Assembly (NCBI RefSeq): GCF_004362895.1
Contig: NZ_SNXI01000002.1
Span: 62,001-126,000 of the forward strand
Length of the DNA: 64,000 bases
Reading direction: 5' to 3'
Source: Idiomarina aquatica
Lineage (GTDB): Bacteria > Pseudomonadota > Gammaproteobacteria > Enterobacterales > Alteromonadaceae
Shown: positions 1 to 64,000 of the stretch, piece by piece
Layout of the letters: each line of letters opens with the position of its first letter
Position numbering within the stretch: position 1 is the first letter of the stretch
The notes under the pieces: model-generated
Databases searched by the model: none
What the model saw: the letters and a program-made list of their open reading frames with translations, nothing else
What the model was told of the DNA's origin: nothing
Program-made: the position numbers and the translations under genes

Positions 1-758
1 ATAAACCGCATGGCATTATTCTGGTGACCGGGCCGACCGGTTCCGGTAAGTCCACCACGCTGTATGCCGGCATTACCGAGATTAACTCTAAAGATCGCAA
101 CATTCTGACGGTCGAAGATCCGATTGAATATGCCATTGAAGGCATTGGCCAAACGCAGGTCAACCCGAAAGTCGATATGACCTTTGCGCGCGGCTTGCGG
201 GCGATTTTGCGGCAGGACCCGGACGTGGTCATGGTCGGTGAGATCCGTGACGTCGAAACTGCACAAATTGCCGTGCAGGCGTCGTTGACCGGGCACTTAG
301 TGATGTCGACTCTGCACACCAATACCGCCGCGGGCGCGATAACGCGGTTAGAGGACATGGGTGTCGAGCCGTTTTTATTATCGTCGAGTTTACTGGGGGT
401 GTTATCGCAGCGATTGGTGCGCACACTGTGCTCACAATGCAAGCAGCCGCATAAGCCCGATGCCGAGGAATTCAGAATGTTAGCGGCAGAGAACAGAACC
501 GCTGAAGAGGTCACTATTTATCGAGCGCAGGGCTGTGAACACTGTAACCAGACAGGCTATCGCGGTCGTACCGGCATTCATGAATTAATCGTTATTGATG
601 ACCACATTCGTGAATTGATTCACAACGGTCACGGCGAGCAGGCGATTGAAAAGTACGTGCGTCAATCAACGCCGGGGATTCGTCGCGACGGCATTGATAA
701 GGTGCTGGAAGGCCAGACCACGTTAGAAGAAGTGCTGCGCGTAACGCGCGAGGAGTAA
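1..758 (+). CDS. gspE: Type II secretion ATPase GspE, 3' part (5' end outside window)
   Basis: This is the C-terminal part of the cytoplasmic hexameric ATPase that powers type II secretion. The reading frame is already open at the left edge (codons from position 3), so the start and N-terminal domains lie upstream. Visible are the Walker A motif GPTGSGKST (nt 30-56), the Walker B region [12 protein letters not shown] (nt 216-251), the HTN histidine box, and the GspE-type tetracysteine zinc site (CSQC then CEHC). It ends on TAA, with an AGGAG ribosome site for gspF at the junction. It heads the visible part of a continuous gspE-F-G-H-I-J-K-L-M-N operon; gspC and gspD would be expected upstream. 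The assignment is firm because the order of the following genes is canonical. Confidence 0.96.
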
Positions 759-764
759 GCTAGC

Positions 765-1991
765 GTGGCAGCATTTTCATATCAGGCACTGGACGCCAAC
801 GGCCGTAAAAAGCGCGGGGTACTCGAAGCTGACACCATGCGCCAGGTACGCCAGCAGCTGCGTGAAATGGGTCTGATGCCGGTTGAGGTAGAGCCGGCGG
901 CCGATAATGAACAAAAAGCCGGTCAGCAGGTATCACGCTGGCGCCCGGTTAAGCGCGTCAAAGCGCAGGATCTGGCGTTAATCACCCGCCAATTATCAAC
1001 CCTGGTCAGCTCAGCGTTGCCGATTGAGCAGTGCCTGCTGGCGGTCGCTGACCAAACCGAAAAGCCACGCCTGAAAAAATTGCTGATGTCGGTGCGCAGC
1101 AAAGTGGTCGAGGGCTATTCGCTGGCTGAGGCCATGGCCGACTTTCCCGGCGTATTCGATTCGTTGTATACCGCGATGGTGGCAGCCGGTGAAAAGTCCG
1201 GTCATCTCGACCAGGTACTTAACGAGCTGGCTGATTACACCGAGCAACGTCAGCACATGAAGAGTCAGCTGACACAGGCGCTGATTTACCCGCTGATGTT
1301 AACCCTGGTGGCTATCGGTATCGTGGTGTTTTTGCTGGTGTCGATTGTACCGCAGATTGTCGAAAACTTTGCCGACATGGGTCAGACCCTGCCCGGCACG
1401 ACGCTATTTATGATCACAATTTCTGAGTTTTTGCAGAACTGGGGACTGTGGTTACTGGTCTTAGTTATTGGCGCTGTGGTGGCGTTTAAGCAATGGCTGC
1501 GAAATGACAACAACAAGCGACGTTATCATCGCCAGCTGTTAAAACTACCGATGATCGGTAAGGTTATTCGTGGCGTCAGCACCGCCCGCTTTGCACGTAC
1601 GTTAAGTATTCTTACCTCGTCCGCAGTGCCATTACTCGACGGCTTGCGCATCACCTCAACGGTGATCGGTAACCTGGCTATTCGTGACGCCATTGACGAG
1701 GCAGCGACGCGGGTACGTGAAGGCTCGTCATTGCGTGCCGCACTACAGGAAACCAAACTATTTCCGCCGATGATGTTGCATATGATTGCTGCCGGCGAAA
1801 AATCCGGTGAACTCGAGCAAATGCTGCGGCGCACGGCTGACAACCAGGACCGCGAATTTGAATCACTGGTGCAGGTGAGCTTAAAAGTGTTTGAGCCGGT
1901 ATTGATTGTCACCATGGCCGGCATTGTATTCTTTATTGTACTGGCAATTATTCAGCCAATATTGCAATTAAACCAGAGTGTAGGACTGTAA
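765..1991 (+). CDS. gspF: Type II secretion inner-membrane platform protein GspF
   Basis: This 408-residue polytopic protein forms the inner-membrane platform linking the GspE ATPase to pseudopilus assembly. Two copies of the T2SF domain are visible, each containing an AAGEKSG segment (roughly residues 65-190 and 270-390), with hydrophobic membrane segments near residues 170-195, 220-240 and 375-400. The start is GTG at 765, chosen because AGGAG lies nine bases upstream, within the end of gspE. Length and architecture are those of the family. It is translated in tandem with gspE (6-base gap) and gspG (2-base gap). Confidence 0.96.
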   Translation: MAAFSYQALDANGRKKRGVLEADTMRQVRQQLREMGLMPVEVEPAADNEQKAGQQVSRWRPVKRVKAQDLALITRQLSTLVSSALPIEQCLLAVADQTEKPRLKKLLMSVRSKVVEGYSLAEAMADFPGVFDSLYTAMVAAGEKSGHLDQVLNELADYTEQRQHMKSQLTQALIYPLMLTLVAIGIVVFLLVSIVPQIVENFADMGQTLPGTTLFMITISEFLQNWGLWLLVLVIGAVVAFKQWLRNDNNKRRYHRQLLKLPMIGKVIRGVSTARFARTLSILTSSAVPLLDGLRITSTVIGNLAIRDAIDEAATRVREGSSLRAALQETKLFPPMMLHMIAAGEKSGELEQMLRRTADNQDREFESLVQVSLKVFEPVLIVTMAGIVFFIVLAIIQPILQLNQSVGL

Positions 1992-1993
1992 CT

Positions 1994-2443
1994 ATGATGT
2001 ATAAAGCAAAAGCCCAGCGTGGTTTTTCATTGGTCGAAGTAATGGTAGTTATTGCCATTATCGGTATTTTAGCCACTATGATCCTGCCTAACGTGTTGGG
2101 CTCGCAGGAACAGGCAAACCAACAAAAAGTCACTGCTGATATTGTAGCGTTGGAAAACGCATTGGCACAATATCATCTGGATAACGGTATGTTCCCAACC
2201 ACCGAGCAGGGCCTGCAAGCCCTGGTTAATCGTCCGAATAGCGACCCACAACCACGTAATTACCGTAACGGCGGTTACATCAAACGATTGCCGCAAGACC
2301 CGTACGGTAACGACTATCTATTGCTTAATCCGGGCGAATATGACGATGTTGATATCTTTTCGGCCGGACCGGACGGTCAACCAGGTACTGATGACGATTT
2401 TGGTAGCTGGATGATTGGTGCCGAACAAGAAGCTCAGTACTAA
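1994..2443 (+). CDS. gspG: Major pseudopilin GspG
   Basis: This is the major pseudopilin that builds the periplasmic type II secretion pseudopilus. It has 149 residues with a prepilin leader of ten residues ending AQRG, cleavage expected before FSLVEV, a glutamate at mature position 5, and a hydrophobic helix (VMVVIAIIGILATMILPNVL). The C-terminal half carries the GspG signature YGNDYLLLNPGEYDD and an Asp-rich tail (GPDGQPGTDDDFGSW) that in this family binds calcium. Prepilin peptidase (GspO/PilD) is not encoded in this window. Confidence 0.96.
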   Translation: MMYKAKAQRGFSLVEVMVVIAIIGILATMILPNVLGSQEQANQQKVTADIVALENALAQYHLDNGMFPTTEQGLQALVNRPNSDPQPRNYRNGGYIKRLPQDPYGNDYLLLNPGEYDDVDIFSAGPDGQPGTDDDFGSWMIGAEQEAQY

Positions 2444-2447
2444 CGTC

Positions 2448-3044
2448 GTGATAAGGGGCAGCATCGCCCGCAGGAGCCGCGGCTTTACGTTAGTAGAAGT
2501 GCTGTTGGTGATGGCGATTATCGGCATGATCGCAGGTGCGGTTGCGCTAACGTTGCCATCTTCTTCGCCCTCTGAGCGCTCGCCTCAGGATCTCGCTATT
2601 ACCTTAAAGGAACAACTGCAATATGCCCGTGAGCATGCCATGGTCAGGCAACAGCCGTTGGGTTTGCATGTAGACAACCAAGGTTATCGATTTTTACGCT
2701 GGTACGATGGCCAATGGCAGACGCTCGATGCCAGGGGGCTAAAAGAAGTTCGCTGGAGCGACACGCTGCGCTGGGAACTGGAGCTGACAGAAGGTAATTT
2801 AATGGCACAGGACGAATCTGCCCGGCAATTGTTATTTCAGCCTGATGAGGACCAGGAGGCTGCTGCAGAAGAAGAGCAAGAGCAACCACCACAACCGCAG
2901 ATTTTAATTTTGCCCAGCGGCGAAATGACCGGTTTTAGTCTGGCACTCGATAACCGTAACCTGGCACGCCAACAGCAGCGCTGGTTAATTGCCCAAAACG
3001 CCTGGCAGATACTGGTGCAGGAGCAGCCTTATGAACGTTATTAA
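2448..3044 (+). CDS. gspH: Minor pseudopilin GspH
   Basis: This minor pseudopilin is part of the pseudopilus. The prepilin motif RRSRG|FTLVEV with Glu5 is followed by a hydrophobic helix. I chose GTG at 2448 (198 residues, 12-residue leader) because it clears the end of gspG and gives a normal leader. An ATG at 2415 in the same frame would overlap gspG by 29 bases and give a 23-residue leader, and neither start has a strong ribosome site. A Glu/Gln-rich stretch (EDQEAAAEEEQEQPPQP) in the C-terminal half looks like a lineage-specific loop. Confidence 0.88.
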   Translation: MIRGSIARRSRGFTLVEVLLVMAIIGMIAGAVALTLPSSSPSERSPQDLAITLKEQLQYAREHAMVRQQPLGLHVDNQGYRFLRWYDGQWQTLDARGLKEVRWSDTLRWELELTEGNLMAQDESARQLLFQPDEDQEAAAEEEQEQPPQPQILILPSGEMTGFSLALDNRNLARQQQRWLIAQNAWQILVQEQPYERY

Positions 3045-3447
3045 GGGCTCTGCGCGTGGTTTTACCCTAATCGAAGTGATGGTTGCCATGGCGATTTTTG
3101 GCACCGCGGCATTAGCGGCGGTCAATGCAGCCAGCAGTCACCTAACCAGTATTAGTCAGATACAACAAAAGACCTTTGCTCAATATGTCGCTTCCAATCG
3201 CCTGGTCGAACTAACCCTGGCATCGCAATGGCCTATCGAAGATAACGCCAGTGGCCGAATGCAAATGGCTGAGCAGGATTGGCAGTGGCAACAACAAGTG
3301 GTAGGAACGGTAACGCCCGATGTAGTGGCGGTTACAGTGTCAGTCAGCAAACCCAACCAGGACGGAGAGATTATCGCATTAACGCGCTACGTGCGGCGAC
3401 CAGATAGCGGCGCGGCGGGCAGAGATAATAATGGGGTAAGTTTGTGA
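3031..3447 (+). CDS. gspI: Minor pseudopilin GspI
   Basis: This 138-residue minor pseudopilin belongs to the tip complex with GspJ and GspK. The prepilin motif SARG|FTLIEVMVAMAIFG is close to the start. ATG at 3031 was preferred over an earlier in-frame start at 2989 because a GGAG site lies just upstream and it gives the normal ten-residue leader. It overlaps the end of gspH by 14 bases, which suggests coupled translation. The SNRLVELTLAS segment after the helix is typical of GspI. Confidence 0.93.
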   Translation: MNVIKGSARGFTLIEVMVAMAIFGTAALAAVNAASSHLTSISQIQQKTFAQYVASNRLVELTLASQWPIEDNASGRMQMAEQDWQWQQQVVGTVTPDVVAVTVSVSKPNQDGEIIALTRYVRRPDSGAAGRDNNGVSL

Positions 3448-4151
3448 TGGCAGGCAGTAGAGACGCCCGCGGCTTTACCCTGGTAGAAGTGCTGGTCACT
3501 ATGGCGATCTTCGCGTTAATCGGCATTGTCAGTTTTACCGTGCTGGACCAGATGAGCAAGACTAAAACGCAGTCAGAGGATGCGCGCGAACAGCTGCAGT
3601 CGATGCAGTTTAGCTGGTTGATGATTGAACAGGACTTGCGCCAGGCAGTTGGCAAACCGACCCGCCCCAACGGCACTGACGTGGTGCGCCGTTATGTCTC
3701 CAGTGACGAGCGTCTGGCCGAGTCGGATAGTGGCTTGCTGGCGCTGGTCAAAAGTGGTTACGACAACCCGGGTTTATTGCTGCCCAGAGCTGAATTACAG
3801 CCGGTAATTTACCGTGTACGTGAAGGCGTGCTGGAGCGTATTAGTTATGCCTATGTCAATGACCGCTCAGACGAACCGGCAGCGCAGCCGCTAATGACCG
3901 GTGTAGAAGAATTTAATGTGCGTTTTTTTCGCGCTCAGCAATCCGCCGGCGACAGCCTGCAAAATCAGGGTATTAATAGTGGCTGGCAGGGCAGCTGGGA
4001 TACCGAGGGAGATATGCCGCTGGCCATCGAAATAACCGTGGTTAGCAAAGCCTATGGCGAGATTAGACGGCAGTTCTTAACCGGTACGCCGTCTGCTGTA
4101 AGTAGCAACGACAGAGAGGGTGGCGAGAATGCCAACCAGAATGAGGACTAA
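3447..4151 (+). CDS. gspJ: Minor pseudopilin GspJ
   Basis: This minor pseudopilin forms the I-J-K tip complex of the pseudopilus. The leader MAGSRDARG precedes FTLVEVLVTMAIFALIG. The ATG at 3447 shares its A with the gspI stop codon (TGATG arrangement) and has GGGGTAAG about eight bases upstream; a GTG one codon earlier is also possible. At 234 residues it has the usual GspJ length, and the GspJ-type GVEEFNVRFF strand is present. Confidence 0.93.
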   Translation: MAGSRDARGFTLVEVLVTMAIFALIGIVSFTVLDQMSKTKTQSEDAREQLQSMQFSWLMIEQDLRQAVGKPTRPNGTDVVRRYVSSDERLAESDSGLLALVKSGYDNPGLLLPRAELQPVIYRVREGVLERISYAYVNDRSDEPAAQPLMTGVEEFNVRFFRAQQSAGDSLQNQGINSGWQGSWDTEGDMPLAIEITVVSKAYGEIRRQFLTGTPSAVSSNDREGGENANQNED

Positions 4152-5106
4152 TCGCGGCGCCGCTCTTATAACGGTCATGTTGGTTATTGCGATAGTGTCC
4201 GTTATCGCGGTTAACCTCGGCAGCAGTTTGCAGCGCCAGGTCAGCCGCAGTGCAAATTTATATCAAGCGGAACAAAGCTACTGGATGTGGTTAAGTGCCG
4301 AGGCGGTGCTGGCAGAAGTATTGCAACTGGAGCTGGAACAAAGTGACGGCATCGTGCATGCTGAACAGAATTGGGCAACCCGACAGGGGCCGTTTCCCGT
4401 GGCCGGCGGACAAATTGCTGCACGGGTGCGGGATTTGCGCAGCTGCTTTAACCTTAATAGTTTGGTGCCTGGTGGCGAACAAGAGCTTCAGGGTGAGCGT
4501 CGCCGGCAACAATTCCGGCAGCTGTTAATGGCTAATGAGCTGGATAGTTACCAGGCACAGCAGTTAACTGATGCTTTAATTGACTGGCTTGACGAAGATA
4601 CCCGGTTAAGCGAAAACGGCGCAGAAGACCCGGATTACGAATCGTTGTCGCATCCCTACCAGGCCGCTAACAGTGCGATGCTGGATATCAGCGAATTACG
4701 CCAGGTGCGAGGCTACAGCGCGGCGATTATTGCGCAAATTAAACCGCAGGTATGCGTTATACCCGGTAACAACGAGCTTAAGCTCAATATCAATACCATT
4801 GACCCGGAGCATGCCGCGTTGTTGGTTGCTCTTAGTAACGGTGCGATTGATGTCAGTACCGCGCAGCAGGTGTTAGCGGGGCGACCACAGGATGGTTATG
4901 ATGATCGCGAGCAGGCACTGAACGAAGGGCCGCTGGCGGGTATTAAAGATCAAGAAGGCAACTCGCTGGATGAGCTGGTTGTTAGTAGTGAATATTTTCA
5001 ATTACTTGCCTTTATTCAATGGGGCGAGGTCGAGACACGAGCGCGCTCGGTAATTAACGTAACCCCGGAACGGGCAAACGTGATTTATCGGGCGATGGGA
5101 GAATAG
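4129..5106 (+). CDS. gspK: Minor pseudopilin GspK
   Basis: This is the large minor pseudopilin that caps the pseudopilus tip. It has 325 residues with the prepilin-like leader MPTRMRTNRG before AALITVMLVIAI. Mature position 5 is threonine and not glutamate, as is usual in GspK and consistent with its place at the tip. The long domain inserted after the helix contains CFNLNSLV and a helix-hairpin-helix-like LNINTIDPEHAALL segment. ATG 4129 was chosen because GAGAGGG lies eight bases upstream; GTG 4120 and ATG 4141 are alternatives. It overlaps the end of gspJ. Confidence 0.93.
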   Translation: MPTRMRTNRGAALITVMLVIAIVSVIAVNLGSSLQRQVSRSANLYQAEQSYWMWLSAEAVLAEVLQLELEQSDGIVHAEQNWATRQGPFPVAGGQIAARVRDLRSCFNLNSLVPGGEQELQGERRRQQFRQLLMANELDSYQAQQLTDALIDWLDEDTRLSENGAEDPDYESLSHPYQAANSAMLDISELRQVRGYSAAIIAQIKPQVCVIPGNNELKLNINTIDPEHAALLVALSNGAIDVSTAQQVLAGRPQDGYDDREQALNEGPLAGIKDQEGNSLDELVVSSEYFQLLAFIQWGEVETRARSVINVTPERANVIYRAMGE

Positions 5107-5108
5107 CA

Positions 5109-6389
5109 ATGCAGGAACGGCTGTATATCAGATTACCGGCCAGTGACGCCGCTGCCGAGCATGCTGGTCAGGATAGTACTAAGGCTAGTGCTCAGAATAG
5201 TGCTCAGGGTAAGGTTGTCTGGTTTATCTGGAACGCCAGTCAGCACGAGGTTATCGCCAGTGGTGAATTAAATCATCCCGACGAACTGAACCAGTTACAA
5301 CAACAAGCCCGCCGTTGCGAAACAACGTTAGTGTTACCAGGGCAGGATGTTTTGCTAAAGCAGCTGGAGCTTCCCGCTGGCAGTCGACGCCATCTGGAGC
5401 GGGTTATTCCCTATGCATTAGAGGAAGAGCTGGCGACAGATATTGATGATTTGCACTTTAGCTGGCCGGCAAATGTCAGTAAATCGACTGCCGTGATACC
5501 GGTTGCGGTGGTTGCACGCGAGCGTATGCGAAGCTGGTCAGCCTGGTGTCAGGAAGCCGGAATCGAAGCCGACCACTGGTTGCCCGAACCGTTGTTACTG
5601 CCTTACAGCGAGAATCACTGGAGTGCGCTGTCGATTGCAGATGCTCTGGTTGTGCGCACGGGGCCATGGCAGGGCTTTACGCTGGAGCAAACACAGGTTG
5701 ATGACGTGTTACCGATGGTGGTGGCGCAGCTACTGGGCGATGCCCCGGAGCTGACCGCCATTACGCATTTTGGGGATGTTAACTGGCCGCAACCGCCGGC
5801 GCCTTTGCAGGCCGCGGATATCGAGGTGCCTATTAGTGCGCTGGCACAAGGCCAGCAATCACTGGAGCTGCGCCGAGGTGAATTTGCTGTTAAACGAAAA
5901 ACTCAACATCAGCTGCACTGGAAGCCACTGGCCGTGGCGGCCTCGGTTGCCTTTGTATTAGCTGTTGGCGGCAATTTGGTGCGGGCCTATCAGTTATCCG
6001 GTCAGGCCGAACAACTGCAAACCCAGGCCGAGCAACTCTTTTTAGAGGCCTTCCCGAATAAAACCCGCATTGTTAATTTGCGCGCACAACTACAACAAGA
6101 GCTGCGCGCGCTGGGCGCTGACGGAGCTGAACAGCAGTCGGCGTTAGCATTACTGGATAGTCTGCAGCCGGCGTTTGCCGGTCAGCAGGGCATGAGCCTC
6201 GAATTAATGCGCTATCAGGATGGCGAGTTACGGCTGCAGGCGTTAGCGCAAAGCTTTGCGCAGTTCGAGCAGTTTCAGCGTGCCGCCGAGCAGGCAGGGT
6301 TATCGGTACAACAAGGTGCGTTAAATAACCGCGGTAACCAGGTCGCGGGTTCGATAACCATACAACACAGCAGTGCAGGGGGGGCATGA
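5109..6389 (+). CDS. gspL: Type II secretion protein GspL
   Basis: This bitopic inner-membrane protein recruits GspE through its actin-like cytoplasmic domain and pairs with GspM. It has 426 residues: an N-terminal cytoplasmic region with LPGQDVLLKQLELPAGSRR and IPYALEEELATDIDDLHF, which are characteristic of GspL; one membrane helix near residue 280 (LAVAASVAFVLAVGGNLV); and a Gln/Ala-rich coiled and ferredoxin-like periplasmic part. Its TGA stop overlaps the gspM ATG (ATGA). Confidence 0.95.
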   Translation: MQERLYIRLPASDAAAEHAGQDSTKASAQNSAQGKVVWFIWNASQHEVIASGELNHPDELNQLQQQARRCETTLVLPGQDVLLKQLELPAGSRRHLERVIPYALEEELATDIDDLHFSWPANVSKSTAVIPVAVVARERMRSWSAWCQEAGIEADHWLPEPLLLPYSENHWSALSIADALVVRTGPWQGFTLEQTQVDDVLPMVVAQLLGDAPELTAITHFGDVNWPQPPAPLQAADIEVPISALAQGQQSLELRRGEFAVKRKTQHQLHWKPLAVAASVAFVLAVGGNLVRAYQLSGQAEQLQTQAEQLFLEAFPNKTRIVNLRAQLQQELRALGADGAEQQSALALLDSLQPAFAGQQGMSLELMRYQDGELRLQALAQSFAQFEQFQRAAEQAGLSVQQGALNNRGNQVAGSITIQHSSAGGA

Positions 6390-6919
6390 GTATGAGCGCA
6401 GTTATGGAAAAAGTTCGTACGCATCCGCTGGCAGTCACCCTGCAACAGCGCTGGGCACAATTTGCACCTCGCGAGCAGCGGTTATTGAGCGCGCTGGCGG
6501 TTGTGTTAGCTATCGCCGTGTTGTATTTCGTTATTTGGCAACCCAGTTATCAGGCGCGCTTGAATGCAGAGCAACGCCTGCAGGGGCAGCAACAGCAATT
6601 ACAATGGGTTAAGCAAAACCTTGGGCGTTATCAGGCGCGTGTACAAAGCAGTGAGGCTTCCGCACCGCAGGCTTCGGGCTCGCTGACTCAGCGGCTAAAC
6701 CAGGCGGCTGACGCTAATGACATTAGACTGGCGCGCATCCAGCCGCAGGGTGAGGGGGTTGTGATTAGCGTGGACGAAGCTAATTTTGATCGCGTATTAG
6801 CCTTTGTTGCCCAGCTGGAGCAGCAATATCAACTGCAAATTAGCACGCTGGACGTGGCGCGGTTAGATACACCGGGGCAAGTTCGGGTAAGGCAACTGTT
6901 GGTCACGGAGTCTTCATGA
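6386..6919 (+). CDS. gspM: Type II secretion protein GspM
   Basis: This 177-residue bitopic inner-membrane partner of GspL has a short cytoplasmic N-terminus with the FAPREQRLL motif, one membrane helix (residues ~32-50, LLSALAVVLAIAVLYFVIW) and a periplasmic ferredoxin-like domain. It starts at ATG 6386, overlapping the gspL stop by four bases; a second ATG at 6392 is also possible. It also overlaps gspN by four bases, so translation of L, M and N is coupled. Confidence 0.94.
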   Translation: MSMSAVMEKVRTHPLAVTLQQRWAQFAPREQRLLSALAVVLAIAVLYFVIWQPSYQARLNAEQRLQGQQQQLQWVKQNLGRYQARVQSSEASAPQASGSLTQRLNQAADANDIRLARIQPQGEGVVISVDEANFDRVLAFVAQLEQQYQLQISTLDVARLDTPGQVRVRQLLVTESS

Positions 6920-7650
6920 AGCGTTGGTGGTTGATTGCGGTTTATTTGCTGGCACTGCTGGTCATGTTACCGGCTAAAATTATTTATTGGTTGCCGATCC
7001 CTGCGCAGGTTTCGATAAGTCAGGTGTCCGGTAGTTTGTGGCAGGGGCGCATCGGTAGCTTACAAGTCCAGGGTGTAACACTTAATGACATGCAATGGGA
7101 TTGGCAACTGTTGCAGTTATTTACCGGAGAAGTGGCGGTAGATGTAAGGGTGCCGCCGCAAAACAATCCGTTAGCCGTTAATGGCCGCATTAGCGCTGGC
7201 TTAACTGAGCTGGCAGCAACTGACCTGCGTGCCAGCGGCGATCTTGCAACCTTATTGCAGCTCGCGAATACGCGCTTACCGTTAAAGACACAGGGTAACT
7301 GGAATCTTAGTATTGATACCTTCGTTGTTAGCGATCCAAGTCCGGCAAAATGGTGTAATCAACTGACAGGCAGCGCCAATGGCCGCAATATTCAGGTATT
7401 AGTAAACGGCGCCTGGCAAAGTCTTGGTGACTTTCCGGTTGCCTTGGGTTGCGCTGAATCGGGAGCGGTGACACTGACGATGAACGGCGAAAACAGCCTC
7501 GGTCTGGCGATGCAGGGTGACATCAACAGTCAGGATATTAATATCAGTGGCACCGTCCGCCCCAACCCACGAACCCCGGAAGGGCTGGCACAAATGTTCC
7601 AGTACCTCGGCCAGCCGGATAGTCAGGGCCGCTATCGGTTCTCGCTTTAG
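6916..7650 (+). CDS. gspN: Type II secretion protein GspN
   Basis: This 244-residue accessory protein of the secretion operon has an N-terminal signal anchor (WWLIAVYLLALLVMLPAKII) and the GspN pattern ISQVSGSLWQGRIGSLQVQG followed by WDWQLL. It is not essential in all systems, and its role is poorly defined. The start overlaps gspM (ATGA). The TAG stop codon at 7648-7650 is the first part of the following hairpin array (TTTAGGCTC), so the gene ends on the repeat. Confidence 0.93.
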   Translation: MKRWWLIAVYLLALLVMLPAKIIYWLPIPAQVSISQVSGSLWQGRIGSLQVQGVTLNDMQWDWQLLQLFTGEVAVDVRVPPQNNPLAVNGRISAGLTELAATDLRASGDLATLLQLANTRLPLKTQGNWNLSIDTFVVSDPSPAKWCNQLTGSANGRNIQVLVNGAWQSLGDFPVALGCAESGAVTLTMNGENSLGLAMQGDINSQDINISGTVRPNPRTPEGLAQMFQYLGQPDSQGRYRFSL

Positions 7651-7765
7651 GCTCGTTGGCGCTCGCGGGGCAGGCGCTTCGCGCGGTTTGGGCTCGTGCT
7701 TCGCACTCGCGGTTTAGGCTCCGGCTGCGCCGTCGCGGCTTAGGGCCTTCGGCCGGTGTAAGCTC
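7648..7765. repeat. Family A hairpin array after gspN
   Basis: This is a run of short palindromes separated by a near-constant CGCGG-TTTAGGC spacer. In order: a CTCG...CTCGCGG unit, GCGC-TTC-GCGC, GTGC-TTC-GCAC, GGC-TGC-GCC and GGCC-TTC-GGCC. Each would form a small stable hairpin in RNA. The first three bases after TT are the stop codon of gspN. The same modules recur in six other gaps in this window. Confidence 0.85.
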
Positions 7766-7850
7766 GTTTTGCTGTTTGGCTTTTGTGTTTGACGAAATTC
7801 GCGGCTGTGGTAGTTTATCGAAACATTCTGTTACATAAGGAAGTAACCCT

Positions 7851-8669
7851 ATGCAGGCTATTATTGATTGGATTAATAACAATCAGGGTATGCTGATTGA
7901 ATACAGCATCAAGGTGATTATCGCCATTATTATTATGGTGGTAGCGAGCATTGCTTCGCGTGTATTAACTGGTGTGATGCGCAAAGGCATGACCAAGCGC
8001 GAAGTTGATGGCGCAGTTATTGGTTTCTTGTCTGCTATTATCAAGTCACTGATTTTTATCGCTGCATTGATGGTAGCGTTGAATCAAGTCGGCGTAGAAA
8101 CTACGTCATTTATCGCCATCTTAGGTGCGGCCGGTTTAGCGATTGGTTTAGCACTGCAAGGGTCACTATCCAACATTGCTTCGGGCGTATTACTGATCAT
8201 GTTCCGACCGATGCGTGCAGGCGAATATGTTGAGTGCGGCGGTACTGCGGGTACAGTCGAAGAAATTAATATCTTCCAGACCATTCTGAAAACACCGGAC
8301 CGTAAAGTGGTTTACGTACCAAATTCACAGGTTATTGGCAGTGCTATCGTTAACTACAATCGCGAAGATATTCGCCGCATCGATCTGGTTATCGGTGTAA
8401 GCTACAGCGCTAACCTTCAGCACACCAAAAAGGTGTTAATGGAAGAGCTGGAAAAAGACGAGCGTATCCTGGAAGACCCGGCGCCGGTTGTAACAGTAAC
8501 CGCGTTAAATAGCTCGTCGGTAGACTTTAACGTGCGTCCATGGACTAAAACCGAAGATCACTGGCCGACCCGTTGGGACCTGCTGGAACGCATCAAAGAC
8601 CGCTTAGACGAAGAAGGCATCGGCATCCCATTCCCACAAATGGATGTGCATATGCACAAAAACCAGTAG
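7851..8669 (+). CDS. mscS: Small-conductance mechanosensitive channel MscS
   Basis: This inner-membrane channel opens under membrane tension to release osmolytes during hypo-osmotic shock. It has 272 residues against 286 in E. coli. Three membrane helices are visible, with the pore helix TM3 carrying the glycine/alanine-packed GLAIGLALQGSLSNIASGVL, followed by the MFRPMRAGEYV junction to the beta domain. The start is supported by AAGGAAG about eight bases upstream. The end is a double TAG, the second of which belongs to the following family A repeat. Confidence 0.95.
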   Translation: MQAIIDWINNNQGMLIEYSIKVIIAIIIMVVASIASRVLTGVMRKGMTKREVDGAVIGFLSAIIKSLIFIAALMVALNQVGVETTSFIAILGAAGLAIGLALQGSLSNIASGVLLIMFRPMRAGEYVECGGTAGTVEEINIFQTILKTPDRKVVYVPNSQVIGSAIVNYNREDIRRIDLVIGVSYSANLQHTKKVLMEELEKDERILEDPAPVVTVTALNSSSVDFNVRPWTKTEDHWPTRWDLLERIKDRLDEEGIGIPFPQMDVHMHKNQ

Positions 8670-8875
8670 TAGGCTCCGGCTTCGCCGTCGCGGGTTAGGC
8701 TTGTGCTTCGCACTCGCGGTATAGAGCTTCGCTGGTTTGGGCTCGCTACGCTCGCGCTATACCGGCCAAAGGCCCTACCCCGCGAGCGCAGCGAGCCTAA
8801 ACCCCGTGCGCCGAAGGCGGCACGCTACACCGCGAGTGCGAAGCACAAGCCCGACCCGCGAGCGCAGCGAGCCTA
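8670..8875. repeat. Family A array between convergent mscS and metY
   Basis: The left half reads forward (TAGGCTCC..., GTGC-TTC-GCAC, CTCGCTACGCTCG) and the right half reads as the reverse complement of the same modules (GCGAGCGCAGCGAGCCTA, GCGAGTGCGAAGCAC). The whole gap is therefore a long imperfect inverted repeat made of small hairpins. The outermost bases on both sides are stop-codon sequences, TAG of mscS (plus strand) and TAG of metY (minus strand). It may serve as a two-way transcript end. Confidence 0.85.
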
Positions 8876-10150
8876 CAGAGCGTTATCCAGGTCGGCGATG
8901 ATGTCGTCGATGTGCTCGATGCCGATGCAGAGGCGAATGGCTTCGGGTTTTACACCTACTTTGACTTGTTCTTCGGCGCTTAGCTGGCGGTGTGTGGTTG
9001 ATGCCGGGTGGCATGCCAGGCTTTTCGCATCGCCAATGTTAACCAAGCGCTTAAACAGTGCCAGCTTGTCATAAAAACTCACACCGGCTTCAAAACCACC
9101 TTGAATACCGAACGTCAGCAACGATGCCGGTACACCGCCACTAATATACTTTTGCACCAGCTCATTATGCGGATGATCCGCGCTGCCGGCAAAATTAACC
9201 CACTCTACCTGCGGGTGTTGTTGCAGGAATTCCACTACCCGAACGGCATTTTCGCAATGACGCTCCATCCGCAGCGACAATGTCTCTAATCCCTGCAGTA
9301 GTAAAAAAGCGTTAAACGGCGATAACGCAGCGCCGGTATTACGCAGCGCAACGGTGCGCACGCGGGCAATAAAAGCAGCAGCCTCAAAAGCATCGGTATA
9401 CACAATACCGTGATACGCGGGCTCAGGGCTGCTGAACTGAGGGAAACGGTCCTTGTGCTTAAGCCAGTCAAAACGACCGGAGTCAACGATTAAGCCACCT
9501 ACCGAGTTACCATGGCCACCGATATACTTGGTTAACGAGTGCACCACGATATCGGCACCAAACTCAATCGGTTTACATAGCACCGGCGTTGCAACGGTAT
9601 TATCCACGACCAGCGGTACGCCGGCGTCGTGCGCGACCTTCGCTAAGCCCTCGATATCAGCAATATTGCCCGCCGGGTTGCCGATGGATTCGCAATAAAC
9701 GGCTTTGGTATTGCCGTCGATTACTTTAGCAATATCCTCAGGCTGGTCACTTTCGGCAAAGCGCACGTCAATGCCAAACGACGGCAGCATGTGTTGAAAC
9801 AAGGTAAAGGTACCGCCATAAAGTTGCGGCGTGGTAACAATGTTGTCGCCCTGTTTAGCCAGAGTAATTAACGCATATTCAATAGCAGCCATGCCGGATG
9901 CCACAGCTAACGCGGCGATGCCATGCTCCAGCTCCGCTACACGCTGTTCTAACACGTCATTAGTGGGGTTCATAATGCGTGAATAAATATTACCGGGTAC
10001 GGCTAAATCAAATAAGTCAGCGCCATGTTGGGCGTTATCAAATTCAAAAGCTACCGATTGATAGATCGGCGTTGCCACTGACTTGGTGGTGGGGTCAGTC
10101 TGGTAACCATGATGGATTGCCAGGGTTTCGTCTTTAAAACGGGTTGTCAT
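8873..10150 (-). CDS. metY: O-acetylhomoserine (thiol)-lyase, MetY type
   Basis: This cytoplasmic PLP enzyme makes homocysteine (or methionine) from O-acetylhomoserine and sulfide or methanethiol. It has 425 residues, the usual MetY length. The Cys/Met-metabolism PLP fold is clear: NIYSRIMNPTNDVLE, the PLP aspartate in VVDNTVATP (~D183), and the Schiff-base lysine K208 in VVHSLTKYIGGHG. It overlaps the upstream metX-like gene by four bases (ATGA), so the two act in sequence in methionine synthesis. The TAG stop lies on the family A array. Confidence 0.94.
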   Translation of the reverse strand: MTTRFKDETLAIHHGYQTDPTTKSVATPIYQSVAFEFDNAQHGADLFDLAVPGNIYSRIMNPTNDVLEQRVAELEHGIAALAVASGMAAIEYALITLAKQGDNIVTTPQLYGGTFTLFQHMLPSFGIDVRFAESDQPEDIAKVIDGNTKAVYCESIGNPAGNIADIEGLAKVAHDAGVPLVVDNTVATPVLCKPIEFGADIVVHSLTKYIGGHGNSVGGLIVDSGRFDWLKHKDRFPQFSSPEPAYHGIVYTDAFEAAAFIARVRTVALRNTGAALSPFNAFLLLQGLETLSLRMERHCENAVRVVEFLQQHPQVEWVNFAGSADHPHNELVQKYISGGVPASLLTFGIQGGFEAGVSFYDKLALFKRLVNIGDAKSLACHPASTTHRQLSAEEQVKVGVKPEAIRLCIGIEHIDDIIADLDNAL

Positions 10151-11091
10151 AGTATAATCTCCGGTAATTCAATTTCGCTGTTTAATTCAGGTATAAAATG
10201 AGCAAGCGGCCGCGCATAGTCGGCCACGTTCTTAATAAAACCATCATGGCCATAAGGCGTTTCGATGCTGATATAACTGTGGCAATTAGGTAATAACGCT
10301 TCTAATTGCGAGGTAAGGGCTGCAGGCGCAATGCTGTCCGAACTAAAACTGACTATCTGTACCGGGCAGCTAACCTGTGCCGGGTCAATCGCATAGTCAT
10401 TCAGGGCAGGGGTTAAATGGGTAAACAGTGTATTTGCCTGTTTACCGTGATTACGAAGTAAGCGCTCACCCTGCGCTAAAATGTACTGCAGGGCGTCGTC
10501 CGCGTGGCTAAAGCGCTGTTCAAACTCGTCTGCGCTGCGATAGGTCAGCATCGCCAGCGCGCGGGCTAAAATTACGCCTTGCTGTTCGTTTTCGGCGTGT
10601 TGTAGCAACAACTGCTGAAATGATCGCAGTAGTGCAGATTGAATCGAGGGTTTATGCGCAGCTCCCAATATTGCTAAGCGTTTAAGATCAAGCTGGTTAT
10701 TCGTTGCTGCCAGCTGCAAACCGAGCACCCCGCCAAAAGAACCACCCAGCCAGGCGCTGATATCAGTTAACCCTAGTTTAACTAACGTGTCAGCATAAGC
10801 CTGCGCATGCTGAGCAACAGTCAACGGCTGATCAGGCGTATCAGAACCTCCAATACCACCAAGATAATCAAAACTAATTACCTGTACGTCATCTGCAGGC
10901 GCAAATACCGAATACAACGACTGCCACCAGCCACTGCCGTCAAGCTTCCACAGTTGCCCCGAGCCGCTTATCCCGCCTTGCACTACAACCACGGGCGCAT
11001 CTGCACGACCACTGTCCGCAGCATAGCGAAAGCCTTTAACCCGACCAAAGCGGGTCTCGACATAAAACGAACGACCAACAGGTAACACCAT
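10147..11091 (-). CDS. metX: Homoserine O-acyltransferase-like alpha/beta hydrolase (MetX family)
   Basis: This probably acylates homoserine to supply the MetY substrate. It has 314 residues, shorter than the ~350-380 of typical MetX. The alpha/beta-hydrolase core is complete: nucleophile S118 in GGSFGG, an acidic residue in SFSSDSIAP, and the final histidine in YGHDGF, the pattern of MetX (GGSMGG, SD, GHDAF). ATG at 11091 was preferred over a GTG at 11097 because AGGAGG sits five bases upstream of it. Translational coupling to metY and an upstream MetJ-like box support the role. Acetyl versus succinyl donor cannot be read from sequence alone. Confidence 0.82.
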   Translation of the reverse strand: MVLPVGRSFYVETRFGRVKGFRYAADSGRADAPVVVVQGGISGSGQLWKLDGSGWWQSLYSVFAPADDVQVISFDYLGGIGGSDTPDQPLTVAQHAQAYADTLVKLGLTDISAWLGGSFGGVLGLQLAATNNQLDLKRLAILGAAHKPSIQSALLRSFQQLLLQHAENEQQGVILARALAMLTYRSADEFEQRFSHADDALQYILAQGERLLRNHGKQANTLFTHLTPALNDYAIDPAQVSCPVQIVSFSSDSIAPAALTSQLEALLPNCHSYISIETPYGHDGFIKNVADYARPLAHFIPELNSEIELPEIIL

Positions 11092-11142
11092 AACCACCTC
11101 CTATCTGAAACTGCACAATCGCAAATAGCATTCCAGCTGTCA

Positions 11143-11158
11143 AGATGTTTAGACGTCT
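11143..11158 (-). promoter_or_regulatory. MetJ-type operator (tandem met boxes) upstream of metX-metY
   Basis: There are two adjacent 8-mers, AGATGTTT and AGACGTCT. The second is the exact MetJ consensus met box, and the first matches at six of eight positions. Weaker 8-mers may extend the array on the left side. It lies about 50 bases upstream of the metX start, where a repressor using S-adenosylmethionine as corepressor would act. The met box consensus is established knowledge; its use here is inferred from position. Confidence 0.65.
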
Positions 11159-11400
11159 ATAGGTTCGCTTCGCTCACGGTTTGGGGCTTCGCCGGTTTAG
11201 GCTCGCGTCGCTCGCGGTTTAGCGTGCTGCCTTCGGCGCACGGTTTTAGACTCGCTACGCTCGTCCTCAAACCTAAGGTTGTTGTTGCTCTATTTTTTTA
11301 CCCTCAACCCGTGCGCCGAAGGCAGCACGCTACACCGCGAGTGCGAAGCACGAGCCCACACCGCGCGAAGCGCCTATACCCGCGACAGGCTCCAAGCAGC
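11159..11400. repeat. Family A array between divergent metX and guaB
   Basis: The forward modules (CTCGCTTCGCTC, GGC-TTC-GCC, CTCGCGTCGCTCGCGG, TGCC-TTC-GGCG) run to about 11265. Then come an AT-rich centre and reverse modules (TGCGCCGAAGGCAGCACG, GCGAGTGCGAAGCACGAGC, GCGCGAAGCGC) to about 11390. This block lies between divergent genes, so family A is not restricted to transcript ends. It separates the MetJ box from the guaB promoter. Confidence 0.8.
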
Positions 11401-11412
11401 GAGCATAAAAGC

Positions 11413-11441
11413 TTGCGCGAAATCGCACAGATATGTATAAT
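11413..11441 (+). promoter_or_regulatory. Sigma-70-type promoter of guaBA
   Basis: A perfect -10 TATAAT (11436-11441) lies 17 bases after TTGCGC (11413-11418, four of six matches to the -35 consensus). Transcription would begin near 11448, giving a ~30-base leader before the guaB ATG with its GGAG site. A short inverted repeat TGCG...CGCA sits between the two hexamers and could be an operator, but its regulator is not evident. Confidence 0.6.
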
Positions 11442-11456
11442 CCACGCGCAACATGA

Positions 11457-12947
<1,491 letters not shown>

Positions 12948-12976
12948 GTTAACGCGTAAAAAAACTGGACTATAGA

Positions 12977-14554
12977 ATGACTCAAGATATTCATGATCAT
13001 CGCATACTGATTTTAGATTTCGGCTCGCAATACACGCAGTTGATTGCCCGCCGTATTCGTGAAATTGGCGTTTACTGTGAACTATGGGCGTGGGATGTCG
13101 ACGACCAGGACATCAAAGATTTTGCGCCCAAAGGCATTATTTTGTCGGGTGGGCCGGAAAGCGTTACCGAAAAAGACTCGCCGCGGGCGCCTGACTATGT
13201 GTTTGAGGCCGGTGTACCGGTGCTGGGTGTATGCTATGGCATGCAGACCATGGCGCATCAGCTGGGTGGTTCAGTACAGGGATCGTTAGAGCGTGAATTT
13301 GGCTACGCGCAAATCGAACTGGTGGAAAAAAGCCCATTATTTGAAGCTATCGAAGACGCGGTTAGCGAATCCGGTGCGCCGTTGCTGGACGTTTGGATGA
13401 GCCATGGCGATAAAGTCGATGCCATTCCGGAAGGCTTCCACACCGTTGCCAAGACGTCTTACTGTCCGTTCGCTGCGATGGCGGATGAACAACGCCGTTT
13501 TTACGGCGTGCAATTCCACCCGGAAGTAACTCATACCCGTCAGGGCATGCGCATGCTGGAGCATTTTGTCAGCGGCATTTGTGGCTGTGAGAAGAACTGG
13601 ACGCCGGCGCAGATTATTGATGATGCGATTGAGCGTATCCGCGAACAAGTGGGCAGCGACAAAGTCATTTTAGGCCTGTCAGGTGGCGTTGATTCATCGG
13701 TCACCGCCATGTTGCTACACCGCGCAATTGGCGAGCAGCTAACCTGTATTTTCGTTGATAATGGTTTGCTGCGCTTGAATGAAGCCGAGCAGGTGATGGA
13801 AATGTTTGGTGACCATTATGGCCTGAATATTATGCCGATCGCTGCTGAAGATCGCTTTCTGGATGCGCTGAAAGGCGAGAACGATCCCGAGAAGAAGCGT
13901 AAAATTATCGGCAATACCTTTATCGAGATTTTCGACGAAGAAGCGGCTAAGTTGACCGAGGTTGACTGGTTGGCGCAGGGTACTATTTACCCGGATGTGA
14001 TCGAATCAGCTGGTTCAAAAACCGGTAAGGCGCATGTGATTAAATCACACCATAACGTGGGTGGCTTACCGGAGGACATGAAACTGGGCTTGGTTGAGCC
14101 ACTACGTGAATTATTTAAAGACGAAGTGCGTAAAATCGGTCTGGAACTGGGTCTGCCGTATAACATGCTTTATCGCCATCCGTTCCCGGGACCGGGTCTG
14201 GGTGTGCGCGTACTGGGCGAGATCAAAAAAGAGTACTGCGACTTACTGCGCCGTGCCGATGCGATCTTTATCGAAGAGCTGCACAATGCGGACTGGTATC
14301 ACAAAGTCAGCCAGGCTTTTGCGGTATTCCTGCCGGTGCGTTCAGTGGGCGTGATGGGTGATCAGCGTAAATATGACTGGGTTATCGCCATCCGCGCCGT
14401 CGAGACTATCGACTTTATGACCGCACGCTGGGCACATCTGCCTTACGAGCTGCTGGAAAAGGTCTCTAACCGTATTATCAACGAGGTCAACGGCATCTCG
14501 CGGGTAACTTACGATATTTCCGGTAAACCCCCAGCCACTATTGAATGGGAGTAG
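12977..14554 (+). CDS. guaA: GMP synthase (glutamine-hydrolysing)
   Basis: This enzyme converts XMP to GMP using glutamine and ATP. It has 525 residues, as in E. coli. The N-terminal class I amidotransferase has its catalytic cysteine C86 in GVCYGMQ and the HPEVTHT histidine/glutamate pair. The ATP pyrophosphatase domain has the PP-loop LSGGVDSSV near residue 233, and the C-terminal dimerisation domain ends PPATIEWE. The TAG stop abuts the next family A array (GAG-TAG-GGCC). Confidence 0.97.
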
Positions 14555-14695
14555 GGCCTACGGCCGGTTTGGGCTCGTGCTTCGCACTCGCGGTATAGGC
14601 TTGCTTCGCTCGCGGTTTAACGGCCGTAGGCTCTATACCGCGAGTGCGCAGCACGAGCCTAAACCGGCGCAGCCCTAAACCGCGCGAAGCGCCTA
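14552..14695. repeat. Family A array between convergent guaA and xseA
   Basis: Forward modules (GGCC-TAC-GGCC, GTGC-TTC-GCAC, CTTGCTTCGCTCGCGG) are followed by their reverse complements (GCGAGTGCGCAGCACGAGCC, GCGCGAAGCGCCTA). The forward GTGC-TTC-GCAC unit with its CGCGGTATAGGC spacer pairs with the reverse copy at about 14632-14660, so the gap can fold into one long imperfect hairpin. Confidence 0.85.
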
Positions 14696-16018
14696 TCATT
14701 CCGTTCGGGCTTTGAGTTCGCCTTTGGCTAATCGGATGTTCAATTCCGTGCCTGCCGGAGCCTGCTGGCTATCCCGAATAACCTTGCCTTGCTCATCGCG
14801 CACAATGGCGTAGCCGCGTTCGAGGGTGTTTAGCGGGCTGACGATATTCAGTGCTTGAAAGATGCTGCGTTGCTGCTCGGTTTTTTGTTTAAGCAATCGG
14901 GTAATGGCGGGGCTTAAGCGCTGTTGCAGGTCACTCAAACGGCTTTGGTAACGCGCCAGATCTTTTTGTGGGTGTAGCGCCTGTAGCCGGCTCTGGAAAT
15001 AGCTTTCACGCTGCAGCAACCGTTGTAATTGCGACTGCATCGCACGGGTTGCACGTGCCTGTAGCTCATCGGCGCGTTGCGCTTGCTGCTGTAACTGACG
15101 CTGCGGATGCTGTTGCTGTAAACGGATTTGTAAATGGCGGAACTGCTGCTGGCTTTGGGTAATTTTACGCTGTTGCGCCAACATCAGTCGCTGATGCAGT
15201 GCTCTCAACTGTTCCCGACTCTGGCTACGGTCTTTACTGACCACCTCGGCTGCAGCCGACGGCGTTGGCGCACGCAGGTCGGCGATAAAGTCGCAAATGG
15301 TAAAGTCAATTTCGTGGCCGACGGCGCTGATCACGGGCATCGGTGCATCAATTAACATCCGTGCCACGCCTTCGTCATTAAAGCACCACAAATCCTCAAT
15401 CGAACCTCCACCCCGGCCGACAATCAAAACATCAACTTCGTTGCGGTTAAACGCGCTTTGCAGCATGTGTTTTAGCTGCGGAATAGCGGCTTCGCCCTGC
15501 ACACTGCTGGGGTAAATAATGACTTCCAGTTGTGGATCGCGACGTTTGATTACCGCTAAAATATCCTGAATAGCAGCGCCGGTAGGGGAGGTCACCACGC
15601 CAACACGGCGGATAGACTCAGGAAGCGGGCGTTTACGTTCGTTAGCAAACAGCCCTTCGGCGGACAATTTGGCTTTAAGCTGCTCAAACTGCTGCTGCAG
15701 TAAACCCTGGCCGGCATCTTCAATGTGCTCGACAATCAGCTGATAATCGCCGCGCGGGGCATAAACGGTCACCCGCGCACGCACTAAAACCTGCACGCCG
15801 TTTTGCGGGCGTATCTTAGCGCGCTGGTTATTGCCGCGGAACATGGCACAGCGGATCTGCGCTTTATCGTCTTTAAGGGTAAAGTACCAATGGCCCGAGC
15901 CCGGCGCAGCAAAGTTAGACACCTCACCCACCAGCCAGACATTGCCAAACTGCTGTTCCAGCGCCGCGCGAATGTCGTTGTTAAGTTTTGATACCGAGTA
16001 AATATCCATCATGCTCAC
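14696..16018 (-). CDS. xseA: Exodeoxyribonuclease VII large subunit
   Basis: This is the large subunit of exonuclease VII, which degrades single-stranded DNA in both directions; the small subunit XseB is encoded elsewhere. It has 440 residues. The N-terminal OB fold includes NVWLVGEVSNF and GHWYFTLKDD. The catalytic core has VVTSPTGAAIQDI, GRGGGSIEDLWCFN and SAVGHEIDFT, and a long Gln/Arg-rich coiled coil (about residues 270-370) precedes the C-terminal domain. The start lies within a hairpin array, and two further in-frame ATGs follow within the first four codons. The TGA stop is immediately followed by TAGGCGC of the next array. Confidence 0.96.
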   Translation of the reverse strand: MSMMDIYSVSKLNNDIRAALEQQFGNVWLVGEVSNFAAPGSGHWYFTLKDDKAQIRCAMFRGNNQRAKIRPQNGVQVLVRARVTVYAPRGDYQLIVEHIEDAGQGLLQQQFEQLKAKLSAEGLFANERKRPLPESIRRVGVVTSPTGAAIQDILAVIKRRDPQLEVIIYPSSVQGEAAIPQLKHMLQSAFNRNEVDVLIVGRGGGSIEDLWCFNDEGVARMLIDAPMPVISAVGHEIDFTICDFIADLRAPTPSAAAEVVSKDRSQSREQLRALHQRLMLAQQRKITQSQQQFRHLQIRLQQQHPQRQLQQQAQRADELQARATRAMQSQLQRLLQRESYFQSRLQALHPQKDLARYQSRLSDLQQRLSPAITRLLKQKTEQQRSIFQALNIVSPLNTLERGYAIVRDEQGKVIRDSQQAPAGTELNIRLAKGELKARTE

Positions 16019-16024
16019 TTTGTT

Positions 16025-16243
16025 CGCGTTGTCGGCTCGCTGCGCTCGCGGTGTAGACGCTTGGCGTGGGATAGGCTCGCTCTGCTCGCGGTGTGGGCGC
16101 TACGCGCGGTTTAGGCTCGCTTCACTCGCGGTATACCGGCCGAAAGCCTTAAACCGCGCGAAGCGCCTACACCGCGAGCGCAGCGAGCCTAAACCGTGAG
16201 TGCGCAGCACGAGCCCAGCCCGCGAAGGCCCAGCCTGAGCCTA
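16025..16243. repeat. Family A array between xseA and the EEP-family gene
   Basis: CTCGC-type and GCGC-type modules read forward up to about 16130, then reverse modules (GCGCGAAGCGCC, GCGAGCGCAGCGAGCC, GTGAGTGCGCAGCACGAGCC) run to the stop codon of the leftward gene at 16241-16243. The two neighbours point the same way, so the symmetric layout is not simply a result of convergent transcription. Confidence 0.83.
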
Positions 16244-17425
16244 CAGCGCAATATCGATCCAAACCAATCGGTGATCAGAAGAAGCGCCGCGCTCGGCCAT
16301 CAATCGATAGCCTTGCTGACCTTTAATAGGCCAAAACACGCCGGCGTCCTTAACAATCAAGTCGCTTGAAGGTAGCACATAATCTACGCGGTTGCGCCAC
16401 GCAGCGGTGTGGTACTCCGAGCCATCAACGTCAGGCGAATGGCGCTTGCCGCCTTTACTCATCGGCCAAACGTCATTCACGCGTGGGTGATCCAGTAGCT
16501 GTTCGATAGCACCTTCAACGCCACCGCGGCCCGGTCCGGCATTTAAATCACCCAGCACCACAAACGAGGCGTCAGCACCTAAACCGCCGCGTTGACCGTT
16601 GTCGTCATAAATGTAGTTATCCGCACCCGGGGTAATGTAGTCACGGATTAAACGGATTTCGTCATAATTCTTCATACCATTGCGGTTTTCCGGCCCATCA
16701 AAGCTCGGCGGTGTCGGGTGCGCAGCAAGCAAATGCACAACACGCTCGCCAATCATGACCGGCACGTCCCAGTGCGACTTAGAGCTTAGCGGGAACTGCG
16801 CCATAACCTCCGGCGAGTACCAGGTTTGCTCGGTCAACTGGCCGTCGGCGTCCGGCACCATGGGTACATGATGACCCGGCATGTCCTGCCATAAAAAATG
16901 CTGGAAGGTGCGTGCGCTGTCAGCGGCTAGCGGATATTTTGACAAAATCACCATGCCGTACTGGCCGGGATACCAGCCAAAGCCCCAGGCATCGTTACCG
17001 CGACCAGTTGCTTTGCCGTCACGATTCAAATCAAACGGCGACGGCACACCGGTGTTAACAGGTGCCATATAAATATGGTCATAATTCAGCGGCTCTAAAC
17101 CGTTTTGCGACTGGCCCAGATAGTCGCGCAAAAACACGGCCACACCGCGTTCACGTTCAACGTAGTCAAATTCATTCAACAGGACAATGTCGGGCCGCAC
17201 CTGTTGCAGTATTTCCGCAATACCGGCAATTTGTTTGTTACCCGCACTTAATTGCCCGGGAATCGGCGACTCAGTCACTGTTGGCAACTGCTCATAATCA
17301 ACATAATTACTGGCATCCATACTGACGTTAAATGTCGCAATTCGGATGCGATCGGAAGCGAAAACAGAGGAAGAAACCATGAAAAGAGTCGCAATTAAAA
17401 AAAAGTGAAAACGCATAAAGCCCAT
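16241..17425 (-). CDS. Secreted endonuclease/exonuclease/phosphatase-family protein
   Basis: This is an exported member of the DNase I-like metal-dependent hydrolase family, about 394 residues. It has an N-terminal signal peptide (MGFMRFHFFLIATLFMVSSSVFA), then RIATFNVSMD, the metal-binding glutamate in DIVLLNEFDYVER, a HPTPP box, VVLGDLNAGPGRGG, a DYVL strand and the final SDHRLVWID histidine motif. The substrate could be nucleic acid, phospholipid or a phosphate ester. ATG 17425 was chosen over GTG 17431 and ATG 17416. The TAG stop is part of the family A array. Confidence 0.85.
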   Translation of the reverse strand: MGFMRFHFFLIATLFMVSSSVFASDRIRIATFNVSMDASNYVDYEQLPTVTESPIPGQLSAGNKQIAGIAEILQQVRPDIVLLNEFDYVERERGVAVFLRDYLGQSQNGLEPLNYDHIYMAPVNTGVPSPFDLNRDGKATGRGNDAWGFGWYPGQYGMVILSKYPLAADSARTFQHFLWQDMPGHHVPMVPDADGQLTEQTWYSPEVMAQFPLSSKSHWDVPVMIGERVVHLLAAHPTPPSFDGPENRNGMKNYDEIRLIRDYITPGADNYIYDDNGQRGGLGADASFVVLGDLNAGPGRGGVEGAIEQLLDHPRVNDVWPMSKGGKRHSPDVDGSEYHTAAWRNRVDYVLPSSDLIVKDAGVFWPIKGQQGYRLMAERGASSDHRLVWIDIAL

Positions 17426-17856
17426 AACCACGCCTTGTGAAGAACCGCTGAGACAGTTTTTTACAATAAAGGTTCAACACACACTAGGCAAGCGCTCAAT
17501 ATTTAATTAAAATGCGCCACACAAATGACACATAATCGTCAGAAAAGTGTAATGATTGCAACCGCAAACTTAACAGCTCGGACCTCATCCAGCACGCGCG
17601 AAGCTTGTCTCGTTGTCAGCTTTCCTGTTGCTAATCAGCTGCTATGCCGCGGTTCATCGTCATTTATCGAAAAGCGATATTGGCACTATTTCAAGTTACC
17701 GTTTGCTGTTTCTATCTCTCCCGCCGTATTTAGAAAAACTGTTTCGCTTTTCCGGGCTTTTTCACAAGTCTTCATCAAATTGTCATCTTTACGCGATATA
17801 ACCTATCGCTCGTTGCTTTTTGTTTTAACCCTCAATCGAAAACCAGGAAATATCAC
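17426..17856 (+). promoter_or_regulatory. Non-coding leader region before the first TonB receptor, with promoter-like box
   Basis: This 430-base gap holds no credible gene and no hairpin array. Near its right end, 17771-17802 reads TTCATCAAATTGTCA then TACGCGATATAAC. The same pattern (TTCACACAACTGTCA then TACGCTATACC) occurs before the second receptor at 21071-21100. The TATAAC and TATACC elements could be -10 boxes, and the shared sequence upstream could be a -35 or an activator site. Confidence 0.4.
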
Positions 17857-20800
17857 ATGGCTTTAAATTTTAAAGTGAGTCGCCTGTCAGCAGCTCTAGC
17901 TATTGCTGTCGGGTTGTCGACCAGCGCTATGGCGCAGGATACTACATCGGTTGTACGTGGTAGCGTTGTCACTGCGTCTGGCGATGTTGCTGCCAATGCA
18001 CGCGTTGAAATCATTCACATTCCTACCGGTACACGTTCTATCGCAACCACTAACGAATCAGGTTCATTCTCTAATTCAGGTTTGCGTGTTGGCGGTCCTT
18101 ATCTGATTGTTATCGAAGGTGAGAATGGTCGTAAAGTCTATGAAGACGTTTACCTGACCTTAGGCGAGTCATTCCGTATTAATGCGGAACTTGAGCCGAC
18201 CGACATGGAACGTATCGCAGTTTCTGGATCTGCGATTTTGGGTGGCGCAAACCGTGGTAGCAGTAGCTTCTTCGGTGAAGACGATATTTCAAATACACCG
18301 ACCTTTAACCGTGACTTAAAAGAAGTCGCGCGCTTGAACCCATACGTTAACCTGTTGTCAGGCAACGAAGCACCAATGAGCATCGGTGGCTCAAACCCGC
18401 GCTTTAACTCGGTCACTATCGACGGCGTAGGCGTTAACGATGACTTCGGTCTAAATGGTAACGGTTACCCAACACAGCGTTCGCCAATCTCTATCGATGC
18501 GGTGGAGCAGGTTGCTGTCGATATGGCACCGTTTGATGCGTCACAAGGTGGTTTCTCGGGCGGCCGTATCAACGCCGTTACTAAATCAGGCTCAAATGAA
18601 TTCGAAGGCTCATTGACATACGAGCGCATGAGCGATGCCTGGGCGGGCGACCCTGAAAACCCAGAAACTGGCCGCGAAGTGCCATTGGACTATGAACGCG
18701 ACACTTATAGTATCGCTGTTGGTGGCCCAATCATTAAAGATAAATTGTTCTTTTTCGTAAACTACGAAAATGCACAAGAACCTGCACAAATCGAATATGG
18801 TCCGGCCGGCGCTGGCGCACCAAATGACAGCAATGTCACCCAGGCGGAATACGAGCGTGTTAAGCAAATCGCGCAGAACCAGTACGGTTTCGACATCGGT
18901 AACTGGGACACGGTCCGCGATACCGAAAACGACAACCTGTTGGTTAAGTTAGACTGGAACATTAACTACGATCACCGTGTTGCGTTAACCTATAACCGTA
19001 CCGAAGGTAACAACTTACGTGGCGTTAGTGGTAGCCAAAACTCATTAAACCTGGACACCAACTGGTATAACTACCAGCAAAACATGGATCTATTCCGCTT
19101 GTCCTGGTATGCCGACTGGAGCGGTGACTTATCCAGCGAAATCTACGTGAGCCACAAAGCCGTTGAAGCGATTTCCGGCCTGGTCACTAAAGATTTTGGT
19201 GACGTTAGTGTTCGTACCGAAAGCGGTACCTTAAACTTTGGCCCTGATTCAAACCGTCATGCCAACCAGCTGGAAAACGACAACCTGAAGTTCGGTGTTA
19301 AATTCGACTACCTGGTCGGCGACCACGAAATCGAATTTGGTGGTGAGTACGACAGCGTTGACGTATACAACGTATTCGTGCGGAACTCGCTGGGCTCTTG
19401 GTCTTACGATTCAATCGATGACTTTGAAGCAGGCACTGCCAGCCGTTTCTTTTACGAGAACGCGTACACTAACGACTCTACCGATGCTGCAGCAAACTTC
19501 GAATTGGGTATGCTGAACCTGTATGTGCAGGACAACTGGTACCTGAACGATTCGATGGAACTGGGCTTAGGTGTACGTTACGAAACTTACATGGTTGACG
19601 ACAAACCAACCCTGAACCAAAACTTCGTTGACCGCTATGGTTACAGCAACCAGGAAAACCTTGACGGTAAGAGCATCATCCTGCCGCGTATCGACTTTAA
19701 ATGGTTTGCAGCGGACGACGTAGTAGTGCGCGCTGGTTTAGGTCGTTTCTCAGGTGGTCGTCCGAATGTTTGGATCTCAAACTCATTCTCGAACGATGGT
19801 TTTACCCTGGTACAGTTTGACCGTGATGAAGTTTCTGAAGACGCATATTTGACCGACCAGAACCCGGCGCAAATTCCGCAAGCTGTTTTAGACAGCATGG
19901 AAGCGGGCGACGGCGACACTAACAGCATCGATCCAAACTATGACATCCCGTCTGACTGGATCGCGCGCGTTGGCGTTGACTATCGTTTTGACATCCCGAA
20001 CGTAGGTGACAACTTCCAGGCAACTGCTGAAGTAACCCGTAAGTGGATGACAGACAACAGCCAGTGGGTTGATATTTCGCGCTGTGTGGCAGACCAAACA
20101 GCAGCAGGCATAAATATCTATGAACCGTGTGACCCAACAGCACCGACAGGCCACTACGACCTGCAACTGACTAACGAAGATATGACCGGTAAAGCCTGGT
20201 TGGGTACCTTGTCATTGTCGAAAAACTGGGATAGCGGCTTTAATGCCTACGCGGCTTACACCTTCCAGGATATTGAAGAAGGTAACCCGGGTACGTCGTC
20301 TACTGCTACATCGAACTACCAGTACAACATCGTTCGTGACCGCAACCAGGCTTTATTGGGCACGGCTGATTATCAAGTTGAGCACAGCCTGAAAATTGCT
20401 CTGGGCTACAGCAAAGAGTTCTTTGACGGCTATGCGTCTAAGTTCAACTTGTTCTTCAACCGCCGTTCAGGTACAGCATTCAGTTACACCATGGGCTTGT
20501 ACCGCGATGGCGACTTCGGTGACCAAACCTACTTCCAGGGCGGTGGTTCATACTTGCCGTACATTCCGACAGGTGCTGATGACCCAGCCTTTAGCCCGGA
20601 CAGCCCATTATCGTACGAAGAAGTTATGGAATACTTCCGCGATACTGGTTTGGACCAGTACGCAGGTGGTTTTGCACCTAAAGGTACCGGTCGTTCGCCT
20701 TGGGTTACTAATCTGGACTTCCAGTTCCAGCAAGAAGTACCTGGCTTTAGCGAAGACCACAAAGGTATCTTCTACGTTACGGTCAACAACTTGTTGAACC

Positions 20801-20991
20801 TTATCGATAGCTCGAAAGGTCAGGTGTTGCGTCAGCAATACACCAACCAGACAGTTGTTGACTTTGCCGGCTTAGATGACCAGGGTCGTTACATGTACGA
20901 CACGTCATTCTTCGGTTATGACGACTGGAGTATCTTCGAAGCTGAAGAATCAACCTGGCGTTTGAAATTGGGTGTTAAGTACACCTTCTAA
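17857..20991 (+). CDS. TonB-dependent receptor, Oar-like, with carboxypeptidase-regulatory domain
   Basis: This outer-membrane active transporter has 1044 residues: a signal peptide to about residue 26 (ending AMAQ), a carboxypeptidase-regulatory-like beta domain (~30-110, GSVVTASGDVAANARVEI), a TonB-box-like MERIAVSG, a plug with FNSVTIDGVGVNDDFGLNGN and INAVTKSGSNEF, and a C-terminal barrel ending in the aromatic LGVKYTF. This architecture is that of Oar/SusC-like receptors in marine gammaproteobacteria. The ligand is unknown; peptides or carbohydrates are possible. A similar gene follows directly, and a rho-independent terminator separates them. Confidence 0.93.
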   Translation: MALNFKVSRLSAALAIAVGLSTSAMAQDTTSVVRGSVVTASGDVAANARVEIIHIPTGTRSIATTNESGSFSNSGLRVGGPYLIVIEGENGRKVYEDVYLTLGESFRINAELEPTDMERIAVSGSAILGGANRGSSSFFGEDDISNTPTFNRDLKEVARLNPYVNLLSGNEAPMSIGGSNPRFNSVTIDGVGVNDDFGLNGNGYPTQRSPISIDAVEQVAVDMAPFDASQGGFSGGRINAVTKSGSNEFEGSLTYERMSDAWAGDPENPETGREVPLDYERDTYSIAVGGPIIKDKLFFFVNYENAQEPAQIEYGPAGAGAPNDSNVTQAEYERVKQIAQNQYGFDIGNWDTVRDTENDNLLVKLDWNINYDHRVALTYNRTEGNNLRGVSGSQNSLNLDTNWYNYQQNMDLFRLSWYADWSGDLSSEIYVSHKAVEAISGLVTKDFGDVSVRTESGTLNFGPDSNRHANQLENDNLKFGVKFDYLVGDHEIEFGGEYDSVDVYNVFVRNSLGSWSYDSIDDFEAGTASRFFYENAYTNDSTDAAANFELGMLNLYVQDNWYLNDSMELGLGVRYETYMVDDKPTLNQNFVDRYGYSNQENLDGKSIILPRIDFKWFAADDVVVRAGLGRFSGGRPNVWISNSFSNDGFTLVQFDRDEVSEDAYLTDQNPAQIPQAVLDSMEAGDGDTNSIDPNYDIPSDWIARVGVDYRFDIPNVGDNFQATAEVTRKWMTDNSQWVDISRCVADQTAAGINIYEPCDPTAPTGHYDLQLTNEDMTGKAWLGTLSLSKNWDSGFNAYAAYTFQDIEEGNPGTSSTATSNYQYNIVRDRNQALLGTADYQVEHSLKIALGYSKEFFDGYASKFNLFFNRRSGTAFSYTMGLYRDGDFGDQTYFQGGGSYLPYIPTGADDPAFSPDSPLSYEEVMEYFRDTGLDQYAGGFAPKGTGRSPWVTNLDFQFQQEVPGFSEDHKGIFYVTVNNLLNLIDSSKGQVLRQQYTNQTVVDFAGLDDQGRYMYDTSFFGYDDWSIFEAEESTWRLKLGVKYTF

Positions 20992-21016
20992 AAGTCGCAA
21001 ATTGATTTATAGCGAT

Positions 21017-21052
21017 AAAAGCCGAGCCTTTATTGAGGTTCGGCTTTTTTTA
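21017..21052 (+). terminator. Rho-independent terminator after the first receptor
   Basis: A GC-rich stem (AAAGCCGAGCCT paired with AGGTTCGGCTTT, one G-T pair) with a short loop is followed by a run of T residues. It begins about 25 bases after the stop codon and separates the two receptor transcripts. Confidence 0.85.
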
Positions 21053-21070
21053 TAAAAATTAGTCAATTTA

Positions 21071-21100
21071 TTCACACAACTGTCACAAATACGCTATACC
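21071..21100 (+). promoter_or_regulatory. Promoter-like box of the second TonB receptor
   Basis: TTCACA (21071-21076) and TATACC (21095-21100) are 18 bases apart, a plausible -35/-10 pair. The intervening CAACTGTCA and TACGC are shared with the box before the first receptor, which suggests common regulation. Confidence 0.45.
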
Positions 21101-21142
21101 TTTTTACGGCAAATAAAAAAATAACTCGGGGAAGAACAAACC

Positions 21143-24100
21143 ATGTTTAATTCAACGTTCAAGCGCACGGCATTAGCGGCCGCTGTCGCGATGACCTTGT
21201 CGGGTGCTGCGCTTGCACAAGACACCTCTTCTAATTTACGCGGTACCGTAGCCAGCGAATCAGGTGAGATTGTTGCTAATGCAACGATTCAGTTACGCGA
21301 TGAACGTACCGGCACGACGCGGACTTACACGACTAACGATCAGGGGGCTTTTTCGGCCCGTGGTTTGAACGTTGGTGGACCATACACGATAGTTGCTGAA
21401 GGCCCGGGTGGTCGTCGTGACGTTATCGAGAATATCTACCTGACGTTGGGTGATTCTGAGTCAGTGCGGGTTGTGCTTGAGTCAGATATGGAAACCATCG
21501 CGGTTACCGGTACCGCCACAGCAAATTCGCTCTATGGCAGCAATAGCCCGGCAGCGAACTTTAGCCTGAGCGATTTAGAAAATCTGCCGGCGATTAACCG
21601 TGACTTAAAAGACATCGTGCGTGTCGACCCGCGCGTTTATATCGACCGTAGCTTTGGTGATGGCATCCAGTGTGTAGGCGCAAGTCCACGCTTTAACAGT
21701 TTGACCGTTGACGGCGTTCGCATGAACGACAACTTCGGTCTTAACTCAAACGGTTACCCGACCGAACGTATGCCATTCTCTTATGATGCCATCGAGCAGG
21801 TTGCGGTTGAGTTCGCACCGTTTGACGTACAATACGGCGGTTTTACGGCGTGTAACATCAACGCTGTAACCAAGTCTGGTTCAAACGAATTCCACGGTAG
21901 TTTCTTTTATGACTACACCAACGAATCACTGCAAGGCGATGAGCTCGAAGGTACCAAGCTAGAACAGGCGGACTTCGAGGAAGATCGTTATGGCTTCACC
22001 CTTGGCGGTCCGATTATTGCTGATACCTTGTTCTTCTTCGCTTCTTACGAGAAGTTTGAAGGCGCAGATAACTTTGACTTTGGCCCGGCCAATACAAACT
22101 CCGCGACTGTTGTTAACGGCGTCAGCCAACAGCAACTTGATCAAATCGCACAAATCGCACGTGACGTTTACGGTTACGAAGTCGGTGAGCCGATTTTGTC
22201 GTCGCCGGTTGAAGACGAAAAAATGTTGCTGAAGTTAGATTGGCAGATCAGCGATGCACACCGTGCGTCAGTGACTTACAACTACAACGAAGGCGCATCC
22301 ATTACCCCATCTGACGGTGGAAACGCGTTCGAGTATGAATTCTCGAATCACTTCTATAACCGTGGCGCAGAATTTACTTCTTACGTTGGTCAACTTTACT
22401 CAGACTGGACTGACCGTTTTTCTACCGAGCTACGCGTTGGTTATTCAGAGTTGGATAACACCCAGGAGACCATTGGTCCTAAAGACATCGGTGACTTCCA
22501 AATTCGCACTCAGTTTGACCATGACGGTGACGGCACGCCATCGTCTGCAACGGTTTATTTTGGCGCTGACGATTCGCGTCAGGCCAACGACCTGTATTAC
22601 GACACCACCTTTGTTAAGTTAGCGGGTACTTACTTTATCGGTGACCACGTTATTTTTGGTGGTTACGAGCGCGAGCAGCTGGACATTTTCAACATGTTCG
22701 TGCAGCACTCACGCGGCGGTGAGATCGACTTCAACTCGCTGGAAGACTTTATTAATGGCGATGTAGGTACTTATTACTATGGTTCTGGTACCGGAACTAA
22801 CAATCCACGCGATGCCGCTGGTGCATTCAAATACGCGACCAATACCGCCTACTTGCAGGACGAGTATTATTACGCGCCCATGGACATGACCATTACCGCC
22901 GGCTTCCGTTATGACTGGTACACCAGTGATGACTATCCGGTAGAGAACCAGAATTTCATCAACCGTTATGGCTTCACTAACGCGTCTAACTTAGACGGCG
23001 AAGGTTTATTCCAACCTCGTTTCGGTATTAACTGGAACGTTAGTCCGGAATTAGAAGTTCGTGGTGGTATCGGCTTGTACTCTGGCGGTAACCCGAACGT
23101 TTGGTTGGCAAACAACTACCAGCAAAACGGTATTAGTCAGACTCAGGTTCGTTTATCTAACTTTAACCTGTTCGACGTCCCATTAAGCGGCGAAGGCCGT
23201 CCGGGTTACAACCCTCCGGCGGAATTAGTTGATGCCGTTGCTAACGCAACCAACGACTCAGCGGTTAACGTACTGGACCCTGACTTCGAAATCCCGTCTG
23301 AATGGAAGTACGCGTTAGGTGCAACTTATACGTTCCCTGACAACTACATCTTAATGACGGACTTCATGTACACCGTACGTAAAAACGAAGCGCGCATTCA
23401 GAATATCGCAGTTGAGCAAGTCGATACCATGGCAGATGGCCGTCCTGTTTACGGCGAGCGTGAAGCGGGTCGTTCAGAAGACCTGATGCTGACTAACTTA
23501 GAAGACGATACTAAAGCGTTCTCGTTCTCTACCGCAATCAGCAAGAAGTTTGACTTTGGTCTGAGCGGCTCATTGGCCTATGCCTTTACTGAGTCTGAAG
23601 ACGGTAACCCGATGACTAGTTCGGTTGCTTACTCAAACTACGCTAACTTTGCTACTGATAACTTCAATACCCCGTCAGCAGCGACTTCAAACTACGAGAT
23701 CCCGCATCGCTTTACGTTGCGTTTAACCTATCAAAAAGAATTCTTTGATGGTTTAAACACCACCTTCTCGTTGTTTGGTTCGGCTAACAAAGGTCGTCCG
23801 TACAGCTACGTGTTCCAAACTGCAGCTGACCAGCCGGCGATTGGTGGCCTGGATATCGCTGACGACCGTCAATTGTTGTATGTACCAGACGGTGCCAACG
23901 ATCCGAACGTCGTATTTGGTTCAAACTTCGACCAGGAAGCCTTCTTCAACTGGTTGGGCGAATCAGGCTTAGGCAAATACGCGGGCGGTACTGCCGAGCG
24001 TAACTCACTGTACAGCTCTTGGTGGCACAAGCTTGACCTGCATATCTCGCAAGAGTTGCCGGGCTTGATGGATGGCCACAAAGCCAGCTTGTTCTTTACC

Positions 24101-24304
24101 GTAGATAACCTGACTAACCTGATCAACGACGATTGGGGCGTGCTGTATCAAGCCGGCTTCCCGCAATACACAGAGGTAGTTTCTGCGTATCGCAATGCCA
24201 GCGGTCAGTACGTGTTTGACCAGTTCCTCGACCCGGGCATTCAAAGCCGTGTATCAGGACCATCACTATGGTCTGCGCGCATCGGTTTCGAATACAAGTT
24301 CTAA
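21143..24304 (+). CDS. TonB-dependent receptor, Oar-like, second copy
   Basis: This is a 1053-residue paralogue of the preceding receptor: signal peptide ending ALAQ, carboxypeptidase-regulatory-like domain (GTVASESGEIVANATIQL), TonB-box-like METIAVTG, a plug with FNSLTVDGVRMNDNFGLNSN and INAVTKSGSNEFHG, and a barrel ending WSARIGFEYKF. The plug carries two cysteines (GIQCVGAS and FTACNINAV) absent from the first copy, so a plug disulfide is possible. The two are similar throughout but clearly diverged, so this is an old duplication with likely different ligands. Confidence 0.93.
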   Translation: MFNSTFKRTALAAAVAMTLSGAALAQDTSSNLRGTVASESGEIVANATIQLRDERTGTTRTYTTNDQGAFSARGLNVGGPYTIVAEGPGGRRDVIENIYLTLGDSESVRVVLESDMETIAVTGTATANSLYGSNSPAANFSLSDLENLPAINRDLKDIVRVDPRVYIDRSFGDGIQCVGASPRFNSLTVDGVRMNDNFGLNSNGYPTERMPFSYDAIEQVAVEFAPFDVQYGGFTACNINAVTKSGSNEFHGSFFYDYTNESLQGDELEGTKLEQADFEEDRYGFTLGGPIIADTLFFFASYEKFEGADNFDFGPANTNSATVVNGVSQQQLDQIAQIARDVYGYEVGEPILSSPVEDEKMLLKLDWQISDAHRASVTYNYNEGASITPSDGGNAFEYEFSNHFYNRGAEFTSYVGQLYSDWTDRFSTELRVGYSELDNTQETIGPKDIGDFQIRTQFDHDGDGTPSSATVYFGADDSRQANDLYYDTTFVKLAGTYFIGDHVIFGGYEREQLDIFNMFVQHSRGGEIDFNSLEDFINGDVGTYYYGSGTGTNNPRDAAGAFKYATNTAYLQDEYYYAPMDMTITAGFRYDWYTSDDYPVENQNFINRYGFTNASNLDGEGLFQPRFGINWNVSPELEVRGGIGLYSGGNPNVWLANNYQQNGISQTQVRLSNFNLFDVPLSGEGRPGYNPPAELVDAVANATNDSAVNVLDPDFEIPSEWKYALGATYTFPDNYILMTDFMYTVRKNEARIQNIAVEQVDTMADGRPVYGEREAGRSEDLMLTNLEDDTKAFSFSTAISKKFDFGLSGSLAYAFTESEDGNPMTSSVAYSNYANFATDNFNTPSAATSNYEIPHRFTLRLTYQKEFFDGLNTTFSLFGSANKGRPYSYVFQTAADQPAIGGLDIADDRQLLYVPDGANDPNVVFGSNFDQEAFFNWLGESGLGKYAGGTAERNSLYSSWWHKLDLHISQELPGLMDGHKASLFFTVDNLTNLINDDWGVLYQAGFPQYTEVVSAYRNASGQYVFDQFLDPGIQSRVSGPSLWSARIGFEYKF

Positions 24305-24545
24305 CACCTGAATTCGCTGGGGCTTTCGCCCCGGCGAATTCAGGCGCTAGGCGCTCGCGTTGCTCGCTTGCCGGGCGCTACCTTCGGTAGCTTGCTTGGC
24401 GTTCGCTTCGCGAACTTGCTAGGCGCGGCTTCGCCGCTTGTTGGATAATGATGGTGCCCTCGCCGCTTCGCGGCTTGGGCACTTTTTTTGTGCGTGTTGC
24501 GTTGTGCCTTCGGCACGCCGCAACACGTTTGCGCTTGCCGCTTCC
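24305..24545. repeat. Family C hairpin array after the second receptor
   Basis: After a CCTGAATTCGC...GCGAATTCAGG stem with a GGGGC-TTTC-GCCCC inner hairpin, ~24-base units follow: CTACC-TTC-GGTAG, TTCGC-TTC-GCGAA, GCGGC-TTC-GCCGC, each joined by CTTGCTAGGC or CTTGCTTGGC. Two nested palindromes follow (a terminator at 24454-24489 and CGTGTTGCG...CGCAACACG around a GTGCC-TTC-GGCAC core at 24493-24529). The design is that of family A with another spacer. Confidence 0.82.
24454..24489 (+). terminator. Probable rho-independent terminator containing a nested hairpin
   Basis: The outer stem GTGCCC/GGGCAC is followed by seven T residues. The loop is itself a GCCGC-TTC-GCGGC hairpin of the repeat type. 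It lies 150 bases past the second receptor and is likely its transcript end. Confidence 0.65.
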
Positions 24546-24558
24546 GCGGCTCGCTGTT

Positions 24559-24915
24559 TTATGTAGGTCGCGCTTTTAGCGCGACTTTGTTTTTTAGGTG
24601 GTGGAGTTGGAAGTTTACTTTTTGTTGCTGTTGAAGGAGCCTTTTACACACGTCTTGTTCGAAATATCCTAGCTCCATTGCAATCAGTAACTGTGTCTCT
24701 AATTCGGCATTAGATGCTTTAGCAATATTCAAAAAGTGGTTCTTCTCCTTTTCACTCTCTCTCGTTATGCCCTCGGCAATATTCGAGGGAACCGAAATTG
24801 CCGACCGTCGAATTTGGTCGACCAAAGCAAAATTGCGGCAAGGTTCGGCTAAACGCAACACTTCCACCGCAATCTCCATCGCCCCCTGCCAAACCCGAAG
24901 CTTCTTATAACTCAT
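24559..24915 (-). CDS. Four-helix-bundle protein (23S rRNA intervening-sequence type, S23)
   Basis: This 118-residue helical protein belongs to the S23/IVP family, recognised by YKKLRVWQGAMEIAVEV, QIRRSAISVPSNIAEG and NAELETQLLIA. Family members occur within intervening sequences of 23S rRNA genes or free-standing; their function is not known. ATG 24915 was chosen for the GGAGGG site seven bases upstream. The last eight residues (VALKARPT) are encoded by a REP-like hairpin (GTCGCGC-TAAAA-GCGCGAC-CTAC). Hairpin arrays in opposite orientation flank the gene. Confidence 0.88.
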   Translation of the reverse strand: MSYKKLRVWQGAMEIAVEVLRLAEPCRNFALVDQIRRSAISVPSNIAEGITRESEKEKNHFLNIAKASNAELETQLLIAMELGYFEQDVCKRLLQQQQKVNFQLHHLKNKVALKARPT

Positions 24916-24948
24916 CAATCACCCTCCGTAGCAAACCAAAAAAGTATA

Positions 24949-25245
24949 GCCGAGTGCCGAGTGCCGAGTGCCGAGTGCCGAAGGCACAAGGCAAGCCCAA
25001 GTCGCGAAGCGACAATAGAAGCCGAAAAAGCGCCCAAGTCGCGAAGCGACGAGGGCAGTGCGCCTCCGTCGCCATTGACGACGGAGGCGCAACGCGGTGC
25101 TGCCGCAGGCAGCGCCGCACCCAGCAGCAAGCGGCGAAGCCGCGCCAAGCAAGTGAGCGAAGCGAACGCCCAGCAAGGCACCGCGAAGCAGGTGCCGCCA
25201 AGCAAGCCGCCGAAAGGCGGCGCCTAGCGTCTCTTGCCGCCTAGC
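24949..25245. repeat. Family C array, reverse orientation, with a short tandem GTGCCGA repeat
   Basis: The block opens with about four tandem copies of GTGCCGA (24955-24985). Reverse-orientation modules follow: TCGCGAAGCGA twice, a CTCCGTCGCC...GACGGAG hairpin, then GGC-GAA-GCC, AGCGAAGCGA, a nested GCACC-GCGAAGC-AGGTGC and GCCGCC-GAAA-GGCGGC, separated by GCCAAGCAAG or GCCCAGCAAG. These spacers are the complement of those left of the S23 gene. Short reading frames across it are repeat translations, not genes. Confidence 0.8.
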
Positions 25246-25306
25246 GCTAGAAAAAAAACCAAAAGTCCGCTAACCTTGGCCAATCACAAATAACAGACGA
25301 ACACCC

Positions 25307-26695
25307 ATGGAACTCAGCTGGACCAGCCTGCTCCCCTCAATACTCGCGATCCTGTTCGCCATCATTACCCGCAAAGTATTGCTGGCCCTTATCGGCGGCA
25401 TCATCCTTGCCAATGTGCTGTTATTTTGGCCGCGCAGCGCCGATATTGGCGAAGGCGTCTTTTTAAGTTCCTGGAGTACGCTGGTCGACTCCAGCAATAT
25501 GTTGGTGTGGTTCTTTACATTGGGTATCGGTGCCTTATTCGGGGTGCTGGAAAAAGGCGGTACCTTTAAGCAGTTCGTGTTAAAGCTCGAACAAAAGCAA
25601 TGGGTTGAGTCCAAGCGCCGGGCGCGGCTGATGACTTGGATCCTGGGCGTTATCGTATTTATCGAGTCTAATGTCACCATCATGATTTCAGGTACCACGT
25701 CACGCCCGATTTATGACCGGCTGGGAATTTCCCGCGAGAAGCTGGCGTATATTGTCGACTCGACCTGTGCGGCGATTTGTATTCTGATCCCGCTTAATGC
25801 CTGGGGCGCGTTTAACTTAACGTTGATCAGCAATCAAGGCGTGGAGCAGCCCTTGCTGGTGTTTATTCAGTCCATAGCGTTTAACTTTTACGCGATATTT
25901 GCGGTGCTGTTGGCCTTATTCGTGGCTTGGTTTGACTGGAATATCGGGCCGATGAAAGCGTTTGAAAATAATGCTAAGCCGAATCGGGTGACGCAGCATA
26001 CCTGGGCGGACGGGCCGGATGAGTCAGTGTCATTTGGCAAAGGCACGGCGGTGGTGCTATCAAGTTTAATCTCGCTGGTGGTGATGGTGCCGGTAATGTT
26101 GTTGATAACCGGCGATGGGGTCCTGGTCGAGGGTGACGGTACCCTGAGTGTGTTTGTGGCTATTTATATTGCCCTGGGTATTGCCATGTTAGGTACCTTA
26201 TTTACCGGCTCGGCGGGTTTGCCCAAGGTTATTCAAAGCGCACTAAAAGGCGCCTGGAACATACTGCCGCTGGCGGTCATTTTGTGGTTATCGATTACCC
26301 TGGGTGGTCTGACGCGCGACCTCGGTACCGGTGAATTTTTAGCGGCAGCACTGGATGGCAGTGTTAGTCTGTGGATGCTGTTGCCATTGATATTTGTGCT
26401 GTCGGCCATTACCGGATTTTCGATTGGCTCAAGTTGGGGCACGTTCGCAATTATGCTACCGCTGGCGATCCCGATTGCGATGACACTGGGGCTGCCGGCT
26501 GCGCCTTTTATTGCTGCAGCGATTTCGGGCGGGATCTTTGGTGACCATGCCTCGCCGATATCTGATACGACGATTATCGCGTCCATGGCCAGCGGCACTG
26601 AGCATATCGACCACGTGCGCACGCAGCTGCCTTACGCGCTGCTCGCCGGCGTCGGCGCCACCATCGCCTACGCCATCACCGGCGCAATGATGTAG
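25307..26695 (+). CDS. NhaC-family Na+/H+ antiporter
   Basis: This 462-residue inner-membrane secondary transporter probably exchanges Na+ for H+. About eleven hydrophobic segments are visible. Family signatures include GIGALFGVLEKGG, VFIESNVTIMISGTTSRP, STCAAICILIPLNAWG, ITGFSIGSSWGTFAIMLPLA and GGIFGDHASPISDTTI. The start ATG 25307 has no strong ribosome site in view. The gene ends on TAG followed by GCTTAAGGC. Exact ion or solute specificity is not certain, because amino-acid antiporters share the fold. Confidence 0.85.
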   Translation: MELSWTSLLPSILAILFAIITRKVLLALIGGIILANVLLFWPRSADIGEGVFLSSWSTLVDSSNMLVWFFTLGIGALFGVLEKGGTFKQFVLKLEQKQWVESKRRARLMTWILGVIVFIESNVTIMISGTTSRPIYDRLGISREKLAYIVDSTCAAICILIPLNAWGAFNLTLISNQGVEQPLLVFIQSIAFNFYAIFAVLLALFVAWFDWNIGPMKAFENNAKPNRVTQHTWADGPDESVSFGKGTAVVLSSLISLVVMVPVMLLITGDGVLVEGDGTLSVFVAIYIALGIAMLGTLFTGSAGLPKVIQSALKGAWNILPLAVILWLSITLGGLTRDLGTGEFLAAALDGSVSLWMLLPLIFVLSAITGFSIGSSWGTFAIMLPLAIPIAMTLGLPAAPFIAAAISGGIFGDHASPISDTTIIASMASGTEHIDHVRTQLPYALLAGVGATIAYAITGAMM

Positions 26696-26712
26696 GCTTA
26701 AGGCTAAAGATT

Positions 26713-26826
26713 TACCACGGAGGACACAGAGAGCACGGAGAAAACATATTTAAGCGGAAAACCCATTATCAGCCACGGTTTTTCCCTTTAAAATCTTTTC
26801 TCTGTGTACTCCGTGCCCTCCGTGGT
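26713..26826. repeat. Large imperfect palindrome (CCACGGAGG-type element)
   Basis: The left arm begins ACCACGGAGGACACAGAGAG and the right arm ends with nearly its reverse complement (CTCTGTGTACTCCGTG, then CCCTCCGTGGT). The arms are about 30 bases, separated by about 50 bases. It fills the gap between nhaC and tadA and is unrelated to families A-C. It resembles dispersed palindromic elements rich in CCACGGAG seen in various bacteria; this match is from memory only. Confidence 0.7.
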
Positions 26827-26855
26827 TCAGCATTTATTTTTAAAGAAACCATAAT

Positions 26856-27317
26856 ATGCAACAGAACCAAGATGAAACATACATGCGGCGGGCGTTGGAG
26901 CTGGCGGCTAAAGCAGCAGCAGAGGACGAGGTGCCGGTGGGGGCTGTGTTGGTTATGGACGACGAGATTGTCGGCGAAGGCTACAATCAGGTCATTACCT
27001 TATCCGACCCGTCCGCCCATGCCGAAGCTCAGGCCATTCGCGCTGCCGGTCAGGCGATAGATAATTACCGTCTGGTTAACTCTACTCTGTATGTCACGCT
27101 TGAACCCTGTGCCATGTGCGCCGGGCTGATTACTCATGCGCGGGTTAAACGGCTGGTGTTTGGTGCACCCGATCCCCGCACCGGCGCCACCGGCACCGCC
27201 ATCGAAGTTCTCAACCACAGCTCCATGAACCACAAAGTCGAGATCCAGGCCGGCGTGCTCGCCGACGAGTGCGGCGACATCCTGCGCCAATTCTTCCGCG
27301 CCCGCCGCAAGAAGTAG
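26856..27317 (+). CDS. tadA: tRNA-specific adenosine deaminase TadA
   Basis: This enzyme deaminates adenosine-34 of tRNA-Arg(ACG) to inosine. It has 153 residues, and the zinc site is complete: H55-A-E57 with the proton-shuttle glutamate, and P84-C85-A-M-C88. The LVFGAPDPRTGATGTA segment is typical of TadA and separates it from cytidine deaminases. Its TAG stop (AAG-TAG-GTCGCG) is formed by the GTAG of a family B element. Confidence 0.95.
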   Translation: MQQNQDETYMRRALELAAKAAAEDEVPVGAVLVMDDEIVGEGYNQVITLSDPSAHAEAQAIRAAGQAIDNYRLVNSTLYVTLEPCAMCAGLITHARVKRLVFGAPDPRTGATGTAIEVLNHSSMNHKVEIQAGVLADECGDILRQFFRARRKK

Positions 27318-27371
27318 GTCGCGTCCTGACGCGACAACTTCCACACGTGCGTCAGGACGCACGGTACGGAT
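27315..27371. repeat. Family B REP pair after tadA
   Basis: A left hairpin (GTAG then GTCGCGT-CCTG-ACGCGAC) and an opposed right hairpin (GTGCGTC-AG-GACGCAC followed by GGTACGG) are separated by about ten bases. This is the basic opposed-pair layout of the family in this window. Confidence 0.88.
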
Positions 27372-27377
27372 AATTCC

Positions 27378-27406
27378 TTCGCAAAACTTCGGTTATGTAA
27401 TATAAT
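27378..27406 (+). promoter_or_regulatory. Sigma-70-type promoter of hipBA
   Basis: TTCGCA (27378-27383) and a perfect TATAAT (27401-27406) are separated by 17 bases. The start point would be about 30 bases before the hipB ATG. Confidence 0.6.
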
Positions 27407-27425
27407 AGTATCAATTAAACTCAAG

Positions 27426-27447
27426 ATAATATCGATAGTAATATTAT
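27426..27447. promoter_or_regulatory. Candidate HipB operator overlapping the hipB start codon
   Basis: A perfect inverted repeat ATAATAT-N8-ATATTAT has its right arm reaching the hipB ATG. Antitoxins of this type repress their own operon by binding such palindromes, so autoregulation is likely. No ribosome site is visible here, which also suits tight control. Confidence 0.45.
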
Positions 27448-27754
27448 GGTGTCACTTGCAACGCCTGCCAAAGCTGCTAAAAAAATCGCCCGTAATGTTC
27501 GCGAGCGGCGCCTGCAGTTAGAACTAACGCAAGCCGGGTTGGCAAAACGCTCAGGCGTGCCTTTGCCAACGCTGCGTAAGTTTGAACAACAGGGCACGAT
27601 TTCATTGGAGTCATTCCTAAAACTCTATTCAGTAGTTGGCGATTTGAGCGATGTAATTGCGGCGACAACAGCGGAAAAAAACGAATTTACTTCTATAAAC
27701 GAGGTGCTCGAAGAGTCGAATAGGGTTCCTCGGCAGAGGGGTAAACGGCAATGA
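27446..27754 (+). CDS. hipB: HipB-like antitoxin (Xre-family helix-turn-helix)
   Basis: This 102-residue DNA-binding protein is the likely antitoxin and repressor of the pair. The helix-turn-helix spans residues ~17-70 (RERRLQLELTQAGLAKRSGV then LPTLRKFEQQG), followed by a short acidic tail ending RQRGKRQ. It overlaps hipA by four bases (ATGA), the standard arrangement. Assignment rests on domain and context. Confidence 0.85.
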   Translation: MVSLATPAKAAKKIARNVRERRLQLELTQAGLAKRSGVPLPTLRKFEQQGTISLESFLKLYSVVGDLSDVIAATTAEKNEFTSINEVLEESNRVPRQRGKRQ

Positions 27755-29013
27755 AGAAAAACACTGTTGAACCAATAAATCACATCAACGTTGCGCTTGA
27801 TTTTGGTCGTGGTGCGCGATTGCCGGTCGGGCGTTTGGCCCACCGCAGCGGTGAGATTTATTTTGAGTATGATAGCGAGTTTTTAACAACGGAGCTGGAG
27901 ATATCACCGTTCAATTTAGCACGAGGTCCTGGCTTAAAACGCGGTGAACGAGGACTCTTTGACGGATTGTTCGGTGTGTTCAACGACAGTCTGCCTGACG
28001 GCTGGGGTAGACTGCTGTTCGACCGCCTTATGCGTCAACAAAGCATTAACCCGGCACGCCTCACACCGCTTGACCGACTGGCACATGTAGGGATTAATGG
28101 ATTAGGTGCATTGACCTATGAGCCGGTTATTGATCACGAAGCGACGCCCGGGCCAATTTTTCTTGATGAGCTGGCCGATTACTCACAGCAGATATTGACT
28201 GAAACACCTATTAGCGGAAATTCCGAGGCTGTTTTAGATGAATTAGTTATCCTCAATGGCTCCTCCGCGGGTGCGCGCCCAAAAGCGTTGATTGGTTATA
28301 ACAACCAAACACAGGATCTCATATATGGTGTCAATGACCTGCCATCGACGCACGACTACTGGCTGGTTAAATTCGCTAACAGGCAGGATGGTGCTGATGC
28401 CGGAGCTATTGAGTATGTCTACTCGTTGATGGCACGGGGTGCCGGCATTGAGATGCCCTCTACTCATCTATTTGAAGCGAGAGATGGGGCTGGCTACTTT
28501 GCCATTAAACGGTTTGACCGCAACCATCATCAACGCTTACATATGCATACCGCGTGTGGATTATTGCATTCAGATTTTCGTTTTCCGGCACTTGATTATG
28601 AAGATCTCGTTGCCTTAACCAGCACGCTGACGCGTGATATCAGAGAAGTTGAAAAGTTATTTCGCGTTGCCGTATTTAACGTACTGGCGCATAACCGCGA
28701 TGATCATAGTAAAAATTTTACTTACCTGATGGATGCTACCGGTGAATGGCGCTTGTCGCCTGCTTATGACTTGACGTTTTCCTCCGGTCCGGGCGGCGAA
28801 CAAAGCACCACCGTTATGGGGGAAGGCAAGACGCCAGCACGTGAGCATTTATTTAGTCTGGCTGCCGAGGCCGGGCTAAAGCGGGGTGCGGCTGAGGAAA
28901 TTATTGACCAAACCAGAGCCAGTATTTCTCGCTGGCCACAGCTTGCTACTGAGTATGGTGTAAGCCGTGAAAACATAAATCTTATAGGTCGGGCCCTGAC
29001 GCGACAAACATAA
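27751..29013 (+). CDS. hipA: HipA-type serine/threonine kinase toxin
   Basis: This 420-residue kinase of the HipA/YjjJ type is predicted to phosphorylate a translation component (glutamyl-tRNA synthetase in E. coli HipA). Visible are the N-terminal HipA subdomain with NDSLPDGWGRLLFDRLM, the ATP loop NGSSAGARPKALIGY, the catalytic loop FNVLAHNRDDHSKNF with its aspartate and asparagine, and the metal-binding PAYDLTFS. The substrate is not known here. The last residues (GRALTRQT) are encoded by a diverged REP hairpin, and the TAA follows within the element. Confidence 0.9.
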   Translation: MKKNTVEPINHINVALDFGRGARLPVGRLAHRSGEIYFEYDSEFLTTELEISPFNLARGPGLKRGERGLFDGLFGVFNDSLPDGWGRLLFDRLMRQQSINPARLTPLDRLAHVGINGLGALTYEPVIDHEATPGPIFLDELADYSQQILTETPISGNSEAVLDELVILNGSSAGARPKALIGYNNQTQDLIYGVNDLPSTHDYWLVKFANRQDGADAGAIEYVYSLMARGAGIEMPSTHLFEARDGAGYFAIKRFDRNHHQRLHMHTACGLLHSDFRFPALDYEDLVALTSTLTRDIREVEKLFRVAVFNVLAHNRDDHSKNFTYLMDATGEWRLSPAYDLTFSSGPGGEQSTTVMGEGKTPAREHLFSLAAEAGLKRGAAEEIIDQTRASISRWPQLATEYGVSRENINLIGRALTRQT

Positions 29014-29037
29014 CGTGCGTCAGGACGCACGGTACGG
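28984..29037. repeat. Family B REP pair overlapping the end of hipA
   Basis: The left hairpin (ATAG then GTCGGGC-CCTG-ACGCGAC, diverged from GTAG and GTCGCGT) lies inside the hipA reading frame. The right hairpin (GTGCGTC-AG-GACGCAC-GGTACGG) is outside it. Confidence 0.82.
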
Positions 29038-29115
29038 TGAAGACGCGTAATACGAGTATTTGCGCTGCAACAGCATCCGCCCTATGATGAAGAAAACCAT
29101 CCAGGGAGAATAACA

Positions 29116-30411
29116 ATGAAAAAGTTCTTATTAGCCGCTGCGGTCAGTGCCGCCGCATTTGCTGTGCCGCAGGTTGCAGCTCAGCAGTCACCAATTGCCA
29201 TTGATGACAATCTGGAGGCCAAAGTTATCGAGTGGCGTCGTCACTTGCATGCCAACCCGGAACTTAGCAACCGCGAGTACGAAACTGCAAAATATATTAC
29301 GCAACACCTCGAATCACTGGGGCTGGAAGTAAAAACCGGCATCGCACATACCGGTGTTGCTGCGTTACTAAAGGGTAACGGCGATGGTCCGACGATCGCG
29401 TTGCGAGCCGATATGGATGCCCTGCCGGTAACCGAAAAAACTGATGTGCCGTTCGCGTCAACGGTCAAATCGACTTACCGTGGTAACGAAGTTGGCGTTA
29501 TGCATGCCTGCGGCCACGATACCCATGTTGCTATGCTGATGGGCGCGGCAGAAAAACTGGTGGCGATGAAAGAGCAGCTTAACGGAAACGTGCTATTTAT
29601 CTTTCAGCCGGCAGAAGAGGGCGCACCGGAAGGTGAAGAGGGCGGCGCAGAACTCATGCTCGAAGAAGGCCTGTTCACTAATGTATTCCCGGGCTACAAA
29701 CCGGAGCGTGTATTCGGTATCCACGTTTGGGGCGGCTTCCCGACCGGGCATATCGGCTACCGTAAAGGTCCGTTAATGGCTTCTTCAGATCAGTTCGAAA
29801 TTAAGGTCAAAGGCGTGCAAACCCACGGTTCGCGGCCTTGGGGTGGTGTTGATCCTATCGTGACGTCAGCGCAAATCATTAACAGCTCGCAAACCATCAT
29901 CAGCCGTCAGACTAATATTACCAAAGCGCCGGCGGTGCTCAGCTATGGTATCGTCGAAGGCGGCGTGCGTAATAACATTATTCCGGACGAAGTCACGCTA
30001 ATTGGTACTATCCGTAACTTTGATATGGATATTCGTGCAGATATCCACGATAAACTGGAACATACCGCTAAGCATGTTGCCCAGGCTAACGGTGCCGAAG
30101 CGGAAGTTAATATTGACCTGGGTTACCCGGTGACGGTTAACAATCCTGAACTGGTTGAGGAAATGCTACCCATTACACAGCGTATTGCTGGTGCAGATAA
30201 GGTTAAAGAAGTGCCGTTGGTTACTGGTGCCGAGGACTTTTCCTACTATGCGCTGGAAGTGCCGGGTATGTTCGTGTTCCTGGGCGTAACCCCGCCGGAT
30301 CAGGACATGGACGAAGCACCATCTAACCACTCGCCTTACTTCTATGCCGACGAAGATGCCTTGCGCACCGGCGTCGATCTGTACGTGAACTGGGCACTCG
30401 AGTCTATGTAA
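29116..30411 (+). CDS. Exported M20-family amidohydrolase
   Basis: This zinc-dependent hydrolase of N-acyl amino acids belongs to the IAA-amino-acid hydrolase/hippuricase group. It has 431 residues, with a signal peptide (KKFLLAAAVSAAAFAVPQVAAQ) indicating the periplasm. Family motifs are RRHLHANPELSNREYET, RADMDALPV, VGVMHACGHDTHVAMLMGAA, FQPAEEGAPEGEEGGA and TGAEDFSYYA. The ribosome site GGGAGA precedes ATG 29116. The substrate is not deducible; peptide or acyl-amino-acid scavenging would fit the peptide-rich diet of such bacteria. Confidence 0.88.
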   Translation: MKKFLLAAAVSAAAFAVPQVAAQQSPIAIDDNLEAKVIEWRRHLHANPELSNREYETAKYITQHLESLGLEVKTGIAHTGVAALLKGNGDGPTIALRADMDALPVTEKTDVPFASTVKSTYRGNEVGVMHACGHDTHVAMLMGAAEKLVAMKEQLNGNVLFIFQPAEEGAPEGEEGGAELMLEEGLFTNVFPGYKPERVFGIHVWGGFPTGHIGYRKGPLMASSDQFEIKVKGVQTHGSRPWGGVDPIVTSAQIINSSQTIISRQTNITKAPAVLSYGIVEGGVRNNIIPDEVTLIGTIRNFDMDIRADIHDKLEHTAKHVAQANGAEAEVNIDLGYPVTVNNPELVEEMLPITQRIAGADKVKEVPLVTGAEDFSYYALEVPGMFVFLGVTPPDQDMDEAPSNHSPYFYADEDALRTGVDLYVNWALESM

Positions 30412-30414
30412 CCC

Positions 30415-30520
30415 CACGTGCGTCAGGACGCACGCTACGGCGATATTCGTACGTCGCGTCCTGACGCGACAAACCTAAACGTGCGTCAGGACGCACGGTA
30501 CGGCGATTGACGCGACAAAC
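30415..30520. repeat. Family B REP cluster after the M20 gene
   Basis: Three hairpins in alternating orientation are visible: GTGCGTC-AG-GACGCAC ending GCTACGG, GTACGTCGCGTCCTGACGCG, and again GTGCGTC-AG-GACGCAC ending GGTACGG. A truncated TTGACGCGACAAA remnant follows. Confidence 0.87.
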
Positions 30521-30640
30521 CGCTGATCTAAGTCAAGTTGGTAACGAATATTGTCTTGCTTAACGTTTTTTTAACCTAATTACTCAAGTAAATTAACATC
30601 TCCATACATTTTGTAGGGATTACTTGGGGGGTTAATGTTA

Positions 30641-32221
30641 ATGCGCAAACAAGCGAGGGTTACCGGGGTTGAGCAGATCTTTTCGGATCAGGCTAATATA
30701 CTGTCGACCACTGATACCAAAGGCCGAATTACTTACGTTAACCGGGATTTTATTGATATCAGTGGTTTTTCCAGCGAAGAGTTGATCGGCCACGGGCACA
30801 ACATCGTGCGTCATCCCGATATGCCCAAACAAGCCTTCAAACAACTGTGGAATAACCTAAAACAAGAAAAGCCCTGGATGGGCATGGTGAAAAACCGCTG
30901 TAAAAACGGTGATCACTACTGGGTCGATGCCTACGTAACCCCGATAAAAACGGACGGCAAAGTCAACGAATACCAGTCCGTAAGACGCAAGGCCAAACCC
31001 GAATTTATAAAACGCGCAGAACAAGTTTACCAAGCTCTCAATCAGCAACGGCCATGCCGAAAAATAAAAAATGCACTTTCAACACGATGGCAATTGCTGC
31101 TGAACATAGTGCTGCCTTATCTACTTCCCGCCGCTAGCCTGGTAGTTTCACCCTCATTATTCATATTTAGTTTGTGTGTCGCATTAGCAGTAATCATCTC
31201 GATGGTACTAGTCACTCTCACCTGGGCGCCATACCAGCAGGCTGTTGACAAAGCCAGGCGGGTAACCGATGACCCCGTGGCACGTTATGTTTATACCGGT
31301 AAAAATAATGACGCCGGCGCCTTGCTAGTGGCGATGAAAAAACTCGAATCAGAAAACTCAGCGCTTATCGGACGAATTCACGATACCTCGCTTAAGTTAT
31401 CTGATAGCGCCTCGAGTTTAAGCTCAGCGGTAATGCAGTCCGAAGCAGGAACCGACAGCCAGTTACAGCAAACCGAAAGCGTTATGACTGCGGTCACGCA
31501 AATGCGGGAGGGTGTTGACGAAGTGGCCAACAGTACCCGGGAAACTGCAGCGGCTACCCGCGATGGACTGGCGACAGCGCAACAAGGCAAACAATTAATT
31601 GGCCAAACCGAGCAGTCTATCAGTCAATTGAGTACTCAATTACAAGAGGCGTCGCAGGTAATCTCGACGGTGTCGCAACGCAGCACCGACATCGAAAAAA
31701 TTCTCGATGTCATTTTAAGTATTGCCGAGCAAACTAATTTGCTGGCGCTTAATGCTGCCATCGAAGCGGCTCGTGCGGGAGAATCCGGTCGCGGTTTTGC
31801 CGTGGTGGCTGACGAAGTTCGCTCGCTGGCAAACCGTACTCAACAATCAACCGAAGATATTCGCGAAGTTATTGAGCAGTTGCAGCAGTCGGTACAGCAG
31901 GCCGTTAGCGTGATGCAACAGGGCGAAAGCATGGCACAAGGCAGCTCGGAAAGTAGTCAACAGGCGGCGCAGTACCTCAATGACATCGTCGCCTCCATCG
32001 AATGCGTAGCGGCATTAAGCGAGCAGGTGGTCAGTGCGGTGGAGCAGCAGCAACAAGCTTGCGAAAGCGTGCAATATAGCATTACCGGTATCCGGACTAA
32101 CGCACAGGAAAACCAGCAAGCCGTGCAGCTTAGCCGACAGGTGAGCCACAGAACTGTCGACGTAGCCAACCAACTGGACAAGTTAACCGTGCAGTTTTGG
32201 GAAGCACACCACGCCGCGTAA
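30641..32221 (+). CDS. Aer-like PAS-domain methyl-accepting chemotaxis protein
   Basis: This energy- or redox-sensing chemoreceptor has about 526 residues. The N-terminal PAS domain (residues ~20-115: [37 protein letters not shown]) is like E. coli Aer, which binds FAD. A central hydrophobic pair (~150-190) anchors it in the membrane, and the C-terminal signalling domain includes the hairpin tip [23 protein letters not shown] 30641 was preferred over 30635 because the GGGGGG ribosome site is nine bases from it. It probably signals through CheA/CheW encoded elsewhere. Confidence 0.9.
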
Positions 32222-32230
32222 TCGGTTGAA

Positions 32231-32325
32231 CGTACGTCGCGTCCTGACGCGACAACACCCAACGTGCGTCAGGACGCACGGTACGGATTTATGTTTCTTG
32301 CGCCTCAGGCGCAAGCTACGTAGAA
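32231..32325. repeat. Family B REP pair plus a CTTGCGCC variant after the chemoreceptor
   Basis: An opposed pair (GTACGTCGCGTCCTGACGCG; ACGTGCGTCAGGACGCACGG) is followed by a third hairpin with a different stem word, CTTGCGCC-TCA-GGCGCAAG-CTACG (about 32295-32320). It shows that stem words vary while the CTAC/GTAG foot stays. Confidence 0.85.
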
Positions 32326-32360
32326 TGAAGTTATTGCGATAACACGAGATTAACTTTATT

Positions 32361-33716
32361 TTGCTTGCTCGTAAGGTATTGATTTTATTGGGGCTGATGC
32401 TGCTTTCGGCGTGTAGCCCGCAGCAGAAACCCGACCAATTAACTGTCGTCAAAGAACGTCAGGTGTTGCGGGTGGGTACCCTTATGAACCCGACCAGCTA
32501 CTACTTTGACCACGACCGCGAGCAGGGTTTTGAGTATGACCTGGCGAAGCGATTTGCGGCGCGCATGGGCGTGGAATTGCAAATGGTGCCGCGTTTTGAC
32601 GTCAACGACTTATTTACCTTGTTGCGCCGAGGGGATGTTGACCTGGTTGCCGCCGGGCTTGATCGCACGGCGTCGCGCGATACGCTTTATCGTTTTGGCC
32701 CGCCGTACGACATCATCAGCCAAAAACTAGTCTTTAAACAAGGTTCACGTCAGCGCCCGCGCGATCTGGAGCAAGTCACCGACGGCGAAATCGTGGTGGT
32801 TGCAGGTAGTTCACACCACGAATATTTAAAAAGTCTGGGCGATAGCGTGCCGACATTAAATTGGCGCGCCACCCGCGATCATGACGCGGTAGAGCTGCTG
32901 CGAATGGTCGCCAGAGATGAAATCGATTACACCATCGCCGATAGCAATCAGCTGGAAGTTCAGCGTCGCGCTTACCCGGGCTTAAGCATTGCTTTTACGG
33001 TAAAACAAGAACAACCCGTGGCCTGGGCGCTGTCGGCAGGTACTGATGATTCGCTTTATAGCGCGGTCATTCAATATTTTGGTGAAATCCGCAGCAGTGG
33101 CCGGCTGGCTTACATCAAAGAGCAGCACTTTGGGCATGTAAAGCAGTTCAACTATGTAACCACCAGCTTGTTTATCGAAGCCGTAAAAAGCGACCTGCCT
33201 CAGTATATCGACATGTTTAAAGAACACGCGGGCACACTGGATTGGCGCTTGCTGGCTGCCATTTCGTACCAGGAATCATTGTGGAATCCGCGTGCTGTGT
33301 CGCCTACCGGGGTGCGCGGCATGATGATGCTGACGCTTCCCACCGCTAAGGCAATGGGTGTTAAAAGCCGGCTGAACGCAGAACAAAGCATTCGCGGTGG
33401 TGCGCGTTACCTTGAACGTATGCTGCGCCGAGTACCGGCTCGGATACCGGAGCCGGACAGAACCTGGTTCGCACTGGCCGCCTATAATATTGGCTTTGGC
33501 CATCTAGAAGACGCGCGAGTACTGACCGAAGTGCAGGGCGGCAACCCCGATCGCTGGCTGGACGTGAAACAACGCTTACCGTTATTACGTAAAAAAGAAT
33601 TTTATCGGCAAACCAAATTTGGCTTTGCCCGCGGCGATGAGCCGGTAACCTACGTCGGTAATATCCGCCGCTTTTACGACACCCTAAAGTGGTTGGATGA
33701 ACAAGGCAGGCTGTAG
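32361..33716 (+). CDS. mltF: Membrane-bound lytic murein transglycosylase F
   Basis: This outer-membrane lipoprotein cleaves peptidoglycan. It has 451 residues: a lipoprotein signal with lipobox LLSAC, a periplasmic solute-binding-like domain (~30-265, VLRVGTLMNPTSYYF, GFEYDLAKRFAARMG), and a SLT lysozyme-like domain (~290-440) with the catalytic glutamate in ISYQESLWNP and GVRGMMMLT. The start must be TTG 32361: a stop codon lies seven codons upstream and no ATG gives a complete signal peptide. The TAG stop is formed by a GTAGGTCGCGCC hairpin. Confidence 0.93.
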   Translation: MLARKVLILLGLMLLSACSPQQKPDQLTVVKERQVLRVGTLMNPTSYYFDHDREQGFEYDLAKRFAARMGVELQMVPRFDVNDLFTLLRRGDVDLVAAGLDRTASRDTLYRFGPPYDIISQKLVFKQGSRQRPRDLEQVTDGEIVVVAGSSHHEYLKSLGDSVPTLNWRATRDHDAVELLRMVARDEIDYTIADSNQLEVQRRAYPGLSIAFTVKQEQPVAWALSAGTDDSLYSAVIQYFGEIRSSGRLAYIKEQHFGHVKQFNYVTTSLFIEAVKSDLPQYIDMFKEHAGTLDWRLLAAISYQESLWNPRAVSPTGVRGMMMLTLPTAKAMGVKSRLNAEQSIRGGARYLERMLRRVPARIPEPDRTWFALAAYNIGFGHLEDARVLTEVQGGNPDRWLDVKQRLPLLRKKEFYRQTKFGFARGDEPVTYVGNIRRFYDTLKWLDEQGRL

Positions 33717-33735
33717 GTCGCGCCTCTGGCGCAAG

Positions 33736-34230
33736 TCATAGCGTAAGTTCGCTGTAACTGAAGTTAGCGCGGACTTTCTTTTGCATCCATTCGAGTAACA
33801 CAAAGCAACGAGACTCGCCGTCGAGCTCGACGATTTTAGCCATATAGCCGCGGAACGGGCCTTCTTTTATTTCTACCGAGTCGCCAACTTGCGGGGCGTC
33901 AGACTCCGCGGCAGCGTCCATGCTCCTCAAATCGTCAATCCATGACTGCGGAATAGTTGGAATGGAGTCGCCAAATTTAAGCACGTTATTAACGCCAAAG
34001 GTATTGCGCAACTTATAAAATTGCTCAATTAAGTTATCCGGGCGCACAAACACATAGCCGGGAAACATTGGCTCGACGCTACTCGTTCGTTTACCGCGAC
34101 GCACTTTCTTAACGGTAAGTTTTGGCCCAAACACCTCAAAACCCTGGTTATCCAGACTTTGAATTGCCCGTTCATCCTGGCGTGGCTTGGTTTTTAAAAC
34201 GTACCATGCATCAGAGGTAAGCGCTTCCAT
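33736..34230 (-). CDS. rfaH: Transcription antitermination protein RfaH
   Basis: This NusG paralogue reduces termination in long surface-polysaccharide operons after recruitment at ops sites. It has 164 residues: an NGN domain beginning AWYVLKTKPRQDERAIQSL and including EPMFPGYVFVRP, a linker, and a C-terminal KOW-type domain (VGDSVEIKEGPFRGYMAKI). ATG 34230 was chosen over an upstream frame extension because GGAG lies eight bases before it. The large glycan operon from 48.7 kb onward is a natural target, although I found no clear ops element in the window. Confidence 0.92.
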   Translation of the reverse strand: MEALTSDAWYVLKTKPRQDERAIQSLDNQGFEVFGPKLTVKKVRRGKRTSSVEPMFPGYVFVRPDNLIEQFYKLRNTFGVNNVLKFGDSIPTIPQSWIDDLRSMDAAAESDAPQVGDSVEIKEGPFRGYMAKIVELDGESRCFVLLEWMQKKVRANFSYSELTL

Positions 34231-34333
34231 TCGGTCAACTCCATAACATTCGAATGAATTTAACAACTGACTATAAAGAATTGGCACTGATGATCAGATG
34301 ATTAATCGTTTAAATTGAGTCGAACGCGTCAGC

Positions 34334-34376
34334 ATGACGTTTTATGACGTCAATTCCTTTGCGATTTTAATGACGT
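34334..34376. promoter_or_regulatory. Three direct ATGACGT repeats between rfaH and the 44-residue gene
   Basis: ATGACGT occurs at 34334, 34344 and 34370, and the second copy is part of the palindrome TGACGTCA. The spacings of 10 and 26 bases place the copies on roughly the same or opposite helix faces. They lie in the divergent gap, so they could bind a regulator of either gene. No known regulator is assigned. Confidence 0.3.
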
Positions 34377-34438
34377 AGCTTGCGCCTTCGGCACTAGATA
34401 AGGCACAATAAAAAATGCACTCACCGCTGGAGCCTGCT

Positions 34439-34573
34439 ATGCGTAAAATCCGTAAAACCGCCAATGACGCCCGCCGCCGCGCTGTCATCCGCAAACGTCG
34501 CAAACGCATCACCGAACGTCGCGAAAAATGGTTCCGCATCGTGCAAAAAGACGGTAGTGCCAAAATCGAGTAG
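34439..34573 (+). CDS. Very basic 44-residue small protein
   Basis: This short reading frame has a good ribosome site (GGAG six bases before ATG 34439). The product has 12 Arg and 7 Lys among 44 residues, with MRKIRKTANDARRRAVIRKR at the N-terminus and a single Trp. An in-frame ATG at 34415 is less likely. It resembles no family I can name; a nucleic-acid- or ribosome-associated protein is possible on composition alone. The TAG stop (GAG-TAG-GCTCG) starts the next family A array. Codon use is GC-rich, as in neighbouring genes. Confidence 0.6.
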   Translation: MRKIRKTANDARRRAVIRKRRKRITERREKWFRIVQKDGSAKIE

Positions 34574-34765
34574 GCTCGCTTCGCTCGCGGGGTAGGCGCT
34601 TCGCGCGGTTTAGGCTCCGGCTGCTCCGTCGCGGTATAGCATGCCGCCTGCGGCGCATGGGTGTAGGCTCCCTGCGTTCGCGCAAACCACGAGCGTAGCG
34701 AGTCTATACCGCGACGGCGCAGCCGGAGCCTATCCCGCGAGCGCAGCGAGCCTAAACGCATTCCA
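34571..34765. repeat. Family A array between the small basic gene and purL
   Basis: Forward modules CTCGCTTCGCTCGCGG, GCGC-TTC-GCGC, GGC-TGC-TCC and TGCCGCC-TGC-GGCGCA are followed by reverse modules GAGCGTAGCGAG, GCGACGGCGCAGCC and GCGAGCGCAGCGAGCC. It ends about 60 bases before the purL GTG start, so it is also a 5' neighbour of an essential gene. Confidence 0.83.
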
Positions 34766-34827
34766 TTACCCCTGGCTTTCCTGTATACTTCGCACGCAAA
34801 AATTCCCCAGCGTTTGGAGACAGCAAC

Positions 34828-37800
34828 GTGGAAATATTTCGTGGCGCACCAGCCTTATCCGCCTTTAAAATTACCAAGAAATTGGCACAACTTAAGCAGG
34901 CGGGGCTCCCCGTCACCGGGCTTTACGCCGAATATCGACACTTTGTTAATCTCGACTCACCACTCTCCGACGCGCAGCGCGAGACGCTGACTAAATTACT
35001 GACCTATGGCCCAACCGCCGACAGTAGCGTGCGTCCTGACGCACGTAAAAATGAGTCAGATGACGAGCGTCAGGACGCACGCTACGTACTAATAACCCCA
35101 CGCCTTGGCACCATCAGTCCCTGGGCGTCAAAAGCTACCGACATTGCCCATAACTGCGATTTAAACAACATTCATCGCATAGAGCGCGGTATCGCTTACT
35201 TTATTGAAGGGGACTTATCCGGCGAAGAGCTTAAACAGGCTGCGGCGTTGTTGCATGACCGCATGACCGAATCGGTGCTTTATCACGAGCAAGACGCTGA
35301 AAAACTGTTTGAAAAACACCAACCCAAGCCGTTGTCGAATGTGGATATTCTGGCCGGTGGCCGCGCGGCCTTAGCCGACGCCAATATTAATTTAGGGCTG
35401 GCGCTGGCGGATGACGAAATCGACTACCTGGTCGAGAACTTCGAAAAGTTGGGCCGTAACCCTAACGACATCGAACTCTATATGTTCGCGCAGGCCAACT
35501 CAGAGCACTGCCGCCACAAAATTTTCAACGCCGACTGGACTATCGATGGTATCGAGCAGCAGAAATCGCTGTTTAAAATGATCAAAAATACCTACGAAGT
35601 CACTCCGGATTACGTGTTGTCGGCCTATAAAGACAACGCCGCGGTAATGGAAGGGCACGAAGGCGGGCGCTTTTATCCCGCGAGTGCGCAGCACGAGCCT
35701 AAGCCGCAAGCGCAAAGCGCGAGCCGAAACCGCGACGGCGCAGCCGGAGCCTACACATACCACCACGAACCCATCCACATTTTGATGAAGGTCGAAACCC
35801 ATAACCACCCCACGGCCATTTCGCCATACCCGGGGGCTGCGACCGGTTCCGGTGGTGAGATCCGCGACGAAGGCGCTACCGGTGTCGGCTCTAAACCGAA
35901 AGCGGGCTTAGTCGGCTTTAGCGTGTCGAACCTGAATATTCCGGGCTTTAAACAACCGTGGGAAGAAGACTACGGCAAACCGGCGCGTATTGTTACCGCG
36001 CTGGATATTATGCTGGAAGGGCCGTTAGGCGGCGCGGCGTTTAACAATGAGTTCGGGCGGCCGGCATTAACGGGGTACTTCCGTACTTTTGAGCAAACCG
36101 TAAACAGTCATAACGGCCGCGAAATGCGTGGTTATCATAAACCGATCATGATCGCCGGCGGCTTAGGCAATATTCGCGAAGCGCACGTGCAAAAGGGCGA
36201 TATCCCGGTTGGCGCGAAGCTGGTCGTGCTAGGCGGCCCGGCGATGAACATTGGCTTAGGCGGTGGTGCCGCTTCGTCAATGGCATCGGGCGAATCTAAC
36301 GAGGATTTGGATTTCGCGTCAGTGCAGCGAGAAAACCCAGAAATGGAACGCCGCTGCCAGGAAGTGATCGATCGCTGTTGGCAGCTGGGCGCTGAAAACC
36401 CCATCGCTTTTATCCATGATGTGGGCGCGGGCGGTTTATCCAACGCTATGCCGGAGTTAGTCAGCGATGGTGGCCGTGGCGGTAAATTCGAGCTGCGTGA
36501 TATCCCTAATGACGAACCTGGCATGACGCCACTGGAAATCTGGTGTAACGAATCGCAGGAACGCTACGTGATGGCAATTGCGCCGGAGAACCTGGCACGG
36601 TTTGAAGATATTTGTGCCCGCGAGCGAGCAGAGTATGCGGTTATCGGTGAAGCCACCGAAGAGCTGACCATTTTGCTTAACGATGCCAAGTTCCAGAATC
36701 AGCCGATTGATTTGCCGCTGGATGTGTTGCTGGGTAAGCCACCGAAGATGCATCGCGATGTTGCTACATTAAAAGCCGAAGGCGAGCCTCTACAGTTTAA
36801 AGGCGTCACGCCTTTGGAAGCTGCCGAGCGTTTAATGCGCCTGCCAAGCATTGCCGAGAAAACGTTCTTAATTACCATCGGTGACCGCAGTGTCACCGGT
36901 CTGGTGAACCGTGACCAAATGGTCGGCCCGTGGCAGATCCCGGTGGCTGACGTGGCAGTGACAGCGGCTAGTTACGATACGTATCACGGCGAAGCTATGG
37001 CCATGGGTGAGCGCACGCCGCTGGCACTGTTAAACTATGGCGCGTCGGCACGCATGGCCGTGGGGGAAGCACTCACTAACCTGGCAGCTGCTGATGTTGG
37101 TGAACTAAAACGCATTAAAATGTCGGCAAACTGGATGGCGGCAGCCGGACATCCGGGGGAAGATGCCGGTTTATACGAAGCGGTAAAAGCGGTCGGCGAA
37201 GAGCTTTGCCCGGCGCTGGGTATCAGTATTCCGGTGGGTAAAGATTCGATGTCGATGAAAACCCAGTGGCAGGATAACGGCGAGGACAAAGCAGTAACGG
37301 CGCCGATGTCACTGGTTATTACCGCCTTTGCGCGCGCTAACGATGTGCGCAACACTCTAACACCGCAGTTGCGCCTGGATAAAGGCCGTACGCATCTGTT
37401 ACTGGCAGACCTCGGTCATGGCAAAAACCGCCTGGGTGCCTCGGCGCTGGCGCAGGTGTTCCAGCAGTTTGGTACCGATACGCCGGATCTTGATGATGCC
37501 GCTGAATTCAAAGCGTTTTTCGAAACCACCCAGCAATTAATCGCCGAAGGGCGCTTGTTGGCCTATCACGACCGCTCTGATGGTGGCCTATTTACCACCC
37601 TCGCCGAAATGGCCTTTGCCGGGCATTGTGGTGTGGATATTCAGCTTGATGATGTAGTAGGTCGTGCCTTTGGCACGACAGCAGAAGAAACCATGGCCGT
37701 TCTGTTCGCCGAAGAACTCGGCGCAGTCCTGCAAGTCACCGATGAGCAGTTACAGCACGTCATCAAAGCTTACGACATGGCCGGGGTCGGCCACTTGGTC

Positions 37801-38838
37801 TACAACATTGGCCAGCCAACCGACAAAGACGAATTAAACTTTAGCCTGGACGGTAAGCAAGTGCTTACTGGATCGCGCACACACTTCCGCACGCTGTGGG
37901 CGGAAACCACGCACCAGATGCAGCGTTTACGTGATAACCCGGTATGCGCTGACGAGGAGTTCCAGCTTAAGCAACGTGCAGATAACCCCGGCTTACTAGC
38001 TGACCTGAGCTTTGACGTGCACGAAGATATTGCAGCTCCTTACATCGCAAAAAGTGCGTCAGGGGCGGCACCGCGAGTTGCGATTTTGCGTGAGCAGGGC
38101 GTTAACTCGCACTACGAAATGGCAGCAGCCTGGGACCGTGCCGGTTTTGAGGCCATCGATGTGCACATGAGCGACATTCTGGCCGGACGCATTGATTTAG
38201 CCGACATGCAGGCGCTGGCAGCATGTGGCGGGTTCTCATACGGTGACGTACTGGGCGCCGGTGAAGGCTGGGCAAAATCTATTTTGTTCAATAGCCGCGC
38301 CCGCGATCAGTTCGAAGCTTTCTTTAACCGCGATGACACGCTGGCATTAGGTGTGTGTAACGGCTGCCAGATGTTGACGGCACTGAAGGAGCTAATCCCG
38401 GGCACCGAACACTGGCCGCGGTTTGTGACTAACCGCAGTGAGCGTTTTGAAGCGCGCTTTAGCCTGGTCGAAGTGCCCGAGTCTAACTCTGCCTTCTTTG
38501 CCGGTATGGCCGGTTCGCGCATGCCAATCGCGGTCTCGCACGGCGAAGGCCGCGCGGAATTTGCTAACGCGGTGCAGCAAAGCCAGTTACAAAACGCCGG
38601 TCAGGTAGCACTACGCTATATCAACAATTGGGGCGAGGTGACCGAGAGTTATCCGTGTAATCCGAACGGTAGCCCTAACGGTATTACCGCGGTGACCAAT
38701 GATGACGGTCGCTTTACCGCCATGATGCCGCATCCCGAGCGCGTGTTCCGCACCGTAGCCAACAGCTGGCACCCCGATCAGTGGGGCGAAGACAGCCCCT
38801 GGATGCGCCTGTTCCGCAACGCCCGCACACGTTTTTAG
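34828..38838 (+). CDS. purL: Phosphoribosylformylglycinamidine synthase with repeat-derived insertions
   Basis: This enzyme converts FGAR to FGAM in purine synthesis using glutamine and ATP. It has 1336 residues, about 40 more than the E. coli enzyme. It is complete: PurS-like N-terminus, two AIR-synthase-like halves ([24 protein letters not shown]), and a C-terminal glutamine amidotransferase with catalytic C1177 in LGVCNGCQ and PHPE. The GTG start has GGAGA seven bases upstream. Extra residues coincide with repeats: a REP pair at ~66-86 (nt 35024-35085), family A modules at ~287-310 (nt 35686-35757), and one hairpin near residue 945 (nt 37657-37679). The frame is intact throughout, so the gene is probably functional. 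The TAG stop is on a family A array. Confidence 0.96.
35024..35085. repeat. Family B REP pair inside purL
   Basis: This is a complete 62-base element bounded by GTAGCGTGCG at the left and its exact complement CGCACGCTAC at the right. The GTAG falls as aGT-AGc in the purL frame, so no stop codon arises. It encodes [20 protein letters not shown], between segments that are contiguous in E. coli PurL as I recall it. Confidence 0.88.
35686..35757. repeat. Family A modules inside purL
   Basis: These are reverse-orientation modules GCGAGTGCGCAGCACGAGCC, GCAAGCGCAAAGCGCGAGCC and GCGACGGCGCAGCCGGAGCC, with TAAG/AAAC spacers. They are read in frame as a Pro/Gln/Ser/Ala-rich loop ([20 protein letters not shown] and on) just before the conserved [17 protein letters not shown]. 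Confidence 0.88.
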
Positions 38839-39110
38839 GCTTCGGCTTCGCCTCCGCGGGATGGGCTCGCTTCGCTCGCGGTGTAGGGCTGCGCCGGTTT
38901 AGGCTCGCCCTGCGGGCTTCGCGGTTCGGGCTCGTGCTTCGCACTCGCGGTGTAGGGCTGCGCCGGTTTAGGCTCGCTTCGCTCGCGTAAACCACGAGCG
39001 CAGCGAGTCTACACCGCGAAGCCTAAACCGCGCGCAGCGCCTACCCACGAGCGCAGCGAGTCTATACCGCGAAGCCTAGACCGCGCGTAGCGCCTACCCC
39101 GCGAAGCCCA
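38836..39110. repeat. Family A array after purL (longest in the window)
   Basis: About six forward modules (GGC-TTC-GCC, CTCGCTTCGCTCGCGG, GGC-TGC-GCC, CCTGCGGG, GTGC-TTC-GCAC, and repeats) run to ~38990. Reverse modules then follow (GAGCGCAGCGAG twice, GCGCGCAGCGCC, GCGCGTAGCGCC). The TTTAG at the left is the purL stop. The gap to the next gene (39203) holds no other feature. Confidence 0.85.
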
Positions 39111-39202
39111 CGAAGGTAAAGCTTTAGTAAAGAGCTTGCGTTCGCCTCCGATCCCCCGTAATACTTTGTTACATATTCCAATCCCGAAGACAGGAGGCAA
39201 TC

Positions 39203-40945
39203 ATGCGTTTTGCTAAATCCCTAATTGCACTGACCGTAACAACGGCACTAACCGCGTGTGGTGGCTCTGACTCATCAGACACTAACGTTTCTAACCCGCC
39301 ACCGGGCGATGACAATACCGGCAGCACCACAACCACGGTATACACTGAAGGTGTGATCACCGGCTTTGGCAGCGTCTACGTTAATGGTCAGCGTTATCGC
39401 TCCGAAAATGCCGACATTGCATTAGCCAACAATCCCGCTGCCACCGAAGGCGACCTGAAAGTGGGTATGGTCGTATCACTTGCGGCGTCAGAGTCAAACA
39501 ACGGTGACGACCCCGAAGCAACTAACATCCGCTACGAGGAACACCTGCAAGGGCCTATTAGTTTTATCGATACCGAAGCAGAAGTTATCGAAATATTAGG
39601 TCAACGAGTGGTTTATAACGACTTAACTGAATTTGACGAAGTGGCGTTAGCAGACCTAACCATTGGCGATATCATCGAAGTGAGTGGTTACATCAATGAA
39701 GAAGGTGACTTTTACGCCACCCGCATCGAGCTAGAAAACGATGAAGAAGAATTTAAGTTGAAAGGCGATGTCACGGCGCTCGATACCAGCGCGCAAACAT
39801 TTATGATTAACGAACTGACCATCGACTACAGCAGCGCTGAATTTGACGATATGAGCGCAGCCGATCTGGAAGATGGTTTATATGTAAAAGTCGAGGGTAC
39901 CGAGTTTGATGCCGAGACGCTGACGCTGGTCGCGACGGATGTTGAAAACAAAGACAACAACGTGGATGACTATGACGACGCTGACGAAATCAAAATTGCG
40001 GGTATCGTCAGCAACTACGATGAAGCGACCGGTACCTTTGATGTCAATCAATACAGCTTTACTGTTAACGACGATACAGAGTTTGAAGATGGCTCCGCCT
40101 CGCGTTTGGTGAACGGGGCGCGGGTAAAAGTCGAAGCAGAGTATGATGGTGAGCAACTGGTTGCGGAAGAAATCGAGTTTATCGCGAAAAGTGCGCGTAA
40201 TGTCAGCGAAGGCCAGGTCACGGCAGTCGATGCTGAAGCGCAAAGCTTTACCGTCAATGGCATCACCTTCGTGGTCGATGATGACACCAGTTACCTGGAT
40301 ACTTCAGGACAGGGCGCGCGGACGTTCAATTATGAAGACATCGCGGTTAATGATTGGCTTAAGGTCATTGCGGTAATCGACTACAATGGTGATTACGTCG
40401 CATTGAAAATTAAACGCACTGACGAAGACGATCGCGACGGTGAAATTAAAGGCGTCGCCAGTGACGTTAGTCTGGAAGGTATGACCGTCGCTGGTGTTCA
40501 GGTCAGCTTTAACGAGCAAACCGAATTTGAAGATGAAGACGACCTGAGCATCGACGAGTTCGTTGCGCTGTTCAGTGACGATACCGAACTGCAGGTTGAG
40601 GTCGAAGGTGACTATGACGGTGATATTCTCATCGCCAGCGAAGTCGAAATTGAACGTGAAGATGACGAAGACGACGATGATGACAACGATGACGGAGATG
40701 ACGACAACGCCAATGACAAGCGCGGCAAAGCCGAGTTTGAAGGCGCAGTTGAATCTATCGATGGTGAGTCAGTTATCGTCAACGGCTATGAGTTGCGTTT
40801 TAGCAGCGACAGCGAACTCGAGATTGACGATGAAGAAGTCAGCCTTGAAGACTTTCTCGCCGCTTTAGAAGTCGGCAGCATCATCGAAGTCGAAGGCATC
40901 TGGCGCAACCAAACCTATATCGAGGTAAAAGAAGCCGAACTGTAG
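39203..40945 (+). CDS. Acidic lipoprotein built of repeated DUF5666-like modules
   Basis: This 580-residue exported lipoprotein has its lipobox at LTACGG. The mature part consists of about seven ~65-residue modules of the form G-x-(V/I)-x-x-(I/L/V)-D...(V/I)NG, then a Thr-rich strand, then a V-x-V-E-(G/A) strand and a short tail, resembling small OB-like barrels (DUF5666). An Asp-rich stretch (EDDEDDDDDNDDGDDD, about residue 490) joins the last two modules and could bind cations. Function is unknown. The stop TAG comes from a family B element (CTG-TAG-GTCGCG). Upstream is AGGAGG before ATG 39203. Confidence 0.78.
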   Translation: MRFAKSLIALTVTTALTACGGSDSSDTNVSNPPPGDDNTGSTTTTVYTEGVITGFGSVYVNGQRYRSENADIALANNPAATEGDLKVGMVVSLAASESNNGDDPEATNIRYEEHLQGPISFIDTEAEVIEILGQRVVYNDLTEFDEVALADLTIGDIIEVSGYINEEGDFYATRIELENDEEEFKLKGDVTALDTSAQTFMINELTIDYSSAEFDDMSAADLEDGLYVKVEGTEFDAETLTLVATDVENKDNNVDDYDDADEIKIAGIVSNYDEATGTFDVNQYSFTVNDDTEFEDGSASRLVNGARVKVEAEYDGEQLVAEEIEFIAKSARNVSEGQVTAVDAEAQSFTVNGITFVVDDDTSYLDTSGQGARTFNYEDIAVNDWLKVIAVIDYNGDYVALKIKRTDEDDRDGEIKGVASDVSLEGMTVAGVQVSFNEQTEFEDEDDLSIDEFVALFSDDTELQVEVEGDYDGDILIASEVEIEREDDEDDDDDNDDGDDDNANDKRGKAEFEGAVESIDGESVIVNGYELRFSSDSELEIDDEEVSLEDFLAALEVGSIIEVEGIWRNQTYIEVKEAEL

Positions 40946-41078
40946 GTCGCGTCCTGACGCGACAAAGACAAACCGACGTATTTTAGGTCGCGTCCTGACG
41001 CGACAGAAGTCGCCAACCGTGCGTCAGGACGCACGGTACGAAACCGCGTGCGTGCCACGTGCGTCAGGACGCACGCTA
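40943..41078. repeat. Family B REP cluster between the DUF5666 gene and the RAYT gene
   Basis: Two forward hairpins (TAGGTCGCGTCCTGACGCGA, twice) and two reverse hairpins (GTGCGTC-AG-GACGCAC) are present. The left edge supplies the stop codon of the DUF5666 gene and the right edge (CTAC, read on the other strand as GTAG) supplies that of the transposase gene. Confidence 0.9.
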
Positions 41079-41624
41079 CTCGTCATAGGATGCGAAGCAG
41101 TCGACTGTCCAGGTTTCATTGATAAATTGCCAGCTGTCGGGATACCGGCCGCTGGCAATACCGTTTCGTAACGTCGAATAGCGCCAATCTATCGCGTTTT
41201 TAACGTATCCATGCTTTACCGGGTTAAAGCAACAGTACAACGAGTACATGTACAATTCTTTTTCACTCCTGATCATATGGTCATAAAACCGGTTGTGCCA
41301 AAGCGTGCCCTGCACGCGCTTGTATTTAGACGCATTGCGTTGGCTCTTGGCACTAAAATCTGGTAGAGCCCGGGTTGTAAAGGACTTTATGCGTTTTACC
41401 CGCTCATCAAACTGGTTATCATCAACACGGATAATAAAATGCATATGATCTGGTAAAACAACCCACGCCTGAATTTTGAAGGGGTGTGTACTCATCGTCC
41501 TTTTAACTGCAGCGCGAAGCGCCTGTATTACCTCTGGCCTGGTCAACACAGGGCGTCGATTTTGCGTCGATACCGTGATAAAGCAATAGCAACTCTCGTT
41601 AAAGTGACGCCGCACATTTTTCAT
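41076..41624 (-). CDS. REP-associated tyrosine transposase (RAYT, Y1 HUH family)
   Basis: This single-strand nickase-like protein is related to IS200/IS605 transposases and in other bacteria acts on REP hairpins with a GTAG foot. It has 182 residues. The HUH metal site is LPDHMHFI (H60, H62). The probable catalytic tyrosine is Y130 in LYCCFNPVKHGY. LWHNRFYDHMIRSEKEL is typical of the family. ATG 41624 was chosen for the AGGAGG site eight bases upstream, over a TTG at 41630. REP clusters border both sides, and its stop TAG is part of one. It is a single-copy-looking domesticated gene without IS-type ends of its own. Confidence 0.92.
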   Translation of the reverse strand: MKNVRRHFNESCYCFITVSTQNRRPVLTRPEVIQALRAAVKRTMSTHPFKIQAWVVLPDHMHFIIRVDDNQFDERVKRIKSFTTRALPDFSAKSQRNASKYKRVQGTLWHNRFYDHMIRSEKELYMYSLYCCFNPVKHGYVKNAIDWRYSTLRNGIASGRYPDSWQFINETWTVDCFASYDE

Positions 41625-41639
41625 ATTCAATTCCTCCTT

Positions 41640-41775
41640 GCTGTACGTGCGTCAGGACGCACGCTACGAAACTTTTTACGTGCGTCAGGACGCACGCTAC
41701 GAAACCCTTTACGTGCGTCAGGACGCGACAAAACCACGAAACCCTGTAGGTCGCGTCCTGACGCGACAAAACGAC
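41640..41775. repeat. Family B REP cluster upstream of the RAYT gene
   Basis: Three reverse hairpins (ACGTGCGTCAGGACGCACGC), the third truncated at its right arm to GCGACAAAA, are followed by one forward hairpin (GTAGGTCGCGTCCTGACGCG). With the cluster at 40943-41078 it encloses the transposase gene. Confidence 0.9.
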
Positions 41776-41867
41776 GCCCTCTTTTGCAAAACCTTTACGC
41801 CTTCAACCCTAGTCGTGGCAGCAATAAACGCCATAATACAAAGACGTATTTAAAAGGAGGCAGTACC

Positions 41868-42368
41868 ATGAAAAAGTTAATTGGATTAACCGCTATTTTG
41901 GCCGTTAGCATTGCAGCGACAGCAGAGGCGCAAGACCGCACCTATGTCAGCGGTGGCTACAACGATTTCGGCGATTCGGACTTCTTTATCAAGGCTTCGC
42001 GCCAGTTGGATCGCAACTGGGTTATTGAAGCCGAAGCCTTTGATATCGGTGATGTCGGTTTGCGAGCCGGTGGTCAGTATTTGTTCAATAACTCACCGGT
42101 ATTTATCCGTGGCGGTGTCAGCCATTATGACTTCGGTCGCACTGATGATACCGGCGCTTATGCCGGTGTAGGTACCGTGCTGCCGTTAAGCACGCAGGCA
42201 ACCGCGATGTTCGATGCCAGCTATGACACAGCGCTGGATGGTTATGCATCGGTTGGTGCGTCAGTACGTTATAACTTCGACCAAAACTTCGCTGCCGACG
42301 TCGGCTTCCGTGGTAACTTTGACGACATCGACAACGAATTCCGGGTTGGTATAACCTACAAATTCTAG
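41868..42368 (+). CDS. Small outer-membrane beta-barrel protein
   Basis: This 166-residue protein has a signal peptide (KKLIGLTAILAVSIAATAEA) and alternating hydrophobic strands separated by short turns, ending in the aromatic VGITYKF typical of outer-membrane barrels. About eight strands can be counted, the size of an OmpX/OmpW-like or porin-family barrel. Its frame is open far upstream through the REP cluster, but AAAAGGAGG eight bases before ATG 41868 fixes the start. Function is unknown. The stop TAG is directly followed by TAGGTCGCG of the next element. Confidence 0.85.
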   Translation: MKKLIGLTAILAVSIAATAEAQDRTYVSGGYNDFGDSDFFIKASRQLDRNWVIEAEAFDIGDVGLRAGGQYLFNNSPVFIRGGVSHYDFGRTDDTGAYAGVGTVLPLSTQATAMFDASYDTALDGYASVGASVRYNFDQNFAADVGFRGNFDDIDNEFRVGITYKF

Positions 42369-42502
42369 TAGGTCGCGTCCTGACGCGACAAAGGCATAGC
42401 GCGTCTAATCGTAAGTCGCGTCCTGACGCGACAAAATAAACGTGCGTCAGGACGCACGGTACGAATAGCGCACAAGCCAAACGTGCGTCAGGACGCACGC
42501 TA
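42366..42502. repeat. Family B REP cluster between convergent barrel-protein and CsgG-like genes
   Basis: Two forward hairpins (TAGGTCGCG..., TAAGTCGCG...) and two reverse hairpins (GTGCGTC-AG-GACGCAC) are present. The right edge GCTAC supplies the TAG stop of the leftward gene. This mirrors the family A layout at other convergent pairs. Confidence 0.88.
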
Positions 42503-43276
42503 CTGAACCATCAGTTTCCGGCCGGTGATTTGCTGGGCTTTATAGTTGCGCAGGGCGCGCACCATGTTGTTGTACGAATCTAAAAACGAGGCGGAGATAA
42601 CCTTACCCTCTGGGGTGTCGGTGTAGCCACCAGCGCCCAATCCCAACCCCCAGATACCGGCAAAGCCGCCGAAGTCATAGTTTTTCGCACTGCCGGTAGC
42701 AGCGGAGACCTGTACACCGGAGCGGTTATCAATCAGCATTAAGGTGGTGGATGCTTCGTTTGCTGATAGCCCGCCGGCGACCAATCCAACCCAGCCGCCA
42801 ATTAAGCCGCCGGCTTTCTGCGTGCCTTTCTCTGAAAATTGTATCGATGGGCTAACGGTGTAGTCAGCTGATACCATTTGCCCTGAGCCAAAATCACTAC
42901 CAGCGCGTAATTCGCCGCTATTCATTAGTGCTCGTTCGGCTTGCATGGCTGCTATGGCCTTGCCGCGTTCGACAATCACAAAACAGTTGGATTGTTGGAT
43001 CATCACACGTACCACCGGCAGGGTTGAGCCTAGTTTGGGGTAACGGCTTTGGTAATCTCGCCACCAGTTGTCATCGGTATCTTCGAAAACAGAGAGCGTA
43101 CCGAGAGGTGTGTCGCACTTTTCGAGTTGACTGTTAGCACCACTTGCAGAGCTACCGCCCGCACCTCCGGTGGTCGTCATACCGCCGCTACCACCTAGTT
43201 TAGGGTCGGTGCTCATACAGCCGGTTAGGGTCAGGGTGATTAACGTGGTCAGGGAGAGGGCTTTTAAATTTAGCAT
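42500..43276 (-). CDS. CsgG/HfaB-like lipoprotein
   Basis: This 258-residue lipoprotein has its lipobox at LTLTGC and a Gly/Ser/Thr-rich linker (LGGSGGMTTTGGAGGSSASG). The core matches the CsgG fold in outline: LPVVRVMIQQSNCFVIVERGKAI, SADYTVSPSIQF, and a membrane-crossing GGLIGGWVGLVAGGL segment. CsgG proteins form outer-membrane export pores or scaffold complexes; no curli genes are present here, so the role is open. The stop TAG is part of a REP element (CAG-TAG-CGTGCG). Confidence 0.78.
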   Translation of the reverse strand: MLNLKALSLTTLITLTLTGCMSTDPKLGGSGGMTTTGGAGGSSASGANSQLEKCDTPLGTLSVFEDTDDNWWRDYQSRYPKLGSTLPVVRVMIQQSNCFVIVERGKAIAAMQAERALMNSGELRAGSDFGSGQMVSADYTVSPSIQFSEKGTQKAGGLIGGWVGLVAGGLSANEASTTLMLIDNRSGVQVSAATGSAKNYDFGGFAGIWGLGLGAGGYTDTPEGKVISASFLDSYNNMVRALRNYKAQQITGRKLMVQ

Positions 43277-43386
43277 TTTGCGAAAATCCTTTTATTGCCG
43301 ACAATGAAGACTCAAGATTCGGCAATAAAGGGTAGTTTGACCACATGCTGAAGCCGATAGCGGCGATAGGCGATTTAAGACTTGTA

Positions 43387-43523
43387 ACGTAGGTCGCGTC
43401 CTGACGCGACACAATAAACGTGCGTCAGGACGCACGGTACGGATTAGCGGGCAAGCCCCTGCGTGTGATCGTAGGTCGCGTCCTGACGCGACACAATAAA
43501 CGTGCGTCAGGACGCACGGTACC
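43387..43523. repeat. Family B REP cluster between the CsgG-like and metalloprotease genes
   Basis: Two complete opposed pairs (GTAGGTCGCGTCCTGACGCG with ACGTGCGTCAGGACGCACGG), both separated by ACACAATAA. The last hairpin overlaps the 3' end of the metalloprotease gene and supplies its final residues and TGA stop. Confidence 0.9.
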
Positions 43524-46479
43524 TGCGGGCTAAGCCCATCAATCCCAGCAAAATCACCAGCCAGCCGGTGCTGCCGCCGCTGGAGCCGCCAGATTCCGGC
43601 TCTGGCACCGGAGGTGGCGCTACCGGAGTTACCTCGGCGGTAAAGTCAAACGAGGCCGTGGCCGTTGCACCCGAGGTATCGGTTACCGTCACTGCAACGG
43701 TATACGAACCTTCAGCCGTAGCCGTTACCGTCAACGAGTCAGAATCGACACCGGATAAGGTCAAGTCTGAACCGCCGGTTTGCTCCCACGCGTAAGTCAG
43801 CGAATCGCCGTCCGGGTCAGAACCTGATGCGGATACGGTAAAGCTCTCATCGACTTCGACATTGCCAGAAGGCCCGCTAACCGAAACAGTCGGTGGCTGA
43901 TTGACGTCACCGCCACCACCACCATTACCCTCAGTAACAGTTAACTCCAGCGAATAAGCAACCTGGCCACCGTCGACGTAGTCCAAAACAATCTGGAACT
44001 CATAGTCACCCGCATCTAACTGACCTAAGTTAAACACAAACACATTGCCATCCTGCGACTGCGGTGTATCAAACACCACGTCGTCCTCACCGGGCACCAG
44101 GCGACGGATCTCCAGCGTGTCCCAGAACGAATTATCTTCAAGGTCAGCAAGCGTCACCTCTAACAAAATATCTTCGCCTTCAACCAAGTCAGATAACACA
44201 CGCACATCCCGCACGCGGTTGCCGTCCTCGGCATAGCCCGGCAGACTCAGCGTAACTTGTTGATCCGCGCGAGCTCCCCAGCTGGCAGTTAACTCCCAAA
44301 CGCCGTTCGACTCAATCGTCACCGGGTCACCTTCGACCTCAATTACACGTTGGCTCGGCGTATCACCAGAACTAATGCTGTAAGAAAAATTCGGCAAGGT
44401 AATATCACCGGTCTGCTCAACGCTAACTGAAGCATCGTCAGGGATGTTGTTTAACAGTACAGCAATATCATAGGGCTGTTCGTCCAGCAAAAACTCACCA
44501 CTTTCGAAAAAGCCGTATGGCAGACCTTTATTGGGTTGCTCGGGATCATCGTTAAGCCAAAAGACCGATGACACGCGGTACTCGTTAAAGCGTGTATCGA
44601 CAATCGCCATGGGCAAATTAAACGGGTTGCGCAGATCATCTTGCCCCAGTTCGGCAGCGATTTCCGCCGGCGTTTTAACAAAATCAAAGGTTAACGTGCG
44701 CTCAGGGCCAGAGCCGCTGATGGTCGCATCAATCCACTCATTAGCCTGGGCAATACCATCGCTCAGCGCCGGCCGACCACCGTTGGCATCGGTATAAACA
44801 GCCACCGCAATATCACTGTTGGCGATGTTCTCGTCTGACACCCAAAAATCGATACCCTGGGTCAGGCTGCTGTTATAAACCCACACCGAGTTGGCGCGCG
44901 CCAAAACATACGCTGGCTCATTACCTGACTGGTCAATGTTAGCCTGGTATTCGCCAACGGCTCGGTAGCCATCGCCACTGCCGTCCTGCGACTCTAACAA
45001 GCAGGCGCGCAACGAGGTGGTATCAATTAATGAACCTTCAGCCGTACCACCGCTCACTTCAGTCCCGGCAGCAATTTGTGCGGCGGTAAAAAAGCGATTT
45101 TCGTAGCATGAGCGATTTAACAGCACATAGCTGGCACCGCTGTTTTCAACCCAGGTCAGGTCGGCACTACCGTCACCGTTAGGCTCAAGACTCAAGGTCA
45201 CGTAGTCCTGCAAAGTGGAGTAGCCAACGGCCCAGGGCAGGGTCAGACCCAGTGCGCGGCTGGCATTAGCCGAGTCAACCACCGCATCGCTGGCGCCCGC
45301 CGGGGAACCTTCCAAAAGCACGTCCGGGTTCGAATAAATCGGGGCGATATCACACGCGGCGCCTTCAAACACATCGGTACAGCTGCTTTGATACGCCATG
45401 GTGGTATAAAACTGCCCTTCGGGTTCGATGTAACCATAAGGAATATGGTTATCAAACGATTCACCCGCACCGTCTTCGTTGTTAGCTAGCGTATAGCGGT
45501 CGTGATAGAGCGCCAAATTATGCCCCAACTCATGGGCAAAGGTACCGTTACCTAAGCAGCCATAGTTGGTGTAAGCTGCATGAAAATCTAACGACGTCGA
45601 ATTGAATTCATTATCTAAATCCACTTCGCTGGCCACAAACGCCTGCCCGCAGACGTCATCGGTAATGCCGATATAGTGCACCACGTCGGCATCATAAATA
45701 TCTTTTAAACGTTGCACTTCGCCGCTGGCGACTAATTCATCGAGGATGTCCTCGCTGGGAGAATTAATGTAACGCTCAGTGGTGCTGGGCAGACTAATCG
45801 CATGGGTTGCGGCTAAATTGTGCGAAAACGCCAGCTCAGAGTTTTCAAAAATCGTTTGTGTCAGGTTCATCGCACCGTCAAGATCGGTCTCGAACTGACG
45901 CCCCACCATATTCACCCGTGCCGGCAAACGCGGATCGAACAGCACCAACGTATCCACAGAATTCAGGCCACTGTCGACGTAGGGCGGGGATAGTTGAACG
46001 GCGTTGTCGTAGCTCGTGCCCTCGGCACGAGGACCATTAGAAGTCCAAACCATACTCGTGCCAGGGGCACGAGCTACCTCTGCTAGGTCCGGCTTCAGCG
46101 GCTCTTTACGAACCCCATCGAGCTGCTTAATCTCGACCCCTTTCTCTGACTGATAAATCTTGGTCATCGAGCCATCGTTATGCTGCAATACCGTCAGCGT
46201 CACATCCGGGCCCTGCTGGATAAAACCACGATACGCATTGCGTCCATTAACCTGGCGCAGTGACTCCAAAACTAAGAAGCCGCGTTCGGGCTTACTATTA
46301 TTAGCAATGCGCAGCGTCTGACCGGCAACATCCAGCGTCGAGCCGACAATTAAATTTCCAGCGGTCATCATGGAATGCACGTCAGGGTAGTCTGAATTCA
46401 CAGGCGCGGTATCAGCCAATGCTGACAACGGAAACGAAGCCGACAGCAGGGCTGCCAGCACTAGCGGTTTTAGGGTCAT
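43507..46479 (-). CDS. Secreted reprolysin-like zinc metalloprotease with PKD domain and GlyGly-CTERM
   Basis: This 990-residue secreted protease begins with a signal peptide (ending LSALA). A metzincin site HELGHNLALYHD starts at H316, with the usual Gly of HExxHxxGxxH replaced by Ala, and a TTMAY Met-turn follows. A PKD-like domain lies at about 865-955 (PPTVSVSGPSGNVEVDES, SYTVAVTVTDTSG). The C-terminus SSGGSTGWLVILLGLMGLARR is a GlyGly-CTERM signal, which in this group is cut by rhombosortase after type II secretion; the gsp operon is in this window. Residues ~135-157 are encoded by an inserted repeat, and the last residues YRAS and the TGA come from a REP hairpin. Confidence 0.87.
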   Translation of the reverse strand: MTLKPLVLAALLSASFPLSALADTAPVNSDYPDVHSMMTAGNLIVGSTLDVAGQTLRIANNSKPERGFLVLESLRQVNGRNAYRGFIQQGPDVTLTVLQHNDGSMTKIYQSEKGVEIKQLDGVRKEPLKPDLAEVARAPGTSMVWTSNGPRAEGTSYDNAVQLSPPYVDSGLNSVDTLVLFDPRLPARVNMVGRQFETDLDGAMNLTQTIFENSELAFSHNLAATHAISLPSTTERYINSPSEDILDELVASGEVQRLKDIYDADVVHYIGITDDVCGQAFVASEVDLDNEFNSTSLDFHAAYTNYGCLGNGTFAHELGHNLALYHDRYTLANNEDGAGESFDNHIPYGYIEPEGQFYTTMAYQSSCTDVFEGAACDIAPIYSNPDVLLEGSPAGASDAVVDSANASRALGLTLPWAVGYSTLQDYVTLSLEPNGDGSADLTWVENSGASYVLLNRSCYENRFFTAAQIAAGTEVSGGTAEGSLIDTTSLRACLLESQDGSGDGYRAVGEYQANIDQSGNEPAYVLARANSVWVYNSSLTQGIDFWVSDENIANSDIAVAVYTDANGGRPALSDGIAQANEWIDATISGSGPERTLTFDFVKTPAEIAAELGQDDLRNPFNLPMAIVDTRFNEYRVSSVFWLNDDPEQPNKGLPYGFFESGEFLLDEQPYDIAVLLNNIPDDASVSVEQTGDITLPNFSYSISSGDTPSQRVIEVEGDPVTIESNGVWELTASWGARADQQVTLSLPGYAEDGNRVRDVRVLSDLVEGEDILLEVTLADLEDNSFWDTLEIRRLVPGEDDVVFDTPQSQDGNVFVFNLGQLDAGDYEFQIVLDYVDGGQVAYSLELTVTEGNGGGGGDVNQPPTVSVSGPSGNVEVDESFTVSASGSDPDGDSLTYAWEQTGGSDLTLSGVDSDSLTVTATAEGSYTVAVTVTDTSGATATASFDFTAEVTPVAPPPVPEPESGGSSGGSTGWLVILLGLMGLARRYRAS
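46009..46077. repeat. REP-type element inside the metalloprotease gene
   Basis: This 69-base element is bounded by GTAGCTCGTGCC and its exact complement GGCACGAGCTAC. Inner copies form the two hairpins (TCGTGCC-CTC-GGCACGA; TCGTGCC-AGG-GGCACGA). It is the family B layout with another stem word, read in frame as EVARAPGTSMVWTSNGPRAE in the N-terminal part of the protein. Confidence 0.88.
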
Positions 46480-46539
46480 AAAAAAATGCCGTTCTGTTTA
46501 AATTAACACGATTTAAACATTTAACCCGGCCGGGTGCAA

Positions 46540-46615
46540 TGTGTAGGCCGCGCATTTTGCGCGACGATGTTCAACAGAGAAGACTTGCGCCAAAGGCGCA
46601 AGTTACAGTGTTATG
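46540..46615. repeat. REP-type hairpins between metalloprotease and FG-GAP genes
   Basis: GTAGGCCGCGCATTTTGCGCGAC is followed by ACTTGCGCC-AAA-GGCGCAAGTTAC, an opposed pair with two different stem words. It lies upstream of the metalloprotease start and downstream of the FG-GAP gene region. Confidence 0.75.
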
Positions 46616-46618
46616 CGG

Positions 46619-48535
46619 TTACAGCCCATTTTCTTTTTGCTCCAGCAAGTACCAGATATTGACTTGTTCATCCCCTTGTTGCATATATTCTTGAGGTAAC
46701 GTGCCAAACCAAGTTAGTAAATCATAGCCTGTCGGATTACCACTATCCCAGGGCATGGCCGTTTTAAGGGTACGACTGCGTGACGAGCCATCGTTATAGC
46801 CGGCCAAGTCGTTGTACATAAAATATGGCACATTTTCTAAGCGTCGATACACATAGTTGCCGTCGCCATCGCCATAGAAAACCGAAAAACCCGGAGCACA
46901 AAGGGCTAGGTCGTCACAGTTACTTTCACCGCCGGTGATATCGACAATATCTTTGTGGCCGTCTTTATCAAAGTCGATAAAGTAGAACGTTCCTTCCCCA
47001 TCGCCATTACTGTCGGCGCGCTGACCTATACGTTGCTCGTTATTAATAAGGCGTTCGGTTTCCTCAATAAAATCGCCGTCAGCGTTAATTGCAAAAAGCC
47101 GTAAATAGCGACCGTCATAGTATTTATCCAGGCGCGTTTGAGCGACTATTAGCTCATCACCGGGGTGTTCAGGAACAAAGTCAGCCATCAAGGCATAGTT
47201 GGTATGAGTGATATCATCGCCCCAATAACCCTCCGGCAGTAACTGTGCGCGCGGACTGTTTGACATCGCCAGCGAGTCGCCCGGGTTATTACTCAAAATC
47301 ACCTGACTGCGGGCTAAGTCGCCGTCTTGAAGTACGGTATAGTCAAGAATGGCTAAGTCTGTTAATCCGTCATCATTCATGTCACCCATCGCCGATGCCA
47401 GCGCCGAGGACCATTGCGACCAGGCACTAAAATACCGATCACTTTGTTCAGTAAAGGTACCGTCACCGTTATTTAACACCACGGATGTGCCGGTAAAGAA
47501 ATCCATAAAGCTATCGTTATTTACATCGCCTACAGCCAGGTTATGGCCAAAGGCAGACGAGCCATCGCCCACAGTAATATCAACGTTATCACTGGCATCA
47601 ACAAGACGCCCTTCGCCATTACTCAGCAACATGATGGGCCGCTCTTCGCGGATAAATAAAATGCCCTCTGCCTGCTGTTCCTCGCTGGCGGGTATAGCGC
47701 CACCACTTACAACGATGTCATCAGCGCCATCGCCGTTAAAGTCCGCGACCGTCATGCGATAAGGCTGGTGACGCTTAAGGCTTGCGTGATCAACAATCAC
47801 GTCGTTATTAAGCACCAGCCCTTTTTCAGGATGGCCTGTATAGATATGGACAGTTCCCGGAAACCGGTCTAAATCACGCTCGGCTCGGTGTGGTGAAAAG
47901 CTAATTGATACGGCAAGGTCCTCCAGCCCATCATTATTAAAGTCGCCGCGTACATTGTCACCCACCATCATTTGAAAACTATCAAACTCGTTGCAGTTAT
48001 CACGCGTCGGGTAGCAGTTCGAGCGCGGTGTATCGAAGTGCTCTAAATCGTACACATAAAGCCCAACTTGAGCAGCTCGCCACGTGTCGGTTTCATGCAC
48101 CGCCTCTTGGTTCAGTCTAAGGCCGCTGTATCCGTCGGCATAAAGACGGGAGTTATCGTTCTTTATGAGCACGTTGAATGACGTTGAGTCAAGCTCTTCA
48201 TCATCTTTTCGTAAGCTGACCGAAAAATCTGCACTGACGTCAGTTGTGACTTCAGGTAACGTCAACGTGATGACATTGTCTTGTTGTGAAAGACCAATTT
48301 CAGGCCCCGAGCTCTGAGTAACGGTAACATCGAACTCATCATCTGAGCTCCAGTTAATCGTTAACGATGTCTGCGTAGTTTCTGTCGCCTCAATATCATT
48401 AATCGACTCGAGTGCTACCGGCTCCGGCGGCGGAGGGGTCGAAGAAGAGGGTGAGTTGTCACTACCGGAACCACCGCCGCAAGCAGAGAGGGCGAACGTG
48501 GTGAATACTGCGAGACTAATTCGATTAAATTTCAT
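46619..48535 (-). CDS. FG-GAP/VCBS-repeat lipoprotein
   Basis: This 638-residue exported lipoprotein has its lipobox at LSACGG, then a Pro/Ser-rich linker, a beta domain (~40-130) and a series of FG-GAP-like repeats with calcium-binding loops: [56 protein letters not shown] and DFDKDGHKDIVD. Such proteins form beta-propellers on the surface, often in adhesion or substrate binding. No catalytic domain is visible. Confidence 0.83.
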   Translation of the reverse strand: MKFNRISLAVFTTFALSACGGGSGSDNSPSSSTPPPPEPVALESINDIEATETTQTSLTINWSSDDEFDVTVTQSSGPEIGLSQQDNVITLTLPEVTTDVSADFSVSLRKDDEELDSTSFNVLIKNDNSRLYADGYSGLRLNQEAVHETDTWRAAQVGLYVYDLEHFDTPRSNCYPTRDNCNEFDSFQMMVGDNVRGDFNNDGLEDLAVSISFSPHRAERDLDRFPGTVHIYTGHPEKGLVLNNDVIVDHASLKRHQPYRMTVADFNGDGADDIVVSGGAIPASEEQQAEGILFIREERPIMLLSNGEGRLVDASDNVDITVGDGSSAFGHNLAVGDVNNDSFMDFFTGTSVVLNNGDGTFTEQSDRYFSAWSQWSSALASAMGDMNDDGLTDLAILDYTVLQDGDLARSQVILSNNPGDSLAMSNSPRAQLLPEGYWGDDITHTNYALMADFVPEHPGDELIVAQTRLDKYYDGRYLRLFAINADGDFIEETERLINNEQRIGQRADSNGDGEGTFYFIDFDKDGHKDIVDITGGESNCDDLALCAPGFSVFYGDGDGNYVYRRLENVPYFMYNDLAGYNDGSSRSRTLKTAMPWDSGNPTGYDLLTWFGTLPQEYMQQGDEQVNIWYLLEQKENGL

Positions 48536-48718
48536 GGTTAATTTCTGTCATTTATTTGTTTAATTACAGAGTATGACCATCTCGCTTCTCAGCGCAACCA
48601 CCTTACAAAAATTCACTTGCAAATCCGAAGCTTCCCAGCTAACGTACTCAGTAATCATCCACAGAGACCGTGGACTGATTGGCCAATCTAGAAAACGAAT
48701 GCACATAGAGGTGTAGAT

Positions 48719-49009
48719 ATGAAAAAACTAACAGCTTTAGCTGCTGCAGCAATGCTAGCTACAGCGCCAGCAATGGCGGCACCACAGTCGGAAGACGAAG
48801 GTGGCGCGGCTGCAATGGGTATCGGTGATATGGACCCTGCAGCGTTAGGTATTGCTGCTGTAGGTGTTGCTGTTGCGATCGCTGTAATCGCTGACGGCGG
48901 TTCAGACGATGGCGGTGTTGATCCAGGTCCAGGCCCGGATCCAGATCCAGATCCGGATCCGGATACCAGCACTAGCACAAGCACCAGCACAACAACTGCA
49001 ACTAACTAA
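48719..49009 (+). CDS. gfcA: GfcA/YjbE-like small exported protein with Pro-Asp and Thr-Ser tail
   Basis: This 96-residue protein has a signal peptide (KKLTALAAAAMLATAPAMA), a hydrophobic Gly/Ala middle (AALGIAAVGVAVAIAVIADGG) and a low-complexity tail (DPGPGPDPDPDPDPDTSTST). E. coli YjbE/GfcA has the same length, hydrophobic middle and Thr/Ser tail, and the following genes are the yjbFGH set, so the assignment is mainly positional. The family is linked to group 4 capsule and exopolysaccharide production. A terminator follows directly, which would make this the most abundant product of the operon. Confidence 0.75.
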   Translation: MKKLTALAAAAMLATAPAMAAPQSEDEGGAAAMGIGDMDPAALGIAAVGVAVAIAVIADGGSDDGGVDPGPGPDPDPDPDPDTSTSTSTSTTTATN

Positions 49010-49029
49010 GTTCGGTTGTAAAGTATTAA

Positions 49030-49058
49030 AAGCCGCCCTTACTTAAGGGCGGCTTTTT
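49030..49058 (+). terminator. Rho-independent terminator or attenuator between gfcA and gfcB
   Basis: The stem GCCGCCCTTA/TAAGGGCGGC (short loop) with a TTTTT run lies 20 bases after gfcA. The next gene starts only about ten bases on without an obvious promoter, so it likely works as a partial terminator setting the ratio of gfcA to the rest, and is a plausible target of RfaH antitermination. Confidence 0.85.
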
Positions 49059-49070
49059 CGTTTATACTGC

Positions 49071-49793
49071 ATGCAAAATAAAACCAATAGACCAGCCATT
49101 GTGAATAAACAGAGCTTCGCCTTAATAACTGCCGCACTGGTATCGGCCCTGATAAGCGGTTGTGGAACGCGTATTGACGCGATCCAGGACACCGCAACCT
49201 ATGCATTATTCGGACGGCCTGACCTAACCCTGACTGCCGAGCAAATTGACGAACGGCGGTTTCCGTTGCAATACGTCACGCTGGGACAGCAACCTCGTGT
49301 CGCACTGGGGTTAGCGTTTAACGATAAAGGCCTTTATAAATGGTTATCACAGTCGCAAGAAGTGCTGGTGACACATCATGGACGTATTGTTCAAACGCAA
49401 GGCCTTAAAAACGACTTGGCTTGGGTCGACAACCTGGCTGCCGATCCGCTCGTGTGCCTGACCAAGGGGGGCAGTCATTGCCAACTTAACTGGCGCACAA
49501 CAGCACAAGTGGGTAACGGGCTGGATATGGCAGAGACAACAATACAGAGTCGATTTGAACAACAAGGTCAGCAAACCCTTAACTTAACACACACTGATCC
49601 CATGCAAGTGATTCACTGGCGCGAAACCATCACTACTGCAGCCGGCGAACAATGGGTTAATCATTACTGGCTGGAAAAAGAGACGCGGCGAGTCGTAAAA
49701 AGCGAGCAAACCATCAGTCCGGCCTTTCCGTTGACCGTGACAGAAGAGATCAAACCTTACTCGGGCGATCTTAATAGCGGAGGTTCGCAATGA
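49071..49793 (+). CDS. gfcB: GfcB/YjbF-family lipoprotein
   Basis: This 240-residue lipoprotein has its lipobox at LISGC. It has the YjbF-like core: DTATYALFGRPDLTLTAEQI, RFPLQYVTLGQQPRVALGLAF, and the WRTTAQVG and EKETRRVVKSEQTI strands. It is part of the gfcBCD/yjbFGH set for capsule or exopolysaccharide export. A GTG at 49101 (MNKQSFALI) would give a more standard signal peptide and may be the true start. It overlaps gfcC by four bases. Confidence 0.87.
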   Translation: MQNKTNRPAIVNKQSFALITAALVSALISGCGTRIDAIQDTATYALFGRPDLTLTAEQIDERRFPLQYVTLGQQPRVALGLAFNDKGLYKWLSQSQEVLVTHHGRIVQTQGLKNDLAWVDNLAADPLVCLTKGGSHCQLNWRTTAQVGNGLDMAETTIQSRFEQQGQQTLNLTHTDPMQVIHWRETITTAAGEQWVNHYWLEKETRRVVKSEQTISPAFPLTVTEEIKPYSGDLNSGGSQ

Positions 49794-50599
49794 AGCAACT
49801 CGCTATTATCACTGTGCTTGCGTTATGCAGCCTTACCGCAAGCTTCGCCGCTTTGGCGCAAAGCGCAGTAAAGGTTCAGGTCGAGTACCCCGGCATGCAG
49901 CAACAAGCCCTTACCCTGAACTACCCACAGCCGGTTCGCTTGAACACGGTTTTACAAGATGCCACCCATGACCTTAGCGCGGAGCAATTTAGCGCAATTA
50001 ATTGGTCACTCGGGCGTTTGGGCAGCGATAAACTGACCGATAAATTTAATCAGCGCCATCGGGAACTCGAACAGCGACTCAATGATCTTGAACTGTTTTG
50101 GCAACAACGGGGCTATCATAACTATCGCAGTGGTGTTAATTACCTGCGTCGCCAGCTAAACGAGCTGCAATATTCGCCTGCGTATTACATGGGCCTGGAT
50201 TACGACCGGACTAAACTGCGATTACAGAGTAACCCCATTTTGAGCCAGGCCGATGGCAACACATTTTACTTGCGGTTGCCGGCCGGGGCGGCGACGCGAT
50301 TGGATATCGGGCTGGACGAAGCAAGCGCAGCCAGTAGTGCCAGTTTCGCCTATTCAGTCGCCAAAAATGGCGACATCGCGCGCATCCCTGTCGCACTTTA
50401 TAACCGACATGAAACGCCCGTCTGCTTTTATCATAGCGCGCATCAGCCGTTACAAAACCAAGCAGGTGAACGGTGTAAAAACGCGATAAACACCGAACAA
50501 TTTTATCTTCTGCATCAGCACGCGTTACCCCAGGGTTATCAAGACCTTAATCAACGCATTGCTGAAATACTCAAATTTGCTATTGGAGACGCGCAATGA
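49790..50599 (+). CDS. gfcC: GfcC/YjbG-family capsule biosynthesis protein
   Basis: This 269-residue periplasmic protein has a signal peptide (AIITVLALCSLTASFAALAQ) and the GfcC domains: VEYPGMQQQALTLNYPQPVRL and the C-terminal YQDLNQRIAEILKF. In E. coli GfcC is a periplasmic protein with beta-grasp domains resembling those of the exporter Wza. Translation is coupled on both sides (ATGA overlaps). Confidence 0.87.
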   Translation: MKQLAIITVLALCSLTASFAALAQSAVKVQVEYPGMQQQALTLNYPQPVRLNTVLQDATHDLSAEQFSAINWSLGRLGSDKLTDKFNQRHRELEQRLNDLELFWQQRGYHNYRSGVNYLRRQLNELQYSPAYYMGLDYDRTKLRLQSNPILSQADGNTFYLRLPAGAATRLDIGLDEASAASSASFAYSVAKNGDIARIPVALYNRHETPVCFYHSAHQPLQNQAGERCKNAINTEQFYLLHQHALPQGYQDLNQRIAEILKFAIGDAQ

Positions 50600-52725
50600 C
50601 GGACATGAGTAGCTTGCGTTTGTTGCGCAAGTTCTTTTCGTGCACCCGAGGCGCAAGCTACGCGCTACTGCTAACCGCAACAACTGCCGTTGCCCAACAA
50701 CCTTCGCAGTCTGACGTCGGCGGTGTTGGACTCATGCAAATGCCGACTGCGCGCATGAACCGCGAGGGTGAGTTCACCGCATTTTATTATGATAACGACG
50801 AGTACCGGCGCATGGGCTTGTCGATTCAACTATTCCCCTGGATGGAAGCAACGTTGCGCTACAATGACGTCAGAACGCGGCGTTATAGCCCGTTCCCTAA
50901 CTTCAGTGGCGACCAAACCTATAAAGATCGTGGCGTTGACGTAAAATTCCGGTTGCTGGAAGAATCACAATGGTTACCGGAATTTAGCCTTGGCATGCGC
51001 GATATCGCCGGAACCGGTCGCTTTGCCGGAGAATATCTGGCCGCATCAAAACGCCTCGGCCCTCTCGACTTTACTCTGGGTCTTGGCTTTGGGTACCTGG
51101 GTCGCGAAGACAATATTGACAACCCGTTCTGTGAAGCCGCAGAGCGCTTTTGCGACCGTAATACCGACTTTGGTGAAGGTGGCGACTTTCAGGTTGATGA
51201 CTGGTTTAGTGGGCCGGCGGCGTTGTTTGGTGGCGTTGAATACCAAACCCCGTGGCAGCCGTTAAGTGTCAAAATAGAGTACGATGGCAACGATTATAAA
51301 ACGGACTATTCAGGCACGCCGATTATTCAAGACTCGAACTGGAACTACGGCTTACACTATCGGGTTGCGAATAACCTGAACCTGCAGCTCAGTTATGAGC
51401 GCGGTAATACCTGGATGTTTGGCTTTAACCTGCGCACCAACTTTAACGATATTAGCCAGGTAAAAGTTACCCCGCCAATCAGTGCGCCCACAAATCCAGC
51501 GTACACCAGCCTGGACGATGTCGATACGCGCCAACTGGCCATTGATATATACAAAAACAGTGGCTTTGGTGTATTTAGAATCACGCAGAGCGATGATGGG
51601 CGGACGGTTAGCGTGTACGGTTATCAGGCCATGTACCTGGACCATCAAATGAGTATTGACCGAGCCACGGCTGTCCTTGCGAATACGTTACCGCCGAGCG
51701 TGACCGAATATCGCTTTATTGATACCGCACGGCAGATGGAGCTGGCGCAAATTAGCGTTGATGCGCAAACCTACAAACGCGCGCACTATCGTGCCGATAT
51801 AACCACCCGTTACGAAGATAGCTATCGCTTAGTCGACGTCGATCGCGGCCCTGAAACGGCGATGTGGGAGCGAAATTACAAAGCCGGCTGGCCCCACTTT
51901 GGCGCTCGGCCGTTCCTGGAGCAGTCATTCGGTGGGCCCGAGAACTTTTATATGTATCAGTTACGGCTGGATACCTACATTGACTGGATGCCAACCGAAA
52001 ACTTCCGTTTGGACAGCGTCGTGAGTGCCAGTTTACTCACCAACTACGATGATTTTCGCTATTTAGTGGATGGCAACGATACCGGTGTGCCGCGCGTACG
52101 AACCTATGTGCGCGAGTATGCGACCATGTCCGATGTATGGTTAAGCAACCTGCAGGCTACCTACGCGACACAGATTAATCAGGATGTCTACGCGTCGGTT
52201 TACGGGGGGTATCTTGAGCGCATGTTCGGCGGTATCGGTACCGAGTGGATGTACCGCGAACTGGACAGCAACTGGGCCGTGGGTGTTGATATTAACTACG
52301 CCAGACAGCGCAGTTTTGAGACACATTTTGGCTTCAGAGATTATGATGTCATCACCGGCCATGTCACCGGTTATTATGAACCTGAGTTTTGGCCGGAAAC
52401 GCGGTTTAAGATTGCAGTGGGCCGATTCCTGGCGAAAGACAAAGGTGTGCAGGTACAAATGGAGAAAAAGTTCGACAGCGGCATGATTGTCGGCGCCTAC
52501 GCAGCTAAAACTAACCTTTCTGCAGAAGAGTTTGGCGAAGGTAGTTTTACTAAGGGCTTTTACATCAGTATACCGTTTGATCTGTTCCAAATGCGTCACA
52601 GCGGCAAGCGCGCCACAATTGGCTGGACACCATTAACCCGCGATGGTGGACAAATGTTGGGTCGACGTAATACGCTAGACGGCTTAACCGATGCACGTAG
52701 TCGTTATTATACGGATTGGGATTGA
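50596..52725 (+). CDS. gfcD: GfcD/YjbH-family outer-membrane protein with repeat-derived signal peptide
   Basis: This 709-residue protein is predicted as an outer-membrane beta-barrel porin-like component. It is recognised by GGVGLMQMPTARMNREGEF, NPFCEAAERFCDRNTDFGEG and the C-terminal DLFQMRHSGKRATIGWTPLTRDGGQ. Residues ~5-22, which form the n-region and start of the signal peptide, are encoded by a GTAGCTTGCG...CGCAAGCTAC repeat (nt 50609-50661). The hydrophobic stretch ALLLTATTAVAQQ follows it, so export is probably kept. It overlaps gfcC by four bases. Confidence 0.9.
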   Translation: MTDMSSLRLLRKFFSCTRGASYALLLTATTAVAQQPSQSDVGGVGLMQMPTARMNREGEFTAFYYDNDEYRRMGLSIQLFPWMEATLRYNDVRTRRYSPFPNFSGDQTYKDRGVDVKFRLLEESQWLPEFSLGMRDIAGTGRFAGEYLAASKRLGPLDFTLGLGFGYLGREDNIDNPFCEAAERFCDRNTDFGEGGDFQVDDWFSGPAALFGGVEYQTPWQPLSVKIEYDGNDYKTDYSGTPIIQDSNWNYGLHYRVANNLNLQLSYERGNTWMFGFNLRTNFNDISQVKVTPPISAPTNPAYTSLDDVDTRQLAIDIYKNSGFGVFRITQSDDGRTVSVYGYQAMYLDHQMSIDRATAVLANTLPPSVTEYRFIDTARQMELAQISVDAQTYKRAHYRADITTRYEDSYRLVDVDRGPETAMWERNYKAGWPHFGARPFLEQSFGGPENFYMYQLRLDTYIDWMPTENFRLDSVVSASLLTNYDDFRYLVDGNDTGVPRVRTYVREYATMSDVWLSNLQATYATQINQDVYASVYGGYLERMFGGIGTEWMYRELDSNWAVGVDINYARQRSFETHFGFRDYDVITGHVTGYYEPEFWPETRFKIAVGRFLAKDKGVQVQMEKKFDSGMIVGAYAAKTNLSAEEFGEGSFTKGFYISIPFDLFQMRHSGKRATIGWTPLTRDGGQMLGRRNTLDGLTDARSRYYTDWD
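50609..50661. repeat. REP-type element inside the signal-peptide region of the YjbH gene
   Basis: This 53-base element is bounded by GTAGCTTGCG and its exact complement CGCAAGCTAC. It contains CTTGCG...CGCAAG and GGCGCAAG hairpin arms like the variant near 32300. GTAG is read as aGT-AGc, avoiding a stop. Confidence 0.85.
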
Positions 52726-52811
52726 TTCGCTGAGGCTAGTTTCGTTAAGGCTAGGTTCTTTGAGACTAAAAGACCCGAAAAAATTAAAACGATATTATTT
52801 GAGAGAAAGCA

Positions 52812-53813
52812 GTGACCATTAAAAAGTTAAACTTAATCGGTGCAACCAGAGCACAGCTGTCCGAATTGGAGCAATTAAGCTCGTCGGGGGATGAGTGTGA
52901 AATTGAGATGCCGACGGCAACCATCGGAATTGCAACATTATTAGCCCAGTCCAACTCGGCTCGCGAAGCCTTGTCCTCATGGCAGGAGCTTGCGTCGGCG
53001 GTACTTGCGCTCTATAAAAAACGTTACTCATCCACAAAAGTTTTACTGGTTAATGAGACGCCTGATATCGCACTGTCAGAACACCATCACGCCATGGCAA
53101 GGCTGTTATCCCACAGCAATGCATCAATCCAGAAAACCTCCGAATGGTTGCGCGCCTGCGCTCAAAATGCGACTGAACTCAATAACAATGAGGAGGGCGA
53201 GCAGCTACTCGTGGCAGCGGTTGAGACACTGCGTAGCGAATTGATTAACGCAGAAGAACAACAACAGGTTATTGCTAAGTCAGCCCCTAATGAGCAACAA
53301 CTCGACGACTTAACTGAAGAAAACGAACTGTTGTTACTGCAATTGCAGCAGGTGCAGGAAGAGTTAGAGCATTACTTTATTCGGTGCAAGGAGCTGGAGG
53401 CGGGTGGTTCTTCTGCGTCGCAGTCAACGCCAACGACGTACACACAACCGAATATCGCTACCCCGAAACAAGCGGATGTGACGGATTCACCGGCGTGGCG
53501 TTATATCGAACCGTTTTACACCAAGCTGGATAAATTAATCCGCCACCTGATATTTAAACGTCAGGCGAAGGTGGTGAAGAAGTCCAAGCTGTTCGACAAA
53601 AAGTGGTACGCGCAAACCTACCAGGATGTTAAGGCCTTTAAAGGCGGTGCGGCGTTGCATTATGTCGCCCATGGCGCGGCCGAAGGACGTGATCCGGGCC
53701 CGGAGTTCTCTAGCGAGCGCTATTGGGCAATGAATCCGGATGTTGCCGAGAAGGGCACAAATCCATTGGTGCATTACGAGCTATTCGGCAAAAACGAAGG
53801 CCGGTATTACTAA
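52812..53813 (+). CDS. Coiled-coil protein with two C-terminal HY-x-x-x-G-x-x-EGR repeats
   Basis: This 333-residue protein has no signal peptide. Residues 1-150 form a helical domain of no family I recognise. A Glu/Gln-rich coiled coil follows (~160-195), then a Ser/Thr linker. The C-terminus holds two ~37-residue repeats: [13 protein letters not shown] then [15 protein letters not shown], and [13 protein letters not shown] then [15 protein letters not shown]. These repeats occur in many proteins attached to glycosyltransferases. It starts with GTG after AGAGAAAG and sits between capsule export genes and the rhamnose set, so a role in glycan assembly is likely but unproven. Confidence 0.65.
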
Positions 53814-53833
53814 ACGCAGCCGGGAAGCAGGTT

Positions 53834-54880
53834 ATGCAACAGGGTAAAACATGGTTGGTCACCGGCGGCGCGGGTTTTATTGGCTCCGCGGTTATTCGGC
53901 GGTTATTGGCCAATACCAACGACCGCGTCATTACTATCGACAAACTCACCTATGCCGGTAATTTAAGTACCTTACAAGCGGTTGCGCACAACCCCAACTA
54001 CACCTTCGTCAAGGCCGATATCAACGATGCCGAAACGGTGGCGACGATACTGGAGCAGCATCAGCCCGATGTTATTTTGCATTTGGCGGCTGAAAGTCAC
54101 GTTGACCGATCGATAAGCGGCCCGGCAGAGTTTATTCAGACCAATATCGTGGGTACGTATACACTGCTCGAGCAAGCGCGTGCGTATTGGCAACGCCTGC
54201 AACAAAAGCAGCCGGAAAAAGCCGCGCATTTCCACTTTCAGCACATCTCCACCGACGAAGTCTTCGGCGACTTGCAGCCTGACGATCCGGCATTTACTGA
54301 ATCCACACCGTATCAGCCGAGCTCGCCCTATTCGGCGAGTAAAGCAAGCTCCGATCATCTGGTCAGAGCCTGGTACCGCACGTACGGTTTGCCGGTCATC
54401 ATCACCAACTGCTCAAATAATTACGGGCCATACCAATATCCGGAGAAATTAATTCCGACGGTCATTGCCAAGGCGTTAGCCGAGCAACCGATCCCCGTAT
54501 ACGGGCAAGGCCAACAAATTCGCGACTGGCTTTATGTTGACGATCATGCAGAAGCATTAATAACCGTCGCAGAGGCCGGAACAATCGGCGAAACCTACGC
54601 TATTGGCGGCGCTCAGCATAAAGATGAAGAGATCACCAATCTCACGTTGGTACAGACGCTGTGCGACCTGTTGCAAGAGCAGCACAATAACGACGTTGAC
54701 TACCGCGCGTTAATTACCTTTGTCACTGACCGTCCCGGCCACGATTTTCGGTATGCCATCGACAGCAGTAAGATCCACAACGAACTCGGCTGGCGGCCTG
54801 CGCACGACCTAAAATCGGGTCTGCGCGAAACCGTGGCATGGTATCTGCAGAACCAATTCTGGTGGCGGGATTTATTATGA
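53834..54880 (+). CDS. rfbB: dTDP-glucose 4,6-dehydratase
   Basis: This is the second step of dTDP-L-rhamnose synthesis. It has 348 residues: the NAD-binding TGGAGFIGS motif at the N-terminus, [24 protein letters not shown], and the [14 protein letters not shown] active-site Tyr/Lys. ATG 53834 was chosen since it gives the family's standard N-terminus; the frame is open further upstream. The next gene overlaps by four bases. Confidence 0.96.
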
Positions 54881-55773
54881 TTTTAGTGTTAGGGAGTAAT
54901 GGTCAGGTCGGCTTCGAGTTAACGCAGCAGCTAAAAGCTGCAGGTATTGCGCACGACCGATTGCTGACACCTAAGCGCGAGCAGCTTGATCTAACTGATT
55001 TAAAAAAGGTAAGCACTTACCTGCAACAACATCAACCGCAAGTGATAATCAACGCAGCCGCGTATACCCAGGTGGATAAAGCCGAATCGGAACCTGCTCT
55101 GGCTGAATTACTCAACCATCAGTTACCCGCAGTACTGGCGGACTATATCCAACAGCACGACGCCTACCTGCTGCATTACTCCACTGATTATGTCTATGCC
55201 GGGCAGGGCGACCACGCACAAGCAGAAGATGCGCCACTGAACCCGCAGTCGGTTTATGCTAAAACCAAACGGGCGGGTGAAAAAGCAATACGAGCCCGCA
55301 CCGAGCATGCCGCCATATTGCGCACCTGTTGGGTATACAGTGCACGCGGGCACAATTTTATGAACACCATGCTAACGCTGGCGCAGCAGCGCGGTGCACT
55401 GCGTATTGTCAATGACCAAATAGGTGCGCCGACCAGTGCCAGCTTCATCGCGCAAATAAGCCGGGCGGTACTGGATAAAAAATTAACCGGCATTTATAAC
55501 CTGGCGCATGGGGGAGAGACTAGCTGGTATGGCTTCGCACAAGCGATTTTTAGCGAAGCGCATGCCCTTGGATTGCTGACAAAGGTACCGTCGGTCACAC
55601 CCATCCCTACCGCCGACTACCCGACACCGGCCAAGCGGCCGCTTAACTCGCGCTTAGACTGCAGTGCATTACAAGACGCTTTAGGCATCGCTGACTGGCC
55701 GCATTGGCGCTCCGGTTTAACCAACGAGATGAATCGCTTAAAGCAACAGGATGTTAAGCATGTCAGCGTATAA
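54877..55773 (+). CDS. rfbD: dTDP-4-dehydrorhamnose reductase
   Basis: This is the last step of dTDP-L-rhamnose synthesis, an NADPH-dependent SDR of 298 residues. The cofactor motif is [15 protein letters not shown], followed by [22 protein letters not shown] and the [11 protein letters not shown] Tyr/Lys pair. ATG 54877 overlaps the rfbB stop (ATGA). Confidence 0.95.
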
Positions 55774-56629
55774 AGGCATTATTCTAGCCGGCGGCGCCGG
55801 CACTCGACTGCACCCCATCACACTGGGGGTATCGAAACAGTTATTACCCATCTACGACAAGCCGATGATCTATTATCCGTTGTCGGTACTGATGCTGGCC
55901 GGCATCCGCGACATTCTCATTATCACTACCCCCGAAGATAAAGCCAGCTTCCAAAAACTGCTCGGCGATGGCTCGCAGTTTGGTGTATCGCTCGACTATG
56001 CCGAACAACCCAGTCCTGATGGCTTAGCACAGGCGTTTATTATCGGCGAGGACTTTATTGGCGACAGCCCGGTGTGTTTAGTCCTGGGTGATAATATCTT
56101 CCATGGTCAGGGTTTTACCGGCAAGTTAAAAGAGGCGGCGAGTAACACCGACGGCGCCACCGTTTTTGGTTATTGGGTGCAGGATGCACAGCGCTTTGGT
56201 GTTATCGACTTTGATAATGACGGAGTGGCCACTTCAATAGAAGAGAAGCCGGCACAACCTAAATCCAATTACGCGGTCACCGGCTTGTATTTTTACGATA
56301 ATAACGTGGTCGATATCGCTAAGTCCGTTAGGCCGTCGGCTCGGGGCGAGCTGGAAATTACCAGTATTAATAACGCGTATTTAGAGCAGGGCAAACTGCG
56401 TGTAGAAAAGTTTGGTCGAGGTTTTGCCTGGTTAGATACCGGCACCCACGACAGCTTAATTGAAGCAAGTCAGTACGTACAAACCATCGAGCACCGACAA
56501 GGGCTAAAAGTCGCCTGCTTAGAAGAAATCGCTTGGCGACACGGCTGGATAGACGAGGCCACGCTAAAAGCACAAGCCGACGCCCTGGCAAAAACCGATT
56601 ACGGGCAATATTTACAGAGGCTATTGTGA
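55760..56629 (+). CDS. rfbA: Glucose-1-phosphate thymidylyltransferase
   Basis: This is the first step of dTDP-L-rhamnose synthesis. It has 289 residues with the nucleotidyltransferase motif [43 protein letters not shown] and [17 protein letters not shown] 55760 was preferred over 55751 on ribosome-site spacing. It overlaps rfbD by 14 bases. Confidence 0.95.
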
Positions 56630-56639
56630 CTTGCTACGC

Positions 56640-56776
56640 ATAATCGTACGTCGCGTCCTGACGCGACCTCGGAACTTATCTGTAACTTGCGTCAGGACGC
56701 AAGCTACCCGTTTATTGTTTCTTGCGTCAGGACGCAAGCTACGCTTAATCGTAAGTCGCGTCCTGACGCGACAAAA
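56640..56776. repeat. REP cluster splitting the rhamnose operon (rfbA-rfbC)
   Basis: Forward GTACGTCGCGTCCTGACGCG, two CTTGCGTC-AG-GACGCAAG-CTAC hairpins and a final forward GTCGCGT-CCTG-ACGCGAC are present. The cluster lies within an otherwise tight operon and ends just before rfbC. Confidence 0.87.
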
Positions 56777-56799
56777 TGGAACCCGAACCGGATCTTAAA

Positions 56800-57354
56800 A
56801 TGCACTACCAACCCCAAAAACTAAAAGACGTCGTCCTGATCACCCCCAAAGTCCACCAGGACCATCGCGGTTTTTTTATGGAAACCTTCCGCCTCGACGA
56901 ATTCCAAAAACACTGCGGCGCCTATAACTTCGTGCAGGACAACCACAGCCGCAGCGAAAAAGGCACATTGCGTGGCCTGCACTATCAACTCAATAATCCC
57001 CAGGGCAAACTGATCCGCGTCACACAAGGGGAAGTGTACGACGTAGTAGTCGACTGCCGAACAGATTCCCCAACTTACGGCCAATGGCATGGTGTGACAC
57101 TGTCAGCCGAGAACAAACAGTTACTCTGGGTACCACCCGGTTTTGCCCATGGTTTTATGGTACTTAGCGACACCGCCGACTTCGAATATAAGTGCACCGA
57201 CTACTACGCTCCCGACGATCAATATGTTATCGCTTGGAATGATGCAACGCTACGTATACAATGGCCTTTACAAAATCTTAACCCAACCCTAAGCGGTAAA
57301 GACCAAGGCGGAAAAAGCTTCTTGCAAGCGCCAAAGTTCGAGAGTCAAAAATGA
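56800..57354 (+). CDS. rfbC: dTDP-4-dehydrorhamnose 3,5-epimerase
   Basis: This is the third step of dTDP-L-rhamnose synthesis, a cupin-fold epimerase of 184 residues. Motifs: DHRGFFMETFRLDEF, QDNHSRSEKGTLRGLHYQ with the catalytic histidine, GEVYDVVVDCR and PPGFAHGFMVLSDTADF. ATG 56800 gives the family's usual N-terminus; ATG 56776, adjoining the REP cluster, is possible. It overlaps the next gene by four bases. Confidence 0.94.
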   Translation: MHYQPQKLKDVVLITPKVHQDHRGFFMETFRLDEFQKHCGAYNFVQDNHSRSEKGTLRGLHYQLNNPQGKLIRVTQGEVYDVVVDCRTDSPTYGQWHGVTLSAENKQLLWVPPGFAHGFMVLSDTADFEYKCTDYYAPDDQYVIAWNDATLRIQWPLQNLNPTLSGKDQGGKSFLQAPKFESQK

Positions 57355-59996
57355 ACGAACAAGCTGATAAAAATAATAAAATCAATACACTAACCGTTGT
57401 TGTAGGCGCGGGTGAAAGCTGTAACTGTGATTTAAGTGATAATAACCAGCATTATGTACTGGTTGACGCCCGGTCTGATGCCATCCATTCACTCAATGAG
57501 CAATTCGGCAACAATGAGCAGATCACAACAAGACAAGTCTGCCTAACTCCCGAATCGGGCCGATCGTCGTTTTACCATTACTCTCTGCCGGAATTTAGCA
57601 GCACACTCAAGCTTGGTGAGTTCACGCGTTATTTACCCGGTTTGACAGTGACAGGTAATGAGTTCGTTAGCGGTATAACGCTAAGTCAGCTAATCAGCGA
57701 TTTACCCCATGCAAAAGTATTGCAGCTGAACCTGGAGCTACCCGGTCAAGAGTTAGACTTACTGCAAGCACTAAAAGACCATGACCCCGACAGCTTTAAC
57801 ATTATCGATAAGCTAACGATAACCACCAGCGAACAGCGGTTATACGAGCAGGGCAACACCAGCGACGAGCTAGGAACCTGGCTTGAACAACAAGGTTACG
57901 AACTCTCACAAAGCGAAACTAAAGAGTTCTCACTACTTGAGCAAACGTGGCAGGTCGATAAAAAACAACTGCAGATTAGTGCATTGATTGCTGAACGGGA
58001 TGAAGCGGTTGCTCAGGCATCTGACTTTAGTAACGAACTAGAGCAACTGCGAAACGAACGCGATGAAGCGGTGGCTCATGCTTCTTCCATGAATGAGAGA
58101 CGTGAACAAACAGAAACGGAGCGTGACGAATTTTTAGAACGTTTCTCTTGTATTCAAGAGGATCTCAAAAAAGTAAAAAAAGAACGTGATACGTTCCAGG
58201 TCCTTTCCGATGATGTTAAAGATCAATTAGTTATAGCGCAAAGAGAATTAGAACAAAATAGTAGGCAGTTTGAGTCGTTAAAGAAAGATAACGAGTTTAC
58301 CAGCAGAAATATAATTAAAGAGTTAGCAAAAGTTGGTTACCAGATTGAACTGATCAATACGCTATTACAAAACAAGCAACCTAGCCAAAAGAAGGTCGCT
58401 GGAGCGCGAAAGGGAAATGAAGGCTCTCCACTTCTTTATGAGGCTCAACAGTTCTGGCTCGAGGGTGAATGGTATAAATTAGTTGCTTTAGCGACCAAAG
58501 CCGAGGGCTTACCTCCGAACACAGAAAAAGCGCAATTAGCGGCCTTTATCACCAGTGGCTATGCGCAAATTGGTGATGAGGGTAATGCACAGACTTGGTC
58601 TGTTGTTGCCACGGAATTGAGTAGCGATAAACAGCAGCTAGCTCAATTACTGTATTGTAATGTAAATAACTCATTAGCACGGCTTTACGCTTTGCAGGGT
58701 GACACTCAGAAAGCAATTCAGCATTTCCAGTTATCTGTGGCAAGTACGAATATCAGGAAGTCTCCTGATGCCGACAAAATACGTGCCGTAAAAGAAGTGA
58801 CAAGTCTTGGTCTGATAGATTTAGCGATCGACATAACAGACGAGATGTTAGGCTCAGTGGCTTTCCATCAAAGAAATACACAGACCGCAATAAAGCGTAT
58901 GCAATCAGAAATAAGAGCAGCGCAGAAGCGGTTGGAGCTCGCTGATAGAACAGCAGTTGTTACCACAACAGATTTGGCACGACTTTGGCAAGTTGTTGAT
59001 AAGTGTTTTGATAGCCCAGATGTGCAAGACGCTATTGATCAGCAATTATTAAAAGAAGATTGGACTAATGAGGATAAATTTTATCTTTGCATTGCAATAG
59101 CGGAGAAGATGAATAGCCATCAAGATCGGCTCCAAGCAATAAGCTGGATTAACCAAGCTCGGTTGTTTTTAACCTCAACTAAGATGGACAATACTGAGGT
59201 GAAATATCGTGAATTGACAGAGTTAGCTGCGCGCATAGAACAACCTGCTTTAGTAATTGACTTGAGTGTTGAGTCAAACCTGTTAAGTCCATCCATCGAG
59301 AGCGATCAAAAGGAAAAGTTAAAAGAAACCTACAGAAACTTGCGTGCGCCTAATGAAAAAATACAACAACATGGACATGATTTGCTGATTGACTATCTAA
59401 AAGCCAACCCTCACAAGAAAGATAGCCGGAATAGCAAAAAGAAACCGGTACTGATCGAAGTAGGGACTACCCGTGAGAATGTACCGGGTCAGGGCTCCAC
59501 TTTGCAGCTAGCAGCTTTGGCACATGAGCAGAGTATCCAATTTATTAGTGTTGACATGGATCCGCACAATTCTCGTTGGGCTAAGTTTAATATGGAGTTG
59601 ATGCAACTACCGGGCGAGACGGTCAATCAAAAGGGTGAAGATTTTTTGGCTGAATTTCCGGGCCCAATTGAATACGTTTTTTTGGATGCATACGATTTTG
59701 ACCATGGTAACCACAGTGATCTGCGCCAGCAGCGTTACCAGAAATATTTAGGCAGTAATATTGATGAAGTGCAATGCCACAAAATGCATTTAGATTGTGC
59801 AAAAACTTTGGCCAAAAAGCTTAGCCCTGAAGGTGTTGTTTGCGTCGATGACACCTGGCAGGACGAAAAAGGTTATTGGACAGCAAAAGGTACGCTTGCC
59901 GTCCCATATCTTTTGGAAAATGGATTTAAAGTAATTGAAGCACGTAACCGTGCTGTTTTGTTGGCTAGGGAAAGCACACCGCAGAGCGTGAGTTAA
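57351..59996 (+). CDS. Large two-ended methyltransferase-like protein with coiled coil and helical repeats
   Basis: This 881-residue cytoplasmic protein has four parts. Residues ~10-210 look like a methyltransferase-type fold (LTVVVGAGE, YVLVDARSDAI, KVLQLNLELPGQELDLLQAL), possibly FkbM-like. A coiled coil with repeated ERDEAVAxAS follows (~220-335). Residues ~370-630 are TPR-like helices (ARLYALQGDTQKAIQHFQLS). The C-terminal ~190 residues resemble a class I SAM methyltransferase (LIEVGTTRENVPGQGST, FISVDMDPHNSRWAKFN, EYVFLDAYDFDH, GVVCVDDTW). The arrangement suggests a glycan-modifying methyltransferase with its own scaffold. From here on codon use is clearly more AT-rich than upstream. Confidence 0.65.
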   Translation: MNEQADKNNKINTLTVVVGAGESCNCDLSDNNQHYVLVDARSDAIHSLNEQFGNNEQITTRQVCLTPESGRSSFYHYSLPEFSSTLKLGEFTRYLPGLTVTGNEFVSGITLSQLISDLPHAKVLQLNLELPGQELDLLQALKDHDPDSFNIIDKLTITTSEQRLYEQGNTSDELGTWLEQQGYELSQSETKEFSLLEQTWQVDKKQLQISALIAERDEAVAQASDFSNELEQLRNERDEAVAHASSMNERREQTETERDEFLERFSCIQEDLKKVKKERDTFQVLSDDVKDQLVIAQRELEQNSRQFESLKKDNEFTSRNIIKELAKVGYQIELINTLLQNKQPSQKKVAGARKGNEGSPLLYEAQQFWLEGEWYKLVALATKAEGLPPNTEKAQLAAFITSGYAQIGDEGNAQTWSVVATELSSDKQQLAQLLYCNVNNSLARLYALQGDTQKAIQHFQLSVASTNIRKSPDADKIRAVKEVTSLGLIDLAIDITDEMLGSVAFHQRNTQTAIKRMQSEIRAAQKRLELADRTAVVTTTDLARLWQVVDKCFDSPDVQDAIDQQLLKEDWTNEDKFYLCIAIAEKMNSHQDRLQAISWINQARLFLTSTKMDNTEVKYRELTELAARIEQPALVIDLSVESNLLSPSIESDQKEKLKETYRNLRAPNEKIQQHGHDLLIDYLKANPHKKDSRNSKKKPVLIEVGTTRENVPGQGSTLQLAALAHEQSIQFISVDMDPHNSRWAKFNMELMQLPGETVNQKGEDFLAEFPGPIEYVFLDAYDFDHGNHSDLRQQRYQKYLGSNIDEVQCHKMHLDCAKTLAKKLSPEGVVCVDDTWQDEKGYWTAKGTLAVPYLLENGFKVIEARNRAVLLARESTPQSVS

Positions 59997-59999
59997 CTT

Positions 60000-60899
60000 A
60001 TGGAAGTATTCTCTAAACAAGCATGTACCCTTGGTGAAGGCCCATTGTGGTCTGATTATTATCAGCAGTTCTTTTGGGTAGATATTATTGAACAAAAAAT
60101 TTATGCAAAGTCGCTTTTATCAAACAACGAATACTTTGATAAATGCTGGCCTGTCGATTTTATACCCACAGCTTTAATCGATAATAGTTTGGAAGATAAG
60201 ACTATTTGGGTTGTTGCTGACAAAGGGTTGTTTATTTTCGAGCCACAGACAGGCGTCGCGCAAAAACACATAGATTTTGAGTTAGATGAAAACTTCAGAA
60301 CAAATGACGCGGGTGTGGACGAATCTGGGAATCTATGGGTGGGTGTCATGGAAAAACAACCGTCCGGGCTGAACGGCTATATTTTTACTGTGGATCAAGT
60401 GGGCAATATTAAGAAAGGTATTAACAAAATTGGCATACCGAATACATTTTGTTGGAGTGATGAACAAAACGCAATGCTAGTGTCAGATTCTTTTCAGCAG
60501 AAAACTTTCTTGGTAAAGAACCCGCCCGATGAAGCAAGAATAAATGAATACCCGGTAGTATTGGACTTGGCCGATACTGACGGCACTCCTGACGGTGGCG
60601 CACTAGATCAGGGTGGCGGTTTTTGGAATGCGAATTGGGGATTAAAACGTGTAATAAGTCATCAACTGGGGCGTATCACTCGTAAATTGGATATCGACGT
60701 GCCTCATGTGACATCCGTCTGTTTCGGCGATAAGAATCGTGATAAATTGTTAGTAACTACGGCAACGGAAGGCCTTAATGAAAGTCAGAGAGAAGCTTAT
60801 CCCCAATCCGGTTTTACCTTCCTGTTGAACAACGACAAAGAAATCAACGGCCGTACGCCACTGGGATTTGCTATGAAGGTGCAGCGTCATGTTAGCTAG
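60000..60899 (+). CDS. SMP-30/gluconolactonase-family protein
   Basis: This 299-residue predicted beta-propeller is a metal-dependent sugar lactonase type. Family motifs: CTLGEGPLWSDYYQQFFWVDI with the metal-binding glutamate, RTNDAGVDESGNLWVGVME, GIPNTFCWSDEQNAMLVSDS, DGTPDGGALDQGGGFWNA and PHVTSVCFGDKNRDKLLVTT. Placed in a sugar cluster, it may open a lactone of an acidic sugar intermediate. It overlaps the next gene by 11 bases. Confidence 0.87.
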   Translation: MEVFSKQACTLGEGPLWSDYYQQFFWVDIIEQKIYAKSLLSNNEYFDKCWPVDFIPTALIDNSLEDKTIWVVADKGLFIFEPQTGVAQKHIDFELDENFRTNDAGVDESGNLWVGVMEKQPSGLNGYIFTVDQVGNIKKGINKIGIPNTFCWSDEQNAMLVSDSFQQKTFLVKNPPDEARINEYPVVLDLADTDGTPDGGALDQGGGFWNANWGLKRVISHQLGRITRKLDIDVPHVTSVCFGDKNRDKLLVTTATEGLNESQREAYPQSGFTFLLNNDKEINGRTPLGFAMKVQRHVS

Positions 60900-61842
60900 T
60901 GTAGTTATAAGAACATATAACGAAGAAAGATATCTCGACCGCCTTCTGACCGGTATCATGGCACAAAAAAGCAGTCTAGTGGATATCGAGGCCGTCATTA
61001 TTGACTCTGGTTCTACCGATAAAACCTTAGAAATAGCCAATAAACACAATTGCAGAATAACGCACATACGCAAGCAAGACTTTACTTTCGGGCGAAGTTT
61101 GAACGAGGGATGTGAGTTCGCGAATGGTGACTTCTTAGTGTTCGTTAGCGGGCATTGTTTTCCCGTAAATAACGACTGGATACATGAGTTGGTCAAGCCT
61201 CTAGTTGAGGGAAAAGCCGATTATAGCTATGGCAAACAAGAGGGCGCAGAGACTACAAAGTATTCGGAATATCAACATTTTAAGAAGTTTTTCCCTGATT
61301 GCTCTCAGGTTCCTCAACAGGGATACTTTTGTAATAACGCAAATGCAGCGATTACCCGTAAAGCCTGGCGCCAATATAAGTTTGATGAAAGCTTAACTGG
61401 CTTAGAAGATATGTATTTGGCGAAACAACTTGTCAATGACGGTGGAAAAGTGGCTTATGTGGCCAGCGCGCCTGTTTATCATATTCACGATGAAAGTTGG
61501 AAACAGGTTCGCACACGCTATGAACGAGAAGCTTATGCGTTGCAGAAGATTATGCCCGAAGTTCACTTTAACAAAAGTGACTTTTTTCGCTTTTTTGTAT
61601 CATCATTGTTAAATGATTTTAGCGTTGCAATAAAAGATAAAATGTTTTTACGGAAAGCGAAAGAGATTTTCATGTTTCGGCTAATGCTTTACTGGGGAAC
61701 ATATCGAGGTAACCATGAAGTTCGGCGATTATCTCAGTCTATGAAACATCGATATTTCTATCCAACAGATAAAAATTCAAGCGAGAAGGATTCATATGAG
61801 CAAGCAGCGAGTCGTAGCTCTGCTACCAATGAAAGCAAATAG
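60889..61842 (+). CDS. Family 2 glycosyltransferase
   Basis: This inverting GT-A glycosyltransferase has 317 residues. The N-terminus SVVIRTYNEERYLDRLLTGI, the DSGSTDKTLEIA nucleotide loop, a GDFLVFVSGHCFPVNNDW segment in place of the common DxD region, and LTGLEDMYLAKQLV (the catalytic ED) are visible. Donor and acceptor are unknown. It overlaps the next gene by 47 bases, an unusually long coupling. Confidence 0.9.
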   Translation: MLASVVIRTYNEERYLDRLLTGIMAQKSSLVDIEAVIIDSGSTDKTLEIANKHNCRITHIRKQDFTFGRSLNEGCEFANGDFLVFVSGHCFPVNNDWIHELVKPLVEGKADYSYGKQEGAETTKYSEYQHFKKFFPDCSQVPQQGYFCNNANAAITRKAWRQYKFDESLTGLEDMYLAKQLVNDGGKVAYVASAPVYHIHDESWKQVRTRYEREAYALQKIMPEVHFNKSDFFRFFVSSLLNDFSVAIKDKMFLRKAKEIFMFRLMLYWGTYRGNHEVRRLSQSMKHRYFYPTDKNSSEKDSYEQAASRSSATNESK

Positions 61843-62500
61843 CAGCCGTGTACCGGGTAAAAACTTTAAAGATTTTTGTGGTAAACCGCTATTCCGTTGG
61901 ATATTAGATAATTTGCTTGCAGTAGCAGAAATTGATCAAGTCATTATCAATACCGATGCCCGCGATATTCTCGAAGACAAAGGGTTAACACCTTCTGACA
62001 GAGTGCTGATAAGAGATCGCAAAGAAGAACTCTGTGGTGATGAAGTGTCCATGAATCGTGTACTTGCTGATGATGTTGAAAATGTCGAAGCTGATCTTTA
62101 TTTGATGACACACACGACAAACCCTTTGCTGCAGCCTGAGACTATCAAAAAAGCCATAACGCGTTTTAATAACCTCAAAGAAAAGCGTGAAGCTGATTCA
62201 CTGTTTACGGTTAACAAAGTGCAGACGCGCTTTTATAAAGAAGACATGACACCCGTAAACCATGACCCAAATAACTTGATACCAACTCAAGACCTTGAGC
62301 CGTGGTATGAAGAAAACTCTAATCTGTATTTATTTACCCGAGAAAGTTTCGCCAAAACGAACGCGCGGATTGGTGCTAACCCGAAAATGATGCAAACCCC
62401 CGCACTTGAATCATCGGATATCGATACGCCCGATGATTGGGATATGGCGGTGATTGCGGCTCAGTACTTCATTAATAAAGGAATTGTGAACAATGTTTAA
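61796..62500 (+). CDS. Acylneuraminate cytidylyltransferase-family protein
   Basis: This 234-residue enzyme is expected to couple an acidic sugar to CMP. The CTP-binding motif is diverged: LPMKANSSRVPGKNFKDFCG in place of the usual IPARGGSKGIPRKN type, and the middle motif reads THTTNPLLQPETI. The C-terminal ALESSDIDTPDDWDMA is typical. It could activate a nonulosonic acid or a shorter acidic sugar; no synthase of the NeuB type is in view. The ribosome site is GAGAAGGA before ATG 61796. Confidence 0.83.
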   Translation: MSKQRVVALLPMKANSSRVPGKNFKDFCGKPLFRWILDNLLAVAEIDQVIINTDARDILEDKGLTPSDRVLIRDRKEELCGDEVSMNRVLADDVENVEADLYLMTHTTNPLLQPETIKKAITRFNNLKEKREADSLFTVNKVQTRFYKEDMTPVNHDPNNLIPTQDLEPWYEENSNLYLFTRESFAKTNARIGANPKMMQTPALESSDIDTPDDWDMAVIAAQYFINKGIVNNV

Positions 62501-63434
62501 AGTGCTAGTCACATGCCCGCCAATGTTAGGAATGTTTGAGCATTTCGTGGAACCTGCCAAAGAGCTTGGGATTGAACTTGTGCCTGCGAAAACAACGCAA
62601 GTGTTAACCGAGCAAGAATTGATGGAGTTGTTACCAGAATACGACGGCTGGATTATTGGGGATGACCCCGCAACGCGACAGGTATTCGAAGCCGCTAAAG
62701 CGGGTAAGTTGAAGGCGGCCGTAAAGTGGGGGATTGGCGTAGATAACGTCGATTTTGCGGCGTGTAAAGACCTAAACATTACGATCACTAATACGCCCAA
62801 TATGTTTGGTACTGAAGTCGCTGATGTTGCCGTTGGGTATTTACTAGGTTTAGCACGTCAGACTTTTTTTATTGATAGAGAAATTCGCACTAACAATGGT
62901 TGGCCTAAACCGGCGGGTATGAGCCTGACAGGCAAAACAATAGGTGTTGTTGGTTACGGTGATATTGGCTATAACGTAGCGAAACGCCTTATGGGCTTTG
63001 ATGTAAACGTGATTGCTTATGACCCAGGCGTTGAAGGCTCTCGGGGGCTTGAATACGTAGAGCGTTGCCCTTGGCCAGAAAACCTCAGTGAACTTGATTT
63101 TCTGATTTTTACCTGCGCTCTCAATAAGCACAACCACCATATGTTGAATAAAGAGACGTTGAGTCAGTTAAAACAAGGAGCCCAGGTTATCAATGTCGCG
63201 CGTGGACCATTGATTAACGAAAGTGATTTGATTACAGCACTAGAATCGAACCACATTAAAGCGGCTGCACTGGATGTATTTGAAGTAGAACCACTACCCA
63301 AAAGCTCGCCACTTAGAGATATGCCCCAGTGTATCTTTGGCTCTCATAATGGGAGTAACACCAATGAAGGTGTAATTAGAGCGAGTTACAAGGCGCTTGA
63401 AGAAATGAAAAAATTTTTAGAAGAAACACTATGA
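62493..63434 (+). CDS. D-isomer-specific 2-hydroxyacid dehydrogenase
   Basis: This 313-residue NAD-dependent dehydrogenase of the phosphoglycerate dehydrogenase type has the Rossmann motif GKTIGVVGYGDIGYNVAKRL, the catalytic arginine in INVARGPLINESDL, the glutamate in DVFEVEPLP and the histidine in FGSHNGSNT. Its place between a cytidylyltransferase and an SDR points to a role in making a sugar acid, not serine. Both neighbours overlap it by a few bases. Confidence 0.87.
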   Translation: MFKVLVTCPPMLGMFEHFVEPAKELGIELVPAKTTQVLTEQELMELLPEYDGWIIGDDPATRQVFEAAKAGKLKAAVKWGIGVDNVDFAACKDLNITITNTPNMFGTEVADVAVGYLLGLARQTFFIDREIRTNNGWPKPAGMSLTGKTIGVVGYGDIGYNVAKRLMGFDVNVIAYDPGVEGSRGLEYVERCPWPENLSELDFLIFTCALNKHNHHMLNKETLSQLKQGAQVINVARGPLINESDLITALESNHIKAAALDVFEVEPLPKSSPLRDMPQCIFGSHNGSNTNEGVIRASYKALEEMKKFLEETL

Positions 63435-64000
63435 CAAAAAACGAACAAAAGTTTGCGCTTATCACCGGTGCGAACGGTGGTATCGGTCAGGCACTTTGTA
63501 AAACTTTTACGGAGGAAGGCTACGAGGTTATCGCAACTGACGTGCACGAACAGCCTACAGAATCTTTAATCTTCAGTCGTTACGTCTCCATTGACTTAAA
63601 TAAGTTAGTCGAAAGCGAATCTTATGCCACTGACAGAACGAATGAAATAAAGTCGCTCTTACCGAACAGAGAACTACACGCGCTAATCAATAATGCGGCA
63701 ATACAGATTTTGGGGGGAGTAGACTCTCTCACCAGAGCAGACTGGAACCAAACTCTAAATGTTAATTTGCAGGCACCATTCTTTTTAGTGCAAACGTTAA
63801 AAAATGAACTAGAGGCGTGCAGAGGCTCTATAGTAAACATTAGTAGTATCCATGCAAAACTGACGAAGAGGAATTTCGTAGCCTATGCAACCAGTAAGTC
63901 TGCTTTGAGCGGTATGACTAAAGCTATGTCAGTTGACCTTGGAGCGAAAGTTAAAGTGAATGGAGTTGCGCCAGCAGCTATCGAGACGGAGATGCTTATA
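63431..64000 (+). CDS. SDR-family oxidoreductase, 3' end beyond the window
   Basis: This is a short-chain dehydrogenase/reductase, with 190 codons visible and no stop before the edge. The cofactor motif is ALITGANGGIGQAL, followed by ALINNAAIQILGG, the serine in SIVNISSIHAKLT, the YATSKSALSGMTKAM Tyr/Lys pair and VNGVAPAAIETEM. It overlaps the dehydrogenase stop by four bases (ATGA). The substrate is probably the same acidic sugar as that of the preceding genes. Confidence 0.88.
   Translation, partial: MTKNEQKFALITGANGGIGQALCKTFTEEGYEVIATDVHEQPTESLIFSRYVSIDLNKLVESESYATDRTNEIKSLLPNRELHALINNAAIQILGGVDSLTRADWNQTLNVNLQAPFFLVQTLKNELEACRGSIVNISSIHAKLTKRNFVAYATSKSALSGMTKAMSVDLGAKVKVNGVAPAAIETEMLI

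Follow-up and report, generated by a model that had tools for sequence, protein, structure and literature searches.

The closest described system is that of the GTAG REPs mobilised by RAYTs (Di Nocera et al. 2013, PMC3733652; Nunvar et al. 2010, PMC2817692), two papers whose main text does not contain the name Idiomarina. The portion of PMC3733652 at hand already states that the GTAG foot of a REP often supplies TAG stop codons, and for GTAG REPs the idea of a repeat acting as a stop is not new. According to the part of PMC8266576 at hand, GTAG is a guide carried by the element and cutting takes place at CT or CA, as demonstrated for a Marinomonas enzyme and presumed for other RAYTs; the proposal of a first-pass annotation of the present DNA, that insertion targets stop codons, is therefore without an established enzymatic basis.

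The window (a 64,000-nt stretch of Idiomarina aquatica, RefSeq GCF_004362895.1, contig NZ_SNXI01000002.1, forward strand, 62,001-126,000) was compared with an 832-kb sample of the same genome (~28% of the genome, 663 genes) and with 13 samples from the genus Idiomarina (2049 genes), in which repeats were called by a strict hairpin rule.

TAG stops opening into repeats

The annotation had named 11 stops as TAGs running straight into a repeat, and inspection of the sequence agreed for 11/11 (Table 1), as it did for mscS and the ORF at 41484-42368 (described there as a barrel gene), in which the gene's own TAG is followed by the TAG of the repeat. A Pfam run on 10 proteins backed the names gspN, metY, EEP, tadA, DUF5666, RAYT and CsgG, and gave no match for the 41484-42368 ORF; guaA, mltF, purL and mscS are labels taken over from the annotation. 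Among 49 chosen ORFs of the window 16 ended in TAG, 12 of them opening into a repeat, and TAG stops with no repeat lay at 4120, 25307, 60000 and 60889. Genes with no adjacent repeat had been said to end mostly in TAA or TGA, as did 29 of 33 such ORFs. Counter-cases, in which a repeat abuts a stop other than TAG, made up 4 of the 49. Rfam at gathering score gave no matches in the 64-kb window.

Table 1. Repeats of the window and the stop codons at their edges.
Feature	Position	Strand	Relation to stop codons
gspN stop and family A array	7648..7765	+	TAG of gspN (+, 7648) opens the array; forward units
Family A array	8667..8875	.	Forward, then reverse units, between mscS (7851-8669, +; TAG then TAGG) and metY (-); TAG of metY (8873) is the array edge
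Family A array	14552..14695	.	Between TAG of guaA (+, 14552) and 14696-16018 (-; TGA with TAGG immediately after it)
Non-TAG flush stop	14696		TGA then TAGG
Family A array	16019..16243	.	Right edge is TAG of EEP (-, 16241)
REP pair GTAG...GTAC	27315..27369	+	GTAG foot is the stop of tadA (+, 27315)
Non-TAG flush stop	27751		TAA; REP oppositely oriented
Imperfect REP	33714..33735	+	Fills the 19 nt that separate mltF (+) from 33736-34287 (-); GTAG foot is the stop of mltF (33714)
Non-TAG flush stop	33736		TGA; REP oppositely oriented
Family A array	34571..34757	.	Opens at TAG (+, 34571) of the 44-codon ORF 34439-34573 (start ATG 34439)
Family A array	38836..39110	.	Opens at TAG of purL (+, 38836); right edge degraded
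REP cluster	40943..41081	.	Between DUF5666 (+, 40943) and RAYT (-), each of which stops at a GTAG foot
RAYT (Y1_Tnp, IS200-like)	41076..41630	-	Own stop (41076) is a GTAG foot of a REP
REP cluster	42366..42505	.	Between 41484-42368 (+; TAG, then GTAG of the REP) and CsgG-like (-, 42500), whose stop is a GTAG foot
GTAC-footed REP	43497..43524	-	Read through by the gene 43507-46479; stop is TGA in the hairpin loop
Non-TAG flush stop	43507		TGA inside REP

Two kinds of repeat are involved. Family B is a GTAG REP with its RAYT: the bases shared by its members are, as the annotation had it, the GTAG foot of REPs, and G precedes 59/68 flush B TAG stops. GTAG stood directly 5' of a short palindrome at 297 sites in the 13 samples; the family is multicopy and lies mostly between genes, with 80 GTAG-footed hairpins in the 832-kb sample and one exact REP core present 18 times in the genome. 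Inverted pairs of GTAG-footed REPs are called REPINs. The RAYT has a Y1_Tnp match in Pfam and REPs on both sides of its gene; a RAYT match was obtained in 11/19 genomes, and of the 5 of these that were inspected 4 have a GTAG foot as the RAYT stop. CT just 5' of GTAG was looked for as a cut site and not clearly seen.

Family A consists of tandem units of ~16-26 nt, mostly forward (TAGG...CGGTN) and then reverse, with TAG at the outer edges of the array; no description or named family was found in the literature. The base 5' of 23 flush A TAG stops in the 13 samples was T in 7, C in 7, G in 6 and A in 3, with no preference for G and hence no GTAG foot. Arrays lay at stops in 3/13 samples, leaving aside two probable chance matches in genome G005. 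A strict two-unit pattern matched only the I. aquatica genome among 147 genomes of the taxonomic family, a result that says little because that set lacked G004 and G001, in both of which looser rules find family A.

Placement of repeats exactly on stops

In the 832-kb sample, genes with a hairpin 0-2 nt past the stop ended in TAG in 20/24 cases (17/20 outside the window), compared with 110/504 genes having no hairpin within 100 nt. In the 13 samples TAG ended 68/85 genes with a flush B hairpin (the others being 14 TAA and 3 TGA) and 23/35 genes with a flush A array (9 TAA and 3 TGA), against 271/1549 genes with no element (Fisher p = 1e-33 and 7e-10, respectively, with orthologues not independent); genes with an element 3-60 nt from the stop showed no enrichment (63/380). 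The greater use of TAG in repeat-flush genes thus extends from the window to the larger sample and the 13 genomes. When repetitive 11-mers defined the repeats, TAG was found in 8/10 genes at offset 0, 3/7 at 1-3, 12/25 at 4-12 and 120/574 with none, the weaker contrast being probably due to variation among REP stems. A loose hairpin rule (stem 5, G-U pairs permitted) was dropped, as it gave many false sites (163/2049 genes, TAG share 52%). Genes were called by our own codon-usage script, which missed short genes (the 44-codon ORF, RAYT). The counts retain some doubtful rows: G016 81173 (B by the CCTGR rule, with no hairpin), purL of G003 (TAA + CCTGA, same rule), and the class A rows G000 266847 and two in G005, which are probably chance. 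A contaminant contig is unlikely to underlie the clustering on contig C2, as the 4-mer profiles of most C2 pieces resemble the rest; the pieces that contain the window have values near the top of the range (0.13-0.23, other contigs 0.06-0.14).

For GTAG-footed hairpins position is the fairer test, because 'flush' partly implies that the foot is the stop. Out of 297 feet in the 13 samples, 52 lay exactly on a stop, 45 at +1 to +30 and 2 at -60 to -1; with ~1.5 feet per nt just downstream, this is a ~35-fold spike at offset 0. Control feet were at stops in 3/122 (GTAA), 2/78 (GTGA), 4/31 (CTAG), 3/69 (ATAG) and 0/71 (TTAG) cases; GTAC (0/97) cannot be a stop and hence is no control. Landing in random frame near a gene end would be expected to give ~2 out-of-frame feet per in-frame foot. 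In two clades, REP feet at stops and at +1 to +30 numbered 51 and 43 (30:10 and 21:33 per clade), a split resembling that of GTAGs with no REP (96 and 98). The repeat's TAG serves as the stop much more often than the counts at adjacent positions would lead one to expect; it does so in frame, mostly with protein length unchanged, across several Idiomarina species and for repeat families that are unrelated. The TAG enrichment and the position counts reject chance as the cause, and random landing by itself does not account for so exact an in-frame position.

Origin of the stop codons

It is probable, in our judgement, that these stops arose by two routes. Short hairpin repeats, either GTAG-footed REPs (often inverted pairs) or family A arrays, lie at transcription-unit ends and carry a TAG at each outer edge, to be read towards the inside; a gene entering from either side meets this TAG first and, if in frame with it, stops there. 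Perhaps some half of the genes would already have ended in TAG; the element would have settled immediately 3' of that stop, either because its placement was GTAG- or TAG-directed or because the interval between the stop TAG and the foot of a REP just past it collapsed. In the remainder, the element's own TAG would have replaced TAA or TGA in place or shifted the stop by a few codons. Either outcome would be tolerated, the protein being hardly altered.

The annotation had posed landing on stops and replacement of stops as alternatives; both are supported and they are not mutually exclusive. The nearest element-less orthologue ended in TAG in 14/28 orthogroups, compared with 38/72 for ordinary TAG genes and a TAG share of 15% in groups with no elements. 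In about half of the orthogroups, then, repeat-free orthologues have the same TAG, an outcome that the annotation had held to contradict it, and since this is about as frequent as for ordinary TAG genes, TAG would often have come first. The close-pair count, in which the same genes are used repeatedly across species, points the opposite way: element-less partners of element-bearing TAG genes had TAG in 44/120 pairs (A 9/36, B 35/84), whereas element-less TAG genes faced TAG in 110/170 partners. Likewise by pairs, TAA genes with no element within 60 nt faced TAG in 21/27 A/B-bearing partners versus 48/817 element-less ones. Loss of an element leaving its TAG behind would mimic TAG-first, and the shares of the two routes cannot be apportioned. 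Parsimony on few groups, with a tree hand-set from mltF identities, gave 33.9 gains, 20.2 of them from TAG; of 13.6 others 5.8 became TAG. For transcription-unit-end groups that are element-less in clade 2 (a label of this analysis), the clade-2 gene had TAG in 9/13 groups with an own-clade element versus 7/44 without, and the mirror comparison (1/4 versus 12/44) showed no effect. The end position was kept in 14/18 B and 8/10 A orthogroups; at >=85% identity, B ends were shifted relative to element-less orthologues in 29% of 98 pairs versus 8% of 1035. These comparisons suggest that repeats both settle at existing TAG stops and sometimes bring a new TAG.

Single loci illustrate both. Element-less gspN orthologues stop at the same residue with TAA, TAG or TGA. 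guaA has TAG and the array in G000, G004 and G001; without the array it has TAA in six relatives (G015, G005, G016, G018, G008, G013) and TAG in G017. tadA stops 4-14 codons sooner than its counterparts in 10 relatives that lack a REP there. A 165-aa gene ends caA TGA in G016 versus caG TAG and a REP in G005 and G015, and a 260-aa gene ccT TAA in G017 versus ccG TAG and a REP in G003 and G015. In tadA, and in some sister species, the element was the source of the stop.

As a tentative extension, existing TAG stops may be preferred landing or anchoring 'safe harbours' for unrelated palindromic repeats. Spread would then be steered to the one spot of a gene that absorbs GTAG or TAG harmlessly, and elements of different clades would consequently end up at shared stops, as in the 44-codon gene, mltF and the 33736 gene. 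It is unlikely that the elements insert exclusively 3' of a (G)TAG already present, with stops simply being where GTAG is most concentrated near gene ends. REPs do occupy GTAGs at rates of similar magnitude at stops (30/79 and 21/68 for the two clades) and shortly past them (10/60 and 33/81), three different element families occupy the stop of the 44-codon ORF in different species, and the 14/28 orthogroups agree with it. Against it stand the tadA truncation, the TAA and TGA empty sites in sister species, the deficit of TAG in close partners, the lack of G preference in family A, the description of GTAG as a carried guide in the part of PMC8266576 at hand, and an insertion in G015, clean and not at a stop, for which the empty sites of G005 and G016 lack GTAG on that strand.

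It is rather unlikely that stop and hairpin form a selected device, retained for tuning either the end of translation or the stability of mRNA 3' ends. A convergent neighbour or a 60-nt gap follows 74/77 own-clade A/B genes versus 503/877 others, which places the elements at transcription-unit ends, and E. coli REPs <=15 nt from the stop are reported to lower translation (PMC12306157, in the part at hand); but the same stop carries different element content between species. Nor are terminator-like sites enriched: a G+C hairpin with a T run within 150 nt was found at 0/33 A and 7/44 B own-clade ends. Of the annotated unit 'stop codon plus transcript-end hairpin' the stop codon is borne out, and a role as intrinsic terminator is not supported.

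Collapse as the general explanation, with a REP landing anywhere from a few to tens of nt downstream and deletion between the (G)TAG of the stop and that of the foot making it flush, is quite unlikely. It would account for TAG-first genes and unchanged protein length, and mltF has a spaced form in G015 and G005 (GTAGCC, 10 nt, then GTAGCCTG) and a single GTAGCCTGAC at the stop in G003 and G017; yet this is one clear locus with the order of events unpolarised, and changes from TAA or TGA to TAG are left unexplained. Random landing with survival of feet in frame near the old stop is very unlikely: the TAA-gene partners, tadA and the other shifted stops fit it, but end positions are mostly unchanged, the spike at offset 0 with only 2 out-of-frame feet already strains it, and the nearest element-less relatives exceed the background in TAG share.

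Comparison with known systems

On the two-route account, mobile palindromes can alter stop codons and truncate proteins, and may leave a TAG behind, which bears on differences in stop-codon usage between close relatives. Family A resembles REPs in its hairpin units, TAG outer edges and location at transcription-unit ends, and differs from GTAG REPs in its tandem units and lack of GTAG preference. The origin of the stops was tested here with orthologues, a test not found in the portions of PMC3733652 and PMC2817692 at hand; a one-line remark on REPs becomes a measured pattern, in a usable system, one genus whose several species carry differing repeats at shared stops. E. coli REPs near stops (RepRanger, PMC12306157, in the part at hand) are alike in having a hairpin directly 3' of the stop, with translation affected at <=15 nt; there the distance of the REP past the stop is counted, whereas the Idiomarina REP contains the stop.

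Stop codons that open into repeats

The genome that holds the window (2.95 Mb) belongs to the genus of Idiomarina aquatica, a species in which the window's DUF5666 protein has a match at 75% identity. Every stop listed in the first-pass annotation was re-inspected; each is indeed a TAG (the codon usually named amber) that opens into a repeat. Two repeat families are found at these stops. Family B is a hairpin with a GTAG foot (a REP), commonly arranged in inverted pairs with the feet pointing outward, and family A forms arrays of hairpin units (TAGG...CGGTN). When seven arrays of the window were split into units, six had forward units followed by reverse units, the remaining one, at gspN, consisting of forward units only; as a result of the former order the TAG edges, some of which are degraded, tend to point outward at both sides.

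In a sample of this genome (832 kb, 663 genes), a hairpin started 0 to 2 nt past the stop in 24 genes, 20 ending in TAG, 3 in TAA and 1 in TGA. The TAG share was 3/20, 14/53 and 9/62 for genes with the first hairpin at 3 to 9, 10 to 29 and at least 30 nt, respectively, and 110/504 for genes without a hairpin. For 2049 genes identified with our own gene caller in 13 samples of the genus, stops (TAA/TAG/TGA) were distributed 9/23/3 with family A flush with the stop and 14/68/3 with family B, for which a GTAG-footed hairpin flush with a stop is nearly equivalent to the foot being the stop, the position of feet being a more independent test. The distribution was 240/63/77 where an element lay 3 to 60 nt off; TAG was not equally common in genes without an element (271, against 912 TAA and 366 TGA), in line with the earlier claim that most such genes end otherwise. 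Out of 297 GTAG-footed hairpins, 52 had the foot precisely on a stop, 45 in the following 30 nt, 35 at 31 to 150 nt and 133 farther away, while 21 lay deep in genes, 2 within a gene's last 60 nt, and 9 had no upstream gene on the same strand. Other stop-like feet were found at stops more rarely (GTAA 3/122, GTGA 2/78, ATAG 3/69, TTAG 0/71, CTAG 4/31). The pattern is real in both sampled clades of the genus, that of the present genome (G000) and clade 2 (G003, G017, G005, G015, G016, G002 and G011). Individual features are collected in the table.

Coordinates of individual repeat-associated features (window positions unless a contig is named)
Feature	Coordinates	Observation
Insert within purL	35672-35753	Reverse-oriented family A units, translated as about 20 additional residues; related insert in G004, absent from ten other aligned relatives
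GTAC-footed REP at end of the 43507 gene	43497-43524	Gene end lies in the REP, in the TAG frame; the stop is the hairpin-loop TGA 12 nt further; the loop supplies an in-frame back-up stop
HipA-like gene	27751-29013	Reverse-orientation REP directly after its TAA stop
Exact REP core GTCGCGTCCTGACGCGAC	27301-56772	12 of 18 genome copies in the window; 7 of these 12 lie no more than about 2.5 kb from the RAYT gene
RAYT gene	41076	Stop is a REP GTAG foot
Gene ending in GTAG without hairpin	25307-26695 (GTAG at 26693)	G004 and G001 orthologues carry a REP at that GTAG; possibly the footprint of a lost REP
Second RAYT relative	G000:C13:4645-5145	More distant, 43% identity

Origin of the TAG

The first-pass annotation had proposed that either stops are targeted or old stops are replaced, and there is support for both. 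In favor of replacement, tadA here ends RARRKK-TAG with the stop inside the REP foot, the reading frame being 4 to 14 codons longer in ten relatives without a REP at the site; in G001 and G004, which have one, the stop lies two codons further upstream still. A 165-aa gene reads caA TGA in G016 versus caG TAG plus REP in the related G005 and G015 (aaG TAG without REP in G017, aaG TAA in G002 and G011), and a 260-aa gene ccT TAA in G017 versus ccG TAG plus REP in G003 and G015. The stop of a 355-aa gene in G017 is in a REP, three codons ahead of the TGA of G003. A 141-nt insertion in G015, not at any called stop, brought a GTAG, and the empty site in G005 and G016 has no GTAG on that strand. Another G017 gene has a REP at its GTAG stop where G003 has a GTAG without a REP, which counts against the element bringing the TAG.

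In close pairs (identity of at least 85%), TAA genes with no element within 60 nt faced a TAG in 21/27 partners that carry an element and 48/817 that do not, and TGA genes in 6/7 (family B) versus 9/198. Viewed from the TAG side, the element-less partners of element-bearing TAG genes ended in TAG in 9/36 (A) and 35/84 (B) cases, those of element-less TAG genes in 110/170. Pair counts reuse genes, and orthogroup counts were therefore given more weight; the two differ in emphasis, the pair counts leaning against a TAG that preceded the element. Counted once per orthogroup (nearest element-less orthologue, identity of at least 75%), the same TAG was present in repeat-free orthologues in 5/10 (A) and 9/18 (B) groups, and not in the others. 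Ordinary TAG genes kept TAG in 38/72, and the TAG share in orthogroups free of elements was 15%. Among 42 mixed orthogroups, TAG terminated 51/76 element-bearing versus 45/144 element-less genes (0 of 5000 label shufflings reached 51). Parsimony on a tree set by hand gave 33.9 element gains, 20.2 from TAG and 13.6 from other stops, 5.8 of the latter turning to TAG (element-less branches, 10.4/132.7).

Comparison between clades also bears on a pre-existing TAG. For groups at transcription-unit ends with no clade-2 element at the stop, a clade-2 orthologue ended in TAG in 9/13 with an own-clade element versus 7/44 without (p = 0.0005); the reverse test showed no effect (1/4 versus 12/44). The same stop was occupied in both clades in 6/105 orthogroups (2.2 expected, p = 0.008), in 6/67 when restricted to transcription-unit ends (2.8 expected, p = 0.025), and in 4/67 when TAG was also required (1.3 expected, p = 0.02). 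A 44-codon gene, overlooked by our gene caller, has GAG TAG followed by a family A array in this genome, a clade-1 REP in G001 and a clade-2 REP in G015 and G005; G016 has GAG TAG with a degraded hairpin, and G004, G008, G013 and G018 have TAA or TGA and no element.

Placement and possible roles

The end position was kept in 14/18 (B) and 8/10 (A) orthogroups. Between the stop itself and the 30 nt beyond it, REP feet divided 30 to 10 in this genome's clade and 21 to 33 in clade 2 (GTAGs without a REP, 49 to 50 and 47 to 48, respectively); summed over clades, the REP split resembles that of REP-less GTAGs. In an outgroup poor in REPs, GTAG occurred at 11 stops, one of them with a hairpin, and 5 times within the 30 nt that follow. 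As only two feet fell in a gene's last 60 nt, the exact placement points to one of three causes: attraction to TAG/GTAG, collapse of spaced elements onto the stop, or very strict selection. The mltF locus suggests collapse: it reads GTAGCC, 10 nt and GTAGCCTG in G015 and G005, and has a single GTAGCCTGAC in G003 and G017. In PMC8266576, GTAG is described as a guide carried in the element, with RAYT cleavage at CT or CA, which fits elements carrying their own TAG and does not readily account for GTAG as a target. If elements landed at random and were tolerated, feet should scatter across the last codons, more of them out of frame than in frame; only the two mentioned were seen.

With an element at the stop, own-clade genes were at transcription-unit ends (a 60-nt gap or convergent neighbor) in 32/33 (A) and 42/44 (B) cases (others, 503/877). 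Terminator-like sites within 150 nt were found in 0/33 (A), 7/44 (B), 33/711 (no element) and 44/166 of the 'near' class, which includes terminators by definition. These counts do not demonstrate the proposed unit of stop codon and transcript-end hairpin. In E. coli, REPs within 15 nt of the stop are reported (PMC12306157) to reduce translation.

RAYT genes and relation to known REPs

The RAYT stop is a REP GTAG foot in G000, G018, G013 and G009, the latter three proteins being about 65% identical to that of G000; in G015 it is a TGA, not the foot. Relatives of the window RAYT were present in G005 and G015 (23 and 71 sampled GTAG-footed hairpins) and not found in G003, G016 and G017 (42, 4 and 21), sample sizes differing.

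The literature searched, outside which most subscription journals lie, yielded neither an orthologue test nor a description of family A. The GTAG/GTGG guide is described in PMC6006769 and PMC3686654, and 'stop codon' is absent from both texts. Nunvar et al. 2010 (PMC2817692) place REPs directly downstream of the rayt stop, and Di Nocera et al. 2013 (PMC3733652) report that the GTAG REP foot often supplies TAG stops, which they term opal. The TAG-stop pattern was thus anticipated for GTAG REPs; the additions made here are a second repeat family and the comparative evidence.
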